Notes: generated by a model not told the origin, from the sequence alone. A stretch of 38,475 nt of DNA from Desulforudis sp. (GCA_003604975.1 QZIR01000052.1:1-38475), one strand, 5' to 3'. Shown: positions 1-38,475, numbered from the stretch's first letter. Numbers and translations are program-made.

Positions 1-217
1 CAAAGGCATAGCGTGGACAGGTATAAGTGATTTCAGCAGGTTACTGCAGACTGCTCTTTGAAAATACCAGCATGTTCTCGGAAGCTTGCGGGAGGCGGCT
101 TACAGAGGAAATGGCGCTCAAGGAAAGCGCGTTATTCGATACGTCTCGGATATGCAACAAGAGGTTCTCGAAATTGGTCTTCCGGGCTCCCAGGAAAAGG
201 GGGTTTCGGAAGGAGCT
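1..217 (+). other. Possible CRISPR leader region
   Basis: This stretch lies directly upstream of the first complete repeat and holds no convincing gene; short ORFs crossing it run into the repeats and are artefacts. Because the degenerate and truncated repeats are at the other end of the array, the leader with the array promoter is expected on this side. I see no clear -10/-35 pair, so the assignment rests on position only. Confidence 0.4.
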
Positions 218-1265
218 GTAGCAAATGGCTTCCAGACTGGAAGGGTTACGACATTTGATAATGTCTTTTTCCGTCTTGATGAAAACGTAGCAAATGGCTT
301 CCAGACTGGAAGGGTTACGACCCAATGAAACAGTGCATAGAGCACCTCCTTCCCTGTAGCAAATGGCTTCCAGACTGGAAGGGTTACGACAAAAACGAAT
401 AATATAGCGATCCATAGCCACCTCCGTAGCAAATGGCTTCCAGACTGGAAGGGTTACGACATCCTCATGCTCCCACCTCCTGAAGAAGTTGTAAGTAGCA
501 AATGGCTTCCAGACTGGAAGGGTTACGACCTCACTCCTCCCTGTTAGGATTGGCTATTTTTTGGTAGCAAATGGCTTCCAGACTGGAAGGGTTACGACTT
601 CCTCCACTTTTACGTCCGTTAGACTTTTCGAGTAGCAAATGGCTTCCAGACTGGAAGGGTTACGACGAAGCATTCTCGGCATATTTCGAAGTCTATTCCA
701 TATGTAGCAAATGGCTTCCAGACTGGAAGGGTTACGACATACCATTACTGCCGCCATCACTACAATGTGTAGCAAATGGCTTCCAGACTGGAAGGGTTAC
801 GACTCTGGAGCATTATGATACATCAAGTTTTCCTCCGTAGCAAATGGCTTCCAGACTGGAAGGGTTACGACAAATACCGAAGGCTACGATAAGAAATAAT
901 GGGTAGCAAATGGCATCCAGACTGGAAGGGTTACGATCGGTAGCATCCGCCAAGACCCTGGCCGTTTTTGTAGCAAATGGCTTCCAGACTGGAAGGGTTA
1001 CGACTAACAAACCAAGCACCTAAAAACTTGATATTGTGGTAGCAAATGGCTTCCAGACTGGAAGGGTTACGACTCAGGTCACTTCGACAATTTCGATATG
1101 ATCGGGTAGCAAATGGCTTCCAGACTGGAAGGGTTACGACGGTGAGCCCTTCTTCTAATCTTCCACGTTACCTGTAGCAAATGGCTTCCAGACTGGAAGG
1201 GTTACGACTAATGTCATCCATCGTGGGTTCCGGTTTCTTCTGTAGCAAATGGCTTCCAGACTGGA
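218..1265 (+). CRISPR. CRISPR array, 16 repeats and 15 spacers
   Basis: A 35-base repeat beginning GTAGCAAATGG and ending GGGTTACGAC recurs at 218, 287, 356, 426, 495, 564, 632, 704, 769, 837, 903, 970, 1039, 1106, 1174 and 1242. Spacers are 30 to 37 bases and all different. The repeat centre CTTCCAGACTGGAAG is a palindrome that gives a 7-bp stem. The copy at 903 has two substitutions, and the copy at 1242 is cut after 24 bases. Decay at the right end suggests that new spacers enter at the left. No cas genes for adaptation or interference are in the window. The Can1-like effector just downstream points to a type III system whose core genes would lie further left or elsewhere. Confidence 0.98.
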
Positions 1266-1302
1266 CGGACAGAGTAAGTGAACAAAAAAACTGGAGAATG
1301 TG

Positions 1303-3336
1303 ATGATTTATATGTCGATTGTCGGCCATCAGATTATGGCGATATTGAATCCGCTCTTGTCCTTGCCGCGACAGGGGAAGAGGACACTTGTCTTGTTTGT
1401 CACTCATGATGGCAAAACAACGCAGCATGTTGAAACAATCCGTAACAAAACGGAGGGGCAGACTGATATTGAACTGAAAATAATTCCCATCTCCAGTTCC
1501 CTCAGCCCAGATTCTGAGAAAAACCCACCAGCCCACATCGCTGTAGATAACTTTGTGAGGCAGGTTCAAGGGGAGCAGGAAATTTTTTTCAATCTGGGGG
1601 GGGGGATGAATTTTCAAATCGCAGCCTGTGTCGGCAGGTTGGCGCAGTACAGTAATGTCAAGTACCTGTATCCTGATTTCTACGGAACCAAAGTGTACGA
1701 CACATCCGGCGGCAATCTATCAAGCAGGAATCTGGATATACCAAAAATGGATGACATCTTTTCGCTGCAGAAAGTGAAAACAAAAAGAATAAAGACGGCG
1801 GGGCTGGATCAAACAGTTTCTAGGATTTTAAAAGTATGTAGCGCTGCTCTCCCACGCGATGCAGAATTAAATGTTGAGGTTGAAGGTATAGTCTTCGACT
1901 TTATTATTAATCGCGCCAACTCATTCTCATTCTGCAAGCTTATTCGTCCAAAGACTAGTCTTGCTGATATCAGAGAAATAATTGGCAAGTCGGTCAATAG
2001 AACTGAGTTTGCCGAGCTTTTCCATCGCAGAATTCTTATTCTCACAAGTTCAAGAATAGTCGCTGAGCGTTTTGTTACTGAGAGTCAGGGCAAAATTGCA
2101 GCTGCTCAGTACCATGGATACAGTGAAAATATGGGAATGGATCAGGAATACCAGAATATAGTAAGAAAATTTGTTGCCAACTCTCAGTCTACCGGCCTCT
2201 CTCGCCCTAGCTCTGAGGTCGCTATCTCTCAATCTGGGAATGCAAAAAAGGGCGCAAATAAAATTCTCTATGTTTTTCTTGGGAGAGAAGTATTGCCGAC
2301 GCTCAAGGCAATATGGAGCCACAGGGCGGCAAAAACATGGCTGTTTTATACACCGGGGGATAGGCGTGTAGAGTTCTGCAAGGATAGGCTTCTAAAGGCG
2401 GCAAGAAACTCGATTCTTCCTACCGGGGAGCTCACTTGCGTCCCAGTCGGCTTTCATGCGGAGGAACTCGAGAAAATTGACCTTCCTCAACGCGACTGCA
2501 TCGAGGTCAATGTGACTCCCGGCACCAAGGCGCACACATTTTTCCTTACCCGTCTGGCCTTAAGGGGTGGTGGAAAAATTATGTCGATCAACAATCAGAG
2601 TGGGCAGATTGAGGCAATAGATGGTTCTGTCCGGCTTGGTGTAAAAGTACCAACTCTCAAGCAGTTTCTTCACCTTTCCGTTGAGAGTCGGCATACTGCG
2701 TCTAAGAAAAGTATGTCGGGCACTTATGCGAAGAATTATTCAATGGAGTATCTTCTTGAATTCTTCAGTAAAATTAGTGAAGAGGGAAAACATATTGGAG
2801 AATTTTATAAAGAGAGTATGTGTCTCCATGAAATAAAAATGACCAGGCAGCCAAATAAATTTACACTTACTTTCACTCCAGGTGGAAAATCTGGGGAAAC
2901 CCCTGCTCAAACTGTGCAGAATTACAATACAAGCCCTAATGACTGGTTTGAAGAGCTTGTCTCCTATGTCTTGCTTCAGAGCGATGCTGAGGAAATCATG
3001 CAGGGGGTGCGACCTCTTTGGCTCACTCCGAATTGTGACGGACCTAGAAGACATAGAAGTGAGCTGGATGTATTATGCAGGTTTGGACAAGTCCTCTATT
3101 GTATTTCTTGTAAATCTGGAAAAACCGAACCAATGGGAGCTTCGGCCATTGAAATACAGAATGTGTCAGCTGCATTTGGGAGATTTGCAGTTCCCCTGCT
3201 GGCTTTTCTCAAACACCCCGGAGATCCCAAGAAAATAGGCAAGACCTGGGTGTTCGGCTACAAAACTTTCACCAGTTTTGATGCTATGAAAAGGTTGCTG
3301 GAACGTGCCAGGGAAGATCTGGCAACAACATACTAA
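1303..3336 (+). CDS. Can1-like protein: two CARF domains and a PD-(D/E)xK nuclease (type III CRISPR ancillary nuclease)
   Basis: A 677-residue protein. ATG 1303 is preferred over the GTG at 1300 because GGAGA lies 5 bases before it. A first Rossmann/CARF-like unit (about residues 1-160) carries NLGGGMN at 97-103. A linker or nuclease-like region follows, then a second CARF-like unit with NVTPGTK near 403. The C-terminal third has ELDVL (E587, D589) and ISCK (K604), the layout of a PD-(D/E)xK fold of DUF1887 type. CARF, nuclease-like, CARF, nuclease is the order in Can1, a monomeric nuclease activated by cyclic oligoadenylate made by Cas10. The usual acidic residue two before the last Lys is Ser here. 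The gene starts 37 bases after the CRISPR array, which supports the role. Family assignment is from motifs only. A larger Csm6/Csx-type effector is less likely because there is no HEPN RxxxxH motif. Confidence 0.8.
   Translation: MIYMSIVGHQIMAILNPLLSLPRQGKRTLVLFVTHDGKTTQHVETIRNKTEGQTDIELKIIPISSSLSPDSEKNPPAHIAVDNFVRQVQGEQEIFFNLGGGMNFQIAACVGRLAQYSNVKYLYPDFYGTKVYDTSGGNLSSRNLDIPKMDDIFSLQKVKTKRIKTAGLDQTVSRILKVCSAALPRDAELNVEVEGIVFDFIINRANSFSFCKLIRPKTSLADIREIIGKSVNRTEFAELFHRRILILTSSRIVAERFVTESQGKIAAAQYHGYSENMGMDQEYQNIVRKFVANSQSTGLSRPSSEVAISQSGNAKKGANKILYVFLGREVLPTLKAIWSHRAAKTWLFYTPGDRRVEFCKDRLLKAARNSILPTGELTCVPVGFHAEELEKIDLPQRDCIEVNVTPGTKAHTFFLTRLALRGGGKIMSINNQSGQIEAIDGSVRLGVKVPTLKQFLHLSVESRHTASKKSMSGTYAKNYSMEYLLEFFSKISEEGKHIGEFYKESMCLHEIKMTRQPNKFTLTFTPGGKSGETPAQTVQNYNTSPNDWFEELVSYVLLQSDAEEIMQGVRPLWLTPNCDGPRRHRSELDVLCRFGQVLYCISCKSGKTEPMGASAIEIQNVSAAFGRFAVPLLAFLKHPGDPKKIGKTWVFGYKTFTSFDAMKRLLERAREDLATTY
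1596..1605 (+). repeat. G10 homopolymer inside the CARF coding region
   Basis: Ten consecutive G bases encode the three glycines of the first CARF motif NLGGGMN, six bases after a T7 run. A slip of one base would shift the frame near residue 100 and destroy the protein, so this is a candidate phase-variation tract. Confidence 0.85.
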
Positions 3337-3426
3337 GTTCGTAGACGGGTAACATGAGGAAACTGATGGGATTGTTATAAGTTGGCGATGGGCTTGCGAC
3401 AGCTGAATTGAATACAGGAGGCGTGA

Positions 3427-3759
3427 ATGCAGAGAGACGCCAAGATTTTGCTTGATGTGCTGGGAAAGTTGAAAGCAGAGCACGATTCGCACTGGAGAGA
3501 GCATAATGCTCCCCTTCCGAACGTCGTACCCAAGGCGCTTGGGTTTATCCACGCTCGTGCCGCTTGGGACATAGAGTACGCCAAACGGCTTGTTTTTGAT
3601 TTTTTCAAGGCTGAAGGTGCTCTGTCACGCGACAACACACGAGAAGATATCCTCGATGCTGTTCAAGTCTGTTTGACAAATCTCCATGATAATTTAGATG
3701 ATCCCTTCATGCCGACATCGAAGGACTGGAAGTTGATCGAAGAGGCCGCTAGTCTTTGA
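3427..3759 (+). CDS. Hypothetical protein, 110 aa
   Basis: I do not recognise this protein. It starts at ATG 3427 with a good AGGAGG site 6 bases upstream and ends 430 bases before the first leader module. It is soluble, mostly helical by composition, with no membrane segment, no cysteine cluster and no known motif. It follows the Can1-like gene by 90 bases on the same strand and could be co-transcribed with it, but nothing links it to CRISPR function. The good ribosome site and coding-like composition make it a likely real gene. Confidence 0.65.
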   Translation: MQRDAKILLDVLGKLKAEHDSHWREHNAPLPNVVPKALGFIHARAAWDIEYAKRLVFDFFKAEGALSRDNTREDILDAVQVCLTNLHDNLDDPFMPTSKDWKLIEEAASL

Positions 3760-3998
3760 TGCATGAATATACGGAACCTTTAGAGTCATTCCGTCTAGGA
3801 GAGGGAACTCTGGTGCAAAAGAGTAAATTGAGGGGATGGTTTTAGCCGTTGAGAGTATGTTCCTTTCGCCAGAGTGTCACCTGTGAACTTTTTATTTTTC
3901 GTTGTTGCAGGGAGAGGCATCTATCTTCGTTTTTATGGTGGGGTAAATGGTAAGTGAAGGGATCGCGCGCTGATAGGTTTCGTTCTGCTTCAGTTATT

Positions 3999-4009
3999 AT
4001 GAGTTGCAA
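3999..4009 (+). repeat. Boundary box ATGAGTTGCA (copy 1)
   Basis: First occurrence of an RTGAGTTGCW motif that recurs near the edges of the leader modules (7000, 7793, 8951, 19749). Its function is unknown. It could be an operator or part of a promoter. Here it reads as a mini-ORF of four codons followed by TAA. Confidence 0.5.
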
Positions 4010-4036
4010 CTAATAGTCAGGGCAGCTGCACAATCA

Positions 4037-4082
4037 AACCCCGTCCCTTGGGAGATTACCCGGGAACGGGGTTCTTTTTTTT
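4037..4082 (+). terminator. Rho-independent terminator
   Basis: AACCCCGT (4037-4044) pairs perfectly with ACGGGGTT (4066-4073). An inner CCC/GGG pair extends the stem, and a T-rich run follows (4074-4082). It separates the CRISPR/Can1 unit from the first leader module. Confidence 0.9.
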
Positions 4083-4189
4083 CATCGTATTCTTGTTGAG
4101 GGTCTCGCGCAAAGCAGCCATCCTGCGTTGTGTCGGGTTTGGTCAATCCTTGATGTGCCTTGTGTGTTCAGGACACCGCGACAGATGTT

Positions 4190-4249
4190 ATGATGAGTCT
4201 CATAAAAAAAGCTTATGACCTAGCGAGGATGACGAGGATGGGAAACTAA
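4190..4249 (+). CDS. Small upstream ORF of leader module 1 (19 codons)
   Basis: ATGATG at 4190 opens a 19-codon ORF ending in TAA 12 bases before the first hairpin of the structured leader. The sequence is basic and differs from the other five upstream ORFs apart from an Ala-Arg-rich end. No strong ribosome site is visible. The reason to keep it is position: the same 12-base gap to hairpin 1 is seen in modules 4, 5 and 6. Least secure of the six. Confidence 0.35.
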   Translation: MMSLIKKAYDLARMTRMGN

Positions 4250-4261
4250 ATAAAGAATATT

Positions 4262-4409
4262 CCTGCCACAGGAACGGGGCCGCGGCGCCTGGCAACAGAA
4301 GCCGATTCAATTCAGTCAGTAGTTCGTTCAAGGTGATAGCCAGTCCATACCACAAAAAATTGTGGCTTCACCGATACCCCCTGATCAACTTGACCAAGGA
4401 GGAACGATC
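4262..4409 (+). promoter_or_regulatory. Structured leader RNA, module 1
   Basis: Three stems are conserved with five other copies. Hairpin 1 is CCTG/CAGG at 4262-4272. Hairpin 2 is CGGC (4283) with GCCG (4301), enclosing CTG-GCAA-CAG, a GNRA tetraloop. Hairpin 3 pairs GGTGA (4332) and GCCA with TGGC and TCACC (to 4372). In this copy the loop of hairpin 3 also holds CCACAA-AAAA-TTGTGG. AAGGAGG (4396-4402) precedes ATG 4410. Likely a cis-acting RNA; ligand or trigger unknown. Confidence 0.75.
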
Positions 4410-4595
4410 ATGCTGAACCTGCCATTCTCAGAATACACTCTGCTCAGACCAGGGAGCGAATTTGCTCAGTGGGATATCAGTTGGGACTGCGGTTTCGGAG
4501 GTAAGCCCGATGGTGCTGATTTGGGGCACGCATTATCACGGCTGCTCTCTCCGCATTGGATACAGATATCTCAGGTCGGGCAGAGCAGGTCATGA
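4410..4595 (+). CDS. Small leader-linked protein, 61 aa
   Basis: Starts at ATG 4410, eight bases after AAGGAGG, with MLNLPF, the same opening as the proteins at 8081, 9230 and 20050. After about 12 residues it loses the hydrophobic segment seen in those relatives and reads as an unremarkable soluble stretch. Its TGA overlaps the start of the PrsW-like gene as ATGA, so its main role may be translational coupling. It could also be a frameshifted remnant of the small membrane protein family. Confidence 0.55.
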   Translation: MLNLPFSEYTLLRPGSEFAQWDISWDCGFGGKPDGADLGHALSRLLSPHWIQISQVGQSRS

Positions 4596-5587
4596 GTCCA
4601 TTTCTGATTGTTTCTGCGCTCGCGCCATCTGCCGTTATCCTGTGGTGTGCGTGTGGCGGTGACCTGTATCTCAAATCAGGCAGGGGGCTCTGGATGACAT
4701 TGGTGCTTGGAGCCCTGACCTGTATTCCCCTGTGTCTGATTTCTGTCCCGATCATAAATAGTCTTGAAACGTTTCTCTCAGGGGGAGCATCTGGTGCTGC
4801 CTGGCAGGCTTTTGTTTTCGTCGCGCTCCCTGAGGAGCTGGTCAAATTCCTCGTGCTGGTCCTTTATGGTTTGAGGCGGCCTGATTTCAGGAGAGCGATG
4901 GATGGCGTCCTTTACGGTTTAGCGGCTTCATTGGGGTTCGCCACAATAGAAAACATAATGTACGTGTCATCATATGGCTTCGGAACTGCGGCAGTGCGCG
5001 CACTCACGTCGGTGCCTGGTCATGCCCTGTGGGGTGGAATTATGGGCTATTACGCCGGCCAAGCATGTTTTTCCGGAATTGGCAATTCCTGGCGTTTCTG
5101 GGTTCTTGCACTCCTCGTTCCAGTGGCCCTCCATGGTTTATTTGATTTTCCCTTGATGGCGCTATGCAATACGTCCAGTACGAATGATAGAGTTGTCTGG
5201 CTTATGGTGTGGTTGTTTTTTGGGCCGGGGCTTCTGTGGGAGTGCTGGAAGCGGTTGAGGCCCCGGATCGAGGCATTGCGCGCCGAGAAGGTTCTTGTAC
5301 GGGAAGATGTTCTGGGGGGACAATTAAAAAAGGACCTCCGGGTGCGTCTGTCGTTCGGTAAGGAAAGTGCGGTTTTTTTCTTTGGGGTGGTGACGACAAT
5401 AGCCGGTGCGCTGCTCTGTAGTGCTGTGGTAGCGGCATTATTCGTGGTAATTTGTGATGTACCGGGATCGCTGGGTAGCCATAGATTTTATGATGTATTT
5501 CTCGGAACATTCCTCATGGGCATACCTATGGCCTGGTTTGGAATCTGTCTCTTCAGGAGCGGTTGCCGGCGAATGGCTGTGGGATAG
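4592..5587 (+). CDS. PrsW-family intramembrane metalloprotease-like protein
   Basis: A 331-residue multi-pass membrane protein. The start ATG 4592 overlaps the stop of the preceding small ORF (ATGA). Family signatures appear in order: PEELVKF (E81, E82), an FATIEN block (E120, N121), GHALWGG (H144) and HGLFDF (H181), each in or beside hydrophobic segments. These are the conserved Glu and His residues of PrsW proteases, which in Bacillus cleave the anti-sigma factor RsiW in the membrane. About 110 residues follow the core, with two more membrane segments. Its substrate here is unknown. An anti-sigma-like or membrane-anchored protein of the nearby system (kinase, small membrane proteins) is a natural guess but not shown. 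Confidence 0.85.
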   Translation: MSPFLIVSALAPSAVILWCACGGDLYLKSGRGLWMTLVLGALTCIPLCLISVPIINSLETFLSGGASGAAWQAFVFVALPEELVKFLVLVLYGLRRPDFRRAMDGVLYGLAASLGFATIENIMYVSSYGFGTAAVRALTSVPGHALWGGIMGYYAGQACFSGIGNSWRFWVLALLVPVALHGLFDFPLMALCNTSSTNDRVVWLMVWLFFGPGLLWECWKRLRPRIEALRAEKVLVREDVLGGQLKKDLRVRLSFGKESAVFFFGVVTTIAGALLCSAVVAALFVVICDVPGSLGSHRFYDVFLGTFLMGIPMAWFGICLFRSGCRRMAVG

Positions 5588-5744
5588 AATATCTGGTCGG
5601 GAATATTTTTTCCCGTGATAAGGCGTAGGAAGGTGTTTCGTGAGCTCTTGCCACTTTGGCCTGCACCCGCTAAAATTTGCTCCTGAATGGAGCGTATATT
5701 TCATGAATGCACGGTTAATTCCATTGATACAGGAGAGCTGACAG

Positions 5745-6254
5745 ATGGCTGACAATGATGCAAAAAAATTCTCCGCGGAAGATGATCTCTCTGATTTAAA
5801 TTTAATTGCGCAATACTGGGGGTGTGACTGGCTGGGATTAGTTGTAGGGAGCAGATATTTCATTTCCAGGGGATTCCAAATTCGCCTTGCCTTGAGCATT
5901 TCGGAGAATTCCACAGATGAAATGTCTAAATATCCAATTTTTCCAGTGCGTAAGCAGCCTGGTGACTATGTTTTTTTGCTGCATAATGTTTGCATCGAAA
6001 AGGATGGCTCCATGTTTATTGTCGATTGTGATCTGGAATCATATCCACTCGAGTTTAACGATTCGACCACCGGTGCAGATGTCCGTGCTCAGGCAATCAC
6101 GCTTTTGGACAGTATCCCTGACGAGGAATACAGAATACTTTGTGCAGAGCATCGTAACGAACGGGGTGAATTTGGCAGGACGACACAGCCCGCCCTTTCC
6201 GATTTCAAAATTATCAAGAATCCGTACATACGGACCAGTCCCCGGGTAAAGTAA
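5745..6254 (+). CDS. Hypothetical protein, 169 aa
   Basis: ATG 5745 follows CAGGAGAG at a good distance. The protein is soluble, acidic, without signal peptide or membrane segments. It has alternating hydrophobic strands and aromatic residues, so an alpha/beta fold is likely, but I recognise no family. It lies between the PrsW-like gene and leader module 2, with 157 and 188 noncoding bases on either side, so it may be a separate unit without a structured leader of its own. Confidence 0.65.
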   Translation: MADNDAKKFSAEDDLSDLNLIAQYWGCDWLGLVVGSRYFISRGFQIRLALSISENSTDEMSKYPIFPVRKQPGDYVFLLHNVCIEKDGSMFIVDCDLESYPLEFNDSTTGADVRAQAITLLDSIPDEEYRILCAEHRNERGEFGRTTQPALSDFKIIKNPYIRTSPRVK

Positions 6255-6442
6255 TGTTTTGTTGGCACCGCATCACATTTAGTTCTTTTTGTGAGTTTTT
6301 CCTGACGGGCACGAGTTCCGCCCCTTGGAATTGCCGAAGGAATACATGCATATAATTACCTGTAATTAATTATAATTTCATGAAATTTGCGAGTGAGCGA
6401 AGTCAGTTATGCAATTGGCATGTTTATTGATAAAGGAGAGCA
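6246..6442 (+). repeat. Upstream arm of module 2, shared with module 6
   Basis: This segment matches 20413-20594 in long blocks: GGCACCGCATCAC against GGCGGCATCAC, GTGAGTTTTTCCTG, GGCACGAGTTC, a TATATAA-like stretch with CTGTAATT, and CATGAAATT further on. TATAAT at 6351 is a possible -10 element, without a convincing -35. It probably holds the promoter of the module. Modules 3, 4 and 5 have a different upstream arm. Confidence 0.55.
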
Positions 6443-6511
6443 GTGAAGCAAAATAGAGAAATTCATAAGGATGACCATGAGAGAAGCGAGGGGGCGGTAA
6501 TGAACGACTGA
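6443..6511 (+). CDS. Small upstream ORF of leader module 2 (22 codons, GTG start)
   Basis: GTG 6443 has AAGGAG four bases upstream and opens 22 codons ending in TGA, 14 bases before hairpin 1. The peptide is strongly charged (HKDDHERSEG) and ends in Met-Asn-Asp, as does the ORF of module 5. Modules 3, 4 and 6 share an SRR-x-E/A-R core in the same place. It may be a leader peptide whose translation controls folding of the RNA behind it. Confidence 0.5.
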   Translation: MKQNREIHKDDHERSEGAVMND

Positions 6512-6525
6512 TCTGAAACAATCAC

Positions 6526-6674
6526 CCTGCCTTAGGAACGGGGCGCCGGCGCCTGGCAACAGAAGCCGAACCAGATCAGTCAGAAGTTCGTTCACGGTGA
6601 TGGCCAGTCCGGTCACGAATAAAAACATTGTGGCGTCACCGATAACCCTGATCACCCTAACAGGAGGAACGAAC
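6526..6674 (+). promoter_or_regulatory. Structured leader RNA, module 2
   Basis: Hairpin 1 is CCTGCCTTAGG (6526-6536). It differs from the other copies at the loop-closing positions, with a G-T pair in place of G-C. Hairpin 2 runs 6547-6568 with the CTG-GCAA-CAG tip. Hairpin 3 pairs CGGTGA (6595) with TCACCG (6636). AGGAGG (6662) sits seven bases before ATG 6675. The surrounding bases are well conserved with the other modules. Confidence 0.8.
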
Positions 6675-6950
6675 ATGCAGAACACGCTTTTCACCCCGGA
6701 ACTCATCGTCGTCCTTTGCCTCGCCCTGGCGCTCGTCATAACCGGCGGGCTGTCCTGGCGTCAGAAACGCTCTCCCCAGGTATCCGGCCCGAAACCCAAC
6801 CGGAAGGAATCCACACCCGATAACGAGCGGCTGAAAAGTAACATTCTGTACGGGGCGCGGATTATTGCCGCGGGCATGGAGCGGGATGTCGATTTGCTCC
6901 GAACCGGCAATGGGTATGCGAAATGGCCTGAGGAGAGCTTCTGGCGATGA
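6675..6950 (+). CDS. Small single-pass membrane protein, 91 aa
   Basis: Opens MQNTLFTPE, followed by one hydrophobic segment (about residues 10-26), then a polar basic tail. The C-terminal block GMERDVDLLRT...KWPEESFWR is clearly related to GMERNVNPIRT...KWPATHFWR of the protein at 20050-20358, so the two are paralogues. Ends ahead of a boundary box and the vWA lipoprotein gene, with which it may share a transcript. No known family. The conserved FWR end suggests a binding surface in the cytoplasm or periplasm. Topology is not decided by the sequence. Confidence 0.75.
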   Translation: MQNTLFTPELIVVLCLALALVITGGLSWRQKRSPQVSGPKPNRKESTPDNERLKSNILYGARIIAAGMERDVDLLRTGNGYAKWPEESFWR

Positions 6951-6999
6951 GGCCGGGTAAGTCCACAGCCTCTGAGCTGCCTGTTCCGGTAAAAATTTT

Positions 7000-7010
7000 A
7001 TGAGTTGCAT
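7000..7010 (+). repeat. Boundary box ATGAGTTGCA (copy 2)
   Basis: TTTTATGAGTTGCATAT sits between the small membrane protein and the vWA lipoprotein gene. It is the same box as at 3999, 7793 and 19749, but here it is not followed by an upstream ORF or the structured RNA. Confidence 0.55.
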
Positions 7011-7068
7011 ATAATAAGTGATGGACCAGTACGCCCCCATATCCAACCCATTCGCAGGAGGAACCGAC

Positions 7069-7776
7069 ATGAAAAGGATTAAGCACATCGCCGCCGTACT
7101 TGTTTGCCTCGGTTGTCTGCTGGCATGCAATACCCCGGCGGAAGCTTCCCGGTTCATCATTGTCGGCGTGGACGAGAGCGGTTCGTATGACCTGCGGAAC
7201 CTGAGCATGAAGCTCCTGGAGAGGCTGATCCTCAAGATCATGGAGCCGGGCGACAGCCTGTACGGCCGCAGGATAACCGACAAGAGTTATCTGGACAACG
7301 CGGATACCCAGTTGCTGCCGCAGGTCCTTGTTATCCCGGAATCCGCGGTGGCGACGAACAATTTTCTTGATCTTCGCGCCAAGCGGCAGGCGAAGGTGGA
7401 GAAGGCGCAGCAGGACCTGGTGCGGCTGCAGGCGATCAAGTACATCCGGGCGCTCAAGCCGGTCAAGGCACCCAAGACCGACATCCACGGATTTTTTGCC
7501 GCCTGCGGTGACCGCTTGGCCACCATGGAACAAGACCAGGAGAGAATCATCATCGTCGCCAGCGACATGGTGGACAACCAGCATCTCAAGAGCGAGGTCG
7601 ACCTTCACGGCGCGCGGGTGATCGTTGTCGCCTTTGAGAAAGAGGCAGACCCGAACAAGACGAAGAAGACCCGGGAGGTCTGGGCGCAGGCACTCCGGGC
7701 AATGAAAGCGGGAGACGTGCAGTTTCTGAGCCCGGACCAGGATATCAGCCCGGCTATCGCCGGTGAGGGGGCCTGA
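7069..7776 (+). CDS. vWA-like lipoprotein, 235 aa
   Basis: ATG 7069 is chosen because AGGAGG precedes it and a lipoprotein signal follows at once: a basic start, a hydrophobic stretch, and LLAC with the lipid-attachment Cys at residue 20. The mature part begins a vWA-like domain with VGVDESGS (D35, S37, S39), the metal-ion-dependent adhesion site DxSxS. A second hydrophobic strand ending in Asp (IIIVASDMVD) fits the third MIDAS element. Such domains bind protein partners through a metal ion. Probably anchored to a membrane facing the periplasm. It may serve as a sensor or adaptor for the membrane proteins encoded around it, but the partner is unknown. Confidence 0.75.
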   Translation: MKRIKHIAAVLVCLGCLLACNTPAEASRFIIVGVDESGSYDLRNLSMKLLERLILKIMEPGDSLYGRRITDKSYLDNADTQLLPQVLVIPESAVATNNFLDLRAKRQAKVEKAQQDLVRLQAIKYIRALKPVKAPKTDIHGFFAACGDRLATMEQDQERIIIVASDMVDNQHLKSEVDLHGARVIVVAFEKEADPNKTKKTREVWAQALRAMKAGDVQFLSPDQDISPAIAGEGA

Positions 7777-7792
7777 GGGGCGTTTGTATTTT

Positions 7793-7805
7793 ATGAGTTG
7801 CAAAT
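7793..7805 (+). repeat. Boundary box ATGAGTTGCAAAT (copy 3)
   Basis: Lies 17 bases after the stop of the vWA gene and 49 bases before the upstream ORF of module 3. It is identical over 13 bases to the copy at 19749, with flanking TTTT before both. Confidence 0.6.
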
Positions 7806-7853
7806 TACTTTTGAAGGCCAAAAGAACTATCCACAACCAGGAGGTCTGAGACT

Positions 7854-7922
7854 ATGAAGGAACTTATTTCCAGGAGAGAAGAGCGGGAGGTGCTATGGGC
7901 GACGGATATATGTAAAGATTGA
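7854..7922 (+). CDS. Small upstream ORF of leader module 3 (22 codons)
   Basis: AGGAGG at 7839 is nine bases upstream of ATG 7854, a clear initiation site. The peptide opens MKEL and has SRREERE in its first half, matching SRRGERG in module 4 and SRREARE in module 6. It stops with TGA only five bases before hairpin 1, the shortest such gap among the six modules. Confidence 0.6.
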   Translation: MKELISRREEREVLWATDICKD

Positions 7923-7927
7923 TCACT

Positions 7928-8080
7928 CCTGCCACAGGAACGGGGCCACGGCGCCTGGCAACAGAAGCCGATCCAATCCATTCAGACGTTCGTTCACGGT
8001 GATGGCCAGTCCGGTCACGAATACAAAACATTGTGGCTTCACCGGTATCCCTGACCAACTCGAACCCAGGAGGATCGAAC
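7928..8080 (+). promoter_or_regulatory. Structured leader RNA, module 3
   Basis: Hairpin 1 is CCTGCCACAGG (7928-7938). Hairpin 2 is CGGC (7949) with GCCG (7967) and a GCAA tetraloop. Hairpin 3 pairs CGGTGA (7997) with TCACCG (8039). AGGAGG (8068) lies seven bases before ATG 8081. Same order and spacing as the other copies. Confidence 0.8.
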
Positions 8081-8944
8081 ATGCTGAACTTGCCCATTGC
8101 CCAAGACATCCTGATTGCCTCGATTGTTGCCGGTGGCTTTATTGTTGGCGTATGCCTCTTGTACTGGCACATAACCAGAGAAGAGGGGGTCCGCCGGTTT
8201 CATCTGCATTTTCTGCGTATTTTCTTTATAGCGCTTCATCAGGCCGGGGAGTGGTGCGAGAATGGCTGGAGGGCCATTCTGTCCTGGCGGCGGCAGCAAA
8301 TGAGGGCCAGGTATGCCAGTATGAGGCCCAGTCATTGGTTGGTCTCCTTCCTCTGTTTAGTGCTCAGTCTGATCCTGCTGTTCTGCCAGGCGAGTGTTCT
8401 GGGACAGGTATTCGCCAGTTTCGGACGGGGGGAGACCCCGTTCCCCGCAGCAAGTCCGGGCATGCTGCTGGCAATCGCCATCTGGGCCGCTGCCGTCACC
8501 TGGGGAATCTTCCTCTTTGAGGCCTTGGGTGTTACACGTCTGCAGCCCTGGATGCACGGTATGAGCGGGTTCTCGCGCAAGGTGGTAGCCGCATTCTGCA
8601 TCCTGGGTATCATGGGATCACTTCTGTCCCAGGTTTATTTCGCGTCACCGGTCAGCACTGGCGTGCAGGATGACCAGGCATGGTTGCTCGTGGCGGCGGT
8701 TCTCGCTGCCATTGCCTCGATCAACGGCGCTGGTCTATTCAGCATGAACGGCAGCCTTGCCCTGCTGCATCTGCTTCTTCTGTGGGGTATCAGCACTGTT
8801 GCCGCCCTGCCGTTGGCTGCGGCGGAATTTGTTTTTCTGGTGGCGATGCGGCTGATGGTCATGGCGGATGGTATTGGCGGTGTCCTTGGTGTAAAGGGCC
8901 GTGAAAAGGCAGATGGTGGAGGACAGGATGATATTGCGCCGTAA
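8081..8944 (+). CDS. Multi-pass membrane protein, 287 aa
   Basis: Starts MLNLPIAQ directly behind a structured leader, sharing its opening with the small membrane proteins of the other modules, then continues as a much larger protein. I count about six hydrophobic segments, the first at residues 9-28 and the last near 235-265. A basic Arg-rich loop lies between the first two. It ends in a polar Gly/Asp-rich tail. No catalytic motif or transporter signature is recognisable. It may be an envelope component of the same system. The shared N-terminus suggests that a leader cassette was fused in frame to an unrelated gene. Confidence 0.75.
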   Translation: MLNLPIAQDILIASIVAGGFIVGVCLLYWHITREEGVRRFHLHFLRIFFIALHQAGEWCENGWRAILSWRRQQMRARYASMRPSHWLVSFLCLVLSLILLFCQASVLGQVFASFGRGETPFPAASPGMLLAIAIWAAAVTWGIFLFEALGVTRLQPWMHGMSGFSRKVVAAFCILGIMGSLLSQVYFASPVSTGVQDDQAWLLVAAVLAAIASINGAGLFSMNGSLALLHLLLLWGISTVAALPLAAAEFVFLVAMRLMVMADGIGGVLGVKGREKADGGGQDDIAP

Positions 8945-8950
8945 AATATC

Positions 8951-8960
8951 GTGAGTTGCT
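8951..8960 (+). repeat. Boundary box GTGAGTTGCT (copy 4)
   Basis: A variant of the box six bases after the stop of the membrane protein gene and ahead of module 4. Downstream bases (GAATGCCAAG...AACTA...AGCCAGGAGGT) also resemble module 3. Confidence 0.5.
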
Positions 8961-9011
8961 TATCCTTATTGAATGCCAAGCGAACTAACACTAGCCAGGA
9001 GGTATGCGACG

Positions 9012-9065
9012 ATGAAGGAACAAGGTTCAAGGAGAGGAGAGAGGGGGGCAGCTATGGAGACCTGA
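9012..9065 (+). CDS. Small upstream ORF of leader module 4 (17 codons)
   Basis: AGGAGGT at 8997 lies eight bases before ATG 9012. The peptide opens MKEQ, then SRRGERG, and ends in Ala-Met-Glu-Thr. It is close to the ORF of module 6, which ends Ala-Met-Glu-Asp. TGA is 12 bases before hairpin 1. Confidence 0.6.
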   Translation: MKEQGSRRGERGAAMET

Positions 9066-9077
9066 TATAAAGCAATC

Positions 9078-9229
9078 CCTGCCGCAGGAACGGGGCGACG
9101 GCGCCTGGCAACAGAAGCCGATCCGCATCATTCAGACGTTCGTTCACGGTGATGGCCAGTCCTGACACGAATACAAAACATTGTGGCTTCACCGGTATCC
9201 CCGATCAACCCGAACAAGGAGGAACGAAC
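9078..9229 (+). promoter_or_regulatory. Structured leader RNA, module 4
   Basis: Hairpin 1 is CCTGCCGCAGG (9078-9088), differing from other copies only in its loop. Hairpin 2 spans 9099-9120 with GCAA tip. Hairpin 3 pairs CGGTGA (9147) with TCACCG (9189). AAGGAGG (9216) is followed by ATG 9230. It heads the AAA+/kinase operon. Confidence 0.82.
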
Positions 9230-9394
9230 ATGCTGAACATTCTCTTCACCCAGGAAACCACCGTTGTCCTGAGAATCATCTGTGCGCTCGCCGTTAGCGG
9301 CGGACTCCGTCACCTTTCATTCAGCGATAGATGGAATCATTTTTCTCCAGAGACTTTCGATGTAGTCACCAGAGGACAGGAGGGCATCCGATGA
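9230..9394 (+). CDS. Small leader-linked membrane peptide, 54 aa
   Basis: The first 26 residues (MLNILFTQETT, then a hydrophobic run ending in ICALA and GGL) are almost identical at the DNA level to the start of the protein at 20050. The remainder is different and short. Its TGA overlaps the next start as ATGA, so translation of the operon is probably coupled to this ORF and therefore to the leader RNA. It may act only as a coupling peptide or be a true small membrane protein. Confidence 0.65.
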   Translation: MLNILFTQETTVVLRIICALAVSGGLRHLSFSDRWNHFSPETFDVVTRGQEGIR

Positions 9395-10734
9395 GTGGCG
9401 AAATCGTTTTGTTGCCTCTCGCGCCCGTAGCTTTCGGGGCCGTTGCAGGCGCTGCACTGACTGCGGTGGCTGTTGTAGCTGTCGGTTCAGTAACGATTGC
9501 TGCCGGGGGCGCACTCGCTCTTGGGCTGAAATCCGTTATTGATAAACGGGTCAGCTCGGCCGCCGAGGAAGCTAAGACCAAGGAGAAGGAGATTAAAGAA
9601 TGGTGGGACTATCAGGAGCAGAGTGCGAGGAAAATGTCTGCACTGTGGGAAAACCACAGTGCTCTTCTGGCCGCACAGCAGGAATTGCTGAAAGCGGGGT
9701 TGAATGAACGCAGGAAAGATGTGGTAGGTACTGGTCCCACCGCAACAGGGTATTTCACCCTTGGCCTTGACCGGGCCATCGCCGCCAGGGAAGCCGCTGA
9801 TGGGATGTTGAAAGAAATCAATGAAATACTTGCTGGAATCCCGCATGCCCTGGCCTCTGAGGCCGACTCTCCTGTTCCGAACCTCCTGGCCATGACGGAA
9901 AAGTTGCAACGCAAAGCACAATCAGACGCCCCCCCGTCCCTTGAAACGATCGAGGCATTCCGGAGAACAGTTCAGGATACTATCCGCACCTATGCGCAAA
10001 CCTGTGAGAAAAGGCAACAGACCACCCAATCGCTGATGCCCCGGCTTGAGAAACTGATCCTTGAGGCCGGAACATGGCAGCGGCTGGCGGCTACCCGGGA
10101 ACTGGCTTCCGGTATGAGCTCATTGCTGTCAAATCTGAAGGTGTTGTTGCTTAAAGGAAGGATATCCCTCGCCCAGGTGGAGACGATGGAAAAGAGACTG
10201 GCCACACTCAGGACGAAAATTGAGGCGAAGTTGGCGGAGAATGCCTACCGAACGGCCCTTGCTGAATCCCTGGCCAGAAACCTCGGGTCGATGGGGTATC
10301 GGGCAGTCAGTGATTTTGCGGAAGACCGTGAAGGCCGGGAGATGAGGGCCGAATTGGCCATTCCGGGGGGTGAAGCCCTGCGAGTCGGTGTTACCAGCGA
10401 TAACCGGCTCACATTCAAGGTAGTCCATACTATGGTGCCAGGGGAGAAAGATATGTCCGCAGGCCAGAAAAAAATGTACCGCGCGCAGGAAAAGAAGTGG
10501 TGCCAGGATATGCGAACCTTGCTGAGGATTCTGGCTAAGGAAGGCTTTACTTATGGGATTTTGGATGAAAAGACGATCCCCGATAACATCATTCCCAAAG
10601 CCGTCCTGGAAGACGTCGAGGGAATTCTTGCCCGCAGGGATGAGGAACAGCGGTGGGCCATTGAGGGTGATGAGGCTGACGAAATGCGTCGGAGGGTGGT
10701 TCTGGACCAGAAAACTCAGGAACGGGAGGCATAG
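9391..10734 (+). CDS. Membrane-anchored coiled-coil protein, 447 aa
   Basis: Starts at ATG 9391 overlapping the preceding stop. An Ala/Val/Gly-rich hydrophobic N-terminus (about residues 5-45) could form one or two membrane segments. Long, charged, Ala/Glu/Lys-rich helices follow, typical of coiled coil (about 50-300). The C-terminal 130 residues look globular. Heptad-like spacing and the lack of catalytic motifs suggest a scaffold or adaptor. It is adjacent to the AAA+ gene (stop TAG directly followed by its ATG), so it is a likely partner or substrate adaptor of that ATPase. No family recognised. Confidence 0.75.
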   Translation: MSGEIVLLPLAPVAFGAVAGAALTAVAVVAVGSVTIAAGGALALGLKSVIDKRVSSAAEEAKTKEKEIKEWWDYQEQSARKMSALWENHSALLAAQQELLKAGLNERRKDVVGTGPTATGYFTLGLDRAIAAREAADGMLKEINEILAGIPHALASEADSPVPNLLAMTEKLQRKAQSDAPPSLETIEAFRRTVQDTIRTYAQTCEKRQQTTQSLMPRLEKLILEAGTWQRLAATRELASGMSSLLSNLKVLLLKGRISLAQVETMEKRLATLRTKIEAKLAENAYRTALAESLARNLGSMGYRAVSDFAEDREGREMRAELAIPGGEALRVGVTSDNRLTFKVVHTMVPGEKDMSAGQKKMYRAQEKKWCQDMRTLLRILAKEGFTYGILDEKTIPDNIIPKAVLEDVEGILARRDEEQRWAIEGDEADEMRRRVVLDQKTQEREA

Positions 10735-12705
10735 ATGATTAATACAGAGACGAAAGAATGTCCGGTATGGATTCGCGAAATGGCCTGCTTCCTGCGGCTG
10801 AAGAATCTCCTGATCCTGCATGGCAATGTCTATGACAAGGTCACTTTCCCGATTACCGCGGAGGGGGAAACGGACTGGCCCGAAATGGAAGTGCCGCAGT
10901 TTTTTGAGCATTTTCTCAAGGCCATGCAGTATGAGGTGATCGGGTTTTATGACCTGATTGACGGATTGCATTTTCAGGATAAAGAGATGGACAAGCTCTA
11001 CAAACAGGTGCAGAGCGGTAAATCCCTGTCCTCTGAAAAGCAGAAAGAGGGGCCATCATCTGACGGAACGACAAAACCTTCCTCAGCGACCGAAACGTCA
11101 ACAGAGCAAAAAACCGCGTCCAAGGGGGAACTTGATCCAATACGGGTCATGGAGGGGGTTCGCAAGGCTATGGCGAATACCACGACGCCCTGTGTCTTTG
11201 TATTCAACCTTTCTTCACGGCTGGTGACGACGCCGGCCTCTCTCGGCGTACAGGAGAAAAATCTGTTTACCCTCATCCTCAAGGCAGTCCTCGGTTCAGC
11301 CAGCGTCAACAGGGGGGACAGGTGCTGGAACAACTCCCTGATCCTGATCTGCGACAAGGAGAACGATCTGCCTCATTTTCTGTATCTCAACAATCCACGC
11401 TGCCGTTTCGTCCACCTGCCCAAGCCGGACAGCGCTGATCGCGGTCGCTTCATCCACCACAATTGGGAGGGTTTCTACCGGGAACCCAATGCGGCCGCCG
11501 AGCCTCCCTCCAAGGATCTGTGTAATCTATTCTCCGCCCTGACCGACGGGTTGACCTACTACGAGATGTGGGGCCTGGTCAACCTGTCACGTGTCGAGAA
11601 GCAGCCGTTGTCGAATATCAGAAAGATTCTGGACCGATTCAAGTACGGCATCATTGAGAGTGAATGGGACAAGATGAAGGATAGGTTCATCGGAGCGGAG
11701 GAGAAGATTCGCGCTAAAGTCATAGGGCAGGACAATGCCGTCGCCGCTGTGCTTGACACCGTCAAGCGCGCTAAAATTGGTCTTTCCGCGGGCGCCAGTG
11801 GAGTTTCAAGCAGGCCCAGGGGTGTGCTGTTCTTTGCCGGCCCAACCGGTGTCGGTAAAACAGAAATGGCAAAAGCTATGGCGTCCCTGATTTTTGGTCA
11901 GGAAGACAGGTGCATCCGTTTTGACATGAGCGAATACAGCACGGAGCATTCGGATCAGCGGCTCCTCGGCGCGCCTCCAGGATATGTTGGATACCAGGCG
12001 GGGGGGCAGCTTATCAATGCTGTCCGTCAGAATCCCTTTTCCATCCTGCTGTTTGACGAGATCGAAAAGGCACACCAGAAGATCTTCGATAAGTTTTTGC
12101 AAATCCTGGATGATGGCCGCCTGACCGGGGGTGACGGCGAGACGGTCTATTTTTCGGAATGCATCATCATTTTCACGAGCAACCTCGGTACCGTTGGCCG
12201 AAATAGCCATGCGCAAATCGATTCCGCTAGCCAGACGGAGGCAATGATCCATCCGGGTATGTCATACCCGGAGATCCGTAAAACAATCCTGAAGCGCATT
12301 CATCAGCATTTTAATCTCGAATTGCGGCGGCCGGAGATCCTCAACCGCTTTGGCGACAACTTTGTGGTCTTTGATTACATCAAGTCTCCCTACGACGAAC
12401 AGATCCTCCGTCTGTTTCTCAATAATCTCACGGCGTCCCTCATGGATAATAAGAAGATCGGTTTGGCGATTGATGAATCAGTGGTTCGTAATCTCCTTGT
12501 ACTGGCGCAGGGGCATCTGCAGCATGGCGGACGGGGAATACGGAATGTCGTGGACTCGTCGCTCGTCAACCCCCTGAACCGGATGATGTTCGACCAGGGG
12601 ATAGAGAAGGAAGGAAATCTGCGTCTCAAGGACTTGCTTGACCATGGTGAGGACGCACCGGTACGTTTTGTGCTTGATATCAATTGGGAGCCCCAGACGC
12701 CGTGA
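10735..12705 (+). CDS. ClpA/ClpB-like AAA+ ATPase, 656 aa
   Basis: The C-terminal half is a complete class-2 Clp-type AAA+ module: Walker A GPTGVGKT (369-376), pore loop GYVGY (416-420), Walker B LLFDE (D441, E442), sensor 1 TSNLG, and RRPEILNRF near the arginine finger. The N-terminal half resembles a second AAA-like fold without Walker A: LLILHGNVYD near residue 25, a Walker-B-like strand CVFVFNL, and a sensor-like NSLILICDKENDLP block. A low-complexity linker (about 90-135) interrupts it. There is no Clp N-domain, so it is not a normal ClpA or ClpB. Clp D2 modules thread or remodel proteins using ATP. The operon partners (coiled-coil membrane protein, FHA, kinase, phosphatase) suggest a phosphorylation-controlled remodelling machine at the membrane. 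It is distinct from T6SS ClpV, as no T6SS structural gene is present. Confidence 0.88.
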   Translation: MINTETKECPVWIREMACFLRLKNLLILHGNVYDKVTFPITAEGETDWPEMEVPQFFEHFLKAMQYEVIGFYDLIDGLHFQDKEMDKLYKQVQSGKSLSSEKQKEGPSSDGTTKPSSATETSTEQKTASKGELDPIRVMEGVRKAMANTTTPCVFVFNLSSRLVTTPASLGVQEKNLFTLILKAVLGSASVNRGDRCWNNSLILICDKENDLPHFLYLNNPRCRFVHLPKPDSADRGRFIHHNWEGFYREPNAAAEPPSKDLCNLFSALTDGLTYYEMWGLVNLSRVEKQPLSNIRKILDRFKYGIIESEWDKMKDRFIGAEEKIRAKVIGQDNAVAAVLDTVKRAKIGLSAGASGVSSRPRGVLFFAGPTGVGKTEMAKAMASLIFGQEDRCIRFDMSEYSTEHSDQRLLGAPPGYVGYQAGGQLINAVRQNPFSILLFDEIEKAHQKIFDKFLQILDDGRLTGGDGETVYFSECIIIFTSNLGTVGRNSHAQIDSASQTEAMIHPGMSYPEIRKTILKRIHQHFNLELRRPEILNRFGDNFVVFDYIKSPYDEQILRLFLNNLTASLMDNKKIGLAIDESVVRNLLVLAQGHLQHGGRGIRNVVDSSLVNPLNRMMFDQGIEKEGNLRLKDLLDHGEDAPVRFVLDINWEPQTP

Positions 12706-13328
12706 AGATCAATCTGTTCCGCATCGGCTATCCTGTGACTTCCCTGGGTCCAGGAAAGCGCCTGGTTATTTGGGTTGCCGGCTGCCGTAAGCGTTGTCCC
12801 TCCTGCATCAGTCCTGAGATGCGTGATCCAGCCGCTGGCGCCTGGATCGAAAGCGAGGAATTGGCTGAGCATATCCTTCGATTGCCATATGCCTTTGACG
12901 GCATAACCGTTTCCGGTGGGGAGCCATTCGATCAGGCAGCGGCTGTCGCAGCGCTGATCAGACAACTGCGGTCAATGCATGCCGAGTGGGATACCCTGAT
13001 CTATTCCGGCTATCGCCTGGCTACCCTGAGGAAACATGCTGAAAGGCGTATTCTTCTGGCGGAAACGGACATCCTGATCGATGGTCCGTTCCGGCACGCG
13101 GTTCCATCGTTCCTTGCCCTTGCCGGCTCCGGTAATCAGCGAATCCATTTTCTCACCGAGCGTGGCCTCGGACAGAAGGACGCCGTCCTGGCGCCGCTGG
13201 CTGATGCAGCCGTACTGGGTATGGGCCGGGATGGAATGCGGATGCTGATTGGCGTTCTGTCACCGCAACAGCGCCAAGGCTGGCATCAAGCACTGGGTTT
13301 GATCAAAGGGGAGCAAGACGGAGTATAG
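12702..13328 (+). CDS. Radical-SAM activase-like protein (NrdG/4Fe-4S family)
   Basis: A 208-residue protein. I prefer GTG 12702, which overlaps the AAA+ stop as GTGA and has GGGAG ten bases upstream; ATG 12684 is in frame. It has the radical-SAM cluster Cx3Cx2C (C28, C32, C35) and GGEP (72-75) for S-adenosylmethionine binding. Its size and layout match NrdG-type activases, which generate glycyl radicals, but no glycyl-radical enzyme is in the window. Embedded by overlap in a kinase/AAA+ operon, it may modify one of the operon proteins or sense redox or iron. Function is inference. Family membership is firm. Confidence 0.85.
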   Translation: MKINLFRIGYPVTSLGPGKRLVIWVAGCRKRCPSCISPEMRDPAAGAWIESEELAEHILRLPYAFDGITVSGGEPFDQAAAVAALIRQLRSMHAEWDTLIYSGYRLATLRKHAERRILLAETDILIDGPFRHAVPSFLALAGSGNQRIHFLTERGLGQKDAVLAPLADAAVLGMGRDGMRMLIGVLSPQQRQGWHQALGLIKGEQDGV

Positions 13329-13338
13329 TCAAACGGAT

Positions 13339-13872
13339 ATGGAACAGTATAAAGTTAAAATTTGTCCACTCTGCGGGTATAAAAATTCTGAGTTTGCCAG
13401 ATTATGTAAGAATAAGAATATCGACTGCAGAAATCCTCTTAACAGGGTCAATCCTCAGCCGGACCCAGACGTGTCCGCCGAGGAACATCCTGTCGATTCT
13501 CCGGAAGAATCTCCTCGGGAGGAAAATGAGAGCCAGTTCGCTTCAGGCAGTGATGAGGCGTCACTGGTCCTTGAGCTTCCAGGCATGACGTTGGAAATTC
13601 AACCCAACGATGTCCTGGGCAGGACCTTTCCCGGTAGCATCGCTACCAAGCAGGTTGATGGAATGCCGGGCATCAACTTCATGCACCGGCGACATTGCTC
13701 CTTTGCTTGTGTGGCTGGGCAGTGGCAGGTTATTGCCATCCCAGGCGAGCGCTTCACCAACCCGACTCAGGTGAATGGCGTCAGTGTTCCGCCGGGTACT
13801 GCCAGAGGACTGCGCGATGGGGACAGATTGCAACTTTCAGGGGTCAATTTCTCGGTGAGGATTTTTCCATGA
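13339..13872 (+). CDS. Zinc-ribbon and FHA-domain protein, 177 aa
   Basis: The N-terminus has CPLC (C9, C12) and two further Cys (C23, C30), a likely zinc ribbon. An acidic Pro/Glu/Ser-rich linker (about 35-70) follows. The C-terminal 100 residues fit a forkhead-associated domain: an LGR strand, RRHCSF in place of the usual SRRHA, a PTQVNGV loop and a final LRDGDRLQLSG strand. FHA domains bind phosphothreonine. With a kinase and a PP2C phosphatase next door, this is the probable phospho-reader. Its TGA overlaps the PP2C start as ATGA, so the two are made together. Confidence 0.82.
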   Translation: MEQYKVKICPLCGYKNSEFARLCKNKNIDCRNPLNRVNPQPDPDVSAEEHPVDSPEESPREENESQFASGSDEASLVLELPGMTLEIQPNDVLGRTFPGSIATKQVDGMPGINFMHRRHCSFACVAGQWQVIAIPGERFTNPTQVNGVSVPPGTARGLRDGDRLQLSGVNFSVRIFP

Positions 13873-14738
13873 AAAATTTTAGTGCGTACGGCTTTGCCGA
13901 TATTGGCTCAGTCAGGACAGTCAACGAAGACCATATTCTTTTGGGGCGATTTATCAAAAACCGCGGTGGGATGGGGTTGTCCTTCTCTGAGGATGACGAT
14001 TTTGCCAGGGGCTATGGATTGATTTTTGCGGTAGCTGACGGTATCGGCGGTGAGCGTGCCGGAGAGGTTGCCAGTAGGATCGCCCTGGAGGTGATGGAGC
14101 AGCACTACTATGGCTTTACCAGGGATCAGAATAATCCCGATGCATTTACACAAGCTGTCCTTATCTCGAGCACAAAAGCCAATGAACGTATCCTGGAGCT
14201 GAGTGCATGTCGTCCGGAATATAGGGGCATGGGCTGCACGTTAAGCGGAATCTGCCTCATGCCTTCCGGAATCCTTACGTTTAATGCAGGAGACAGCCGA
14301 GTCTACAGATTCAGGGCCGGCTCCATGCGACAGCTTACCGAAGATGATTCCCTGGTTGGCCTGGCGGTCCGCATGGGACATCTGACCATCGAGGAGGCTG
14401 CCGTTTCCCCGCAACGGCACACGATTATCAACAACCTCGGCAGTTCAGGTTTCAGGATCACAATTCAGCCATTACTGGAGTGGCAGGATAACGATCATAT
14501 CCTGATCTGCTCCGACGGTCTGCACGATATGGTTTCCGTTGACATGATAAAAAAGACTCTCGGTGTGGAGGGCAGTCCAGAACAGGCGGTTCGCTCCCTC
14601 GTGCAGCAGGCAAAGGATAATGGCGGATATGACAATATTTCCGCGATCATTGTTCATTGTACAGAGGGAAATGGTAACGATTTCAGTGGGAAAGGTTTGA
14701 GGCGAGAATATTTGGAGTGCGGTGACGATCATGAGTAA
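13869..14738 (+). CDS. PP2C-family Ser/Thr protein phosphatase, 289 aa
   Basis: A complete bacterial PP2C: an opening RTVNEDH block, VADGIGG (metal-binding Asp), a GMGCTL strand, FNAGDSRVYRF, ICSDGLHDM and a closing DNISAIIV. These carry the Asp residues that bind two Mn/Mg ions for removal of phosphate from Ser/Thr. No signal peptide or membrane segment. It starts inside the FHA gene stop and its own end overlaps the kinase start by eight bases, the classic coupled pair of a kinase and its opposing phosphatase. Confidence 0.93.
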   Translation: MKNFSAYGFADIGSVRTVNEDHILLGRFIKNRGGMGLSFSEDDDFARGYGLIFAVADGIGGERAGEVASRIALEVMEQHYYGFTRDQNNPDAFTQAVLISSTKANERILELSACRPEYRGMGCTLSGICLMPSGILTFNAGDSRVYRFRAGSMRQLTEDDSLVGLAVRMGHLTIEEAAVSPQRHTIINNLGSSGFRITIQPLLEWQDNDHILICSDGLHDMVSVDMIKKTLGVEGSPEQAVRSLVQQAKDNGGYDNISAIIVHCTEGNGNDFSGKGLRREYLECGDDHE

Positions 14739-17241
14739 TGAAGGATTCACAGACCACTTTTCCCCTTCCGGGGGTACCGATGCCTTCCCCGGGCAAGGAG
14801 GTAGCTCGGCGGGCGCGACCGATGCTTTTGGGCAATCTCAGGATGAGTATCGCCACGATCACGCTCTTGGTGAGGATGAGGTTGTCGACAATCGTTTTGT
14901 TGTGCAGGGGCCGCCGATAGCTGCAGGAGGTGAGGCGGAAATTTACCGGTGTATTGATCAGGAGACGCAGGAGACCGTAGCCCTGAAGCTGTACCGGATC
15001 GCCTTGCAACCGAAGGCTTCAATCCTTGAAAAATTGCGTAATGTTTCACATCCTAATCTGATCCGGGTCATTTCTTTTGGGGTATGGCAGGATAAATTCT
15101 ATGAGGTCACGGAGTATTGCGAGGGTGGAACGCTCGCCGACAGTCAGCCGCTGGCAGAGAGTGATCTGCTGCCGATACTGTCGGCGATTATCGGCGGCCT
15201 GGCCCACTTGCATCTGCAAGGCATCATTCACCGGGACATCAAGCCGGAAAACCTCTATTTCAGAGACAGGGACAGAAAGGACCTGGTTATTGCTGATTAC
15301 GGCATCAGTTCCCTCCTGCCTGACGGAAAGCAAGTGTGGAAGACCGGAACCTACAAGAGTTTGACCCCTTCGTTTGCCCCCCTGGAGTTTTTCATCAAAA
15401 ATGAAGTCTCATTCAAATATGATTATTATTCGCTGGGAATCACCCTGATCCACATCTTTACCGGGAAATCCCCATTCCCGGACCAGGACCCCCGAGTTAT
15501 CTTCGCATTCCTGCTTCAGGAGCATGTTCCGGTACCTTCACATCTGTCCCAGCACGTCCAAAGACTCATTACCGGCTTAATTCAGCATGATCCCGAGAAT
15601 CGCTGGGGACAGAAACAGATTGAGCAATGGAGTTCCGGCCAGCAAATTCTTGCGGATGCAGGAATGCCCTGGGAGGACAAACCTCCGAGAGACAGGGGTA
15701 TCCCTGCCTACAAAGCCTGTGGGGCTCGAACCCTCAAAGAGCTTGCTGCCTTGCTGGGAACATTTGATGCGGTCGGGCATCTTTTCGATGGCTATATTGA
15801 TCCCTGGGTAAATTGGTTCGATTCGGACCTTGCCCAAAAAATCAAAAAAATTACAGATAACTATGGCAACAGAAAAGAACTTGGTCTGTTCAGGCTTACT
15901 TATCTGCTTGATCCTGCCCTTCCTCTCGAAATCAACAAGCGCAAATTCCATACTATTGAGGAAATTGCCTCTCTCCTCCAGTCCAAACCGGACAAAAGTA
16001 CGAGAAATGCCCTGTCTGATATTATCATGGGAGAGTTTTTAGAATGCTGGATCGAGGTTACCCAGCCGGTCGAAGGCAAGCAAACTTTACTGCGAGCCGT
16101 TGAGTCGATCCGTACCCGTTTCCATGATCACCCGGATAAGGACCTCGCAATTTTTGCTCTTCTTTACATCCTTGCTCCTCAGGCACCACTCACTCTGCGC
16201 AAGGATATTTCTATCTCCCGCCCCGAAGAGATCGAAGGGGCGGTCTCCCGCCATCCCGATATCCTGATCGCCCTCCGAACCCTTCTGTTCAGCGGGCATT
16301 TTGAGGAATGGCTGCGCGGAGCATTTCAGGACAGACAAGGGGACATTGCCTTCATTGAGCATTTCCGTTCCGCGCATAAGAATGACCAGGATTTGGGGGT
16401 ATGGATGTTGAGATGGCATTTCGCGCCCTCGTTGCCTTTTCCCTTTGGTAAGGAACATGCAGCGGCACCCAAAGATCTTGCCCGTCTCATCGATAAGGAT
16501 GAGGCCTCGACCAGGAAGGGAATCTCCCTTATGCAGAAAGGCTGGATTCGTGCGTGGCTTGAAACAACCGGCATGCTGGACGGGGAGAAAGGGAAGAAGT
16601 TTTCCGCCATCACCTCCTCTGGCCGTAATGCGCAAAGCCAGCTGGAAAGCATGCTTCACTTTTTGGATCCTGGGTTGCCGTGGCCGAAACCTGCTGCCTC
16701 GCGTCAGAACATAGACTTCGGGGAGATTTCGTACGAATCCTCAAAAACAGAGCGCTTCACCATCAAAAATGCGGGGCGGGGGTATCTTACCGGATCAATC
16801 AAACTTACCGGCAAGGGCCATGGATTTGCGATCGACAAGAGCAGCATAGAGGGTGGGCCAGTCACGATTACCGTGAGTGCCAATGGCCACGGTTTTCAAA
16901 TCGGGACCCGCCGACAGACGGAAATCATGGTCCAGACCGATGGCGGGACATTGACCATCCCGGTCCATTATCTGGTAAGCCTGCCCATCAAAAGGATGCT
17001 TATTAGGAGCCTGATATGCGGCGCGGTAGGCGGGTTAATTTTTGGTACATTCCGAAAGCTGGTCAGTCTTTCCGCTCCGGAATATGCTGCTGTAATTCCT
17101 CCCTTTGCCCGGGATATAGCCTTCCAGCACCCTGCCATTGTTATATTAGGATTTTTCTTCAGTCTTGCAGTTGGAGGTTCTCTTTACTACGCGATTCGAA
17201 TGAATATAGCAAAGTATTCAATTCGCAAACGACATGTATAA
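14731..17241 (+). CDS. Membrane-anchored Ser/Thr protein kinase, 836 aa
   Basis: ATG 14731 is within the end of the PP2C gene. A Ser/Gly/Asp-rich N-terminal tail of about 50 residues precedes a Hanks-type kinase domain (about 55-300): VALK with K86, HRDIKPEN with D169, and DYG (189-191) in place of DFG. A large alpha-helical middle region (about 330-655) has several repeats of a similar unit, followed by an Ig/ASH-like beta domain (about 660-750). Two membrane segments close the protein (about 755-775 and 800-825). This places most of it in the cytoplasm, with an anchor at the C-terminus, unlike PknB kinases, whose sensor is outside. Probable partner of the FHA protein and AAA+ ATPase. Confidence 0.9.
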   Translation: MSNEGFTDHFSPSGGTDAFPGQGGSSAGATDAFGQSQDEYRHDHALGEDEVVDNRFVVQGPPIAAGGEAEIYRCIDQETQETVALKLYRIALQPKASILEKLRNVSHPNLIRVISFGVWQDKFYEVTEYCEGGTLADSQPLAESDLLPILSAIIGGLAHLHLQGIIHRDIKPENLYFRDRDRKDLVIADYGISSLLPDGKQVWKTGTYKSLTPSFAPLEFFIKNEVSFKYDYYSLGITLIHIFTGKSPFPDQDPRVIFAFLLQEHVPVPSHLSQHVQRLITGLIQHDPENRWGQKQIEQWSSGQQILADAGMPWEDKPPRDRGIPAYKACGARTLKELAALLGTFDAVGHLFDGYIDPWVNWFDSDLAQKIKKITDNYGNRKELGLFRLTYLLDPALPLEINKRKFHTIEEIASLLQSKPDKSTRNALSDIIMGEFLECWIEVTQPVEGKQTLLRAVESIRTRFHDHPDKDLAIFALLYILAPQAPLTLRKDISISRPEEIEGAVSRHPDILIALRTLLFSGHFEEWLRGAFQDRQGDIAFIEHFRSAHKNDQDLGVWMLRWHFAPSLPFPFGKEHAAAPKDLARLIDKDEASTRKGISLMQKGWIRAWLETTGMLDGEKGKKFSAITSSGRNAQSQLESMLHFLDPGLPWPKPAASRQNIDFGEISYESSKTERFTIKNAGRGYLTGSIKLTGKGHGFAIDKSSIEGGPVTITVSANGHGFQIGTRRQTEIMVQTDGGTLTIPVHYLVSLPIKRMLIRSLICGAVGGLIFGTFRKLVSLSAPEYAAVIPPFARDIAFQHPAIVILGFFFSLAVGGSLYYAIRMNIAKYSIRKRHV

Positions 17242-17406
17242 TAATAAAATATAATGTTTGTCGTGCAATTAATTGATTTGATACCAATGCAATGCATGGA
17301 AAATAGTATAGAAGTTTTGTTCGAAATGTACCCCGTAAAAAAGATGATCAACCGCTAATAGTTGCTATGGAAAGAACCTTAACAATACTGCGATAAGGAG
17401 CTTGTC

Positions 17407-19527
17407 ATGGAAGCGATTCTGTGGATAATCCTTGCCATAGTAGCTATTGGTGTCATCTGTTTCGCCATCTATATCGTCCTGCTAGTTATAATGGGGTTGT
17501 TCTGGAGCGTCATGACGGTCTCCGACTGGTACCTCCAGGCCACTGCCCACTCTACCTTGCTCAATCACATTCCAGGCTGGGAACCTGAATTCTCATGGGC
17601 CCTCGGCGGATTTATTTTCTGTGGAGTTGGTTATTTTGTGCTTATGGAAGCTCACCGGATTCACCGGGCAAAGTTTGAATATTATTGTTATCTGCTGCTT
17701 GTCTTCATTCTTGTTGTGCCCTTGATCCTGCAAGCTATGTTGAAGACTCCTGCACCGCAACCAGTATCAAATAGCGAGGCGGCAGGCCAGGAGTATCTTT
17801 CGCCATTGACTGTTGAAGAGTCTGCATCGCCCAAAAAATCAAATCCTGACTTGGTTATCCAGGAGGGCAAATATGAAGGAGAAGTGATTGGCTGGAACTG
17901 GACAACCCGCCCGTGTACTCCCGCGGGTTCCTGCGAAACGGGGGAAGGTAAAATTGTATACACTGTTTCGTTACAGGGTAACAATTCCAGTTATACAAGA
18001 TCTGCGGAGTTTGTTTACGGGTTGAATGTGACGAGTAATGATCAGCCCATGCAGGAATTTGCCGCCTGCGGTACTCAGGAAAACACATACTGGCATGATT
18101 GCTTCCAAAAGCTTTTGAAGGAATATTTGAAGCCTGGAGGAAGCGCTTCTCTTTTCGTGAGTTGCCGGAGTGACCAAGGATGTATTGCAAGCAGAATTGA
18201 CCTGCGAACGAATGATATGAATCCTGAGGAGGTAGCACAATCCGAGCCGGAACCGACAGTAATTGCTGATACTTCAACACAAAAAGTGGATAGGGATACG
18301 ACTTCGTCGACAAGCACGGTGAATACTTCGCCCGCGCCGGTTGAACAAGGCCAGCAAGTTGGCAATCGGGGAAATGATAGTAGTGCCGCTGATTCTCCCC
18401 AAGAGGAGGAAAAACACAGGTTGACAACGATGAACGGTAGGCCAGAGGGGCCTTTGGCCACAACAGCATCAACAAAGTACACGGGGACCTTGCTGGGGTG
18501 GAAGCATGAAATAGTTCCTTGCGGCCCTTCAGATGCCTGTGGGTCACAAAAAAATCATCCTGTCTACTCTCTTACGTTAATAGATGAAATTTCGGGACAT
18601 ACAAAATCATTCAAATTTTATCTGGGGTTAGGTGTTACACGCGATGGGAGTACAGTTGAAGGATTTCTAGAATGTTTTGAAGGAACAAACTGGCATGCAT
18701 GCTTTCAAAAACTCCTGACTGTTTTTATGAAAAGTGGGGTACTCGCAACGGTTCATGTCTTCTGCGATGAAGGTCAGGAATGTTATGCAAAGCGTATCGA
18801 CTTGTTAACTGATGGCATGAATTCAAGGGATGGCGTAGTCGGCCCCATGCAGACTGAGGTGGCGGGCGTTAATTCTCCTCAAGCGAGAGAAAAGGCTGAC
18901 ATGAACCAGACGCCGATGACGCAACCTGAGCCGGCAGCGAACGATATTGCCGAGCCTGCTGTGAAAAAAGTTGATGAAAGGAAAGCATCAACGGTAAGCG
19001 TTGGAGATGATCATCGCCAGCAGGGAAGGCAGAGGCTGTACGATAGAAATAAGATAATGGACAGCAAGCCCTTGGTAGATAACAAAGGCGCATCCCGCCG
19101 GGTAAAGCAGCCCGTCGAGGATTCTCCTCAAGTGAAAGGACCGCCAGTCGCGGGGGTGATGAGCAGGGGAACCGGAGGAGCTGTTGCCCGGCAGGACAAA
19201 AAGTATTTAGGTTCCCCTCCTGCCGGGCGATATTCACAACACACCGAATCGATTATTGAAAAGTCTATTATTATTGATGGCTATGATATGCAACAACTGC
19301 AAAATATTTTTGAGCATAAACAATCAGGGACATCAAATTCATGGCTGAATATACACACGGGTATTAGGTATCTGGTTATTCCCCGGCCAGCGTATGGGGT
19401 AAGGCAACGTAATGGAATTATTCACTGCCGTGAGGCCGAGATCAGTATGACAAACAATGCAGGGGGAAGGGCAATAAAGCTGATGAATACGTGTCGGCTG
19501 GGTGGCAAATGGGATATCAGATTTTGA
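17407..19527 (+). CDS. Membrane protein with duplicated Cys-containing domain, 706 aa
   Basis: Starts at ATG 17407 after AAGGAG. Three hydrophobic segments occupy about residues 1-115. Two homologous domains follow (about 155-280 and 355-480), each with a GW...PC...C opening, a central YGLNVT or YLGLGVT strand, then C, W, H and CFQKLL, and a closing C...C. These paired Cys may form disulfides if outside the cytoplasm. A long disordered Ser/Pro/Gln-rich linker leads to a C-terminal domain of about 100 residues. No known family. It lies 165 bases after the kinase without a structured leader of its own, so it could be part of the same transcript or have its own promoter. Confidence 0.75.
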   Translation: MEAILWIILAIVAIGVICFAIYIVLLVIMGLFWSVMTVSDWYLQATAHSTLLNHIPGWEPEFSWALGGFIFCGVGYFVLMEAHRIHRAKFEYYCYLLLVFILVVPLILQAMLKTPAPQPVSNSEAAGQEYLSPLTVEESASPKKSNPDLVIQEGKYEGEVIGWNWTTRPCTPAGSCETGEGKIVYTVSLQGNNSSYTRSAEFVYGLNVTSNDQPMQEFAACGTQENTYWHDCFQKLLKEYLKPGGSASLFVSCRSDQGCIASRIDLRTNDMNPEEVAQSEPEPTVIADTSTQKVDRDTTSSTSTVNTSPAPVEQGQQVGNRGNDSSAADSPQEEEKHRLTTMNGRPEGPLATTASTKYTGTLLGWKHEIVPCGPSDACGSQKNHPVYSLTLIDEISGHTKSFKFYLGLGVTRDGSTVEGFLECFEGTNWHACFQKLLTVFMKSGVLATVHVFCDEGQECYAKRIDLLTDGMNSRDGVVGPMQTEVAGVNSPQAREKADMNQTPMTQPEPAANDIAEPAVKKVDERKASTVSVGDDHRQQGRQRLYDRNKIMDSKPLVDNKGASRRVKQPVEDSPQVKGPPVAGVMSRGTGGAVARQDKKYLGSPPAGRYSQHTESIIEKSIIIDGYDMQQLQNIFEHKQSGTSNSWLNIHTGIRYLVIPRPAYGVRQRNGIIHCREAEISMTNNAGGRAIKLMNTCRLGGKWDIRF

Positions 19528-19744
19528 TGGTCTTGGACAAAAGAGATGTTTCAGGGGTTTCCTTTAAGAATAGTTTCTCGAAATCTGTCTGTAGTTGACC
19601 CCATTTGAGCCAACTACCGTAAGTGTTATTAATCAGTTCATTAAATACCCTGCAAGAGCCACGGGGTGCATGAAGTAACTGGCCAGCTTGTCGGGGAGCA
19701 TATTCAGGTGGAATTCCCTCGAAATAGGATATGGGAATAGTCAT
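19517..19744 (-). CDS. Possible small minus-strand protein, 75 aa
   Basis: A minus-strand reading from ATG 19744 to 19517 gives 75 protein-like residues, including FEGIPPEYAPRQAG and an NTYGSWLKWGQ stretch. The plus strand in the same place has no usable ORF. It overlaps the end of the 706-residue protein by 11 bases. I see no ribosome site before the start, so it may be a remnant of a longer gene. No family recognised. Confidence 0.35.
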   Translation of the reverse strand: MTIPISYFEGIPPEYAPRQAGQLLHAPRGSCRVFNELINNTYGSWLKWGQLQTDFEKLFLKETPETSLLSKTIKI

Positions 19745-19748
19745 TTTT

Positions 19749-19761
19749 ATGAGTTGCAAAT
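19749..19761 (+). repeat. Boundary box ATGAGTTGCAAAT (copy 5)
   Basis: Identical to the copy at 7793 over 13 bases. Located 91 bases before the upstream ORF of module 5. Between box and ORF only an AGCCAAGAGGTCTGAGACGA ribosome-site stretch is shared with module 3. Confidence 0.6.
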
Positions 19762-19839
19762 AAGTTTTAATGTCCGGCCTAAGGTAAACGCGCAGTGGTT
19801 TTCAAAACCAGTAAACACAGAGCCAAGAGGTCTGAGACG

Positions 19840-19881
19840 ATGAATAAGGAGAAAGAGAGGGAGACATCAATGAACGACTGA
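19840..19881 (+). CDS. Small upstream ORF of leader module 5 (13 codons)
   Basis: AAGAGG at 19825 lies nine bases before ATG 19840. A short charged peptide (MNKEKERE) ending in Met-Asn-Asp like module 2. TGA is 12 bases before hairpin 1. The shortest of the six, apparently by internal deletion. Confidence 0.5.
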   Translation: MNKEKERETSMND

Positions 19882-19893
19882 TATAAAGCAATC

Positions 19894-20049
19894 CCTGCCG
19901 CAGGAACGGGGCGACGGCGCCTGGCAACAGAAGCAGATCCGCATCATTCAGCCGTTCGTTCACGGTGATGGCCAGTCCGGTCACGAATACATAACATTGT
20001 GGCTTCACCGGTATCCCAGATCAACTCGACCCAAGGAGGAACGAACAAC
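19894..20049 (+). promoter_or_regulatory. Structured leader RNA, module 5
   Basis: Hairpin 1 is CCTGCCGCAGG (19894-19904). Hairpin 2 (19915-19936) has CGGC opposite GCAG, one mismatch in a stem that is perfect in the other five copies, with the GCAA tetraloop kept. Hairpin 3 pairs CGGTGA (19963) with TCACCG (20005). AAGGAGG (20033) is ten bases before ATG 20050. Confidence 0.8.
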
Positions 20050-20358
20050 ATGCTGAACATTCTCTTCACCCAGGAAACCACCTTTGTCATGATCATCATC
20101 TGTGCGCTCGCGTTTATCGGCGGGCTGTACCGGAACCAAAATCGATTCCCAGCGAATGAAGTCCCGAAGCCAGGACGGCAGGAACTCCCGGATGAGGGTT
20201 CCTCGCATTTACCGGACATCAGTGCCGGCCAGCGGCCGGAAAGTGATCCTGTCCTGACCTATGCGCGGTTGCTCACCGACGGGATGGAGCGGAATGTTAA
20301 CCCGATCCGCACCATTGAGACCTGTGAGAAATGGCCTGCGACTCATTTCTGGAGATAA
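20050..20358 (+). CDS. Small single-pass membrane protein, 102 aa
   Basis: Opens MLNILFTQETTFV, followed by a hydrophobic segment (to about residue 25), then a polar Pro/Glu-rich tail. It shares its N-terminus with the 54-residue ORF at 9230 and its C-terminus (GMERNVN...THFWR) with the 91-residue protein at 6675, so it links the two. It is a stand-alone gene between a structured leader and module 6. No known family; likely a small membrane partner of the same system. Confidence 0.75.
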   Translation: MLNILFTQETTFVMIIICALAFIGGLYRNQNRFPANEVPKPGRQELPDEGSSHLPDISAGQRPESDPVLTYARLLTDGMERNVNPIRTIETCEKWPATHFWR

Positions 20359-20594
20359 CGGTGCCCGCCAGCAGGAGCAGAACTGAAGTCGAGCGGTTGT
20401 TCCCGGTGAGTGTCCTGTGAGTTGGCGGCATCACAGTCGGTTTCTGTTGTGAGTTTTTCCTGGCTGGCACGAGTTCTTTCCCCGTGGAGGCGCCTTAGGG
20501 TATGTATATAACTATCTGTAATTCTATATGATTGATAAAAAATGTTGGGTTTTGCGGGCTGTTCATGAAATTGGTATGTTTTTTGATTAAAGAG

Positions 20595-20663
20595 ATGCGC
20601 CGGAGCAAAATGGGACATCAAGATTCAAGGAGAGAAGCGAGGGAGGCGGCTATGGAGGACTGA
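20595..20663 (+). CDS. Small upstream ORF of leader module 6 (22 codons)
   Basis: ATG 20595 opens 22 codons. An in-frame ATG at 20610 with GGAG four bases upstream is an alternative start. The peptide has SRREAREAAMED at its end, the clearest version of the motif seen in modules 3 and 4. TGA is 12 bases before hairpin 1. The region before it (20413-20594) matches the upstream arm of module 2. Confidence 0.5.
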   Translation: MRRSKMGHQDSRREAREAAMED

Positions 20664-20675
20664 TCTAGAGCAATC

Positions 20676-20833
20676 CCTGCCACAGGACCGGGGCTGCGGC
20701 GCCTGGCAACAGAAGCCGATTAAATACAGTCAGAAGTTCGTTCACGGTGATAGCCAGTTCGAATTGTTCGTGTCCCAAAAAATTGTGGTTTCACCGATAA
20801 TCCCGGATCAACCAGAACCAGTGGAGGAACAAC
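20676..20833 (+). promoter_or_regulatory. Structured leader RNA, module 6
   Basis: Hairpin 1 is CCTGCCACAGG (20676-20686). Hairpin 2 spans 20697-20718 with GCAA tip. Hairpin 3 pairs CGGTGA (20745) with TCACCG (20791), and its inner GCCA pairs with TGGT through a G-T wobble. The loop of hairpin 3 is the most divergent. GGAGG (20823) precedes ATG 20834. Confidence 0.8.
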
Positions 20834-21310
20834 ATGCTGACCCCGCTTGTTATTCAGAATACCCTGCTTGCTCGTATTATCACCCTGTCGCGCGACGGTT
20901 TTGGCGATTGCTGCAGTTCATATCTCAATCGTTCAAAATCAATTTGCGTTCATGATTTTGATAATGAAAGAAATATGCATGAACTGAGAGGAATTGCCGG
21001 AGATATTGAATTTTTTCATACGAAAAGAGGCCGGCAAGTCGGGATCCGTTCTTGTGCCTCGGCAGGAGGTTTCGGGCATTTTTATCAAGCGGGATGCTCT
21101 CTCGCAATACTCTATAACCCAAGTACAGGAGATAAGCACCTGCGTGAATACACCATTGGTTGCCTCGGCATCAATTTGACCTATCTCCTCGATGCACTGA
21201 ATGAGAATGATTATGGCTGGGTGAAAGGTTCTTCATTTATACGATCGCCGCGGAATGGCAGTACACTGTCCTTGGACAAGATCAAAAAAATGGTCAAAAA
21301 TAACTGCTAA
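20834..21310 (+). CDS. Hypothetical protein, 158 aa
   Basis: Follows structured leader 6 with ATG 20834 and opens MLTPLVIQNTLL, a distant form of the leader-linked N-terminus. The rest is soluble, with several Cys and Gly-rich turns. I recognise no family. Its TAA overlaps the next ATG (TAATG), so it is the first gene of a coupled set of three ending in the VirD4/HerA-like ATPase. It could be an accessory subunit of that ATPase. Confidence 0.65.
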   Translation: MLTPLVIQNTLLARIITLSRDGFGDCCSSYLNRSKSICVHDFDNERNMHELRGIAGDIEFFHTKRGRQVGIRSCASAGGFGHFYQAGCSLAILYNPSTGDKHLREYTIGCLGINLTYLLDALNENDYGWVKGSSFIRSPRNGSTLSLDKIKKMVKNNC

Positions 21311-21564
21311 TGGCTGAAAATAACAGTATAAATGACTTGACTCTACGTCGGGTCGAAAATTTTGAAGAAACGACTGGAGAAAAAAGTCTTTCGTTCAAAT
21401 TTGAGGCCATTTCCCAATCTCTTGAAGTGGCTGAGATTATCGAGCTCAGGAATCGTTTTGGTATTACGAACCCCGGGTTGTTAGCAAAGGCTATGCGTAT
21501 GCCCGAGGTTCAGATCAGAAAATTGTTAATGCTCTGTGATTCTTTATTTCTGAGGGAGAGATAA
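21310..21564 (+). CDS. Small hypothetical protein, 84 aa
   Basis: Starts in the stop of the preceding gene (TAATG) and ends two bases before the ATPase start. The sequence is helical and charged, with an NRFGITNPGLLAKAMRMPE stretch that could be a short helix-turn-helix-like unit, though this is weak. Placement between two coupled genes supports that it is real. Possibly an adaptor of the ATPase. Confidence 0.65.
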   Translation: MAENNSINDLTLRRVENFEETTGEKSLSFKFEAISQSLEVAEIIELRNRFGITNPGLLAKAMRMPEVQIRKLLMLCDSLFLRER

Positions 21565-21566
21565 TA

Positions 21567-24080
21567 ATGAAAAAACAGTTTTTCTTCCCGGCAATTGCCG
21601 AAGGTACGTATGAAGGAAAGGTCAGTGCGACAGCAGCAATCCGTTTGGCTTCGATTCAAAGCGTCAGGTTGCGGCAAACTGTTTATACTCCTGAGGAGGA
21701 AAACAAGATCCCCTTTCCCTATTTTATCCATCGGCCCCTGCTCCAGGCACTTTCCAGTTGGCCTGAAAATGTCACCGTTTCTCTTAATCTGCTTACCTCT
21801 CCTGTTCCCGAATATCCACTGAGTGGAAAGATAGAAGTTGCAATACTTGTCACGGTGAGTGGTAAGGAGAGGCCGGCTGTTATTGCTGACTTGTTAAGTC
21901 GATCAGCAAATCTTTTCTCTCTCCTGTCCACGTTCCTCGTCAAAGCAGAATTCGAGATGATCACCTATGAAGAAAAGGAGGAGTTGAACAGGTGGCTGCA
22001 GCCATTCACTCCTGAAACAGTCTACGCCATTGACCGTTTTCATGACACATTCGTTCTGACTGCGCAAAGTGAAAGCGAACACCTCCCCATGGGGTTCTTG
22101 ACTTCGTCGGTTCAAGATAAAAGCAGTTCGCCGTCCACTCCCTCCATTTCCTATTTGTTTCCCTGGCATCAGAGTACCCTGTGTGATTTAGCTACAGTGG
22201 CCAACGCGCTGCTGTTTCATCCGAGTCCGCTCTGGCTGCAGTTTCGGCTTCGTCCGGGACGAATGGGAAGAGATGAAATGGACCGGTTAGAAAAGTCTCT
22301 GGCAGCCTGCGAGGAGTTGCTCGATCGTAATCAGAAACAGTCGATTCTTTCCCAGCAGGCCGAAGCGCTTCGTACCGCACTTTCCGAACGGATGTGGCTG
22401 CAGAACAGACCGGTGTTCAAGGGCGGATGTTTTCTTTGTTCAGAGTCAGAGATTGATGAGGCACTGGTCGGAGCAGTTGCTGAAGTGATTTCGCCAATAC
22501 CTGAAATGAGAGAACAGCCTTATTTGCCCACCAGGGGCGGGGTCTCTCTCCAGTTGCTGCGGCCCCATACTTTCCTTGATCCGAATTACTTTTCCCCGCA
22601 GGGCATTTTGACCGTAGACGAGGCAACCTGCGCTTTTCGAATTCCATGGCCGGGGTCCGTTGACCCGCCAGGATTCCCTATTAAATCCTTCAGGTCTGGC
22701 CTGGCTGCTTCTAATATCCTGAATGGTAATACTCCGGAAATGATTCTTCTCGGGCATAATCGCCATAGCGGCCACATCAATCCGGTTCGGGTGTCCGATG
22801 AAGACAGGTTCCGCCATATGTGTGTAATGGGCCAGACGGGCACGGGAAAATCAGTCTTCCTCGAATCTCTGGTACTGCAGGACATCAATCAGGGAAAAGG
22901 AGTTTGTTTTATTGATCCCCATGGCGACTCCATCGAGAAGATTCTCCAACTCTATCCGGAAGAAAGAGCGGATGATCTTATTCTCATTGATTTTCTCGAC
23001 CGGAAGAACGTTGTCCCCTTTAATATCCTGGCCTGTCGCGATGAAGAGGAGCGTGACAAAATTATTGATGATTTCTATGCATGGCTTGATACAAGCTATG
23101 ACTTACGAATAACTGGCGGTCCGATGTTTGAACAGTATTTCCGAGGCTTTTTCCGACTTCTTATGGACAAAGAGATACGCTCAAATTTTCAACCGACTAT
23201 TACTGATTTTAGTCGTCTTTTTAGTGACCAGGAATTTCGATATTATTGCATGGCAAAAAATCAGGACCAGAGTGTTAAGGAAATGATCAGGCAGGCGCTT
23301 GATGCAGGGGGGGAAGCGCAGCTTAATAATATGGCTCCGTACATAACCTCGAAAATGAATCGCTTTACACTCGATAGCGGTTTGCGCTTGATGACCGGTC
23401 AGGAAAGCATGCAGATTGACTTTCAGGAAGTGATGGATACCGGGAAAGTGATGCTGGTCAAGCTTGGTCGTGGACGTTTCGGTGAGACCATTTCTGGCCT
23501 ATTGGCGAGTCAAATTGTGAGTCGCTTTCAAGCTGCAGTTATGAAGCGAATCGATATGAAGCCTCATCTGCGAAAACCTTTCTTTCTGGTTGTCGATGAA
23601 TTCCAAAATATCGTATCTGATCCGTTTATTGCCATGATGTCTGAAGTGCGCAAGCTGAATCTAGGCTTGATCGTTGCGAATCAGTACGCAGACCAACTCG
23701 AACGGCGTAGAACCGGGAGCGGGGATAGCGCACTCAAAGCCATTCTTGGAAACGTAGGTGGGACTGTATGCTTCCGGCTTGGAGTAGCTGACTCTAAGAC
23801 TATGGCAGATGTCTTTCATCCGGCGTTTACCAGTGAGGATCTGGTCAACCTGCCCATTGGCAATTGTTACATCAATCTCAAGACCAGCCGGAGCAATCCC
23901 AGTTCATTCAGCTTGGAAACCACATACCTCCAAGGGAAGGAGCGTCCTTCCTATGTTGCTGAGCTTCGCGAGCACTCCAACAGCAAATATACTATCCCTA
24001 TAGAAGCTGCCCGGGAAAACCTGCAAAATCACAATCAGCATATAGTTCGGCTCCTCAGGGAATCTAGGAACAGTGATTGA
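21567..24080 (+). CDS. VirD4/TraG-HerA-like ATPase, 837 aa
   Basis: The C-terminal half is a RecA-like motor of the FtsK/HerA superfamily: Walker A GQTGTGKS (422-429), then FIDPHGD, Walker B FFLVVDEFQN (D677, E678), and a following LIVANQYADQL strand as in conjugative coupling ATPases. The N-terminal 400 residues are unlike typical VirD4 membrane domains: no clear transmembrane segment, a beta-rich part, and a helical part around 220-280. Such proteins pump DNA or proteins through a hexameric ring. No relaxase, VirB4 or mating-pair gene is present, so classical conjugation is not supported here. A defence or DNA-handling role tied to the leader-module system is possible. Confidence 0.82.
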   Translation: MKKQFFFPAIAEGTYEGKVSATAAIRLASIQSVRLRQTVYTPEEENKIPFPYFIHRPLLQALSSWPENVTVSLNLLTSPVPEYPLSGKIEVAILVTVSGKERPAVIADLLSRSANLFSLLSTFLVKAEFEMITYEEKEELNRWLQPFTPETVYAIDRFHDTFVLTAQSESEHLPMGFLTSSVQDKSSSPSTPSISYLFPWHQSTLCDLATVANALLFHPSPLWLQFRLRPGRMGRDEMDRLEKSLAACEELLDRNQKQSILSQQAEALRTALSERMWLQNRPVFKGGCFLCSESEIDEALVGAVAEVISPIPEMREQPYLPTRGGVSLQLLRPHTFLDPNYFSPQGILTVDEATCAFRIPWPGSVDPPGFPIKSFRSGLAASNILNGNTPEMILLGHNRHSGHINPVRVSDEDRFRHMCVMGQTGTGKSVFLESLVLQDINQGKGVCFIDPHGDSIEKILQLYPEERADDLILIDFLDRKNVVPFNILACRDEEERDKIIDDFYAWLDTSYDLRITGGPMFEQYFRGFFRLLMDKEIRSNFQPTITDFSRLFSDQEFRYYCMAKNQDQSVKEMIRQALDAGGEAQLNNMAPYITSKMNRFTLDSGLRLMTGQESMQIDFQEVMDTGKVMLVKLGRGRFGETISGLLASQIVSRFQAAVMKRIDMKPHLRKPFFLVVDEFQNIVSDPFIAMMSEVRKLNLGLIVANQYADQLERRRTGSGDSALKAILGNVGGTVCFRLGVADSKTMADVFHPAFTSEDLVNLPIGNCYINLKTSRSNPSSFSLETTYLQGKERPSYVAELREHSNSKYTIPIEAARENLQNHNQHIVRLLRESRNSD

Positions 24081-24142
24081 ATTTCGATAAGATGACGCCC
24101 TGGAAATTTGATTAACCCCGGAAAATCTGGCTTAACACGGGA

Positions 24143-24682
24143 ATGATTTCACATATCAAGAGAGTTCACCATGATGAACTCTTGGATATTGTCGATACCT
24201 CCGACATCGTCATTGGTCAGCGGTGGAGGTCTGAAATTTATCAGGAAGGTGCGTGCAATTTCCGTGTGGTCAATGCCTTCCTTCTGAACAACGCCGGAAA
24301 GCTTTGGATTCCGCGAAGGGCTTCTGGGAAGAAACTGTTTCCAATGTGTCTCGACATGAGCATGGGTGGTCATGTGGCTGCGGGAGAGAGCTACGAAGAA
24401 GCCTTTGCCAGGGAACTGATGGAAGAATTGAATCTTGACGTCAGACAGATTGAGTGCCGGACACTGGGCAAGCTTTCCCCGTATCAACACGGTGTATCGG
24501 CATTCATGACCGTATATGAGATCAAGCTGGAACGGGCGCCCGAATATAACAAGACCGATTTTTGTGAGTATTTCTGGCTGACGCCGCAGGAGGTCCTCGA
24601 TGCTCTCGAAAAAGGAGATCGGGCCAAGGATGACCTCCCGCGACTGGTCCGCTATTTTTATCCGCAACAAGAAAAAGCGTAA
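24143..24682 (+). CDS. NUDIX hydrolase, 179 aa
   Basis: A Nudix box is complete: G76, E82, then REL (90-92) and EEL (94-96), spaced G-x5-E-x7-RE-x2-EE, with Asn in place of the usual Gly after it. Nudix enzymes cleave nucleoside diphosphates linked to another moiety. The size and the flanking strands resemble the IPP-isomerase-like/YfcD branch. Begins 63 bases after the ATPase on the same strand, without a strong ribosome site. Substrate cannot be told from sequence. Confidence 0.88.
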   Translation: MISHIKRVHHDELLDIVDTSDIVIGQRWRSEIYQEGACNFRVVNAFLLNNAGKLWIPRRASGKKLFPMCLDMSMGGHVAAGESYEEAFARELMEELNLDVRQIECRTLGKLSPYQHGVSAFMTVYEIKLERAPEYNKTDFCEYFWLTPQEVLDALEKGDRAKDDLPRLVRYFYPQQEKA

Positions 24683-24775
24683 TATGCAGAATGAAAAAAA
24701 GGGTTCTTCCGGGTTAAGCCGTACTTTATAATTGAAATGTGGACATGCTGTTTACTTCTAATAATGGAGGACCAA

Positions 24776-25075
24776 TTGTCTAATACAAAACCTGAAATAG
24801 ATCCTATTGCAGCTGCCTTTTTCGCCCTAATTGAGAATCGGCAGATAAAAACATTTTCTGAATTAAAAATGGCAGGAAAGATAACACCCGAGATAGAGGA
24901 AGATTTCAGGCGATATTGCGAGGTCGCAAGGGAAATCTTCGAAAAGGTTGGTGGCAACTTTAATGTAAATATGGTTCACCAATTGCTTCCCAACAATAAA
25001 TGGATCATTTTGTTCTATGACTATAGATCTACTAAAGAGAAATCAATCGTCAAGCACAAGTTGACAGTGCAGTAA
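24776..25075 (+). CDS. Hypothetical protein, 99 aa
   Basis: I favour the TTG start at 24776 because GGAGG (24766-24770) lies five bases upstream; ATG 24764 and 24737 are in frame but without a site. It is a small soluble helical protein with a final basic tail. No motif or family recognised. It stands alone, 94 bases after the NUDIX gene. Confidence 0.55.
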   Translation: MSNTKPEIDPIAAAFFALIENRQIKTFSELKMAGKITPEIEEDFRRYCEVAREIFEKVGGNFNVNMVHQLLPNNKWIILFYDYRSTKEKSIVKHKLTVQ

Positions 25076-25202
25076 TTTTCCTGTGTTCCTGTTTTGCAGG
25101 ATACAAAAAAATACCAGAAAATTTTATTAAAGTAAATTATCTCAATAAATTATGCAATTAATCTCACTGGTGTCGTTCTCGGCATTTTGCAAAAGGATCG
25201 AA

Positions 25203-26102
25203 ATGAGAAATTATCTCTTGATACTGCTACTGATGTTCTTGATGACCCCTCTCTGGGCATCCGCTGCTTCTGGAGATAACGGTCAACTCAGCTTTACTGG
25301 CGAAGTGTTCAGTGAACGAGAAGCGATGAAGGCATTTTTCGGAAATGTCGAGGCGAGACAAGATGACTCTGTTCTTTCGCTGCTCATCCCTGGAGGTGGC
25401 CCCACGTATCTTTACTCCCGATGGAAGAGGGAGGAGTACTGCACCCCGGAAAATATCAGAAAGTATGGCTATCTGGGTGATGGCCAATACAGAACCTTCC
25501 TGGACAACCTTGGCTGGTACCATGATGTGTACTCTTGGGAGGTATTGCGGTTTCAGGTCCAGGGTGTGGAGAAGGCCTTTCAGATAACCCAGTCGGAAAC
25601 CTGCGATGCCCAGCCGTGCTACGCAGCCATTGGAGTATTCCTGTGGACGCGGGACGGAAAAGGATGGCGCCTGGAGAAAGCTGCCCCCTGTCTCACCGGC
25701 ATGGGAATATATGGCTCCTCTCACGCGCAATCGGAACTTGTCAGGACAGGTCAGGCCAACTATGGGATTTTGTTTACGTCAACTTTTGACGATCTCGTGA
25801 TCGCAACGGTCGTACTCGTTGATGAGCAAGGGCATCTGCGGGTAGTCTTTAACGATACGGTAGGTGATGGGAATAACTACGTCTCGGCCGGGATGGATGA
25901 AGGGATTCCGGAGGGGCAGCACTACCAGTACTGGGGAAATATCAGCTTTGAGCCAGGAAAGAACAAGAAATATTGGGATATGCTTGTTCGATATGAGGGA
26001 ACCAGGCTGAAATACGAGAACCGTGGATATGGAAAAGGCCAGAAGGTCATCCCATACAATCTCAGGAAGCGATATGTGTATTCGCAAGGCAGGTACCGTT
26101 AG
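25203..26102 (+). CDS. Exported hypothetical protein, 299 aa
   Basis: ATG 25203 is chosen because a signal peptide follows directly: basic start, a Leu-rich core, and a WASAASG cleavage region near residue 20. The mature protein is rich in Tyr, Trp and Gly, with one C...C pair (ETCDAQPC). It looks like a secreted beta-rich domain. No family recognised and no operon partner in sight: the next gene is 234 bases away and appears unrelated. Confidence 0.7.
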   Translation: MRNYLLILLLMFLMTPLWASAASGDNGQLSFTGEVFSEREAMKAFFGNVEARQDDSVLSLLIPGGGPTYLYSRWKREEYCTPENIRKYGYLGDGQYRTFLDNLGWYHDVYSWEVLRFQVQGVEKAFQITQSETCDAQPCYAAIGVFLWTRDGKGWRLEKAAPCLTGMGIYGSSHAQSELVRTGQANYGILFTSTFDDLVIATVVLVDEQGHLRVVFNDTVGDGNNYVSAGMDEGIPEGQHYQYWGNISFEPGKNKKYWDMLVRYEGTRLKYENRGYGKGQKVIPYNLRKRYVYSQGRYR

Positions 26103-26336
26103 CTCGAAACAGAGTTGGATTTTCGGCACAACCCTCTGGTAGCCTCAGGGGCGCACTTGTCGAACGCATGCCGGTCGCTTTCAGGCTCAAGGTGCCGGGT
26201 ACGGCTCGGTTCATCCGTCACGTGACCTATGGGGCTTGTTAAACGAAAAAATTTTTGTGTGGAATAAAAAAAAGAAATTTCGCGTTTTATGCGATGTAAG
26301 ATTTCGCGACTGACAGCGTTACTTCGAATAGGGAAT

Positions 26337-26786
26337 ATGAAAAAGATACCATTGCTGATTATTGAGGACGACCCGGAGCGCATCCGTTGGTTTGAGATGC
26401 ATATGCCGCAGGACTTTCGCGCGGTGCCCGTCCAGAGTGCGGGACGGGCGATTGGCCTCCTGTCCCGGGACAGTTTTCCGGCCAAACGGAAGCATGTGTA
26501 TGGGGGTATTCTCATGGATCACGATCTCGATATGCAGACAGTGATGCGGGAGGAGCATGGCTTTACCGGGTCGCATGTCATTGAGGCCATCATCCGGTAC
26601 ATTTCGAATGAGATACCGGTCCTGGTTCATTCCATGAATCCTCAGAAGGCCCCCGGCATGGTCAACAAGCTGAATGGGGCTGGGTTCAACGTACTGCGAT
26701 TACCGTACGCCGATCTTACACCAGACCTGTTTGCCGAATGGATCAATGATCTCCGCGAAAACTGGTTTGATCTGCATGAGGAGTGA
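26337..26786 (+). CDS. Receiver-like protein (cyclic-phosphate-processing receiver type), 149 aa
   Basis: ATG 26337 begins MKKIPLLIIEDDPERI. The acidic pair D11-D12, a strand ending in MDHDLD (60-65), HSMNP in the fourth strand region and a late LPYAD strand are the layout of a CheY-like receiver. The HDLD and HSMNP signatures recall the stand-alone cREC/REC family proposed to act in cyclic-phosphate processing. No histidine kinase or output domain is adjacent. It could work as an isolated phospho-acceptor or enzyme; which of the two is not decided by sequence. Confidence 0.68.
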   Translation: MKKIPLLIIEDDPERIRWFEMHMPQDFRAVPVQSAGRAIGLLSRDSFPAKRKHVYGGILMDHDLDMQTVMREEHGFTGSHVIEAIIRYISNEIPVLVHSMNPQKAPGMVNKLNGAGFNVLRLPYADLTPDLFAEWINDLRENWFDLHEE

Positions 26787-26888
26787 TGCCTGAAAAATGG
26801 GCAGGGCAAGTGGTTGTTTTTTTATAATTGCCCCAAATGTTGTAAGGATGGCTATCATACGCGTTTTTTTACCTTTGAGGTGTAACAG

Positions 26889-27071
26889 ATGACTCAATTT
26901 GATAAATGTCCAAGATGTGGAGGAGTGAATTACAGGCTTTTCGCAAATATTTATGTTTATGAATGCCAACGGTGCAAGGCAGTTTTTTGTAGTTCTGGGA
27001 GGTGCGATGGCAGATGCCCAACATGTGGAACTGAAGACGATAGAAAAAAGATCGGGTTTGTGAAAAGATAG
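26889..27071 (+). CDS. Small zinc-ribbon protein, 60 aa
   Basis: Has CPRCGG at the start, CQRC in the middle, and a C...CDGRCPTC cluster near the end, enough Cys for two zinc sites. ATG 26889 follows GAGGTG. Proteins of this size and type often bind nucleic acid or act as small adaptors. Forms a possible pair with the next small gene, 40 bases downstream. Confidence 0.7.
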   Translation: MTQFDKCPRCGGVNYRLFANIYVYECQRCKAVFCSSGRCDGRCPTCGTEDDRKKIGFVKR

Positions 27072-27111
27072 GGAGCCTGTAACAAAGTAGTATCTTTGAG
27101 GAGGAATCAGT

Positions 27112-27303
27112 ATGGCCAAAAAAAGAAACCCAAATAACTACTTGCACTTGGATGAAAATCCCTTGGTTCCAGTTGGAGCTTTTCTCAGGGAGGACACTAA
27201 AAAAATACTTGAGGAAGTGGTCGACATGGCGATCAAGGATGGGGATCTGTGCAAACTTCGTGAGGCGAGGGCAATGCAAAGGGAGTTTGGTTTTATTGAT
27301 TAG
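27112..27303 (+). CDS. Small hypothetical protein, 63 aa
   Basis: ATG 27112 has a strong GAGGAGG site nine bases upstream. A basic N-terminus (MAKKRNP) is followed by two charged helices. No known family. A 10-bp perfect hairpin begins six bases after its stop. The strong site and clean end support it as a real gene. Confidence 0.7.
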   Translation: MAKKRNPNNYLHLDENPLVPVGAFLREDTKKILEEVVDMAIKDGDLCKLREARAMQREFGFID

Positions 27304-27308
27304 TATTA

Positions 27309-27339
27309 TGCTGGCACTTCGCCCGGCGGAGTGCCAGCA
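27309..27339 (+). repeat. Perfect 10-bp hairpin after the small gene
   Basis: TGCTGGCACT (27309) pairs with AGTGCCAGCA (27330). The loop holds a further CGCC/GGCG stem. No T run follows, so it is not a standard intrinsic terminator; it may stabilise the 3' end of the mRNA or be a palindromic repeat element. The bases from 27340 to 27588 hold nothing else I can name. Confidence 0.7.
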
Positions 27340-27588
27340 CTCCCCTCTCTGCGCTTTGCTCAGGGGTATTTCCGGCAGCACGGCGGTCCGACATTCTTCT
27401 GTTTTATCATCATTTTTGCGAGCATCAGCTTGTACCTGTTGTGGGGGCTTTGTATTTCCCCATCAAGTCAATGAGAAAGCTGCTGCGTAATGCAGAGTGT
27501 TCTTTGACAATTTGTTGGGCATTGCTGATGATGCAGATGACAAAAGAATTTGTATATATAGAATACAATATTGAATAGAGGGTCGCCG

Positions 27589-27852
27589 ATGCATAAAAAA
27601 TTTTTCGTTATCAGGAAGAGGCCGCGGCTTTTTTGCGACGATATTATCGATTATAGGTGTATAACTGGTTTTGTGTTTTTACGGTCAGATTATAGTCATT
27701 TAGTCAGGAGGGCATGGAGGGAAGAGATGCGTAAAGCAATTGAAGAAGGTGACGAAGAACGAATAAAATATCTCGAGAAAATTAAAAGTAAAATGGGGAT
27801 TCATTCCGGGGCATATCACATGTTTATTATGTCTTGTTCAGGGGTGGGATAA
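27589..27852 (+). CDS. Small hypothetical protein, 87 aa
   Basis: ATG 27589 is preferred over the upstream in-frame start because AGAGGGT lies just before it. A basic, aromatic-rich beginning is followed by a strongly charged helix (EEMRKAIEEGDEERIKYLEK). Its TAA overlaps the start of the PcfJ-like gene as TAATG, so the two are co-translated. No family recognised. Such small partners often precede PcfJ-family genes in plasmid and island contexts, but I cannot confirm that here. Confidence 0.65.
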   Translation: MHKKFFVIRKRPRLFCDDIIDYRCITGFVFLRSDYSHLVRRAWREEMRKAIEEGDEERIKYLEKIKSKMGIHSGAYHMFIMSCSGVG

Positions 27853-29081
27853 TGTCATTTATTGGTGAGTACAGGTTTGAGTGCAATGAAGGCCGCTTGA
27901 TTCTCCATCCAAATCTTTGCCCTGTGCGGTGTTTCCTCAGCAATGAGTCCGGACTTGTTCAGCTTTGTCCCAACTACGATCCTGAAGACGGTCAGCATTT
28001 GCTGCCGTTCGGGTATCGCAGAACAATGGACTGGCTACAGGATATTCTAAATTCTTATGCTGGCAGAATCCTTGAGGCGGTTTCCATATTTCGAGAAAAC
28101 AAAGCGTCCCTGCTCAAGCTGTGTTTCAATGCCGGTAAACAGGCTGTTGAATTAATGGACGATTGCCCGGCGCTGATCAGCTTGATTGCCGCACGGCTTG
28201 ATCCCATAGAGTCGATACATGAGTACACGGATCAGGCCAGGTATATTGTTCAGCTAAAGCGTGAACATATTTTGTCATATTGCTCCTATCCTTCATCCCG
28301 GTCAACAATCAAGATGATGCGAAAAATCCCGGCATCGGATTCCGGCTTAGCGCATCTGGAGCTGTTTCGCAAAATTATTGTTGAGGGGAAATGCTGGAAA
28401 ATCAAAGTACTTCAGCATGCAGACCGCATCAACTGGCTGGTCCTTCATCTTCTATCTGGAGGACATTTTGAGTCACACATCCGCCCTTCCTTTGTTTTGG
28501 ATGTGGGCAGAGTGACTGATCCTGACGAACTATTTGAGGCTTATCAGCAGATATCCGAAATCCAGAGGATTGTCACCCCGCCCCGTATCAGATTGAAAAT
28601 CCCCTGCTTGATGAAGTTGCAGGATCTGGGAAGAAACCATGACAGATTGGTCGCTGAGTATATGGAGGCCAGGAAATTCGATGAAATTCTTGAGTTAGAA
28701 TTCCCTGAGCCGCCATTGCCGGGTGTAGAAATATCCGGGGAAGACAATGGATCGTATGGGATATTTCCCCTTGCAAATGGCCGCGCCTTGAGGGATGAAG
28801 GTTTGAGAATGAATCATTGCATAGCAACCTATGCGTATGATATCGTGCTGGAAAACGGCTTGTTGTACGCATACCATGTTGATCTTCCCTCTAAGCCGCC
28901 AGCGACAGTACTGATCCGCCGCAACCCTTGCTCGTGGACATTAGAGGTGCATGAAATAAGGGGATTTCATAACGCACCAGTAAATCCTGATGTGGAGTTC
29001 TATGTTAATGAGTGGCTTGCCAAGCAAGGTGCAATAAAATCAGGGAAGGACCAGGGTTATACAGAGGCTCCTTCTTGTTAG
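27852..29081 (+). CDS. PcfJ-family protein, 409 aa
   Basis: Starts at ATG 27852, overlapping the preceding stop. The N-terminal 300 residues are mainly helical. The C-terminal part has the PcfJ signature near 309-375: GRALRDEGLRMNHC, a Tyr strand, an IRRNPCSWTLEV block and a final GFHNAPVN. PcfJ-like proteins are common on conjugative and integrative elements; their biochemical role is not established. Supports the island nature of this part of the window. Confidence 0.8.
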   Translation: MSFIGEYRFECNEGRLILHPNLCPVRCFLSNESGLVQLCPNYDPEDGQHLLPFGYRRTMDWLQDILNSYAGRILEAVSIFRENKASLLKLCFNAGKQAVELMDDCPALISLIAARLDPIESIHEYTDQARYIVQLKREHILSYCSYPSSRSTIKMMRKIPASDSGLAHLELFRKIIVEGKCWKIKVLQHADRINWLVLHLLSGGHFESHIRPSFVLDVGRVTDPDELFEAYQQISEIQRIVTPPRIRLKIPCLMKLQDLGRNHDRLVAEYMEARKFDEILELEFPEPPLPGVEISGEDNGSYGIFPLANGRALRDEGLRMNHCIATYAYDIVLENGLLYAYHVDLPSKPPATVLIRRNPCSWTLEVHEIRGFHNAPVNPDVEFYVNEWLAKQGAIKSGKDQGYTEAPSC

Positions 29082-29183
29082 AATATACAAAATTATGGTG
29101 CCTGAGACGTAGTTCCGTTGAGGACATGAAGAGCTCAGATACCTGAAAGTGAAGTTGTAGTAGTTGAAAAAGGATTGAGCATT

Positions 29184-29906
29184 ATGGAATTGGAATACGG
29201 CGCATACAGCCTTCAGGGAAAGAAATCTCGCCCTAACGAGGATCGCTACAGGCTGCTTGGCAATAAAGTTCCCCTGGTGAGCAGGAGCGGCCGCGGTCAG
29301 CTTTTCGCAGTCTTTGATGGTATCGGGGGAGCGCCGAAGGGAAGAGAATCCGCGCAGGCAATGTGGGATTGTCTTGTGCGGTTTTATAATTCGGCGGACG
29401 ATGGGAATGTTGGGGTATCTGCGATTTCAGCAATTCTCGTCGAGGCCAATAGGGAAATTTTCAGCTGGGGATTTTTTCCCGGAACAAAGCGCCCTCAGGG
29501 CGGTTGCGCGGGTACAATAGCCTGGTTCCATCGGAATGAGTTGTATATTTTTCATACAGGCGACACTGTAGGGTACCTCATCAAAAGCAATACCATTAAT
29601 CCTCTGACCAGAGAGCACGGGGAAGGAAAGTACATTGCCAACTATTTCGGCATTGGGGAGAAACTTCTCATAGATTCGTTTTCATTCCCGGTTAATGAGG
29701 GCGATGTGCTTGTCCTTGTAAGTGACGGCGTTACCAAGGCATTAAGCAGGCCTTCAATAATGGAGTGTGTTGGCCATTGGATAATTCAGTCGCCCGAAAT
29801 GGCAGCCAAACAGTTGTGTCAGCTTGCGTTGCAAAGAGGTTCCGTGGACGACATCACCGCTGTCGTTGTTGAAGTCGTGGAATTGGGTTCGAACACAAAC
29901 TCCTGA
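29184..29906 (+). CDS. Second PP2C-family phosphatase, 240 aa
   Basis: ATG 29184 is preferred over TTG 29175 because AAAGGA lies upstream at a usable distance. Motifs are complete: SRPNEDR, FAVFDGIGG, GGCAGTIAW, FHTGDTVG, LVSDGVTK and a closing VDDITAVVV. It is shorter than the PP2C at 13869 and has no kinase beside it. Its neighbour is a DnaB-like protein with broken motifs, 110 bases downstream, so the phosphatase may act on that or on targets of the distant kinase. Confidence 0.92.
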   Translation: MELEYGAYSLQGKKSRPNEDRYRLLGNKVPLVSRSGRGQLFAVFDGIGGAPKGRESAQAMWDCLVRFYNSADDGNVGVSAISAILVEANREIFSWGFFPGTKRPQGGCAGTIAWFHRNELYIFHTGDTVGYLIKSNTINPLTREHGEGKYIANYFGIGEKLLIDSFSFPVNEGDVLVLVSDGVTKALSRPSIMECVGHWIIQSPEMAAKQLCQLALQRGSVDDITAVVVEVVELGSNTNS

Positions 29907-30016
29907 TACATTTCGGCTCTGATGCTCTGTTTTTCAATCTTCGGTTAATTGGGTAAAATATATGGGATTTAATGGTGTGCGTAACGGCTTGATTGTAGAA
30001 GAGATGGGGTAATGAT

Positions 30017-30925
30017 ATGCCGGGTTTGTCCGATTCGAAAAATTTATATGATTTCATCGTCAGTGAGTTTGCGCGAATCGAGAGTGCCTATGAAAGCAAG
30101 GGATCTATCGGCGGCATGCCAACTGGTTTCTATGAGTTGGATGAAAAAATTGATGGCATCCACTCTGGGGATATCGTTTTAGTTGCTGGCCGCCCCTTGA
30201 TGGGACAAAGTGATTTCATCATAAATTTGGCATTAAGGTTAGCAAGAAAGGAAAAGCCCCGCACGATAAGTATATTCTCAATGAAGCTGCAGGAAAAAAT
30301 TTGTCGACGCCTCCTGGCGGTGGCAAGTAGAATTCCGATGCATCGACTGTTGCACGGTACGTTGCTGATGAGCGACTGGGACAAACTCGTTCGAGCGGTC
30401 GGCCCTCTAGCTGAACAGCCTGTGATCGTTAATGCCGACCTATGCTATTCTGATGAAAAAATCCTTGAGTTGGTTGAAACCTTGAATAAAGGGCAGGATC
30501 TCGCCCTGGTCGTAATTGACGGCTTCGAAAATCTTGTTTCATCAAAGAGTCACTCCTCCCGAAAAGCGGAGGTAAGAGAACTGATAAGGTCTCTCCGAAC
30601 AATCGCTCGTGGTCATCATGTGCCAGTGATAGTAACTCTTACTGTATTGGGGAACGATGATGCGGGATTGGACAAGCGTCTGGCCATAAGCGATCTGAAC
30701 GCATCTGAACTGCAGGTGGCAGACGCTTCAGATGTGGTGCTTTTTCTCCATCGGTCCGAGGTTTATTCATCTGACTCGCCTGACAAAAATATGGCCGAAC
30801 TTATGGTCGTGAAGAATAATTATGGAAATACCGGGACAGTAAAACTCGCATATTTTGAGGAGCTTCGTTGTTTCGAAAGCTTGGCCACTGGATATAAGGA
30901 AGACTTTCTCTTAGAGGATTACTAG
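30017..30925 (+). CDS. DnaB-helicase-like protein with degenerate ATPase motifs, 302 aa
   Basis: The protein follows the DnaB C-terminal (RecA-like) domain from start to end: GMPTGFYELDEKIDG, then GRPLMGQSDF where Walker A normally reads GRPSMGKTxF (Lys becomes Gln64, Thr becomes Ser65). VVIDGFENL (D168) replaces the usual VIDYLQL. The later SDLNASELQVADASD and KNNYGNTGTVKLAYF match the DnaB SDLRESG and KQRNGPTGT blocks in place. There is no DnaB N-terminal domain. Loss of the Walker Lys predicts no ATP hydrolysis, so it may be a regulator or an inhibitor that joins or mimics helicase rings. Its phosphatase neighbour is a possible partner. Confidence 0.85.
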   Translation: MPGLSDSKNLYDFIVSEFARIESAYESKGSIGGMPTGFYELDEKIDGIHSGDIVLVAGRPLMGQSDFIINLALRLARKEKPRTISIFSMKLQEKICRRLLAVASRIPMHRLLHGTLLMSDWDKLVRAVGPLAEQPVIVNADLCYSDEKILELVETLNKGQDLALVVIDGFENLVSSKSHSSRKAEVRELIRSLRTIARGHHVPVIVTLTVLGNDDAGLDKRLAISDLNASELQVADASDVVLFLHRSEVYSSDSPDKNMAELMVVKNNYGNTGTVKLAYFEELRCFESLATGYKEDFLLEDY

Positions 30926-31194
30926 TGAAAATATAATTGTACAAAAAATTCAGTATATTTCCACTCCGATTCATTATTTTCTAATATCAAAATGATAAAT
31001 TTATGGCAATTTATTCATACCATTTTGGATAAATTGAAGAAGCACTGATGTGAGGTATTGAGTGTTTCGACGAGTGATTTAGACTTCCTTGAAAAACATA
31101 TAATATTTTGAAATTATTTGATAATATACTGCACAGAGAGAATCTTAATAACAAATACATTGCAACACTATTGCACAGATTCGGGAGGTACTAA

Positions 31195-31995
31195 ATGGCG
31201 GGCATGACTGCAGGATCATATGGTTCCGGTGTTCATAGTGACCATCAGGCTTTTCGTGTCGACGTGTTAAAAAAACTAGCTGAACAGGGAGATGTCGTAG
31301 CTCAGAACAATCTCGGCTATGCGTATGATTTTGGTGAAGGTGTAGCTCAGGACCAGGCTGAAGCCGTCAGGTGGTATCGCAAGGCTGCTGAACAGGGAGA
31401 TGCAGCAGCTGAGAACAATCTCGGTTACGCATACTCTCACGGTGAAGGTGTAGCTCAGGACCAGGCTGAAGCCGTCAGGTGGTTCCGCAAAGCTGCTGAA
31501 CAGGGGAATGCATCAGCTCAGAACAAGCTCGGTTACGCATACTCTTACAGTAAAGGTGTAGCTCAGGACCAGGCTGAAGCCGTCAGGTGGTTCCGCAAAG
31601 CTGCTGAACAGGGAGATGCAACAGGGCAATACAAGCTCGGTTACGCATACTCTTACGGTGAAGGTGTAGCTCAGGACCAGGCTGAAGCCGTCAGGTGGTA
31701 CCGGATGGCAGCCGATCGTGGATATGCCCCAGCTCAGAACAGGTTAGGCTTCGCATATGCATCAGGTATAGGAGTGGCTCAGGATATAGCTGAGGCCGTC
31801 AAGTGGTTAAGGAGGGCTGCAGAACAAGGTTATGCCGCCGGGCAATACAATCTTGGTTACTTATATGATCAAGGTACAGGTGTCCCACTGGACAAGGCTG
31901 AGGCCGTCAGGTGGTATCGCAGGGCTGCGGAGCAGGGTTTGCCTGAGGCCCAAAGAGAATTAAGTTTACTAGAACAAGAATCAAATCAAGAGTGA
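31195..31995 (+). CDS. Sel1-repeat protein, 266 aa
   Basis: Six full Sel1-like repeats of 36 residues and part of a seventh, each with AEQGD...AQNNLGYAY...GEGVAQD and EAVRWYRKA. Good GGGAGG site before ATG 31195. No signal peptide or membrane segment. Sel1 repeats form a superhelix for protein binding. The middle four units are almost identical in DNA, with a 108-base period, showing recent duplication. It could act as an adaptor for a signalling protein; the partner is unknown. Confidence 0.95.
   Translation: MAGMTAGSYGSGVHSDHQAFRVDVLKKLAEQGDVVAQNNLGYAYDFGEGVAQDQAEAVRWYRKAAEQGDAAAENNLGYAYSHGEGVAQDQAEAVRWFRKAAEQGNASAQNKLGYAYSYSKGVAQDQAEAVRWFRKAAEQGDATGQYKLGYAYSYGEGVAQDQAEAVRWYRMAADRGYAPAQNRLGFAYASGIGVAQDIAEAVKWLRRAAEQGYAAGQYNLGYLYDQGTGVPLDKAEAVRWYRRAAEQGLPEAQRELSLLEQESNQE
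31342..31698 (+). repeat. Near-identical 108-base tandem units in the Sel1 gene
   Basis: GTAGCTCAGGACCAGGCTGA recurs at 31342, 31450, 31558 and 31666, exactly 108 bases apart, with the surrounding bases nearly unchanged. Such close identity allows gain or loss of units by recombination. Confidence 0.9.
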
Positions 31996-32108
31996 ACTGT
32001 CAGTAATATATTTAATTTCAGCTATGATTTTACGGTCACAGATGATCTTGTAGTAAATTGGCGCTTTTTTAAGGCATTTATCGAAAAAAGTAAAATAATG
32101 GTAATGTC

Positions 32109-33164
32109 ATGGCAGGTGGTGAAGATATTTATGTAAAAGGTTACTTACCTGACAAAACACTCCAAGATAAAATTTATTCTTTTGCTAGAGGGTTATGGGA
32201 AAAGATTTATAAGTATGAATTAATCGATATCAATACTGGCGATATACTGTTTCCGGTAGTAAGAAATTATGTCAGAAATCGACAAATCAGAGGTCATCAT
32301 GGCCCACTTGGTCTTGAAAAAAACAAACTTCTCCATATTATCCCTCAAGATCGGGCAAATTACTATGGGTTTATTCCGGCTCATAATAAAAGGAGTTATG
32401 AATGGGTAGATAGCGAGTTGGAGATTGAATATATAACACAGGCGGGTCAACTTATTTTTGACAGGAACGATGGCGGCCGGCTAGTGACTTTCACCTCCTT
32501 GCCAGAGCAAATTGCTAAGCTTGGAGTTCATCAATTGACGATGAATCAAAACCCAGCTGATAATTGTTGTTATGATTGGAGTGATTCACTCAAGCAAACG
32601 GTCAGGTCTTTGGGACCTAATGTTCTTGGAGTTGCAGAGGGAATAAATTGCTCTCAGAATTATCGCTTTGCCCTGCTTCTATATATCATTTCTCTTCGAT
32701 GGTGGCCGGATATAGAAATTGTTGAGCCAGACCTTGTGGGGTACGTCGCGGATTTATGTCAGGAAAAAGGATGGTCGACGACGTTTTTGAGTGAAAAATT
32801 TAATTATGAGGATTGTGCAAGAATAGTCATCCCGGAATTTGAGAAAAGGAAGAGGTTGAGATATAAAGAAATATATCTGGTAAAAGAGAAAGGAAACAAT
32901 ATAAAAATACCAAAAACACCACTGGATTATCATCAGCTTGACAATGAAATGCTCAATTTAGAAATATCTGGGTACGATTTAACAATAAGACTCAAGCGTG
33001 GCCTTGAGAATGCAGGAATTGTGACGATTCGTGATCTGCTGGAAAGAGGAAAAAAGAAGTTGGAAAAAGAGTATGTGAGGCCAAGGAAGGCACGGATTGA
33101 GTTACATAGGTTGTGCTACAGGAATTGGGTTTGGAGGACTTCTGGGGATAGTGTTTATCTATAA
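32109..33164 (+). CDS. Unknown protein with RNA-polymerase alpha-CTD-like end, 351 aa
   Basis: The first 280 residues are of unknown family, with Tyr/Trp-rich blocks and no membrane segment. The last 60 (from about 282) read LEISGYDLTIRLKRGLENAGI, then VTIRDLLERG and a Lys/Arg-rich helix. This is the helix-hairpin-helix pattern of the alpha-subunit C-terminal domain (compare the order LKRANIxTIGEL in RpoA). The fit is by eye, and other HhH domains are possible. It could contact DNA or sigma/RNA polymerase. No strong ribosome site is visible before ATG 32109, and the bases upstream are AT-rich. Confidence 0.65.
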   Translation: MAGGEDIYVKGYLPDKTLQDKIYSFARGLWEKIYKYELIDINTGDILFPVVRNYVRNRQIRGHHGPLGLEKNKLLHIIPQDRANYYGFIPAHNKRSYEWVDSELEIEYITQAGQLIFDRNDGGRLVTFTSLPEQIAKLGVHQLTMNQNPADNCCYDWSDSLKQTVRSLGPNVLGVAEGINCSQNYRFALLLYIISLRWWPDIEIVEPDLVGYVADLCQEKGWSTTFLSEKFNYEDCARIVIPEFEKRKRLRYKEIYLVKEKGNNIKIPKTPLDYHQLDNEMLNLEISGYDLTIRLKRGLENAGIVTIRDLLERGKKKLEKEYVRPRKARIELHRLCYRNWVWRTSGDSVYL

Positions 33165-33370
33165 AGAACTATGGATTCGTTCAAAACATCTCTGTAGCGC
33201 GTACAATCTGCTGTAAGCGTGAAAAACGAGTTTTGTTTTCTTGATTAAATAAGGCTCATCGCTTGCTGGTCAATTTTTCAGCAATTGCCACAGTGCCTGA
33301 AAGTATACTGAATGATAATGTATTAGATAGGCTTAGCTGTCATCATAAGCGCGATTCCGGTGGAGAGAAA

Positions 33371-33586
33371 ATGAAAGATTTGAAAGTCGGTGACTTTGTA
33401 AAGCATAAAGACAATAAGCGTATTATATTTCAAGTAGTTCAAATACTTGAGTCCGCCAGCGGAAAAGGTTCACGGATGATTAACTGCATTCGTGTAACTG
33501 ATATACGGTCATATTTAGATACTGATGTACGCAGATATGAATTATCTGATCAGGATAATGAAAAAATCATCAATCATGATTTATGA
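33371..33586 (+). CDS. Small hypothetical protein, 71 aa
   Basis: ATG 33371 follows GGAGAG at a good distance; longer upstream readings lack a site. MKDLKVGDFVKHKDN and the next strands suggest a small beta-barrel of SH3/KOW type, as in proteins that begin KVGDxV. No further family evidence. It ends 50 bases before a convergent minus-strand gene. Confidence 0.6.
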   Translation: MKDLKVGDFVKHKDNKRIIFQVVQILESASGKGSRMINCIRVTDIRSYLDTDVRRYELSDQDNEKIINHDL

Positions 33587-33635
33587 AAAATTACAGGTAT
33601 GCCCGGTGTTTATGGAGAAATGTCAATATATTTTT

Positions 33636-33845
33636 TCATTTGTTCAGTATTTTTGTTCCTATGAAAAACTTTTTTCCGTCGAGCATAAATTCATCTGTTC
33701 CTTTGATAAGACAGGGGTCTACGGAAACAAAAATAACATCTAACTTCCCGCCAAAGGCAATTGGCCGGATGATTTCACCTGTTTTCTGCATTTCCATAGC
33801 AGCCTCTTTGGCGTCAGACAATAGAGACTTTGAAATTTCCCACAT
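33636..33845 (-). CDS. Small minus-strand hypothetical protein, 69 aa
   Basis: On the minus strand, CAGGAGAAAAGA stands directly before the ATG at 33845, a strong ribosome site, so I accept this as real. The protein has a charged helix (SLLSDAKEAAMEMQK), then two beta strands and a final FFIGTKILNK. No known family. It is one of the few minus-strand genes of the window and converges with the gene at 33371. Confidence 0.6.
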   Translation of the reverse strand: MWEISKSLLSDAKEAAMEMQKTGEIIRPIAFGGKLDVIFVSVDPCLIKGTDEFMLDGKKFFIGTKILNK

Positions 33846-34334
33846 TCTTTTCTCCTGGAAAAAAAACTACCGCTCAGACAGATTGGCAGGTGATTCTGGC
33901 TACCGTTTCTGTTAGCCGTTCTCTGGTTCAATATCGGGAGACTGTCGGCATGCCTTGAGTGCATCGGCAAGCGCGGCGCCGACCGGACGTGTGGAATCAC
34001 CGTCCATATCAGCCCACCGCCGAGCGCATTGCTCTAATACCGCAACTCCACCCGATGACGGATAGCTTGCAGGTGTGAGTTTGCGACTGACGCCATCGTT
34101 TACTGTTTACACCTGTGCGGCAAATAAAACAAGAAGCCAGCGCCGGCCGAAAAAAAGAAGAAACAGCGTGTGTCAAGAAACGAAGAAACTCCAACTAATG
34201 CTTATATCCAACCATGGAGGCACCATCAGTTTAGCATTTAAGTTCGGCCTGCAAAATTGGCAACTTGACATTAATTCGGATGAGCCACAAAGGATGTTCG
34301 TCTGGCATGCGTCGTATGTGATAGAGACGGAACC
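33846..34334. other. Gap with a probable minus-strand gene remnant
   Basis: No plus-strand gene is supported. A minus-strand frame from about 34098 to 33914 reads well as protein (ALADALKACRQ near its end) but lacks a start codon before an upstream stop, so it looks like the tail of a broken gene. The bases from 34100 to 34334 hold no clear signal other than a likely promoter region for the sigma-factor gene, which I cannot place exactly. Confidence 0.4.
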
Positions 34335-34868
34335 ATGAACCAGTGCACGGATAGAGAGCTTATTGCCAGGTCTCAGGCAGGGGAGCACCTTGCGTTTTCA
34401 GCCCTTGCGGACCGGCATTATATGACCGTGTACAAGTTTGCTTTCAGGTGGTGCCGGTCTCGGCAAGATGCCGAGGACATCACTCAGGAGGTTTTTATGA
34501 AACTTGCCGGCAAGCTTCATCTCTTTGATAACCGATCGCTGTTTACAACCTGGCTGTATCAAGTCACCATCAACTGCGCCAGAGACCATGCCCGCAAAAA
34601 TAAAGGCTGGACGAAACTCAAGGCACCCGAGTCCCCGGCGGACGAACTGGTCGCTTCACCCAATCCGGGACCGGAGAATAATGTCATCGCCAAAAGCATC
34701 CTCAGGGCAGTCGAGGGCCTGCCGGTGAAGCAGAAGGAAGCGGTGCTCCTAGTCTATGCCGAAGGCCTGAGTCATAAGGAGGCGGCCAAGGCCGCCGGCT
34801 GCGCGGAGACGACCATTTCCTGGCGTATATTTCAGGCGAAACGCCAACTCAACAAGGTGTTGTCATGA
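34335..34868 (+). CDS. ECF-type RNA polymerase sigma factor, 177 aa
   Basis: Region 2 has HYMTVYKFAFRWCRSRQDAE, then DITQEVFMKL, the usual sigma-2 signature. Region 4 near the C-terminus has LPVKQKEAVLLVYAEGLSHK and EAAKAAGCAETTISWRIFQA, a helix-turn-helix. No region 1.1 or 3, so ECF type. Its TGA overlaps the next gene (ATGA). That gene has a helical cytoplasmic start and one membrane segment, the layout of an anti-sigma factor. The pair may respond to envelope signals and may be a target of the PrsW-like protease, but this is inference. Confidence 0.93.
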   Translation: MNQCTDRELIARSQAGEHLAFSALADRHYMTVYKFAFRWCRSRQDAEDITQEVFMKLAGKLHLFDNRSLFTTWLYQVTINCARDHARKNKGWTKLKAPESPADELVASPNPGPENNVIAKSILRAVEGLPVKQKEAVLLVYAEGLSHKEAAKAAGCAETTISWRIFQAKRQLNKVLS

Positions 34869-36922
34869 AGCTGACGGACAATGATCTCAAAAAGGCCTTG
34901 CGGGAGGCAGAGATTCCCGAACCCTCCGAAACTACCCGGAAAAGGGCTGTCCAAGAGGCCGCGGATGAATTTGTGAAGAAATGTGTGGTGGCTGAAAAAA
35001 AATCCAAAGGATTTGCTGGGCTCCTTCGTCTGATGGGTAAGATCGTACAGAAAACCCTTACCCTGCAAGGAGAACCCATTATGACACTACGACAATTCGC
35101 CACCGTTGGAATTTTGGTCATTGCCATTGGCCTGATTCTGTCCGTCGGACCCCAGGTATTTTTTCCAACCAAAAACGTTGTGGATCTCCCTCCGTCTACG
35201 ACCACCCCAGTCCCCGCGTCGTCCCCGGGTGAGATGAAACAGCAGACAGACAAGGCAAAGGGCCAGGCGGCCCCTACGGCTACGGCCGAGCCGCAAGCCT
35301 CCCTTCAACCCCCACCATTGCCGGAAACCAAAGAGTCGGCTGCCCGGGAAGACGCAGCCGTGGATATCCCGCCAGCACCAGCAAAACAGGAGGCCAACCG
35401 CAGAAATTACGTCCAGGGTGGGCAACTCGAGAGCGAGATCTCGTCTAACAATCTACAGAGAATCTATGAAGGGCCGCCTCAGGTCTATACCCAGGACACG
35501 GGCCGGGATCGGTTTGCGGAAATCATCACGAACCCGGTCAAGCTGGTTGGCGAGGAGCCGGTCAGCACGTTTTCCATCGACGTGGACACCGCTTCCTATG
35601 CCTTTGTCCGGAGGCAGCTGAACAACGGCGTGCTGCCGCAGAAAGACGCGGTACGGGTGGAAGAATTGATCAACTATTTTGACTATGACTACCCTGTACC
35701 CGCGGACCGCGCGCAGCCGTTCAAGCCGAGCGTGGCGGTCTATCCAACCCCGTGGAACCCCAATACCAGGCTTCTGCATGTAGGCATCAAGGGCTATGAC
35801 ATTGTGCCGGCGGAGAAGCCCCGGGCAAATCTGGTGTTTCTGCTCGACGTTTCAGGTTCGATGAGCAGTCCGGACAAGCTGCCGCTGCTCAAAAATTCCC
35901 TTGCCATGCTGGTCGACTCACTGCAGCCCGACGACACCGTGGCCATTACCGTCTATGCCGGCGCCGCCGGAAACGTCCTCGCGCCGACCAGGGTGCGGGA
36001 AAAGGGTAAAATCCTTGCCGCCTTGGACAATCTCCAGGCGGGAGGTTCAACAGCAGGCGGCGAGGGCATCAGGCTGGCCTATGCATTGGCCGAGATGAAC
36101 TATGACCCCCAGGCAGTGAACCGGGTCATCCTGGCTACTGACGGTGATTTTAACGTGGGCATTACCAATGAAAGTGAACTGAAGAGTTTTATCGAGCGCA
36201 AAAGAAAAACCGGGATATCCCTATCCGTGCTCGGCTTCGGCCAAGGTAACTACAACGATGCACTGATGCAGGCTCTGGCACAGAACGGGAACGGTAATGC
36301 CGCCTATATCGACAGCCTCAACGAGGCCCGCAAGGTGCTGGTGGACGAGGCCGGGTCGACCCTCTTCACAATTGCCAAGGATGTGAAGATCCAGGTCGAG
36401 TTCAATCCGACCCGGGTCCATGACTACCGCCTGATCGGCTATGAAACCAGACTGCTCAAGCGGGAGGATTTCAACAACGACCTCGTTGATGCAGGTGAAG
36501 TGGGGTCCGGGCACAGCGTAACCGCTATTTACGAGATCACACCGGTGGAAAGCAAGGCGAAGCTGACCGATGCCCTGCGTTACCAGACCCCTACCGAAAA
36601 GCCGAAACTCGACCCAGCCGCTGAATATGCCTTCCTGAAAATCCGTTACAAACTGCCGGCGGAGGACAGCAGTAAGCTCATGACTCTGCCCATCGGCGTC
36701 GGTTTGGAGTTTGCCGAGATTGCCCAAGTTTCAGAAGACATGCGCTTTGCCGCCGCGGTCGCCGCTTTCGGCCAATTGCTACGCAACGATCCTTACACCG
36801 GGCAATTCAGTTATGACAATATTCTGCAGCTTGCCGAGACCGCACGGGGGCGCGACGAGTTTGGCTATCGGGCGGAATTCCTTAACCTGGTTCGACTTGC
36901 CCGGACCGCCAAGGCAATGTAA
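34865..36922 (+). CDS. YfbK-like vWA membrane protein, probable anti-sigma function, 685 aa
   Basis: An N-terminal charged region (about 1-75) is followed by one membrane segment (about 76-97), a Pro/Ala-rich linker (100-180), a block SIDVDTASYAFVRRQLNNG typical of YfbK-type proteins, then a vWA domain with DVSGSMS (D328, S330, S332) and a late LATDGDFN strand. The C-terminal 170 residues fit the DUF3520-like part. The small N-terminal cytoplasmic part, coupled to an ECF sigma gene, resembles an anti-sigma domain, without a ZAS zinc site. vWA lies outside the membrane and could bind a partner that triggers sigma release. Confidence 0.88.
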   Translation: MKLTDNDLKKALREAEIPEPSETTRKRAVQEAADEFVKKCVVAEKKSKGFAGLLRLMGKIVQKTLTLQGEPIMTLRQFATVGILVIAIGLILSVGPQVFFPTKNVVDLPPSTTTPVPASSPGEMKQQTDKAKGQAAPTATAEPQASLQPPPLPETKESAAREDAAVDIPPAPAKQEANRRNYVQGGQLESEISSNNLQRIYEGPPQVYTQDTGRDRFAEIITNPVKLVGEEPVSTFSIDVDTASYAFVRRQLNNGVLPQKDAVRVEELINYFDYDYPVPADRAQPFKPSVAVYPTPWNPNTRLLHVGIKGYDIVPAEKPRANLVFLLDVSGSMSSPDKLPLLKNSLAMLVDSLQPDDTVAITVYAGAAGNVLAPTRVREKGKILAALDNLQAGGSTAGGEGIRLAYALAEMNYDPQAVNRVILATDGDFNVGITNESELKSFIERKRKTGISLSVLGFGQGNYNDALMQALAQNGNGNAAYIDSLNEARKVLVDEAGSTLFTIAKDVKIQVEFNPTRVHDYRLIGYETRLLKREDFNNDLVDAGEVGSGHSVTAIYEITPVESKAKLTDALRYQTPTEKPKLDPAAEYAFLKIRYKLPAEDSSKLMTLPIGVGLEFAEIAQVSEDMRFAAAVAAFGQLLRNDPYTGQFSYDNILQLAETARGRDEFGYRAEFLNLVRLARTAKAM

Positions 36923-36962
36923 AAGGCAGACTGGCAGATCTTAAGTGAAGCGCTGTAAATCT

Positions 36963-37000
36963 GGATATTGAGCTTCCGGCCAGCCGGAAGCTCAATATCC
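36963..37000 (+). terminator. 18-bp perfect inverted repeat after the vWA gene
   Basis: GGATATTGAGCTTCCGGC (36963) pairs in full with GCCGGAAGCTCAATATCC (36983) around a two-base centre. No T run follows, so a rho-independent terminator is not certain. It lies 40 bases after the vWA gene and is the strongest stem in the window. Confidence 0.6.
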
Positions 37001-37008
37001 CCACTATG

Positions 37009-37055
37009 ACATCTTTCATCCACCGACCGGATCACATTTGGTGATTGAAAGATGT
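37009..37055 (+). repeat. Second inverted repeat
   Basis: ACATCTTTCATCCACC (37009) and GGTGATTGAAAGATGT (37040) match in 14 of 16 positions around a 15-base centre. Sits nine bases after the preceding stem. It could be an operator for the gene at 37137 or the second half of a palindromic element. Confidence 0.6.
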
Positions 37056-37136
37056 TGTCGATGACAAGAAAATCCGCTTCCGGTATTGCAGTATGTAGAT
37101 GCGGCGGGCGTTGGATGATGATGAGCTTTGCGTGCC

Positions 37137-37703
37137 ATGAAAATTACCCTGTTTCAAGAAGAAATCGGCAATATTCAGGCTGATGGTTTAATTTTACCGG
37201 TTGACGGCCAGATCTGTGCTATTGGCGGGACTGCAGCGGCCAAGACATTGAAATCCTCCTTTTACAAAGAAACAGAGGATCTTGAGGAGCAGGTAGAGCT
37301 CTACACATATTTAGAAGAAGATGTTTTCCGCCTGAAACCTCTGCGGCATGGAAGTGCGGCGGTGATCGACGGCAATGACACTTGGGCTTACCTGGTCGTT
37401 ATTGCGGCATTTTATCACAATGTAGATGATGTTGTTTTCAGCTCAAATCAAGCATGTGAACTCTTATCCCGGGCGATCCAGAACGGAGTTCGCGAAGCGG
37501 TCAGGCATAATCTGCAATCCATAGCCATGACCTTAATGGGCACGACTTACAGAGTCACCCCGCAACAGTCAATTCTTGCTCTGACAAAGGGGATGGCGGT
37601 GGTACGTCGAGAAAATATCGAAATCAAGTGGTGCATTCTGCGGGACGAAGATTTCCACTATGCCAAGAACCATGTTAAGTCTATGAAAGATTTACTCACG
37701 TAG
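37137..37703 (+). CDS. Possible macro-domain-like protein, 188 aa
   Basis: ATG 37137 is preferred over TTG 37128. The beginning KITLFQEEIGNIQADGLILP followed by an IGGTAA turn recalls the GDIT...D.IVN and Gly-rich loop of macro domains, which bind ADP-ribose. Later, ELLSRAIQNGVREAVRHNLQ and a central SIAMTLMGT strand also fit. The usual Asn after IV is Pro here, so the match is incomplete. It may be a divergent macro or a related alpha/beta fold. The DUF1810 gene downstream is its neighbour by 80 bases. Confidence 0.5.
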   Translation: MKITLFQEEIGNIQADGLILPVDGQICAIGGTAAAKTLKSSFYKETEDLEEQVELYTYLEEDVFRLKPLRHGSAAVIDGNDTWAYLVVIAAFYHNVDDVVFSSNQACELLSRAIQNGVREAVRHNLQSIAMTLMGTTYRVTPQQSILALTKGMAVVRRENIEIKWCILRDEDFHYAKNHVKSMKDLLT

Positions 37704-37783
37704 GCCGCTCGTCAAGAAGTTGGTCGCAAGCGCGACACCGAGCATAAGCCAATTAACCGTGTGGGTGAATCAAAGAAACCGAT

Positions 37784-38236
37784 ATGAAAAAGAAACTGGA
37801 CGATCACCAAGATCCTTATAATCTGAAACGTTTTCTTTGTGCACAAGAAGGAATTTATAGCCAAGTCGTAGTAGAATTACGAAGCGGCAGAAAACTATCG
37901 CACTGGATGTGGTATATTTTCCCGCAAATTGAAGGGCTTGGTTTTAGTGAAATTTCAATGAGGTTTGGTATTAAATCCGTGGAAGAGGCCCGTCAATATC
38001 TGAACCATCCTGTTCTCGGCTCAAGGTTGAAGGAATGTACTGAGACGGTTATGGATCTTGAGGGACGCTCAGCTACCGATATCCTTGGCTACCCTGATGA
38101 TGTAAAGCTCAGGTCATCGATGACATTGTTTGCGTATGTATCGGATGATCCTGATAACGTGTTTGTTGATGTTCTTAACAAGTATTTCAATGGATTCCGA
38201 GATATAAGAACCATCCGCCTAATCGCTGGGAAATGA
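37784..38236 (+). CDS. DUF1810-family protein, 150 aa
   Basis: A compact full-length member: DPYNLKRFLCAQEG at the start, then HWMWYIFPQIEGLG, a VEEARQYLNHPVLG helix, and a final FNGFRDIRTIRLIAG. These are the conserved blocks of DUF1810 proteins, which are small stand-alone cytoplasmic proteins of unknown function. The neighbour may be macro-like, which would suggest a nucleotide or ADP-ribose theme, but that is weak. The last gene before the tRNA scar. Confidence 0.85.
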   Translation: MKKKLDDHQDPYNLKRFLCAQEGIYSQVVVELRSGRKLSHWMWYIFPQIEGLGFSEISMRFGIKSVEEARQYLNHPVLGSRLKECTETVMDLEGRSATDILGYPDDVKLRSSMTLFAYVSDDPDNVFVDVLNKYFNGFRDIRTIRLIAGK

Positions 38237-38375
38237 TTGAATAATGATCAAATTGCTTTATCTTCTGCGAAAAAGGCTGTCAGGGTATAACATCTCAGAA
38301 CATCAACAATTTAGGCATTGCGCCCAAAAGTGCGACTAACATGTATAACTATTTTATATTATTAAGAATAGACCC

Positions 38376-38431
38376 CCTTGAGGGGGTAGTGACCACAAGT
38401 CGTGCGAGTTCGAGTCTCGCCTTCGGCACCA
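38376..38431 (+). other. 3' half of tRNA-Leu(GAG), probable att site
   Basis: From CCTTGAGG (anticodon loop with GAG) the sequence runs through GGTAG, a short variable arm, the T-arm GCGAG-TTCGAGT-CTCGC, the acceptor strand CTTCGGC, the discriminator A and CCA at 38429-38431. The 5' half (which should begin GCCGAAG) is absent, and the bases left of 38376 do not pair with the anticodon stem. A 3' tRNA fragment like this is the usual direct repeat left by a tRNA-targeting integrase. The intact gene would be at the other end of the element, to the left. Confidence 0.8.
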
Positions 38432-38443
38432 GCTGATATAAAG

Positions 38444-38475
38444 GCCTGAATCCCGTGGAAACAAGGGGTTCAGGC
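38444..38475 (+). terminator. Terminator-like hairpin at the window edge
   Basis: GCCTGAATCCC (38444) pairs with GGGGTTCAGGC (38465) around a ten-base loop. A T run, if present, lies beyond the window. In the original chromosome it is probably the terminator of the tRNA-Leu gene. Confidence 0.65.

What the first reader, a model, noticed from the sequence alone, without database searches (positions are those of the whole stretch)
4262..20833. Six copies of a conserved three-hairpin leader RNA across 17 kb
Seen directly: copies at 4262, 6526, 7928, 9078, 19894 and 20676 share hairpin 1 (CCTG/CAGG), hairpin 2 (CGGC...GCCG with CTG-GCAA-CAG tip) and hairpin 3 (CGGTGA...TCACCG with inner GCCA/TGGC), always followed by a strong ribosome site and a start codon. 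Changes are concentrated in loops, and at some paired positions wobble keeps the stem (G-T in hairpin 1 of module 2, and in hairpin 3 of module 6). I do not recognise it as any riboswitch class I know. A structured RNA used this often in one island is a strong candidate for a new cis-regulatory RNA family, either ligand-binding or acting by translation control.
Basis: partly seen in the sequence, partly recalled or inferred. Interest (0 to 1): 0.92.

Follow-up and report, generated by a model that had tools for sequence, protein, structure and literature searches.

The report
Repeated mRNA leader with tmRNA-like hairpin
Ten genes in two gene islands of one bacterium each start with the same roughly 155-nt folded RNA leader behind a tiny upstream reading frame; it is probably a translation-control element, and its first half closely resembles the tail of the ribosome-rescue RNA (tmRNA) of a different bacterial class.

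Summary
All six copies are at the stated places. Four more copies and one decayed copy lie on a second contig of the same genome. The leader (H1 to start codon) is 74-92% identical in every pair, while the flanks have mostly diverged to background. Stem columns vary less than unpaired ones. No Rfam family reaches threshold, and no other genome searched has the leader.

Three things were missed. (1) Every copy is preceded by a small open frame ending 3-13 nt before hairpin 1. (2) An invariant GUUCGUUC before hairpin 3 pairs with GAACGAAC between the Shine-Dalgarno sequence and the start codon in most copies, which predicts a masked ribosome site. (3) The H1-CGGGGC-H2 part matches the 3' domain of alphaproteobacterial two-piece tmRNA. 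A tmRNA-only profile hits exactly the ten leaders (17-20 bits; next site 3; best shuffle 9). The host's own tmRNA is the one-piece kind.

Most likely this is a repeated translation-control leader that borrowed, or converged on, a tmRNA hairpin. Mechanism and transcription are inferred, not shown. Gene duplication and conversion with incidental structure is the main rival.

The parts
4260..4409 (+). leader copy 1 (H1 4262-4272, H2 4283-4304, GTTCGTTC 4322-4329, H3 4331-4373, SD 4398-4402)
   Evidence: 162 bits
6524..6674 (+). leader copy 2 (H2 6547-6568, GTTCGTTC 6586-6593, GAACGAAC 6667-6674)
   Evidence: 165 bits
7926..8080 (+). leader copy 3 (H2 7949-7970)
   Evidence: 178 bits
9076..9229 (+). 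leader copy 4 (H2 9099-9120)
   Evidence: 182 bits
19892..20046 (+). leader copy 5 (H2 19915-19936; one outer pair broken)
   Evidence: 176 bits
20674..20833 (+). leader copy 6 (H2 20697-20718; most diverged)
   Evidence: 150 bits
4229..4249 (+). upstream open frame of copy 1 (MTRMGN; no SD seen, weakest case)
6443..6511 (+). upstream open frame of copy 2 (GTG start, 22 codons)
7854..7922 (+). upstream open frame of copy 3 (MKELISRREEREVLWATDICKD, SD AGGAGG)
9012..9065 (+). upstream open frame of copy 4 (MKEQGSRRGERGAAMET, SD AGGAGG)
19840..19881 (+). upstream open frame of copy 5 (MNKEKERETSMND)
20610..20663 (+). upstream open frame of copy 6 (MGHQDSRREAREAAMED)
4410..4595 (+). 61-aa ORF directly after leader 1, overlapping the start of a PrsW-like protease gene (to 5587)
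6675..6950 (+). 91-aa small membrane protein after leader 2
8081..8944 (+). 287-aa multi-pass membrane protein after leader 3, no known family
9230..9394 (+). 54-aa ORF after leader 4, followed by a 467-aa ORF
20050..20358 (+). 102-aa small membrane protein after leader 5
20834..21310 (+). 158-aa protein after leader 6
7790..7805 (+). island-specific upstream box TTTATGAGTTGCAAAT (also 3996, 6997, 19746), possible promoter or operator

Best explanation
A repeated cis-acting translation-control leader. Each unit is a small upstream open frame, a tmRNA-like domain (H1, CGGGGC, H2 with a GCAA-capped tip), hairpin H3, and a helix in which the invariant GUUCGUUC pairs with the sequence between the Shine-Dalgarno sequence and the start codon (GAACGAAC) and so masks the ribosome site. 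A ribosome ending on the upstream frame stands with its front edge at H1. Its presence or absence, or a factor that recognises the tmRNA-like domain, is proposed to decide whether the downstream site opens. The unit was multiplied over about ten genes of two related islands and is kept alike by gene conversion and selection. Shown: the repeat, its focal conservation, the stem-biased conservation, the upstream frames, the complementarity and predicted masking, and the tmRNA-domain similarity. Inferred: that it is transcribed, that the frame is translated, that the helix forms in the cell, and the coupling itself.
For: H1-to-ATG identity is 74-92% in all 45 pairs, against mostly under 60% upstream and 20-48% in the coding sequence after codon 12 for non-orthologous genes. 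Stem columns are more conserved than unpaired ones, and GTTCGTTC and GGAGG are 10/10. RNAalifold independently predicts H2, H3 and the masking helix. The mean pairing of GUUCGUUC with the SD-start stretch is 0.79 or more in 9 of 10 copies, and SD accessibility is 0.03-0.35. The 8-nt complement occurs in 5 of 10 copies with p about 0.003-0.006 each by shuffles. An upstream frame ends 3-13 nt before H1 in 10/10, 8 with an SD-like match. No + strand terminator was found in the leader copies scanned (copies 2, 3 and 4), so translation rather than termination. The tmRNA-like domain is supported by a tmRNA-only profile.
Against: No covariation within the ten copies beyond shuffles. Five copies keep only a 6-nt stretch of the masking helix, which shuffles give in 11-15% of cases. 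In copy 3 the predicted fold does not contain the helix (0.08). There are no homologues elsewhere. The stop-to-start distance of roughly 160 nt is long for simple translational coupling. No expression data.
Confidence: 0.5

Rival explanations
1. DNA-level module: genes of the islands arose by duplication and carry along a common 5' stretch that gene conversion keeps alike; the RNA structure is mostly incidental.
For: Leaders tend to group by contig rather than with the leader of the orthologous gene (for example c8108 is 91% like its neighbours and 86% like its ortholog), a sign of concerted evolution. No covariation. Some outer pairs are broken.
Against: Conversion tracts would not by themselves spare stems and let loops vary. 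The conserved block ends close to the start codon and the flanks on both sides have diverged. H2 with its apex is a covarying structure in tmRNA.
Confidence: 0.25
2. Operator for an RNA-binding protein: an island protein or a host factor binds H1-GGGG-H2 (or H3) and sets translation of all the genes together.
For: H2 is 21/22 invariant including loop and internal loop, and the same apex CCUGGCAACAGAA is nearly invariant in alphaproteobacterial tmRNA while its outer stem changes, which suggests recognition of the apex.
Against: No candidate RNA-binding protein was recognised among the island proteins tested with Pfam, NCBIfam and PADLOC. The tmRNA partner of this domain is not known to me.
Confidence: 0.15
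3. A metabolite-binding riboswitch of a new class.
For: Structured leader, no Rfam match, predicted masking of the ribosome site.
Against: Genes are small membrane proteins and defence-like genes, not metabolic. The most conserved part resembles a tmRNA domain, not a pocket. Restricted to one species.
Confidence: 0.07

Closest known systems
Alphaproteobacterial permuted (two-piece) tmRNA, Rfam RF01849, 3' terminal domain
   Same: Hairpin, then CGGGG, then a hairpin with outer stem, 2x2 internal loop (GC or AC against AA) and CUG-GCAA-CAG tip; 21 of 21 core letters equal to the Parvularculaceae, Hyphomonadaceae and Brevundimonas variant; lies behind the stop of a short reading frame in both.
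   Different: No tRNA-like domain, no CCA, no recognisable tag frame, no U-run after H2; H1 is short; two extra A after H1; followed by H3 and a ribosome site; below the gathering score (9-18 bits against 50).
Translation attenuators with a leader peptide (erm/cat type; from general knowledge)
   Same: Upstream frame with SD, then hairpins, with the ribosome site predicted to be masked by upstream RNA.
   Different: No stalling peptide or inducer known; the peptides are variable; H1-H2 lie between the frame and the masking helix; no demonstrated alternative fold.
Orphan candidate cis-regulatory RNA motifs (comparative-genomics type, e.g. PMC2864571)
   Same: Repeated structured leader before several genes.
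   Different: Those rest on covariation across many genomes; here a single species.

Membership tests
alpha_tmRNA (RF01849) | Covariance-model score over gathering threshold (50 bits) | tested here: not met
   Best 17.6 bits in the own genome, although the 8 best hits of 3.1 Mb are all leaders
alpha_tmRNA (RF01849) | tRNA-like domain with acceptor stem and T arm | tested here: not met
   ARAGORN finds none in the window; only the 3' domain aligns convincingly
alpha_tmRNA (RF01849) | Alanine-starting tag frame (ANDN...AA) | tested here: not met
   Upstream frames read MKELISRREAREAAM... and similar
alpha_tmRNA (RF01849) | 3' domain CGGGG + GGC.CCUGGCAACAGAA.CC hairpin | tested here: met
   tmRNA-only profile HMM: ten leaders at 17-20 bits, next 3.0, best of 100 shuffled windows 9.2
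Any Rfam cis-regulatory family or riboswitch | Match over gathering score | tested here: not met
   0 matches; permissive scans give only chance hits and alpha_tmRNA at E 0.06-0.66
Translation attenuator with leader peptide | Upstream frame conserved in position before the structured leader | tested here: met
   10/10 frames end 3-13 nt before H1, 8 with an SD-like match; translation itself not shown
Translation attenuator with leader peptide | Downstream ribosome site masked, with an alternative unmasking fold | tested here: inconclusive
   Masking predicted in 9/10; an alternative partner GAACG after H1 is seen only by eye
Transcription attenuator | Intrinsic terminator in the leader | tested here: not met
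   No + strand terminator-like site in the copies scanned, copies 2-4
Riboswitch | Ligand-dependent structure | not testable with these tools
   Needs structure probing with candidate ligands

The most novel reading that the evidence does not exclude
A domain of tmRNA, the ribosome-rescue RNA of another bacterial class, was taken up by a mobile, defence-like island and built into about ten mRNA leaders behind small reading frames, where it still acts on terminating or stalled ribosomes to set translation of the genes downstream.
Probability: 0.2. Interest if true: 0.8.

Novelty: new variant of a known kind. Interest (0 to 1): 0.5.

Why it matters
If the tmRNA-like part is homologous, it would be a rare case of a tmRNA domain working outside tmRNA, and would make the role of the conserved CCUGGCAACAGAA hairpin in two-piece tmRNA (for which I found no account) testable. 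A leader multiplied over ten genes of one island also offers a built-in way to switch a whole set of membrane and defence-like genes together.

Tried and rejected
Rfam at gathering and permissive thresholds: nothing but weak alpha_tmRNA. Covariation within the copies: none. Homologues by covariance model in the order (113), nearest relatives (60) and phylum (398 genomes): only this genome; one 26-bit hit in G237 and one 29-bit hit in G244 look like chance. Island proteins in plasmids and viral contigs: none; leader DNA in plasmids and phages: none. Haliea match to the 21-mer: lies inside what reads as a coding stretch, taken as chance. Rare-arginine-codon sensing in the upstream frame: rejected, AGG is 22% and AGA 14% of arginine codons in the window genes. 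Host tmRNA as the source: rejected, it is one-piece with tag ADDYNYAVAA and gets no hit from the leader model. A tag-like reading of the GTTGCAAAT box was considered and dropped as unsupported; the box also precedes a gene without the leader. Literature: no paper found in the held library on a tmRNA-like leader.

Full report
What is there. The six copies reported are real and at the stated coordinates. The core 22-mer occurs six times in the window and never in 100 dinucleotide shuffles. The window is contig C31 of a 3.14-Mb genome in 75 contigs. Four further full copies lie on contig C10, together with one decayed H1-H2 piece between two of them. The C10 cluster repeats part of the same gene order: counterparts of the 91-, 235-, 287- and 102-aa genes.

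Extent of the unit. In an alignment of all ten copies with flanks, the block from hairpin 1 to the start codon is 74-92% identical in every pair. The region upstream of the small frame is 14-59% identical, except one ortholog pair at 93%. The coding sequence after codon 12 is 20-48% identical, except three ortholog pairs at 73-91%. The first 12 codons keep intermediate similarity. The conservation is therefore focal and ends near the start codon. Leaders tend to be more like their neighbours on the same contig than like the leader of the orthologous gene on the other contig (for example c8108: 91% to neighbours, 86% to its ortholog w19894), which points to concerted evolution.

Structure. Stem columns are invariant more often than unpaired columns (46/58 against 44/94, Fisher p = 8e-5); H2 is 21/22 invariant, while the spacer (5/17) and the H3 loop (6/25) vary freely. 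Covariation is absent: pairing and covariation measures are reached by 148 of 500 column shuffles. A fourth helix was missed. GTTCGTTC just before H3 is invariant in all ten copies and is complementary to GAACGAAC between the Shine-Dalgarno sequence and the start codon. RNAalifold finds it unprompted. Single-sequence folding gives it 0.79 or more in nine of ten copies with the Shine-Dalgarno sequence mostly paired. Full 8-nt complementarity is present in five copies (shuffle frequency 0.003-0.006 each) and 6 nt in the other five (0.11-0.15 each).

Upstream reading frame. Every copy has an open frame whose stop lies 3-13 nt before H1 (10-13 nt in eight copies), usually with a Shine-Dalgarno-like match and an Arg/Glu-rich peptide such as MKELISRREAREAAM. 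Copy 1 is the weakest case. By general knowledge of ribosome footprints, a ribosome on that stop codon would reach about to H1. No intrinsic terminator lies in the leader copies scanned (copies 2-4), so control at translation is favoured over transcription attenuation. The arginine codons used are not rare in this genome.

The tmRNA likeness. No Rfam family reaches its gathering score, but the permissive scan put alpha_tmRNA near the top. The exact 21-nt core occurs in 48 contig stretches of about 85,000 species. Where checked, these are the 3' end of the alphaproteobacterial permuted tmRNA gene or short tandem units just behind it, apart from one coding stretch in Haliea. Scanning the own genome with RF01849, the eight best hits of 3.1 Mb are all leaders, at 10-18 bits. 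Because the first set of loci had been chosen by the shared 21-mer, I drew 142 alphaproteobacterial genomes; the 34 with a match carry the domain once per genome, and of the 30 loci returned ARAGORN places most at a permuted tmRNA gene and leaves the rest uncalled. The model used for that draw (R2) included four leaders, a mild bias. A profile HMM made only from those tmRNA sequences then hits exactly the ten leaders at 17-20 bits (E about 1e-5), with the next site at 3 bits and the best of 100 shuffled windows at 9.2. In the mixed set the outer stem of H2 covaries (16 cells with changes on both sides, 0 of 500 shuffles), so H2 has independent structural support, though in the tmRNA context. 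The host's own tmRNA is of the one-piece kind and does not resemble the leader. Homology by transfer and convergence on the same recognised hairpin both remain possible; allowing for the choice among 4,227 families the match is still unlikely to be chance by my rough estimate, but it rests on about 30 nt.

Distribution. The full-leader model finds nothing in 60 nearest relatives, 113 genomes of the order or 398 of the phylum beyond this genome and one chance-like hit, and the short domain model finds only the ten leaders in 398 genomes of the phylum, plus one 29-bit hit that looks like chance. Plasmid, phage and viral collections are negative; the one viral hit is a phage-borne alpha-type tmRNA.

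Context. The downstream genes are small or multi-pass membrane proteins without family assignment, lying among a PrsW-like protease, a ClpB-like AAA protein, radical SAM, FHA, PP2C and Ser/Thr kinase genes (kinase related to MAD6), a HerA/TraD-like ATPase and a CRISPR array with a CARF-nuclease-like gene, so a defence-like island is a fair reading. A 16-nt box TTTATGAGTTGCAAAT is found, at up to two mismatches, only in the two islands and also precedes a gene without the leader, so a separate transcription signal probably exists.

Judgement. The most likely function is translation control by masking of the ribosome site, linked to the upstream frame, with the tmRNA-like domain as a recognised or ribosome-facing element. 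Transcription, translation of the small frame, helix formation in the cell and the coupling are all inferred. The main rival is a duplicated and gene-converted DNA module whose structure matters little.

Noticed in passing
window 199-1268 and 1300-3336: CRISPR array of 16 repeats beside a 678-aa protein with CARF/PDDEXK (Csx1-like) similarity.
   Followed up: partly
L023, L029, L030, L053, L064 (just downstream of the tmRNA gene): In Marinicaulis and other Parvularculaceae the tmRNA gene is followed within about 50-250 nt by one to three further hairpin-GGGG-hairpin units with the same CCTGGCAACAGAA apex and changed stems; cause unknown.
   Followed up: partly
window 3996, 6997, 7790, 19746 and contig C10: Island-restricted 16-nt box TTTATGAGTTGCAAAT upstream of genes with and without the leader.
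   Followed up: partly
window 6415-6434, about 20570-20590, and the C10 counterpart: The other type of upstream region carries TTGGCATGTTTATTGAT-like sequences with sigma-54-like spacing, and C10 encodes a sigma-54 activator (L009 15227-16846).
   Followed up: no
window 31279-31937: Six 108-nt tandem repeats inside an ORF (Sel1/TPR-like repeat protein by eye).
   Followed up: no
L082 1803-2208: A 100-kb viral contig carries its own alpha-type permuted tmRNA and 12 tRNA genes in the stretch read.
   Followed up: no
window 4410-9391, 20050-21307: Proteins behind the leaders share an N-terminal MLNxLFTQE-like start although the rest is often unrelated, so the first codons seem to belong to the repeated unit.
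   Followed up: partly
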